Shown here: positions 1-64,000 of the stretch, one piece after another
Position numbering within the stretch: position 1 is the first letter of the stretch
How the letters are laid out: every line of letters starts with the position of its first letter
Source of the DNA: Membranipora membranacea
Lineage: Eukaryota; Bryozoa; Gymnolaemata; Cheilostomatida; Membraniporidae
Direction of reading: 5' to 3'
Length of the DNA: 64,000 nt
Assembly: GCA_914767715.1 (NCBI GenBank)
Contig: OU612074.1
Span: 18,338,062-18,402,061, forward strand
Program-made: the position numbers and the translations under genes
Notes under the pieces: model-generated
Database searches by the model: none
Seen by the model: only the letters and a program-made list of their open reading frames with translations
Told to the model about the DNA's origin: nothing

Positions 1-125
1 AAGCCAGTGATCTAGTGTCTAGGTTTGAAGCGTCTAATATCTCATACATATCCTCTAGTGATAGATAATCAGCCAGCTTGAGAGTCCTCATAACTTCATC
101 AGTCTGCTGAACAGGAGAAGCAACT
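1..125 (-). CDS. Partial exon at window edge, unknown protein
   Basis: On the minus strand an open stretch of about 41 codons runs off the left edge. It follows a plausible 3' splice site ending TATAG at 126-130. The translation is helix-like (contains KLADYLSLEDMYEIL) and has no stop. I do not recognise the family. The opposite strand shows no competing frame. It could be the end of a gene lying mostly outside the window, or chance openness, since only 125 bases are visible. Confidence 0.3.
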
Positions 126-614
126 CTATAAACGGAGATTCGTTGTTATTATTCAGTAAATTGGAGTTGCCTTCTACCATAAAACTTTCACATATTGAAT
201 TTGATATATTAGGGTAAGTAGATCCACTTGGCTTGATGAACCGATGACAAAACTGCTGAAACTCACAAGGAATGCATAATATGAGCCCTCCAAACTACAC
301 CACATAATTTGATGAAGAAGTTTATGTATCAGCAAAGTCTATAAATGAATACTGGGATTTGATGGTGAATTTTTTGGTATATGAACAATCAGCCTACAAG
401 TTTTTAATCGTAAAATGGTAACAGAAATGTTCAGATATTGTCCTAGGATGCATTTGTGGGTTTTGGACACCTAAATAGTTTTTTTCTACTTTCTACTTTC
501 TACTGCTTAGCTGCCCCCTTTAGGACGGATTGACCAAAGGTTCGCTGCCTCGTCTGTTTGTAGAATTGGTATGAGATTACAAAGTGAAGGGCTGTGTCCA
601 GTGGTGTTGTGATG

Positions 615-683
615 CCCCAACGATCCCCAATGTCGTTGGGGTAAGAATTTTTCCCATTGTTTTTACCCCAACGGTCATTGGGG
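615..683. repeat. Pair of short CCCCAACG hairpins
   Basis: Two short inverted repeats lie side by side: CCCCAACG...CGTTGGGG at 615-641 and CCCCAA...TTGGGG at 666-683. Both are followed by GTAAGAA. The shared sequence suggests a local duplication or the remnant of a mobile element end. No gene is visible in 126-1121 otherwise. Confidence 0.4.
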
Positions 684-1121
684 TAAGAAAATCTGACTAT
701 GCTTCTATTTCTTCCTTTGACTTTCCCACTGTTTAATCTTTGCTAAGGACGTCTACTCGTTGCTATGAGACTCTTGTACCTCCTTTACACAAAGACGCCT
801 TAGGGATTTTTTGTCAATTTCAGCACGAGGGATTGAGGCTAACACAGGCAAAGGTCAGAGTCTGAGTTCTCCAAATACACTTTTCAATGTAAAATATGGT
901 TGAATCATTCAATAACGATTGTTTGAAATGAGGCTTTTTCTTCAAATCACATGTTAATAGATGGTCTCTCAACCTAGTGTGGCCTTAGCAATAGTTTCTC
1001 CACACTTAATTCTTGTACTAGGATAAAACTAGAACTTCTAGTAGAGATTATGCCTACTGTACTCAGCTCAAACTGAAACTGACTCACCACTGTCACTCAG
1101 AGAGAGTTGTAATACAATGAA

Positions 1122-2202
1122 ATGGATAATCCACCTCAACAGTCTTCACTATTCTCTTTTTCCAAGAGGTAAGTAAGCCTAACCACTAACTAAACTTGTT
1201 ATAATCTAATACCTTCTTACAGTCAGTGATCACTACACTACTTAGGCCTACTTGGTAGGCCTACTACTATTGCATTGCTGTACACAAGAATCACTTTCTA
1301 TAAAAAGTTATGAGCCTAACCAGATTTGATTTGATTAATTGATAATGATAATGATTTCGTTCTTTAAATCGATGCAAAAGTGAAGGAGTGAAACCTCCCC
1401 TGTCTTTGGTTGGGGATCAGTAGGTAGTGAAAAAGTTGTGGTGATTATTCTGGAAATTATTGTCTTGTGATTTACCCGGTTTTCTAGATCTCCCCCAGAT
1501 CTACGCTTGTATCGAGGATCTTAAAGTAGTCTAGCATTCAGTGAATCAATTTAATCTCTATAATATTTGGAAATTGTCACATAGGCCTACCTTGTAGTTG
1601 TACTATGGATTAATGACTGACAGAATGATATCATGTCATGACTAACTCTAGCTTCCTAGTATTCAAGTCATCACACAATGGAGGTTTTGATCATCCTACC
1701 CTTTCAAATTCATAGGAAAAGAACTAGAGGGGAATATAGGCCAGTAGGAGGTGGATCTGAGAATACAGTGACAAGGAGGGAGACAGATACCGCAACTAAA
1801 GATAATACTGACAGCTCCCAGGCTTCCTCCACAGTGATGGTAAGGTTCGCGCTGAAGTTGCACAGTAAAAACTCTTTAGTGAATACTCTTACTTGGGACA
1901 GGGACTAAACACGTTTCTTTTCAAATACCATTCTCAGGTATACAATGTGTCAAGGGAGAGAAATTGAATAACAAGTAACCGAAATTCATAGTTTTTCTCC
2001 TTCGGTTAACATGTTATACGGGCTTCCATTTCATGTAGATAACGACACAAAGCCTACTGGCTTTTTTTAGGACCTTGTAAATCATGACGTGACGAATTCA
2101 ATCCAGGACCCTGCTGTCACTACAAACAGAGATGGCCATCAAGTTGAATGGAGTGAAACAGAGACAAGCACCCAACAGCCAGACAGTAACAGTACAACTG
2201 AG
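1122..2202 (+). CDS. 5' exons of an unidentified gene, possibly hAT/ZMYM-like N-terminus
   Basis: Three exons join in phase: 1122-1168 (ATG start, ends at GTAAGT, phase 2), 1716-1839 (after CATAG, ends before GTAAGG, phase 0) and 2071-2202 (after a TTTTTTTAG acceptor, ends before GTATTAG). They total 303 nt, 101 codons with no stop. The product starts MDNPPQQSSLFSFSKRKR and continues Ser/Thr/Asp-rich and probably disordered. The SLFSFSKRKR start recalls the N-terminus of hAT-type transposase/ZMYM-like proteins (inference, weak). No zinc finger or catalytic domain is seen downstream, where a hAT-like element and a dead LINE follow, so the 3' part is lost or beyond recognition. The exon chain is convincing but the identity is not. 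Confidence 0.5.
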
Positions 2203-2458
2203 GTATTAGCTTAATTGAATCTTGTGTTTCGTTCTCAGAATTACAGTGTACAAAACACATTAAAAACAGGTAACATTATATCTAGAGCTGCGAGTTGCTA
2301 TGCTTTGCCATACGTATCTCAATACGTAGTCAGAGTCTGAGGATAGTTGGGGTAACGATTTTGGTATCACAACCCCACTGGTTGTGTCTTTGTCTTGACC
2401 ACATTTCGGACAGTCTAATTCATCTGGTAGCTTGAGTTATTGTAGGTGTACCATGAAT

Positions 2459-3655
2459 AGGGGTGGAACGACCTCTTGAGGTTGGAGTTGAATTTCGGAT
2501 ATTTGACCTCGGTTCAACCACAAACCGGATCGGATATTGTTACGTCTGATCCGAGATGAGACGTTTTAAATCAACACTTACTAAGCATCATTTATCTCAC
2601 TAAAAATGACAAGGAAAGAAGTATGATAGTCATTAATTTGATTAATTGATTTAATTTCAGATTAGATAACAGAGTTTGGCTGAAAGCACTCAGTGGTGAT
2701 CAATAGGCAATCAATACCTATCTTATTATCATAGCTAATTATATTGTTGCTGATTAAATTTGATGGATGTGTTTTTCTCATTGAATTCCATATCTGGAAT
2801 AGCATCATTAGCTTTCTTTTGCAAAACAAAGGGCTTGCAAAAATAGCCAGTCCCTAGTAGCAATCTAGAAATGCCCTAATCATCGACACTGTATGGGGTA
2901 TAATTACTGGTTGCAATTTTGTAAACAAGACAATTTCTCAGGCTAATTATTCATGCTACTAGGGACAGCCAATCAGAGAACAGTCAGATGGGTCCCTGTG
3001 TTTAGTGTCCTAATCGTATAACGCTATGATACTATTTCCATTCTAAGAGAAGAATCTAATTCAGTGGTTTTTCTGCTGAAATTGAGAGAAGCATCTTTAC
3101 TCAGATCGTTGTGAATAAGGACATAATTTTTGTCCAATGATGTTCCCTGTAACAAACTATCAAGTTTAATGTACAAGGTTATCCTCTTCTTCAAAGTAGG
3201 AGGACAATTCCTATCCTATGTGCAGAGAGTTTGTTCAAACTCACAGTGATTACAAACAACGGGGTTTGAGCAATGAACTAAACCTCATTGGTTTGAGTGA
3301 TCCTGGCATATTGAGTCAAGAGATCTTTGTACTGATTAAATGATACTTTCAAATAAACTGTTTGTGTGATCCTTGCACCGTGGCTGTTTGAGTGATAAGT
3401 TGGTCCTTGTAAAGTATTATATCCAAGCAGATACATGCGCATTTAAATTAGGGTAATGGTTCAGGGAAAAGATTGTTGACGCTGTTTATCCATGTATTCA
3501 ATGACCTTAACTGTATATTATGGTGCAAAAGTACAGCTGTTTGGACTTGGCGTTTGTACGCGTTTTCCGGATCCGGATCCGATCCGAGGTTGAATTTATC
3601 GACCGATCCGATATCCGATCCGAGGTTGCCTAACCCTGATCCGTTCCACCCCTAA
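2459..3655. mobile_element. Non-autonomous hAT-like element with TIRs and 8-bp TSD
   Basis: The ends carry the inverted sequence AGGGGTGGAACG at 2459 and its complement CGTTCCACCCCT near 3642-3653. The direct repeat CCATGAAT flanks the element at 2451-2458 and 3656-3663. An 8-bp target duplication with this kind of terminus fits the hAT superfamily. Subterminal GGATCGGATATC/GATCCGAGG motifs recur in inverted orientation at both ends. No transposase is encoded inside, so it would depend on an enzyme in trans. Confidence 0.75.
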
Positions 3656-3821
3656 CCATGAATGGCCCATGACCAGTTACAACTGATATGAGGTTACTGA
3701 TCTCTGAGCGTTCAAAGCAGAGGAGCCCAGTTTCAAATCTTAGATTCAGTTCACTAATGAATGATTTTGTATGATTACCATGTTTACAATTTCTCAAATA
3801 AATAATTTTCGAATACATCAC

Positions 3822-4745
3822 CTACTCTTTGATTCCCTGCTTTATGACTGATTTGGTTTCAGAAAGTGCTGTTTCTGGGCCATAAAAGTCACGGGCAGAA
3901 CCAGCATTCGCAAGTAAGTCTGCTTGTTCACTTCCATAAATTCCAATGTGTCCTGTTACCCAAATAACCTTGATCTTATTTCTATGTCCAAGTAATTTCA
4001 GCTTGTTTAGGCATTCTAAGAATATTTTGGGAGGGTGTATGGGTGATTTGAGCGCATGCATTGCAGCCTGGCTATCAATATAGATGGCAATATTCAGCTC
4101 TTCTCAGAACTGAACAGTTGTGAGAGCACTTGAGACAGCAGTAGTTTCAGCTTGGAATACTGTTACTGCGTTTCCAAGGCATTGAAACTCTTCTATATCT
4201 CTTACAAAAGGAGGATTATCATCACTAGTAATGTATACACCTGACCCAACGCCGAAATGTCGTTATCAGTTTTAATATCCCGTGCTATCCACCGTTCACG
4301 GTCTGGTATCTCAAATTTCACATGAGTCATACCAAACACCAGAGTGCGGGGGATAGAGTCGGAAGGCATCAAGGCTGGTGAGCAAATGGAAGTTAGTAAG
4401 TTGAAAATTGTGTTGTGACCATATTTATGATTTGAGTCCCATTTGCTTGCCATAAGCCTATAACAGGTTCTCATAGCATGTGATTGAATTATAATATGTA
4501 GTGGGGTGAGATCTAGCAAATATTCAGGGGCTGCAGCAGGAGTTGTCTTAAAAGAGTTTGAAAATGGTAATGCTGCTGGGCGGTTGAGTCGAGAGATGTA
4601 CTTTTGATTACTTTCTGATGAGCAAAACTTCCACCATACATTAACGCCATGAAGGAAGTTTGGTTTAATGATTGCTTTGTAAATCCAACTTATGTATCTA
4701 GGATGAACACCCCATTTTATTCCAGTTATGCGCTTGCATTGTAGA
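3822..4745 (-). pseudogene. Decayed LINE: reverse transcriptase C-terminus plus RNase H
   Basis: Read on the minus strand, 4745 to about 4202 encodes the C-terminal part of a non-LTR reverse transcriptase (W-x-Y-x-A-I-x-x-P then LLDLTPLHIIIQSHAMRTCY). It is followed by an RNase H domain: FQAETTAVSSAL, IYIDSQAAMHAL and VIWVTGHIGIYGSEQADLLA. Frameshifts and at least one internal stop separate the pieces, so the copy is dead. LINEs with an RNase H after RT belong to the I/R1-type lineages (family knowledge). The 5' end, endonuclease and RT core are absent. The hAT-like element lies just downstream of its 3' side. Confidence 0.7.
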
Positions 4746-4799
4746 AGAAGGCCTGTACATTGTTTTAATTAAGTTTTGACATGAGACTTCCAGTTTAGT

Positions 4800-5590
4800 T
4801 TGTTGTCTTGTTCTAACAGTAACACTCTTCATGAGTTTGGAGACAATACTCTCGCACCATAAAGTCAAGATAAACTTTAAATGTTTGTACTACATAATCA
4901 CTATCAATAAATGTGTTCTGATGCGTTTGATATTTCGTTAGTCAGCTTAGGTGACCGATTTTAATTATGAGTACCTACTTGATATCTGTATAGTGCCTGG
5001 AAGCTCAATCAGGTAATCAAGGCGTTGTATCAGTATCACAGGCCTCTTAGCCAAGTTAAATTAGCCAAAGTCTCCAACCCAATTTCTAGTGAAGGAATGA
5101 GGAATAAGTCTGTGGTTACTCTAAAATTGATGTTCAAATTCTATATTCAATGTTGAATTAATGGTTTCACAGATTAGAGGTATATTATTTTAAATCGAGA
5201 GTGGCCTACTCCTTCAAAACACAATAATCTAATCCTAAACTATTAGTCCGAAACTTAATCTATTTAACCTCCAAGCAGAGATGACTTCTACTTATTTCTG
5301 TCCTGCTTTGACAGTAGTTCACAATGATTCTCTCTATGATTCAAACTCGATATGAGTACAGTCACAAATTGCCTGCGTTTAACTGTAGATGCTAAAGTTA
5401 ATTTTGAATGCTGTTTCAGAGTGTTGTTATAGTAACAATCAATCACAACTTACTTCAGTTGATTACAAAAATGTCTTATGAACTCTTAGTGAATTTGACC
5501 TAACATCGGAGTACCTGATGAAGTGTCCCGAATTACTTCGCCGATTACTATATGCATAGAAATCAACTACAACAGTTTATTCACTAAAAA
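4800..5590. other. No gene recognised
   Basis: AT-rich sequence with stops in all frames. I see no coding exon, RNA gene or clear element here. Confidence 0.5.
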
Positions 5591-5655
5591 TTTTATAAGT
5601 ATCAAGACAATAAACCATAATTTAATTATGGTTTATTGTCTTGATGCTTATAAAA
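5591..5655. repeat. 65-nt near-perfect palindrome
   Basis: Two 32-nt arms pair around a single central base at 5623. The core reads ACCATAATTTAATTATGGT and the only mismatch is in the AAG(T/C)ATC segment. Such a stem could extrude as a cruciform or be a tiny foldback element. It lies in non-coding DNA. Confidence 0.85.
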
Positions 5656-6467
5656 AATGATAATGTAACTCAAATGATACTCACAGTATATTGGTCCTTA
5701 GACTCCACTTTGGTTTCAGCGTTCTAACAAAAACTATTATTTATTAAATCAAAATGTAATATCTTTTACTAGCTATGTAAAAAGGTGACTGTGCTGCTCA
5801 AAGAATTAAACTGTACCGATTTACTGTTCATAATTCCAGCCTTTATCTAGGTGCTGTTTTTCGCGGACTTTGCTTGCTGCCGTCTGATTAGCAGTCAGGG
5901 GATAAGTGTTTCTTGTAGCTTTGTTATATGAAACCGATCTCTGGTCACGTCATGTGGTATATTACTTCTGTTCCTCAGTCTATCCTGTGGAATTTATTGT
6001 TCTATTCTTGAGCTTACTTTGTTGGTTTTCCGTGAATTTACATTTTTTGCACAATTGATTTATGCCCTGCGATGATCATAATCCCTTGTTGTTGTTACTC
6101 CAATATTGATCGCCCCCATGTCACCCTGTGACTTCTCAATACCCTGGAGTGTACTTGGTAAGCTCATATTCACCTGTCCTTGTGCCCTATGACGTATGTG
6201 GAAAACCAAATTACTGCGTCACTAGGTTCCCTATTTTCCTGGCGCTGACAGGATTAGCATGCTCCGTTGTGTTTGTTGTTGTTGTTTTTTCTTGTTGGTG
6301 TAGAATACTGCCCGAAGTCTGTCTGCTGGTCATCCCAGATATCCTCTTGGCTTCTTGTTTATTCTGATTGTTGCTAAATACCACGGAGGTCACTCGGTAC
6401 ATTTGTTTTCATATATAACTACATCTCCAAAGTGCCCACTTTTGGTACTGACAATAGCAGCACATAC
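5656..6467. other. No gene recognised
   Basis: The open frame at 6128-6367 has neither recognisable domain nor splice support. Nothing else could be assigned. Confidence 0.4.
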
Positions 6468-7425
6468 CATGTGTAGGGTCTTGAGAGGAGTTTTATGACT
6501 AGTTTTCTTCCATGATTTCTGCCTCTCTTTCTCACCAGAGGGAGCTTCATTCTTCTTCTCTTGTCTGCTCTTTGTCTTTAGCTGCTTGTTAGGTTTGGTA
6601 TCTGTCGTCTCAGGAGCTTCATTCACCTCATTACTGAATAAATGAATCATATATCTATGCCAGTTTCTTGTGAAATACGAATGTCTATGCAGACTCACAA
6701 TTAACGTGGTAGCCTATAAAATATTAGTTAGTGGCGACTTTTTGATATTTGTAGCATTTTATAGTTTATTTTTCGTGTCACTAAGGAGCTCAGCTTTTAC
6801 AGGGTTAAAACAGTTATCAATGAACACTGACTGTAGGTGAAAAAATATATCATTACAGATAATTAAGCTAGGTTTAATCCTGGCATAAACACTATCCTGG
6901 GACGCTAGCATTTTAAATGGGATCTGGTAAATTTCCTCAAATTATACCTTCTTGACCAGGTAAGTTGCACTCCGGAAACAACTAATAAATGAAGCTAGTA
7001 ATTGCCTCTGAACTAACTATTTGTTACGTCATCAAACTAGGACATAAATGTGTATTTTATGTGTGTAGGCGAGGTTTACAACTCCTGTGGCGCTAAACCC
7101 CTGGCAGTGAATAACAAGCCTATTGGGCCTTATGTACATCATTCCTACCCTCATAGCACATGCATTTTTCAAAAGTCTATTGAGAGTAATGGCAGGCTCC
7201 GGTCGAACTTCACCATCTCTCTTCTTCTTCACCTTTGTCATCAATCTATCAAACTCTCCGGCGGACGGCTGTACCTGACTAAACACTTGCACACTTTTGT
7301 TAAAAGGCTGATATCTTGCTTTGTCATATAGTTCAGTGAACGCTTTAGTCAAATGAAATAGCTCAGGTGTCATGGCAGGCGTTTCTTGATGATTTACCGC
7401 TTTTGATTTTAAAGCTTTTACTTGA
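6468..7425 (-). CDS. Two candidate exons of an unidentified gene
   Basis: The upstream exon lies at about 7142-7425. It encodes a non-repetitive helical stretch (contains PELFHLTKAFTELYDKAR and KKKRDGEVRPEPAITLNRLL) and probably ends at AGG|GTAGGA. The downstream exon at 6468-6633 is flanked by an acceptor TTTATTCAG and a strong donor ATG|GTATGT. It encodes 55 Lys/Glu-rich residues (KPNKQLKTKSRQEKKNEAP), a likely disordered, possibly nuclear, tail. The phases of these two exons do not join directly with the sites chosen, so either another exon intervenes or an alternative acceptor is used. I do not recognise the family. Confidence 0.4.
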
Positions 7426-7439
7426 ACTTTCAATAACCT

Positions 7440-9009
7440 TGGTCAAGGATTTTTATAATTTATTAAAAGCTAGTTTTTTCATGTGAGGTACATCAAATTA
7501 TGAGTATCATCATCATATAAGGTTTGAACATCAAATAAGATCAAGGATTAATATATTGCGGCGGATATGAAGACAAACCTCTGAAGTTTCTGATATACGT
7601 TGCCAGTAATTGGTTAAAAAAAATATATGTTTGAATCTCGAGGTTTCATCACTCACCGCATTTTGAAGAAAGGGTGGCGAGATAGGGGTGCCTAAGGTTT
7701 GTAGGCAGGTCGGAACACACCTGAGGATCCAACAATCCCCAGGTGTCAGTGGACTAGTAGTAATCCTTGGGTGCTTGGTTTGATATGACTCACGCTAGAT
7801 ATAAGCATAAAATGACAGCTTAATGTGTCAATTGAGCACTGTTTGGATACTGAATTTCTGAGTGAGAAAGTCAGTGCTTTTATTTGGTGGTTGTTGTTAC
7901 TGTACCAGGATTTATGAATCAACAAAGGTATTATAGAAAAAGCTACAAAACAGAGCTTGATAGTGTCACAATATATGAGAGTTGTTTCATGCAGACAATG
8001 AGACCCAAAAACAAGGCTATCATAACAGGGTCATCGAGCTGTTTTGCTGTTTTGCTGTTTTGTGGAAATGTAAATATAAGGTTAATAATATTATCTAATA
8101 AAACAAATGGTTGTTTACAGTGCTGTTTGCCATCTATCTGGGCTCCAAAATGATCACCATCACGTAGGTCATAGAGGAGATTAGCTTAAAGAGTAGGCTG
8201 ACATGTTTCAGCAAGGTGTTCTGTTCTGTGTTACCATAAAATTCACTCAATTCGTTAAGTTTGCCAAATTTAATTGAAGATTTTTACCTGGTAGAAATTA
8301 AAGATTCCCAAAGTAAAAAATGCCAACATCATCTTTAGCTTGTTCATCCTACCAACAGTACTTAGTATTCAGATTAATTTTGTTTATTATACATTGACAT
8401 ACATTTGGGCTGTCTGATGCATTATGGATTTTTGATTGCTGTAGCTGGTGGCTGTAATGAGAATAAATAAATGTCTACTACAAATTCAATAGAGCCATTA
8501 CCAATGGAAGATACTACAGCTAAGTGAATAAACATGGAGAATGGATTATCAACTGGAGTGCCAGCATATAGCGTCCCCAATTAAAAACTATCATCACTGA
8601 ACTGTGAATAAGCATACATTTTGGCACAGCTACCCTGACAACTTCCCTAAAAAACCAAACAAGTTACCGCAGCTTTTTCACCAGAGGGGTGATAGGGTTT
8701 CCGTTTTTTTCGATTTTTTCTTATCAAAGATAGTAATTATGCAATATGCTTTACCATTTTAATTTATCTTTATTCTCAAGTTATTTTTTTTCCTTTTCCT
8801 TTTTTTTTTACTTTTATTTGGAAAACCCTCCGCTACTGGAATGAAATAGACTGCCAATAAAAGTGTTAAAAAAAGCAAACTGTTGTAGGGTATCCTTGCA
8901 TGTGTTGATTTTTATGATACAGGTAGAACAAACATCTGCGATGATTCCATTTGGATTCTAGTTGTTTGAAAGCGTGTCGGCAAGTGCCATACAAAAAGGT
9001 CCGCTTGGG
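7440..9009. other. No gene recognised; poly-T tracts
   Basis: AT-rich sequence with T-runs near 8760-8820 and a short CTGTTTTG repeat near 8037-8062. The open frame at 7884-8153 has no domain signal. Whether this stretch belongs to the inverted-repeat arm cannot be tested because its mirror would lie beyond 64000. Confidence 0.4.
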
Positions 9010-9965
9010 ATCAATTAAGATCAACTTTTATTAAAATATAACAAAACCAAATATCTGAATGCCCTGAGTCTGAATTTGCTGGAGCTTAGTTTCGTTAGAT
9101 CACAAAGTTGGCAAACACTATCGTTTCTTGTCATCAATACAAAACATTATCTAACGGTGGCACATATTTTATCATGGACATAAAAGTTATAAGCTCATTA
9201 TTTTGAAGTCTTAGTATCCTTCACACCTAACCAACTCAATCTCGGCGAAACTAAGAATTGAAACCTTTCCTAAACTAGATCGATTGAATATAGAACTATG
9301 TCTGCAACCGGGAAACTCCTTGCTTCAACTAACTAACGAATCCTCTTAGTTTGATTTGTCCAAAGATTTTCCTCTTGAAAGCACTAAATTTGGCTAGACA
9401 AAAGTATTTTGAACGAGATATGGCAAACCAGAGTTAAGTGAGCATGTCTGACCTATGCATTCAATGTCAGCCCAACAAATAAATACTGTCGATGCAGAAT
9501 TTGCCAACAGTGATTGGCAAAGTCAGTAAACCTGTGGTTTTATTATCTATTGATAGAGCTAAGCTGCTGATTGCACTGAAAGCAGTCATACATTGCATGT
9601 TTGAAATATTACATCCGTCGCTATGGCAGTTTCCCGTTGCCTAAATCTATTTATTTGTTTCAATTACATAAGGTCTGAGCAAGGCCTGTCATCACATTTT
9701 GTTATTTATGGGCCAGGATAGTATCTGAATCTCAGAACTCCTCATAATTGTTTTACTGCAGGCACACTACATCATTCCATCTGCAACTTTTTTGCAATGG
9801 TACTATGTTTGATCAGATATCTCTGAACATAAGCGATGATAATTTGCTGACTTTGCAAATCCTTAAGATTGTGATCCCGTCATAGGCACACGCACAATAG
9901 AACTGTGAAAGCATGACTCCAAGTTAAACCCATGTTTCAAAACTACAGGTTTTCAATGTGAGTCT

Positions 9966-10255
9966 CCTCTCTAACGATATCAGTTTGACGTTGTCGGACA
10001 CTGATGATGATCTCTAGTCTAGTTTCGCCCTGACACTGAATGCTTATGTCAAGAGGCCACCATCAAATTGATTTCAGCTTGATGTCTGACGTCAATGTAG
10101 TATCTCGTCTAAAGAGGCCCAAATACTGAAAACTTATGCCAAGATGCTGACGCCAAATTGACGTCAGTTTGATGTCCGGCGCTGATGTTGATATCTTATC
10201 AGGAGTGTCCCCAATACTAACAAGTTATGTCAAGATGTCAGTTCGACGTTGATTA
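9966..10255. repeat. Degenerate tandem repeat, about 97 bp period, three units
   Basis: Three diverged units share the landmarks GATATCTYRTC, then AATACTGAAAACTTATGCCAAGA, shown here only in part, then TTGACGTCAGTTTGATGTC. Units begin near 9999, 10095 and 10191. The mirror copy lies at about 62755-63044 in the right arm. The rest of 9010-12343 is AT-rich without recognisable genes. Confidence 0.6.
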
Positions 10256-12343
10256 TTAATGTCCCAAAATCACCCAAATATTTGATGAAATAGCCAGGAA
10301 CTCACTCTGGCTTATTAATTTTTTTTTATTACAGTTTGTATTTTGAAAATATAATTAAGATAGACCCATTTAGTTGTATATTGAATCACACAATTTTGGT
10401 AAGAATATATTCTATTTTGCTTTATTTAGTTTACATAGCCATACCTTAAGGACCTAACAAAAATATGGTATTATGCTTTAAAATTGCTTGTGTCACAACT
10501 AATGTAACACAAATTGTGTTGAAACTGTCAAGTGTTGATCATCAAATATTTTGCTGTATAATGTTTGCATTTCCTGGTTATGAATGCCATCATGAATTAG
10601 TAATCTTTGTGCATAATTAGCCATAAATGGAATCAAAATGGGTCTATTAAAACAATGATTTGGTTGTATTACTAATGGAAGTGATTGTCTTTATCTGCTT
10701 AAGTCTTGAATATAGTCCTGAGACTTGAGTAGTTAGGACGGGTGGTTCAGCAGTATACACCCCCTCTTTCAGAGTCAGCTTTAATTGCATGGTGATAGCA
10801 CTCATCAATAGATTCTCACTGTACAGAAATATATAACAATACAAATACACATAAAACACAAACATAAATACAACAATGTTAAGATTTAAAATTTGGTAGA
10901 TTAGCTTGAGAAAACACTAGGTATTTGACACCTTTTAGTTTACGAGGCAGGAATGATATTTTGATACCCGTTAGCTTCACCAATAAACTTAATAATAAAT
11001 AAGGGAAGGCCACAATACGAAGAATACGTGAGTAACGTTACGACATTGTGTATAGCATTGGTGATATCATTGACTTCAAGTCCATATACCGGTTTTTACT
11101 AAAAACTCAATCAAAATGATCGGATTTTAAGTGAGAAAATTGCAAAATATTTTGCCGCTTGTTGCAAAAAATTATCATAGAAAAGCAGGATAAGATTGAG
11201 GAAAGGATGTTGCTATATATAAAGAAATTTTCAAACTGAAAATCAATTCATCAACAAAACTGCAAATCAAAGAAAGCATCATTGCTATAACACAATCCAA
11301 CACTGTAACATCAACCCCTCTATTTAACTGTATATAGGGTCTTGCCCATGTTCATTCTTATTAAGTCTATGGTTTCACCATTTATGGTTTCATCACACAA
11401 GTTGAATTTGCCATTTCTGGCAATTTGACACAGGAATCTTCTAACTCATCACTTGTAACTATGACTGAATGTTCATTCCTACTGTTTTATGTGTTTTCTG
11501 ACTATCATCAGTGTTTTTAATTATGATTTTTGCAGAGGCTTTATCTCAGCTCATCATAATCAACCCATGTGTCATTATCTCGGAAAGAAGATAAGAAGAT
11601 GGGCAATGGCCCTGCAGAGAAGGTTAGACCTGCCCTCATTGGGCTGTACAATATGTTTATATGCGGCATAGATTACAGCCCAAGATTTAGCAGATACTCT
11701 GCAGAGATTGTTAATTAATATCAGGGTGTTTCTCTCCCACAAATAGAATCACTCATGGTAACTCAACACCAGACAGCAGACCCCACACTCTCCTCTGGAT
11801 AGCTTGATGTAGGTGGAATTCCTTCCGCTTGAATATAGGTAAATCACGTGGTCAACTAGTTGATGTTACACGTTAGTGCCAAATAATCATACATATTTAC
11901 CCAAATTAAGAAAAAAAATTGTTCTTACAATCAATCAATTATCTTAATTTAACTGTGTACTATATATAGTTGCAGAGATAGAAGTTTAATAAGCTTTAAA
12001 TTGTGGGATTTAAATCAAAGAACTAATTTTTTTTTCTCCCGTTGCTTGTGCATGAAACAAAATGATCACTTATAGTCAAAACTCATAATAAGATTTAATT
12101 TATGATATTTGGCAAAATTTGAGCTTTCTTGCATCATATTGTACGTACTAGCTGTACTTTTAATTAAATGATATCATAATATTTTCTTTTACTTAGTGTG
12201 CTAATAATTTCCATAGGCTTTGAATGCTTTAATTTTTGTATGATATACTTATTTATACTTGATTTTGAGTGGAGAGTTGATATTGATATTCAATAAGGGG
12301 AGAAAGGACATGTTTTCATGAGCTTGCAGCTTAACTATAAATT

Positions 12344-25256
<12,913 letters not shown>

Positions 25257-25539
25257 CTAAATAGATATAAATGATGACTTTATGCAATCACAAGCTCTTC
25301 TCAAGTGTTACCAACACCGTGAAACAAGTTGCATACAACCAATGATTTACAAAGTGTACCATTGACTCTCTGTTCACCTCCTATCGCAGGATAACAAAGA
25401 TTGGATAGTTCATAATATGAACCTATGTTTTCTTACAAGAATCTCTACATGAGATGATTTGCTATCACTAGGGGGAAAAGAGAAATCTGAGATCAGTAGA
25501 GTAATTTTGTTGAATTTCGGCACAATATAATATACATTA

Positions 25540-25616
25540 TTATTACATATATATATAAATACAAATATGGGCAATATACATATATAATATACATAATATA
25601 TATATATATATATATT
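25540..25616. repeat. AT-rich microsatellite
   Basis: Runs of (AT)n interrupted by AC/AG steps. The mirror lies at about 42747-42825 and differs in repeat count. It may be part of the promoter-proximal region of the receptor gene. Confidence 0.7.
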
Positions 25617-25732
25617 CATTCACACATATTTGAGCAGAAGTAAATAACACAGGAATATAATGATACAAATTGGTGGAACAGCCGCTGTGAACGAATAAGC
25701 TTTCGTCGGGTCTGAACTATACCAAGTTTGGT

Positions 25733-25828
25733 CCATTTGCCTGCATTCGGAGTTGCCCCCGATCCACCGGTCACGCCGCAGCAGCAATGTGACTGGTGAA
25801 AGGGAGGAACTGGATTGCAGGCAAATGG
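25733..25828. repeat. 96-nt imperfect hairpin upstream of receptor gene (left)
   Basis: CCATTTGCCTGCA at 25733 pairs with TGCAGGCAAATGG ending at 25828. The inner arms also pair with interruptions (GGAGTTGCCCCCGATCCACCGGTCAC against its counterpart), leaving a loop around GCAGCAGCAA. The mirror copy at 42536-42631 differs by few bases. It is GC-rich in an AT-rich setting. It could be a foldback element remnant or a hairpin RNA. Confidence 0.6.
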
Positions 25829-26099
25829 ATGAAACTAGATCTATGTCTGATTACGTCTTAAATTGGTATGTTAATACTTTAGATATGTAGAACACCTGAT
25901 CACACAAGTCAATTTATCAGCGTGTGCGCATGTGTGGTGATCAGAAAGTATAATTGTGGCCAAAACGATTAAATCATCTGTTTAATCATATTATTACAAG
26001 AAAGATATGTCACGGTGAAGGGTTTTTAACCCATAATTTAATCTGAGCAGTTGTTATTATAAATTTTAAATAAGTCTTATTTTTCTTCACAAGTGACCC

Positions 26100-28010
26100 T
26101 AAGGCAAAATGTGAGCTACACAGAGTTACGTGCCACTTGGCCCTACCAGGTCAATCGATTCTTTTTGACATAGGCAGCCTGCAAATATATGCTGTTTGTT
26201 GGCAGATTGCTGCTGTGTGCTGTAAGTCTAGGTCTCGATAAGTCTTCTGATATCACCTGTCATCCCTGGCAAATGTTGTGTCAGTCTGAGGAGATTGGAA
26301 GCTTGTATCCCTGCTGCTGGCTTGCTGGTTGCCTGTGTTGTTGCCTGGTGAACTCATTGGCAAGTTAGCTGGCTCCATCAAGCCTGGCCCGACTTGGTCT
26401 TGAACTTATCGCTCAATCTTCTTGTCTCTCTCCAACACCAGCTTTTGGGAGGCCTGTTTGATAGGCCGGGTCCCAAGCATGGTTGGGTTTTGTGTGGGTA
26501 ACTAGCTGTAATCTTCTCTGTTGTATGGATATTGTGGTCTCCCTCACTATATATGCCTAGGTACCTGCTGATCTGCTGTGTGAAATCCTGTTTCGGTTAA
26601 GCTTAAGTTTTGCATGGTGGAGTAGAGATAGATAGCACATGAGTTAGTACATGTGGCTCAATACCAACTTGGCATTGGACATGGTTTGGGTGCACAGAGG
26701 CCTGTAGCTCACAGCCGTCTGAAGTATGATCTTTTGAGATATGTTCCTTATTCTACATGATGGAAAGTCCTATGCTTGTTTCCTGGTCGTATGAGACAGC
26801 AGCAGAGTGAGGGTGATACAGTCAATGTTGTCCCTTTTTTGCTATCCAGGTCTTGACCACACACGGTGCTATCCTTAATCTGATTTGACTTAGATTTGAT
26901 CTTTGTCACCTTGGCGTTCTAGACACCCATGTCTCCTGCAGGGAGTTGTGAGATACGACAGGTTGGCTGATAATCTGAGTTAGTATACAAGTGTGTTTGG
27001 TGATCTGAACTTTAGCACTCAGATTAGCGCCATATATGTTCTTACAAGCACTTTCCTTGGATTCCTTGTCCCACTAGAAATTCGCATTCACTGCCTGAAA
27101 AAATCTCATGACTCTGATGGCATCTACTGTCACATTGGCTCCTCTGAATGAGACTCGATTACTCCTTAAGCAACTGATTAGCAAGGTGCCATGATTCTGG
27201 TTGTTCAACGAGTTGAAATAGTCACTTGTTTAGAATTTGAATTTACTACAACCTGGGTTGACTTTTGACTTGTGTTCTAGCTTACTCTGCCGTGAAACAA
27301 TATTTTCTTAGGGCGAGCTGGAGAGTTAGTCTTATGAATCTGTGTCAGTATCTGAGGAAATATCTGAGCCTGGTAAATGTGGAAACTGGTTTGCATGGTG
27401 ACCAGGCATTCTGTTGCTTTATATCAGAGTATACAGATAGCTGAAAAGATTTGGTCTGTATCAGTCATCTGTTCAACATGAGTTGTCCGTTCTGCTGCTG
27501 GTTAAAATCACCTCCTTCCCTCCTCTGCATCTCTGAAAATGCCGATGGTGGGTTATTAGTTTCACGGAGGAATTCTACCGATAGCCGACATAAATAGTTT
27601 GTCATTGGAGCGGAAAGCAGGTGCTGGTGATAACTAACATGGTCAAGAACTCCTTTCAGTGTCGGTAAATCCATGTCGTATTTAAAATTTTCTGTCTTGG
27701 TCTGTAGAATCTTTATTCATTAGTCTGGTGATCTCTGCTCCATATTCACCATTGATATTAAATTTATCCCGGGCCTGCTTGACTGTGTGTCTGAATCGGC
27801 TCCTCATGCTGTCAAAGATATCTCCCAGCGTGCATACAAGACTGGTATCTGTTGCAACACCCTCTGAGCTAGCTCATAGGTGGATTGTGGCTTCCTCTAA
27901 ACTCCATCTGATTCAGTTATGTCTCACAACTTTAATATGCGTGTTAGGTTTCAGGATACAGCACACACATAATATAACTCTGTAGGTCCCCCCCCCCAAC
28001 TTTTCCATTG
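26100..28010. mobile_element. Unclassified GC-richer repeat-like region (left)
   Basis: Base composition and short open stretches differ from the surroundings. On the strand reading away from the spacer's left (minus) there are broken coding-like pieces such as GDIFDSMRSRFRHTVKQAR and MDLPTLKGVLDHVSYHQHL with stops between them. I could not match them to a family. A degenerate transposon gene is the most likely reading. The mirror lies at 40560-42260. Confidence 0.3.
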
Positions 28011-28249
28011 TTCACCTCTATTAGCCATCGTTCGTTTCATCAATCACCAAGCAGACCAGACAAGATTACAAATTCTAGTTAAGTTATCTGGTGGGATTGT
28101 TGTTGTGTGAGGGCAATCACGACACAAACGAGGATTAGTGTTATCCTGAGGGCCAACACGACACACACAAGGATTAGTGGTTTTTGAAAAGGAACTTTAC
28201 TTGTCTTTTCTATACTAATACAATAAAGGAGAAAGCAATCATTACATCA

Positions 28250-28567
28250 AATTTTGCAGTTCTGGATGGCCACTAAGACTGGCGCTGGCGACGAGTGTTG
28301 AGAAACATGTGGTAGGTGTTATATAGGACATGTCTTACGACAGCCACGTGTTATTGGTCCTGTAAAGCATGGGCCGCATGAGGGTTTATACCATGTCTAC
28401 TACGGCACCTGCCAAAGGTCTCACAACACCTGAGTGGTGGATCGGACCAAGTACCTAAAATATGTCACAGCGCGCAACAACATGGGCTGTACCAACAAAC
28501 CCTCTTTTTATGATTTCATTCATAAAACTGGCTACTGCCAACACAGAACTTGACTTTTTCCGTAATG
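28250..28567. mobile_element. Short dispersed repeat, second family member (left)
   Basis: Shares the ordered blocks CGCTGGCGACG, AGTACCTAAAATATG, CAACATGGGCTG, TTCATAAAACTGGCTA and GACTTTTTCCGTAATG with the insert in the TSP1 exon at 17330-17604. The mirror lies at about 39997-40314. Two non-mirror copies per arm define it as a repeat family. Confidence 0.6.
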
Positions 28568-28847
28568 GTGGTAGGCCTAGGATGTAGGTTGGTTGCATTG
28601 CATTCTAGACTTCCATGTGACAGTAAAAATGATGTGCCACAGCAGTGGCCTAATGACATGTATGAGGCTAAGAACCTTTTTCTCTTGCTAACTTCGGTAT
28701 GTACTGGTCATATATATATAAGACCCACTGGCTTGCAAACCCAAAACCCAGGTAACAGGAGTTTCACAATCATGCTGGTTTGTAGACTGGGCAGGCTGTC
28801 AGGGTGGGTGTTAGGCCCCCCACCTACTACCAACAGCCTGCCCAAGC

Positions 28848-29106
28848 TACCTGATTTACATACCTACTAGTAATATAGTATAGAAAAAAGAAATTAAATC
28901 TTACCTCCTATCATGAACGAGCTGGCTATGGCAGAGACGGCCAGTAAGCAAAACATTTTATTAGAGTGTTCCTCAACCGTACCTAAGAACAACAATGAGC
29001 TGATTCTTGACTTAACATTAACGCAATGCAAAATCAGTCATTTAAGTTTTAGTACTAGCATCTTTTATTATCACTTTATCGCATACTACAGCGATATTAG
29101 TTACCT
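28848..29106. other. 258-bp segment present only in left arm
   Basis: The right arm reads straight from CCCAAGCT to GAATTAGTGG where the left arm has 258 extra bases. The ends share only CT (or the longer ACCTGA inside the left copy). Either a left insertion or a right deletion at microhomology would fit. No terminal repeats are visible. Confidence 0.7.
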
Positions 29107-29123
29107 GAATTAGTGGTTGGTGT

Positions 29124-29458
29124 CATGGGCGTCAGAAGGATTTACCAAGGGGTGCTCCTTTTGGCTGTGGAGTAATTAGTGGCATGTGTAAGCGGGGAGG
29201 GGCGCCCAAGCGCCCTCCTGCCGACGGAATTTTTTTGAAATTCTAGACCCAAAAGAGACATTCTGGTACATACAAGCCAACTTTTATGGATGAGCAACAC
29301 CAAGCATGATACCAAAAATATTTAACAGCAACAGCCTCTTGCCCGGGCCCCGATTGAAAGTTCTAGCGATAAACTAAAACATTGAGTAAAAAAAAAAAAA
29401 TTAAACCTCCCAAGGGGTGCTCCCTTGAGCACTCTGAGCACCCCTTCTGACGCTCATG
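29124..29458. mobile_element. hAT-like MITE, 335 bp (left)
   Basis: Inverted ends CATGGGCGTCAGAAGG at 29124 and CCTTCTGACGCTCATG ending at 29458 are flanked by the 8-bp direct repeat GTTGGTGT (29116-29123 and 29459-29466). It has no coding capacity and an internal A-tract. The mirror at 39362-39698 is slightly longer because of the A-tract. Confidence 0.8.
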
Positions 29459-30038
29459 GTTGGTGTGCTGGTGAATGCGTACTGGACAAAATCTCAATCT
29501 GACTTGTGGTATTGTGGTCGATTCTCCGCCACAGCTGGACAGTCTTAATTCAATTTCACTAAATTCATGTTTCATGAGTTGTCTTCGCTTAAAGAGGACT
29601 CATCATTTTAGTAACTTTTCTAAATTTATATTTTAAAAACCAACCCTGTAGTGTTTCCATAGCCAGTGTTTTTACAAACCTATGGAAATTTCCACTGCGT
29701 GCCGGTATCATACTACAGAATCAAATCCCCCCTCCCATTGCACCACTGTGGCCATTGACCTGAATTCCAGTCCAGTTATCTTCCCAGCTATCTTGCACAG
29801 ATAGTTGTAACCCAGAGCCATTCCTGCCCCCCTTTAATTTGCCGAATAAATAAGGTGATATTCCCCTTTTGTGTAACCAGTGAACACTTGATTCCTTTCA
29901 TCAAAAAATCTAAAATAGTAATTTATATTTAAACTCATTTATGAAGTTTTATCAATCACTTGCATTATATTCAATTCGATAAAATATTTTATTTTCTAAG
30001 TATTGTTTTTATAAATAGAGTTTGATGCAAAGGGCATA

Positions 30039-32671
30039 GTCCAGAAGACACCAACAGTTAGCTTTCAGTTTACTTTAACGGCTTGGGGGCAAGAATTTGA
30101 CAGTGTTTACACGTGTAGATAGGTTGTCTAAATACTATGACATAGTTTCTACACCTCTCAGTTTGCCAGTTTGGGAGAAAATCAGTTTTTTAACTCAAAA
30201 ATGTGGGAGGAGATAAATCCTAATAATTGCCCATGGAATCCCACTATTTTGCCTTAGAATACCAAAATATTCCCATTTAATCCATTTTAAGCTCAGTTTA
30301 AAAGGAATTGGAGCAAGATTGTAAATGTTACAGCAGGGTGAAATGTTATGAGACATGGTACAATTTTGACTCAAAGTCAATTTAAGTCAGCAAATGTATA
30401 TCCAGAGAGATTTGAGTGCATCTTAGAAAGAGTTTAAAAGGCTGCAGCCACTAAATTCAATCCAATACAGGGAATTATAGTGGATATGCTATGACCTCTT
30501 AATCAACCATTGCTATAAGAGTTTGCAGTTTGGTTTGTGAGAGGGCTGAATTGAGAGAAGCTGGCAAAAGAAGAAGCAGCTACTGGGGCTTCAAGGGTAA
30601 AACTTTCAACCACTTGCATTACTCCTTGGTTATAATGAAACCACCACATTCCACACTTGTAGACATAATTCATTCACCTTATAGCTGGCAAAATAACCCA
30701 GATGCTATCAAAATCTTTCGGTAATGTTATTTGTATTGGTATAATTGACCTAATCATTCTGTTCTGTCTGATGATCGGAGGCTATGAACTAGGCCACATG
30801 TCTGCTTCTCAAGACCCAAAGTTACCCAATACCGCCTCGCAACATCTCAAAAGCCCTCAAGACTGCATGCAGGCTTTGCACGATATTATATTTGCACAGC
30901 TGCTGTGATTGGTGTTTTTTAGCCTGTCTTGACAAGCCACCCTCCCCCCCCCCACCTGATTTTGAGGACTTGACACAGCGCCTTTCAATAAGAAATAATC
31001 CTTTGTGATGGGTACACATTTTTGTGTGGGGGTGACCATCCGATAGTGATGGCAACTGGGGTGTAGGGGAGGCAACTGGAAATTTCACAGACATGAATTT
31101 AATATATATAGCTGAGATTCTAGTATTGATCATTTCTTAGGTAGCAACTCTGCTCCAGCAGCTGTTTCATGTGATTGAGATTCAAAGGCCAACAATGTAT
31201 TCTAGTTCAGATAATACACCTGGTTATCTATTTTTTCCCACCCAGTGCCTCAGCGGTTGAGGATGGGATATCTACGCACAGTGTTAGAAGTGGAAATATG
31301 AGGTAGGGGGATGCCAACCAGGCCGGGGGTCCAGGGGGCCGCCTATGCCTTGGCTGGGTAGTGGGCGGAGTCCTGGCCGCCGGAGCCCTGAGTTGATTAC
31401 AATTGAAAATGCATCAAATTTAGCCATATTTTGGAAAACTCATATTTATGTACTTGCCAGCTGGTGGTTACCTGGGTTATGATATAAAGGGGGGATGCAT
31501 CCCCCTAGACGTAGGAAGGAAGGGGGACACCATCCCCTTACATCTCCCTAAATTCTAACACCATCTACGCATAAACATGTCAATGAGACCTTCACACTAT
31601 CACTCATTAGTTGTTCAGTTTATCAGGTTTATTAGCCTATTTCTCTGGTCTAAATATTTACAGAATAAGTCAGAGCGGCTAAAAGTCTGAGATCGCGAGA
31701 ACTATCAGAGCCCTGCGCTTATTATTCAAAAGACGTCACCAAGAAGGGAAACAATTTTTATAATATGAATAGAGAGAGACTGAATGTGATTAGAATAATT
31801 TCAATCGAAACAACAAGAAGCGTTATGACATGTGCTATTCAGGCTTACCATACAGAATAAAATCTTTCTCTAATTTTCCTTCTTGGTGATATTATAAATT
31901 TTCATAGGGAAGACAAAGTTACGGTATGGTAATCCGATTTGACTCATTCTGATTCTTCTCTTCTGTTCAGACATTAGCCAATGTCACTGAATACATTATA
32001 TCCACTGACTCTAAGTTAAGTTACAAAATCTTCTCTGGGCGTTGTTCAACACGGCTGTCAGAGGCAATCAGCCCCATCTAATTTATATTGTGCGAGCTGA
32101 AATTGGTTGGATGCACGCCGTAGTGGTTTTCAAACAAAGCAATATATGTAGTATCTAGGTATATATACAGTATATTTACAGTATATATACAGTATATATA
32201 CTGTATATATACAGTATATATACAGTATATATACAGTATATATACACTATGTATATTATAATATCATGGCTCGAACGGTGAGGTTTCAAATCAACAGGCA
32301 AAACAATGGGATTGTATAGCAATAATTAGAGTTATCCCCTCCATTTTTTTTAATTTAAAAAATTTAATTTCTCTTTAACTGACAATCTTAGAGGTGTAGA
32401 ACTAAGACATAATATTGACACAACCTATCTTCACATATTAATGCTGCCAAATTGTTGCCCACTTCAGTTATAATGAACTGAACGATAGCTTTTCGTTAAT
32501 TCAGGACTATAACCCTGGATAACTTTCTAACTGGCAGACTGAGAGGTGTAGAAACCAGATATTTGAAATCAGCATAAAATTCTGATTTAGAAAAATTTAA
32601 TCCCATATTGCCCCCATTTCGTTAAAGTAAACACTTTTTTTTGAGCACTTATAGCTAGGTGTCTTCTGGAC
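30039..32671. mobile_element. Spacer segment bounded by diverged inverted repeats
   Basis: 30039-30172 and 32529-32671 are imperfect inverted copies. They share CCAGAAGACACC, TTTACTTTAACG, GGGGCAA, TTCTACACCTCTCAGT and TGCCAGTT in mirrored order. The left copy starts at the exact base where arm homology ends. No transposase is recognised in between. Coding-like signals are absent apart from short chance frames. Confidence 0.55.
32155..32250. repeat. TATATACAG microsatellite with internal palindromes
   Basis: Repeats of TATATACAG, switching orientation once to TATATACTG, make the tract self-complementary (ACAGTATATATACTGT). Such tracts are prone to slippage and cruciforms. Confidence 0.85.
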
Positions 32672-33289
32672 TAGCAGCGATGAGGCCGATTTTCTATTTT
32701 GCTATTTGTATTTTTGAAATGACTATAATGCACAGTGAGCTTGCTCAACAATAATCTTGTAAGCTGAGACCAAAACCTAGAATTTGCAGGGCAAACACCC
32801 CAATAATAACATCAGCTATAAGTTACAACCGTGCTGCCATTCAGTACAAGTTACATTCTCAATATACATGAACAGACAACTCAGCAAACAAATCCCCAGT
32901 TTGCTCAACAACATAGTAAAGCAACACATTCAGTTCTTATCACCAGCTGAAAGTACTGAATTAATTTCGTGGTGAAAATGAAACGCCAGCAGAGTAATCC
33001 TTGTCAAACTAGACTACTTACAACTGTTCTCTGTTGTAGTCACGGTACTCAATTGATAGAAACGATATATGGAGACCGCCGCTCACTCTCATATCGATCA
33101 AACCATCTCCAGTAAGTATATTTATCTGTAAGAAACCAATATCACGCATCTACAGGTATTTATAAATCTATAAACCGTTTTAAATTTAAATATCCATTTA
33201 CATTTAACATTCACTAAGCAACCTGGGTTATGATCCTTGGAAGTAATGTATTCGAAAGCAATAGGCCTATAGATAAATTAAAAAACCTC

Positions 33290-34055
33290 TGGTCAGCAAC
33301 TAAAGGCAAAGGCATCTGAAGATTTAAGTGGCATTTTGGATTGGTGCAATCGTAACCGGATGGTTATAAATGTTCAGAAATCTCATTACATGCTACTTAA
33401 TATCTCAGATCCGCTTTATGACCTGGAACTGTACATAGGGCATGAAAAACTAAACAGACAGAGAACTACAAGGCTTCTGGGTTTTGTGTTGAATGACTCG
33501 CTTTTATGGCAGGATCATCTAGAGTATGTATATAAAAAGGTACAACGGAATGTTTACCTACTTCAAAATTTGAGATACTTCTTGGATATAGCAAGTGCCC
33601 GCACATTTTACTTCCAGTTTATCTATTGTCACCTTATATATGGTATCCATATCATTGGCAACTTGTCCTGCAATAATGCCCTCAATAGATTATTTTTGTT
33701 GCAAAAACGGGCTTTACGCATTATCGCCAATGTGCATTACATCCCGTATTATCTCATTTCAACCGAATCCATTACACAATCATTACAACTCCTACCTCTT
33801 CCTAAGCTCGTTTGTTATTTCACTTCACTTTTTGCGCATAAGATAAACAATTTTTTAACACCTCCAGTTATATATAGAGGATTTAAAAACACTACCAAGT
33901 TCAATTTTCGTGATAAACATTTACTTTTATATCATACAGACAATCTAAGATACAAAGTTTCTGCTACATACAATTCTTTACCGTTACATTTGAGATCTAA
34001 AGAGAAGTTCAGCTCATTCAAAACTTTACTTTTCAACAATATATTATCGACTTGA
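33290..34055 (+). pseudogene. 5'-truncated LINE, reverse transcriptase C-terminal part
   Basis: About 250 codons are open to a stop at 34053. They contain DWCNRNRMVINVQKSHYML, RLLGFVLNDSLLWQDH and LLQKRALRIIANVHY, the thumb and C-terminal region of jockey/CR1/L2-type non-LTR retrotransposon enzymes. The palm with the YADD box is missing, so it was 5'-truncated on insertion or deleted. It ends with SSFKTLLFNNILST, as these ORFs typically do. It lies on the opposite strand to the other spacer LINE. Confidence 0.75.
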
Positions 34056-34634
34056 CCAACATCATTGATGATATTATTTCCCTTCTGTTTCTCTTTTTTT
34101 GTTATAAAAAAAATTGTTTTCTGGCACTGAGTGCAAAACATTTCAAATGAGATGACTTTCGATGCCAATAAAAAGTATATATGAATACTCTACATCATAG
34201 TCAAATCATTATTGTTGCAACACTTTCAGCTTTCTGGAGGAGCAGGCAACAGAAGGAGGATTGTGCATCCCAAAACTTATAGCACCTGATATGGTAGGTT
34301 TGAAAGATCACGGTTCGATTTGGCAAACAAAACATTCACCAACTTACTCCAAACTTAAATATTGGAATGATAGGCCTATGCAGAATTCATGAAGGCATAT
34401 TGTTTATTTTACCCCTTGTAATAGAACAGACAGACAGAATAGAACTAGAACTAGCTAGGAAAACAGCATCCATATTTTGAACTCCCTAAAGGAAGTCTTT
34501 CCAAAGCATTTTATCATCTTTATGTGGCAAGTGTATGACCAACATCTGCATTTTAGTGTAACTGACAGGGAATGCAATGTGTATATATCACTCTTGTTAG
34601 CAACTTATTTTTATATTTACTTTTGTTAATTCAG

Positions 34635-34921
34635 GTGATAGTAAAAAGCCCTCCAGATGGACACTGCTTGATACACAGCATAATCACCACACTGGGAGGG
34701 TGCGTCAGTTATTATATAAAACAGATGAGACTGCATTTTGATGCTGTGTATAATGAATATGCGGAGTTCCTCCCCGGCTTGACCCAAGAAGATGCTCTGC
34801 TAAAACTAAAAAGGTACGAGGAGCAAGGGGAACATGATGACGATGTATTAGATCTAGCGACTACAATGCTAGCAAATGCCATAAGCATTGTTATAGTAAT
34901 TTCACAGCCATGCATTTACTA
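34635..34921 (+). pseudogene. OTU-like cysteine protease fragment
   Basis: After an acceptor TTAATTCAG the frame encodes VIVKSPPDGHCLIHSIITTLG, matching the OTU catalytic start (P-x-D-G-x-C-L-x-x-x-I) with Asp and nucleophile Cys present. About 95 residues follow, ending ANAISIVIVISQPCIY and a stop. The catalytic His at the C-terminal end of the domain is absent. The TTTG tract and LINE begin a few bases later, so the LINE probably cut the domain off. OTU domains occur in host deubiquitinases and in several invertebrate transposons. Which source applies here is open. Confidence 0.55.
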
Positions 34922-34926
34922 ATCCT

Positions 34927-37080
34927 TTGTTTGTTTGTTTGTTTGTTTGTTTAATTTATGACTTCTCATCCGAGAATGCTTACATAACAAAAGTAGTGTG
35001 CTTTCAAAAAGCCCCTCTAAAAATATATGAACAAAAATAAAATAAATCATTTCAAACGGCATAAAACTCAGGATTGGCAAAAATTCCACATTTTCTCTTC
35101 TCAGTTCGACATTTAGGCATACAAATGATGCCCTCAGAGTTACGGGTTGAGCGTCTGAGTCTGGTTTTATTGAGCGGAAGTCGATTGTGTAGGGGATGGT
35201 TATCGTCAGATAAAATACGATGTACGTATTTGTGGCATATGTCGTTTAGTAAGTCATTTAGTGGTAGCAAATTCGCAGCTGCAAGTCGATCATCGTAGTG
35301 TTCAAGGTAAGAGAAAATAATCCTCATAGCAAGCCGCTGACATCTCTCAATATCATTCCTCAGACATTCGGTGGTGTAAGGGTACCAAGCACCTGCAGCG
35401 TGGGTGATAGCTGCGACTACTTGGGTTTTGTACATTAGTACTAGGCTTTGTTGGTTTACTCCGGACTGTTTTAATACGAGCAGACCGTGACATCTTTTGT
35501 TCGCTGACTTAGTGATGTTAGCCACATGCTCATTGAATCGTAGATGTTGGTCGATGGTAAGACCGAGTAGTTTGGTAGAAGCTACATTGTCTACGTTGTG
35601 TGATTGATTCGTTGTGAGAGTTTTCGACATTATCATCTGTTTCTTAAGAGAAAGGTTCAATGTCTTAGTTTTTGTAGCATTCAGTAGCATTTTGTTGTCG
35701 TGCGCCCATTTAGTACATTCATCGATAAGCTGCTGACTGATGGGTGGAGGTTCAAACTTGACAGCGTTGTAAGTATTGCTTATTATTTGAAGATCAGCTT
35801 TCTGGAGAGACAGGTAGTTGGTTGTGTCATCAGCGTATTTCACAGTGCTGGCAGTGGAGAATTGAAGCGAATCAACAAATGCCAACCATAGAGTAGGTCC
35901 ACACAAGGTCCCTTGTGGAACGCCTATGTTGGAAGATGCAGTGTGAGATTTCACTTGGTGCTGATGAATCACTACTTGTTGTTTTCTGTTTTCTAGATAA
36001 CTCGCGACTAAAGCCACAAGGGCGTTTGGGAGCTCAAACTGTCTCAACTTTTGTAGAAGAAGAGTGTGATTCATAAGGTCAAAGGCCTTGCTGAAATCAT
36101 ATAAAATCATCTGGGCCCCGATGTTGTAACAATTGTCCATGGCCTTGGTGACGTCATCAAGAACGCTAACAAGAGCATCTGTGCATCCTACACCCGGCAT
36201 ATAGGCAAACTGGTTGCCTTGCAGCTTGGGGAGGATATGGGTACGGATTCGTCTGTTTATGAAGTTTTCAGCAACTTTACCTACATGCCATAGAAGAGAT
36301 ATTGGGCGATGGTCTTTACAAGTGGATGGAGAGTTTGTTTTAGCTATCGGTATAACTTCTGCAGTTTTGTAGAGTGCTGGGAACTTTGCTTCTCTTTGTG
36401 AATGGTTGATTATATCGGCTATCGGTACACAGAGGTCTTCGTGACAGAGTTTGCTTATCCAGGGAGGATAATCTTTACTGTGGACGGACTTCTGAGTTTC
36501 TATATTTCTCAGCACAGTTTTCACTTGACCTATTGGAACATCGTCAACAGAACAGAGTTCATCAATTTGTTAACTTGAATAATCAGTTGGTGGTTGAACA
36601 TCCACAGTAACGTAGTAGTTGTTGAGTTTGTTGACAAAGTGCTGTGGGTCATGAAGTGTGTCATCAATGATATAGTGTGTCGGTACCTTGGCTTTCGATT
36701 TACTATCAAAGGATCTGACATTCTTCCACCAATTAGCAGTACCAGCTTTCAGGTGATTGATCTTTTGATCGAAGAAGCTTCGCTTTGATTTTGTTATAAT
36801 TAGATCAAGCATAGTCCGGAGATAGGTATATGAGGGTTTTCCTTGGCTGAAAGCTTTCTCCTTTGCACGCCTTAGCTTTTGTGTGAGGGGGGTTTCCCAT
36901 GCAGGTGAGCTATTCTGAGGAATGCGGAATCTCATAAGCGGACAATGTTTGTGATATACATCAGTGACTCTTAATGGGATCGAGATATGACCAGTCTATC
37001 TTAGCTATATCAAGCCTGATTTTGTTCCTGGCAGTTGTGGTAACTGAGCGCTTACACACTGTCCTATATTCACATTTCTT
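34927..37080 (-). mobile_element. CR1/L2-type LINE fragment with AAAC-repeat 3' end
   Basis: On the minus strand the element ends in a (AAAC)n tract at 34927-34952, the microsatellite-type tail of several non-LTR families. Coding sequence runs from about 37080 with a frameshift near 36950, then is continuous from 36935 to 35052 except for one TAA at 36567-36569. The 5' end (endonuclease) is absent. It abuts the OTU fragment. Confidence 0.8.
35052..36935 (-). pseudogene. LINE reverse transcriptase with one in-frame stop
   Basis: Reading order: a pre-RT linker (WWKNVRSFDSK), one in-frame TAA at 36567-36569, then the RT domain with HRPISLLWHVGKVAENFINR, LYDFSKAFDLMNHTLL, NIGVPQGTLCGPTLWLAFVD and the catalytic YADDTT. 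The thumb follows (TKLLGLTIDQHLRFNEHV), and it ends with CRTEKRKCGIFANPEFYAV. All palm motifs are intact. Apart from one nonsense codon about 628 codons are open, so the insertion is fairly young. It shares the closing CRTEKRK motif with the LINE in the right arm, so both belong to related clades. Confidence 0.85.
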
Positions 37081-38781
37081 GAGAACAACATCATTAATTA
37101 AAACACAAGCATGTTTGTTATAAAGCCATTCTATCATCAGACTGTCGATAATCTAAACTATACTATACTATACTAAATAAAATATCTTAAAACACATTTG
37201 AATTTTGCAGATTTGAATCTTTGAATTTGATGTGGATCTTGAAAGTATTTGTCGAAATGAAAATCTTATGCAAATATGGCAAACATAAGGCTGCGACGCA
37301 GTGAGTGTTCTATCTCAATTCTTTATGATGGTAGGCATTGACAGAGGATTCCTACCACTACTACTCAGAAGTAATATACAAGGGCTCTGTTTTGAGTGAT
37401 CCCTTGCGCTCTATCCAGCTCGTTCTACGCATGTCATGATTGACGTATCAATAGCTAGCTGTATCTATCCTACAATCAGATGTTTAAGATGTAAGATGTT
37501 CAAAGTTTTATTGGTCAGCAGATCCCTATAAATAAATTTACATGACGTGTCTATGAGAATTCTATAATGATCTAGTCAACGGGATCAAAGTTTTTGGGAG
37601 TACAAACAACATAATAAGGGGAAGTTTTCTCACTATCACTTACAATACAATAAATAGGTAAGCCACTACCTACCTACAACATACGATTGCTTGGTTATAT
37701 ATATATCTAGTAGTTATAGTCCAGTTACTTATTTTCAGTAGTAGTGAGTAAGTAAGTAGAGTATCAGTAAGTTACAGAAAAGTCAGTCAGTACTCAGTTA
37801 GTTAGAACGAGCACATGGACTGCTGCATTTCCTATCTTAAGTTAAGAGAGTTGGGATATGCGGCAGTTCTATGACACAACACTAACTGTAACTAACAGTG
37901 AGTATCAATATATAAATATATATATATATAAATATATATCATGAATTATTAAAATTACATTCCCAATTAATAAATAAATGAATAAATATAATCTAATGGC
38001 CTATCTATACTAAAAGGTATCGGTAAATCTGAGTATGCGACTCTGAAAATACTTAAACGACTACCTGACACTTGTTGATACTGAATTGGAAGACTCTACC
38101 TGTAGCATCATCCATAGTCTACCCTATAGAGTATTATGCAGTTGTTTTACGGAACTTCATGAAAGCTCATTCATCAAATGGGATGACAATGCCTGATTGG
38201 CTTGGTAGGATTTAGCCAACCAATGAAAATGATTTGACAAATTTCCGCATTTTAGTCATTTCATCGTAACACTGAGAAACACGCGTGCTAACGCGTACTT
38301 TCAAGAGAAATTCCGCATTTCCGCATTATAGTGAACCCCATTGTTTCCTGATTATGTTGCTAATAGTTGGACAATTACAGTTAGTAAAAGGTCAGTCAAC
38401 CTTATCCATGGAACAATAGTGTTTTGAATAAACTTTCGGACGGACGGACAGACACAAAGGATGGATTATGATTGTTTGTGTTAGTCATGATTTGATTGTA
38501 TAGGAAGGAGCAGCTTATGGTGAATCACAGCTTGTAAGGGCACCAGTGTTATTTATGTGTATTAATCTGCAGCTGCTGGACTCTTTGGCAGTCGCTTCAA
38601 AGAGCTGCAAATTCTGTTTCATTTTGGGTACTGTTATGTTGTAGCTTTACATAATTCATGTTTGCATGTATCTCAATTCTAACGGTACCTGAGCGACCAT
38701 CGCTTGAACATTGTCAACCTCCTCATATTCCTGGCATCTGCAGACTTTGTGATACTCTGTGCTCAAACAATTTTTTCACAG
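37081..38781. other. Spacer, no gene recognised
   Basis: AT-rich sequence with short simple repeats (near 37905-37945 and GTAAGTAAGTAG near 37750). Homology to the left arm begins only at 38782. Confidence 0.5.
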
Positions 38782-39361
38782 TATGCCCTTTGCATCAAAC
38801 TCTATTTATAAAAACAATACTTAGAAAATAAAATATTTTATCGAATTGAATATAATGCAAGTGATTGATAAAACTTCATAAATGAGTTTAAATATAACTT
38901 ACTATTTTAGATTTTTTGATGAAAGGAATCAAGTGTTCACTGGTTACACAAAAGGGGAATATCACCTTATTTATTCGGCAAATTTAAGGGGGGCAGGAAT
39001 GGCTCTGGGTTACAACTATCTGTGCAAGATAGCTGGGAAGATAACTGGACTGGAATTCAGGTCAATGGCCACAGTGGTGCAATGGGAGGGGGGATTTGAT
39101 TCTGTAGTATGATACCGGCACGCAGTGGAAATTTCCATAGGTTTGTAAAAACACTGGCTATGGAAACACTACAGGGTTGGTTTTTAAAATATAAATTTAG
39201 AAAAGTTACTAAAATGATGAGTCCTCTTTAAGCGAAGACAACTCATGAAACATGAATTTAGTGAAATTGAATTAAAACTGTCCAGCTGTGGCGGAGAATC
39301 GACCACAATACCACAAGTCAGATTGAAATTTTGTCCAGTACGCATTCACCAGCACACCAAC

Positions 39362-39698
39362 CATGAGCGTCAGAAGGGGTGCTCAGAGTGCTCAAGGGAG
39401 CACCCCTTGGGAGGTTTAATTTTTTTTTTTTTTTACTCAATGTTTTAGTTTATCGCTAGAACTTTCAATCGGGGCCCGGGCAAGAGGCTGTTGCTGTTAA
39501 ATATTTTTGGTATCATGCTTGGTGTTGCTCATCCATAAAAGTTGGCTTGTATGTACCAGAATGTCTCTTTTGGGTCTAGAATTTCAAAAAAATTCCGTCG
39601 GCAGGAGGGCGCTTGGGCGCCCCTCCCCGATTACACATGCCACTAATTACTCCACAGCTAAAAGGAGCACCCCTTGGTAAATCCTTCTGACGCCCATG
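39362..39698. mobile_element. hAT-like MITE (right, mirror copy)
   Basis: Mirror of 29124-29458 with the same CATGAGCGTCAGAAGG/CCTTCTGACGCCCATG ends. Being shared at the same place, it inserted before the arms duplicated. Confidence 0.8.
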
Positions 39699-39996
39699 AC
39701 ACCAACCACTAATTCAGCTTGGGCAGGCTGTTGGTAGTAGGTGGGGGGGGGGCCTAACACCCACCCTGACAGCCTGCCCAGTCTACAAACCAGCATGATT
39801 GTGAAACTCCTGTTACCTGGGTTTTGGGTTTGCAAGCCAGTGGGTCTTATATATATATGACCAGTACATACCAAAGTTAGCAAGAGAAAAAGGTTCTTAG
39901 CCTCATACATGTCATTAGGCCACTGCTGTGGCACATCATTTTTACTGTCACATGGAAGTCTAGAATGCAATGCAACCAACCTTCATCCTAGGCCTA

Positions 39997-40314
39997 CCAC
40001 CATTACGGAAAAAGTCAAGTTCTGTGTTGGCAGTAGCCAGTTTTATGAATGAAATCATAAAAAGAGGGTTTGTTGGTACAGCCCATGTTGTTGTGTGCTG
40101 TGACATATTTTAGGTACTTGGTCCGATCCACCACTTAGGTGTTGTGAGACCTTTGGCAGGTGCCGTAGTAGACATGGTATAAACCCTCATGCGGCCCATG
40201 CTTTACAGGACCAATAACACGTGGCTGTCGTAAGACATGTCCTAGATAACACCTACCACATGTTTCTCAACACTCGTCGCCAGCGCCAGTCTTAGTGGCC
40301 ATCCAGAACTGCAA
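39997..40314. mobile_element. Short dispersed repeat (right, mirror copy)
   Basis: Mirror of 28250-28567, same family as the insert in the split TSP1 exon. Confidence 0.55.
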
Positions 40315-40559
40315 AATTTGATGTAATGATTGCTTTCTCCTTTATTGTATTAGTATAGAAAAGACAAGTAAAGTTCCTATTCAAAAACCACTAATCCTTG
40401 TGTGTGTCGTGTTGGCCCTCAGGATAACACTAATCCTCGTTTGTGTCGTGATTGCCCTCACACAACAACAATCCCACCAGATAACTTAACTAGAATTTGT
40501 AATCTTGTCTGGTCTGCTTGGTGATTGATGAAACGAACGATGGCTAATAGAGGTGAACA

Positions 40560-42260
40560 ATGGAAAAGTTGGGGGGGGACCTACAGAGTTATATTATGTG
40601 TGTGCTGTATCCTGAAACCTAACACGCATATTAAAGTTGTGAGACATAACTGAATCAGATGGAGTTTAGAGGAAGCCACAATCCACCTATGAGCTAGCTC
40701 AGAGGGTGTTGCAACAGATACCAGTCTTGTATGCACGCTGGGAGATATCTTTGACAGCATGAGGAGCCGATTCAGACACACAGTCAAGCAGGCCCGGGAT
40801 AAATTTAATATCAATGGTGAATATGGAGCAGAGATCACCAGACTAATGAATAAAGATTCTACAGACCAAGACAGAAAATTTTAAATACGACATGGATTTA
40901 CCGACACTGAAAGGAGTTCTTGACCATGTTAGTTATCACCAGCACCTGCTTTCCGCTCCAATGACAAACTATTTATGTCGGCTATCGGTAGAATTCCTCC
41001 GTGAAACTAATAACCCACCATCGGCATTTTCAGAGATGCAGAGGAGGGAAGGAGGTGATTTTAACCAGCAGCAGAACGGACAACTCATGTTGAACAGATG
41101 ACTGATACAGACCAAATCTTTTCAGCTATCTGTATACTCTGATATAAAGCAACAGAATGCCTGGTCACCATGCAAACCAGTTTCCACATTTACCAGGCTC
41201 AGATATTTCCTCAGATACTGACACAGATTCATAAGACTAACTCTCCAGCTCGCCCTAAGAAAATATTGTTTCACGGCAGAGTAATCTGAGTGCTAAAGTT
41301 CCAAGGAAGCAAGTGCTTGTAAGAACATATATGGCGCTAATCTGAGTGCTAAAGTTCAGATCACCAAACACACTTGTATACTAACTCAGATTATCAGCAA
41401 ACCTGTCGTATCTCACAACTCCCTGCAGGAGACATGGGTGTCTAGAACGCCAAGGTGACAAAGATCAAATCTAAGTCAAATCAGATTAAGGATAGCACCG
41501 TGTGTGGTCAAGACCTGGATAGCAAAAAAAGGACAACATTGACTGTATCACCCTCACTCTGCTGCTGTCTCATACGACCAGGAAACAAGCATAGGACTTT
41601 CCATCATGTAGAATAAGGAACATATCTCAAAAGATCATACTTCAGACGGCTGTGAGCTACAGGCCTCTGTGCACCCAAACCATGTCCAATGCCAAGTTGG
41701 TATTGAGCCACATGTACTAACTCATGTGCTATCTATCTCTACTCCACCATGCAAAACTTAAGCTTAACCGAAACAGGATTTCACACAGCAGATCAGCAGG
41801 TACCTAGGCATATATAGTGAGGGAGACCACAATATCCATACAACAGAGAAGATTACAGCTAGTTACCCACACAAAACCCAACCATGCTTGGGACCCGGCC
41901 TATCAAACAGGCCTCCCAAAACCAGGTGTTGGAGAGAGACAAGAAGATTGAGCGATAAGTTCAAGACCAAGTCGGGCCAGGCTTGATGGAGCCAGCTAAC
42001 TTGCCAATGAGTTCACCAGGCAACAACACAGGCAACCAGCAAGCCAGCAGCAGGGATACAAGCTTCCAATCGCCTCAGACTGACACAACATTTGCCAGGG
42101 ATGACAGGTGATATCAGAAGACTTATCGAGACCTAGACTTACAGCACACAGCAGCACTCTGCCAACAAACAGCATATATTTGCAGGCTGCCTATGTCAAA
42201 AAGAATCGATTGACCTGGTAGGGCCGAGTGGCACGTAACTCTGTGTAGCTCACATTTTGC
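40560..42260. mobile_element. Unclassified GC-richer repeat-like region (right)
   Basis: Mirror of 26100-28010. Contains the deletion scar at 41282-41357. Open pieces at 40892-41101 and 40735-40884 are shared with the left arm and broken by the same stops. Family not recognised. Confidence 0.3.
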
Positions 42261-42535
42261 CTTAGGGTCACTTGTGAAGAAAAATAAGACTTATTTAAAA
42301 TTTATAATAACAACTGCTCAGATTAAATTATGGGTTAAAAACCCTTCACCGTGACATACCTTTCTTGTAATAATATGATTAAACAGATGATTTAATCGTT
42401 TTGGCCACAATTATACTTCCTGATCACCACACATGCACACACGCTGATAAATTGACTTGTGTGATCAGGTGTTCTACATATCTAAAGTATTAACATACCA
42501 ATTTAAGACGTAATCAGACATAGATCTAGTTTCAT

Positions 42536-42631
42536 CCATTTGCCTGCAATCCAGTTCCTCCCTTCCACCAGTCACATTGCTGCTGCGGCGTGACCGGTGG
42601 ATCGGGGGCAACTCCGAATGCAGGCAAATGG
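42536..42631. repeat. 96-nt imperfect hairpin upstream of receptor gene (right)
   Basis: Mirror of 25733-25828. Stem ends CCATTTGCCTGCA and TGCAGGCAAATGG are unchanged between arms. It lies about 475 bp upstream of the first mapped receptor exon in both arms. Confidence 0.6.
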
Positions 42632-43105
42632 ACCAAACTTGGTATAGTTCAGACCCGACGAAAGCTTATTCGTTCACAGTGGCTGTTCCACCAATTTGTA
42701 TCATTATATTCCTGTGTTATTTACTTCTGCTCAAATATGTGTGAATGAATATATATATATATATATTATGTATATTATATATGTATATTGCCCATATTTG
42801 TATTTATATATATATGTATCAATAATGTATATTATATTGTGCCGAAATTCAACAAAATTACTCTACTGATCTCAGATTTCTCTTTTCCCCCTAGTGATAG
42901 CATATCATCTCATGTAGAGATTCTTGTAAGAAAACATAGGTTCATATTATGAACTATCCAATCTTTGTTATCCTGCGATAGGAGGTGAACAGAGAGTCAA
43001 TGGTACACTTTGTAAATCATTGGTTGTATGCAACTTGTTTCACGGTGTTGGTAACACTTGAGAAGAGCTTGTGATTGCATAAAGTCATCATTTATATCTA
43101 TTTAG

Positions 43106-60640
<17,535 letters not shown>

Positions 60641-63600
60641 AATTTATAGTTAAGCTGCGAGCTCGAGAAAACATGTCCTTTCTCCCCCTTATTATATATC
60701 AATATCAACTCTCCACTCAAAATCAAGTATAAATAAGTATATCATACAAAAATTAAAGCATTCAAAGCCTATGGAAATTATTAGCACACTAAGTAAAAGA
60801 AAATATTATGATATCATTTAATTAAAAGTACAGCTAGTACGTACAATATGATGCAAGAAAGCTCAAATTTTGCCAAATATCATAAATTAAATCATATTAT
60901 GAGTTTTGACATTTTGTTTCATGCACAAGCAACGGGAGAAAAAAAAATTAGTTCTTTGATTTAAATCCCACAATTTAAAGCTTATTAAACTTCTATCTCT
61001 GCAACTATATATAGTACACAGTTAAATTAAGATAATTGATTGATTGTAAGAACAATTTTTTTTCTTAATTTGGGTAAATATGTATGATTATTTGGCACTA
61101 ACGTGTAACATCAACTAGTTGGCCACGTGATTTACCTATATTCAAGCGGAAGGAATTCCACCTACATCAAGCTAACCACAGGAGAGTGTGGGGTCTGGTG
61201 TCTGGTGTTGAGTTACCATGAATGATTATATTTGTGGGAGAGAAACACCCTGATATTGATCAACAATCTCTGCAGAGCATCTGCTAAATCTTCGGCTGTA
61301 ATCTATGCCGCATATAGACATATTGTGCAGCCCAATGAGGGCAGGTCTAACCTTCTCTGCTGGGCCATTGCCCATCTTCTTATCTTCTTTCCGAGATAAT
61401 GACACATGGGTTGATTATGACGAGCTGAGATTATGCCTCTGTAAAAATCATAATTAAAAACACTGATAATAGTCAGAAAACACATAAAACAGGAGGAATG
61501 AACAATCAGTCATAGTTACGAGCGATGAATTAGAAGATTCCTGTGTCAAATTGCCAGAAATGGCAAATTCAACTTGTGTGATGAAACCATAGGTGGTGAA
61601 ACCATAGACTTAATAATAATGAACCTGGGCAAGACACTATATACAGTTAAATAGAGGGGGTGATGTTACAGTGTTGGATTGTGTCATAGCAATGATGCTT
61701 TCTTTGATTTGCAGTTTTGTTGCTAAATTGATCAATTTTGATCAGATTTTCAGTTTGAAAATCTTTATATTTAGCAACATCTTTTCATCAATCTTATCCT
61801 GCTTTTCTACGATAATTTTTTGCAACAAGCGGCAAAATATGTTGCAATTTTCTCACTTAAAATCCGATCATTTTGATTGAGTTTTCAGTGAAAACCGGTA
61901 TATGGACTGGAAGTCAATGATATCACCAATGCTATACACAATGTCGTAACGTTACTCACAGTGCTTATTCTTCGTATTGTGTCCTGCCTAAGTTTGTTAT
62001 TAAGTTAATTGGTGAAGATTACGGGTATTAAAATATCATTCCTGTTTGTTAAACTAAAAGGTGTCAAATACCTAGTGTTTTCTCAAGCTAATCTACCAAA
62101 TTTTAAATTTTAACATTGTTGTGTTTATGTTTGTGTTTTATGTGTATGTGTATTTATTTATGTATTTCTTTATAATTTTTGTACAGTGAGAATCTATTGA
62201 TGAGTGCTATCACCATGCAAATAAAGCTGACTCTGAAAGAGGGGGTGTATACTGCTGAACCACCTGTCTTAACTACTCAAGACTCAGGACTATATTCAAG
62301 ACTTAAGCAGATAAAGACAATCACTTCCATTAGTAATACAACTGGATCATTGTTTTAATAGACCCATTTTGATTCCATTTATGGCTAATTATGCACAAAG
62401 ATTACTAATTCATGATGGCATTCATAACCAGGAAATGCAAACATTATACAGCAAAATATTAGATGATCAACACTTGACAGTTTCAACACTTGTACACAAT
62501 TTATGTTACATTAGTTGTGACACAAGCAATTTTAAAGCATAATACCATATTTTTGTTAGGCCCTTAAGGTATGGCTATGTAAACTAAATAAAGCAAAATA
62601 GAATATATTCTTGCCAAAACTGTGTGATTCAATATACAATTAAATGGGTCTATCTTAATTATATTTTCAAAATACAAACTGTAATAAAAAAAGTTAATAA
62701 GCCAGAGTGAATTCCTGGCTATTTCATCAACTATTTGGGTGATTTTGGGACATCAATAATCAATGTCAAACCGACATCTTGACACAACTTGTTAGTATTG
62801 GGGACACTCCTGATAAGATATCAACATCAGCGCCGGACATCAAACTGACGTCAATTCGGCGTCAGCATCTTTGCATAAGTTTTCAGTATTTGGGCCTCTT
62901 TAGACGAGATACTACATCGACGTCAGACATCAAGCTGAAATCAATTTGATGGCGGCCTCTTGACATAAGCATTCAGTATCAGGGCGAAACTAGACTAGAG
63001 ATCATCATCAGTGTCCGACATCAAACCGATATCGTTAGGGAGGAGACTCACATCGAAAACCTGTAGTTTTGAAACATTGGTTTAACTTGGAGTCATGTTT
63101 TCACAGTTCTATTGTGCATGTGCCTATGACGGGATTACAATCTTAAGGATTTGCAAAGTCAGCAAATTATCATCGCTTATGTTCAGAGATATCTGATCAA
63201 ACATAGTACCATTGCAAAAAAGTTGCAGATGGTATGATGTAGTGCGCCTGCAGTAAAACAATTATGAGGAGTTCTGAGATTCAGATACTATCCTGGCCCA
63301 TAAATAACAAAATGTGATGACAGGCCTTGCTCAGACCATATGGAATTGGAACAAATAAATAAATGTAGGCAGCGGGAAACTGCCATAGCGACCGGATGTA
63401 ATATTTCAAACATGCAATGTATGACTGCTTTCAGTGCAATCAGCAGCTTAGCTCTATCAATAGATAATAAAACCACAGGTTTACTGACTTTGCCAATCAC
63501 TGTTGGCAAATTCTGCATCGACAGTATTTATTTGTTGGGCTGACATTGAATGCATAGGTCAGACATGCTCACTTAACTCTGGTTTGCCATATCTCGTTCA

Positions 63601-64000
63601 AAATACTTTTGTCTAGCCAATTTTAGTGCTTTCAAGAGGAAAATCTTTGGACAAATCTATCTAAGAGGATTCGTCAGTTAGTTGAAGCAAGGAGTTTCCC
63701 GGTTGCAGACATAGTTCTATATTCAATCGATCTAGTTTAGGAAAGGTTTCAATTCTTAGTTTCGCCGAGATTGAGTTGGTTAGGTGTGAAGGATACTAAG
63801 ACTTCAAAATAATGAGCTTATAACTTTTATGTCCATGATAGAATATGTGCCACCGTTAGATAATGTTTTGTATTGATGACAAGAAACGATAGTGTTTGCC
63901 AACTTTGTGATCTAACGAAACTAAGCTCCAGCAAATTCAGACTCAGGGCATTCAGATATTTGGTTTTGTTATATTTTAATAAAAGTTGATCTTAATTGAT
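60641..64000. other. Outer right arm, no gene recognised
   Basis: Mirror of 9010-12343. Holds the approximately 97-bp degenerate tandem repeat at 62755-63044 and AT-rich sequence. A possible short exon (MSAITMQIKLTLKEGVYTAE, about 62197-62280) is shared with the left arm but lacks support. Confidence 0.5.

Follow-up and report, generated by a model that had tools for sequence, protein, structure and literature searches.

An inverted duplication within a three-copy, receptor-like gene cluster of Membranipora membranacea, with inner arms probably homogenised by gene conversion

A window of 64,000 nucleotides from the genome of the bryozoan Membranipora membranacea carries an inverted duplication of 21 kb that appears to belong to a three-copy cluster of alternating orientation, and the inner 10 kb of its arms have probably been homogenised by arm-to-arm gene conversion. 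The two arms are most alike in the half that adjoins the spacer, and it is this same half that differs most from a third copy lying outside the window. An alternating trio of this kind, with two mirror axes and a built-in outgroup copy, makes conversion separable from mutation rate within a single genome, because the same stretch is most alike in one pair of copies and least alike in the other. The case for conversion comes from one genome of one species. If conversion recurs at this locus, chromosome architecture would be tied to how a predicted receptor gene diversifies or becomes uniform. A first-pass annotation of the window had recognised the repeat and is upheld in part; it had missed the third copy, the pseudogene-like state of arm B and the step in divergence within the arms.

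Results

The inverted repeat and its surroundings

When sequence flanking the window is included in the comparison, arm A (8980-30038) and arm B (38782-64030) are 97.0% identical over 19,130 aligned bases. Comparison of the window with itself by BLASTN returned eight minus-strand blocks, all of them collinear (Table 1), and the E value was printed as 0 for each of the eight, greatly exceeding chance; a chance match was ruled out for arms of 21 kb that are mostly 95-99% alike. As assembled, one molecule holds two long arms in opposite orientation with sharp edges, the inner edge at 30038/38782 being sharp to the base. The outer limit at 9010/64000 is the edge of the window, and with the flanks added contiguous homology extends only to 8980/64030. 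Beyond it a further piece (8687-8924/66177-66429) aligns at 84% between A and B, and arm A may continue in pieces past 8980. The stretch 8687-8924 also matches the third copy, C, at 89810-90061 with 85% identity.

Homology from 9010/64000 to 30038/38782 had been described as continuous. The blocks are indeed collinear and the inner edge is sharp, but the alignment is broken by two B-only inserts (Table 1) and by stretches of 206 bp and 258 bp missing from B. The companion claim, that substitutions and indels separate the arms and that these are not a simple fold-back, is borne out, since both kinds of difference were found and the two ends of the spacer are unlike; a fold-back read artefact was ruled out on these grounds.

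Table 1. Coordinates of the arms, alignment blocks, predicted exons and inserts (window numbering)
Feature	Position	Strand	Remarks
Arm A	8980..30038	minus (gene)	copy A of receptor-like gene, 5' end facing spacer
Arm B	38782..64000 in window	plus (gene)	inverted copy; homology to A stops at 64030, beyond window
Spacer	30039..38781		8,743 bp; two sides unlike
Block 1	9010-12648/64000-60334		95.0%
Block 2	12636-14274/56732-55112		94.1%
Block 3	14333-15935/55114-53523		85%, repeat stalk
Block 4	16470-18479/53566-51558		95.2%
Block 5	18478-19199/49742-49021		92.5%
Block 6	19355-27061/48993-41300		98.7%
Block 7	27282-28848/41284-39716		99.2%
Block 8	29105-30038/39717-38782		99.1%
Candidate conversion tract	19737..30038 (arm A)		0.66% from B; outer limit in shared transposase remains
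Signal-peptide-like first exon	28903..28956	minus	start codon, donor AGGTAAGA; in A and C, deleted in B
Cysteine-rich exon	24452..24653	minus	2-bp frameshift in B
Two lectin-like exons	23855-23646 + 23091-22882	minus	weak joint Lectin_C match, below Pfam cut-off
First TSP1 exon of A	21705..21866	minus	Pfam TSP_1 22.8 bits against cut-off 21.6
TSP1 tandem array	15935..17329	minus	318-bp units with 171-bp TSP1 exons; 4 complete in A, 2 in B array
Thr/Gly-rich stalk	14777..15890	minus	12-bp-based repeat, open in A, B and C
Ser/Thr-rich exon	13279..14041	minus	donor AGGTATGT; acceptor not fixed
Transmembrane-like exon	12949..13057	minus	by eye; matches at 56318 (B), 96344 (C)
Transposase remains	18080..21016	plus	extent from ORFs; common to both arms
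Reverse-transcriptase ORF in spacer	35052-36569	minus	RVT_1 above cut-off
B-only insert	49743..51557	plus	reverse-transcriptase-like ORFs; RVT_1 27.6 bits, just under cut-off 29.6
B-only insert	56733..60333		3.6 kb, unclassified

The transposase remains shared by the arms, presumably piggyBac-like, match DDE_Tnp_1_7 at 19079-19522 in A and 49211-49789 in B, and are interrupted by a 655-bp genomic repeat (19916-20570) that has a copy in arm B. A 1,601-bp probe (19400-21000) was searched against the 339.3-Mb, 18-contig assembly, with 40 of 83 candidates scored and counts that are lower bounds; among the 42 matches listed, only A and B cover the probe in full, and the other 40 are confined to its positions 513-1180, the dispersed repeat. 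These 40 further matches to the 655-bp repeat are 91-95% identical, 38 of the 40 being over 600 bp.

The spacer also contains an inverted repeat (30087-30254 and 32296-32460), whose arms of about 165 bp share 77% identity and enclose an 11-bp tandem repeat (32159-32255). Left of arm A, an RNase H match just above the Pfam cut-off (3822-4768, minus) lies beside an ORF of reverse-transcriptase-like appearance with no Pfam match, and the two together are likely the remains of a retroelement. In the left flank, some 26.6 kb from -79799 to -53211 are made up of a 178-bp satellite whose shifted copies are 96-99% identical. In the right flank, the interval 71993-76846 between B and C holds direct repeats about 1.1 kb apart and about 94% alike, some of which match 121-122 kb as well. 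Searches with Rfam at gathering scores and with ARAGORN listed nothing.

A third copy and the layout of the cluster

Copy C lies beyond the window, at about 87303-113059 when the numbering is continued, on the minus strand, inverted to B and in the same direction as A. With A on the minus strand, B on the plus and C on the minus, A and B stand head to head and B and C tail to tail. Homology between B and C persists from 64083 to about 68.76 kb, a region whose counterpart in A is one piece of 0.25 kb. Exons of one predicted modular receptor were found in A, B and C, and when ten exon peptides were compared by TBLASTN with 264 kb of sequence (E up to 0.1), every listed match fell within the three copies; two of the ten peptides, N27 and X22, represent doubtful exons, and X22 hits a stop in C. 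As assembled, the trio forms a three-copy cluster of alternating orientation with two mirror axes.

The predicted receptor gene

Read on the minus strand of arm A, the predicted gene comprises in order a signal-peptide-like exon, a cysteine-rich exon, weakly lectin-like exons, TSP1 repeats, a Thr/Gly stalk, a Ser/Thr-rich exon and a transmembrane-like exon, the term receptor being a prediction from sequence. Candidate exons of A had to show an open frame and splice signals and to be conserved in C, and the selection was repeated without the conservation criterion; the openness of these exons is no separate test because they were chosen for being open. The signal peptide and the membrane span were judged by eye from the exons.

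The cysteine-rich exon, which from its cysteine spacing alone we take to be Ly6-like, had no match in a Pfam search, and when folded alone gave a mean pLDDT of 33.8, which is unusable. Joined, the lectin-like exons scored 15.1 bits against Lectin_C (cut-off 22.6, E 0.04) and are not assigned to the C-type lectins; PDB matches with E values as high as 10 included no lectin. Two of three TSP1 exons tested singly exceeded the Pfam cut-off, and three joined repeats reached 45.6 bits. Counted by a strict pattern with flanking AG and GT, the TSP1 exons number five in copy A, three in copy B and six in copy C. Omitted from these counts are degenerate pieces, which in A lie near 17.3 and 17.7 kb and in B near 52.3 and 52.7 kb, and a further one in C that contains a stop (101.4 kb). 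The totals for A and B include an exon that stands apart from the array, at 21864 in A and at 46491 in B; every TSP1 exon of these two copies except the first sits in the 318-bp tandem. Seven exons, namely the lectin-like pair and five TSP1 exons, are in phase 1 at both ends. The open frame of the stalk is weak proof of coding, because such repeats can be read without stops in several frames. For ORF 13253-14053 a cytoplasmic tail carrying a tyrosine motif was considered and dropped: with a donor at 13279 and the membrane-like exon coming next, at 13057, the exon of this ORF would lie outside the cell. A protein search with the joined exons returned 53 proteins, all with TSP_1 in the Pfam column and none with more than 50% query coverage; no relative of the whole architecture was among the 7,997 candidates scored, and a literature search on sponge TSP1/C-type-lectin receptors found no paper.

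The three copies differ in their state. B is without the 258 bp that hold the first exon and without the 206-bp stretch at 27.1 kb, and a 2-bp deletion shifts the frame of its cysteine-rich exon. Neither A nor C shows these deletions, and C has corresponding sequence at all three gaps, so that they are likely losses in B, in which one TSP1 cysteine is also substituted. B is probably a pseudogene, at any rate when read from the usual start. The ratio dN/dS is 0.64 for A/C (six exons pooled), and 0.70 for A/B and 0.59 for B/C (five exons each).

Divergence along the arms

In the inner part of the arms (19750-30038), 65 of the 9,805 bases aligned between A and B differ (0.66%), and in the outer part 286 of 7,449 (3.8%), a count that leaves out the stalk and TSP1 array at 14277-17400 (inner versus outer, Fisher p 5.6e-50). 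A likelihood scan placed the best single change point at 19737, within the transposase remains of both arms. The trend for A/C is the opposite, with 779 differences in 7,012 bases (11.1%) in the inner part and 269 in 3,957 (6.8%) in the outer; inner divergence is 5.8 times lower than outer divergence for A/B and 1.6 times higher for A/C. The tract of low divergence between A and B begins abruptly and has no corresponding fall against the outgroup copy C. Since the inner part shows the lowest divergence in A/B and the highest against C, a single profile of mutation rate fails, and arm-to-arm conversion fits.

Site patterns among the three copies follow the same division. Of 6,511 inner sites, A and B agree against C at 693, A and C against B at 15 and B and C against A at 20; in the same order, the counts are 128, 69 and 92 among 3,692 outer sites (54900-64030), and 144, 53 and 90 among 1,422 sites of the TSP1 array and stalk. 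The closest pair in the bin 61700-62699 is B/C. The outer part as a whole nevertheless appears close to a three-way star with no clear B/C pair, because A and B are the pair with the largest number of shared sites there (128, against 92 for B/C). GC bias is a usual but not a required mark of gene conversion, and none was seen at sites where A and B agree against C (269 to 271 in the inner part, 101 to 103 in the outer), sites that are not polarised.

Identity between B and C rises toward the B/C axis, being 80.9% at 39.7 kb and reaching 98.4% at 68.2 kb (Spearman 0.95 with position, 31 bins of 500 bp, the stalk region 52700-55100 left out). For A/B the correlation is 0.72 (36 bins), and the outward fall is uneven, the outermost kilobase (8980-9980) being 98.0% identical, higher than the neighbouring 95-96%. 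The gradients of A/C and B/C resemble each other, so that most of the gradient is likely older than the split of A and B; it could partly reflect rate or constraint along the gene.

Discussion

Origin of the duplication and of the step in divergence

The first-pass annotation had left a choice between a real inverted repeat, with diverged arms and head-to-head receptor-like genes, and two haplotypes joined tail to tail in assembly. If the assembly had joined both haplotypes of a single locus in opposite orientation as A and B, then their differences of 0.7-4%, their indels and their arm-specific transposons would find a ready source, for differences of this kind are allele-sized in highly variable animals. 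Haplotypes would, however, be expected to stay homologous outward past both arms, and here they do not: over about 100 kb the outer flanks share short scattered matches alone, with 19 hits (8 on the plus strand and 11 on the minus, the longest 269 bp) between flanks measuring 109 kb and 100 kb; one of these hits lies close to both arm ends. No N occurs in the 264 kb read, which comprise the window and 100 kb of flank on each side. The two ends of the spacer are unlike, B and C are homologous beyond 64030, where A matches by its short piece only, and the pattern is carried on by a third inverted copy. Given the flanks, the lack of N and the inverted copy C, we regard a haplotype join as very improbable. 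A real duplication, with matching exons in both arms, appears to be the better reading.

A real inverted duplication could have acquired its step at 19.7 kb without conversion, through an uneven mutation rate or selection. Divergence of A/C and B/C does vary along the gene and is maximal at the 5' end, and with the A/C dN/dS of 0.64 over six exons constraint may be uneven; this account is nonetheless highly unlikely, for A and B resemble each other most in the inner part, which is at the same time the most different from C. The step might instead be an allelic join, made either by a haplotype switch of the assembly near 19.7 kb in one arm or by a meiotic crossover with a differently arranged allele, which would have brought in a younger inner arm. 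One crossover or phase switch would likewise leave a single sharp boundary, but a second arrangement of the locus is required, of which no evidence was seen, and the boundary falls within the transposase remains of both arms, with no N there. Taking its two variants jointly, we consider an allelic join unlikely. Re-duplication of the inner part alone would be conversion by another name, because exact replacement of the old inner arm would be needed.

For the favoured reading, conversion between the arms of a real duplication, we infer an order of events and its timing, and the arms may have paired on the same chromatid, between sisters or between homologues. An older inverted pair would have consisted of C and the ancestor of A and B. 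A transposon would then have inserted into this ancestor, a second inverted duplication would have yielded A and B, and these would have diverged to about 4% before conversion of some 10.3 kb adjoining the spacer and its axis, followed by decay of B. A bolder extension, which we think improbable, is that the trio acts as a standing conversion machine, in which the decayed B would serve as a template that rewrites the 5', outward-facing half of A, and tail-to-tail pairing with C would govern the 3' half. Were this so, the genealogy of the gene would differ between its two ends in accordance with the two mirror axes.

Comparison with known systems

Large inverted duplicates that undergo conversion were found in print on sex chromosomes or as short gene pairs of worms. 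In Caenorhabditis, divergent or convergent pairs of homologous genes lie in long, nearly perfect inverted repeats, for which conversion has been proposed as one route of maintenance; one example has arms of 2,207 bp, a spacer of 126 bp and an identity of 99.7% (Zhao et al. 2007, PMC1803023). PMC3966223 also deals with inverted pairs of paralogues that undergo conversion in Caenorhabditis. The present locus differs from the worm pair of this example in its arms of 21-25 kb, its 8.7-kb spacer, its third copy and its mid-arm step.

Among the human Y palindromes, whose identity is given as above 99.9% (PMC3723533, PMC6790999), P6 is a large inverted repeat with a spacer and with multi-kilobase, GC-biased conversion tracts (PMC3723533), and P8 is an instance of arm loss and of a new palindrome arising nearby (PMC6790999). 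The present locus resembles P6, as there described, in being a large inverted repeat with a spacer and, we propose, a multi-kilobase conversion tract. It differs from the Y palindromes of these accounts in exceeding 99% in the inner half only, in showing no GC bias and in having one decayed gene copy; ampliconic palindromes of sex chromosomes carry germline genes and have arms more than 99% alike overall, and the overall identity here lies below that level.

The VCBP immune clusters of amphioxus, whose domains are Ig V and chitin binding, are described as containing many inverted repeats, pseudogenes, transposon-related inserts and uneven conversion (PMC2632668). The present locus is likewise an invertebrate cluster with inverted repeats, a probable pseudogene, inserts and, we propose, uneven conversion, and differs in its domains. 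That study compared haplotypes and corrected artefactual gene duplicates in its own assembly (PMC2632668), duplicates that stand as a caution here. A search of the literature on inverted, converting paralogue or immune clusters found no closer system among the titles and openings of abstracts that were listed. Inverted duplicates that convert are already known, and the locus described here adds another case.
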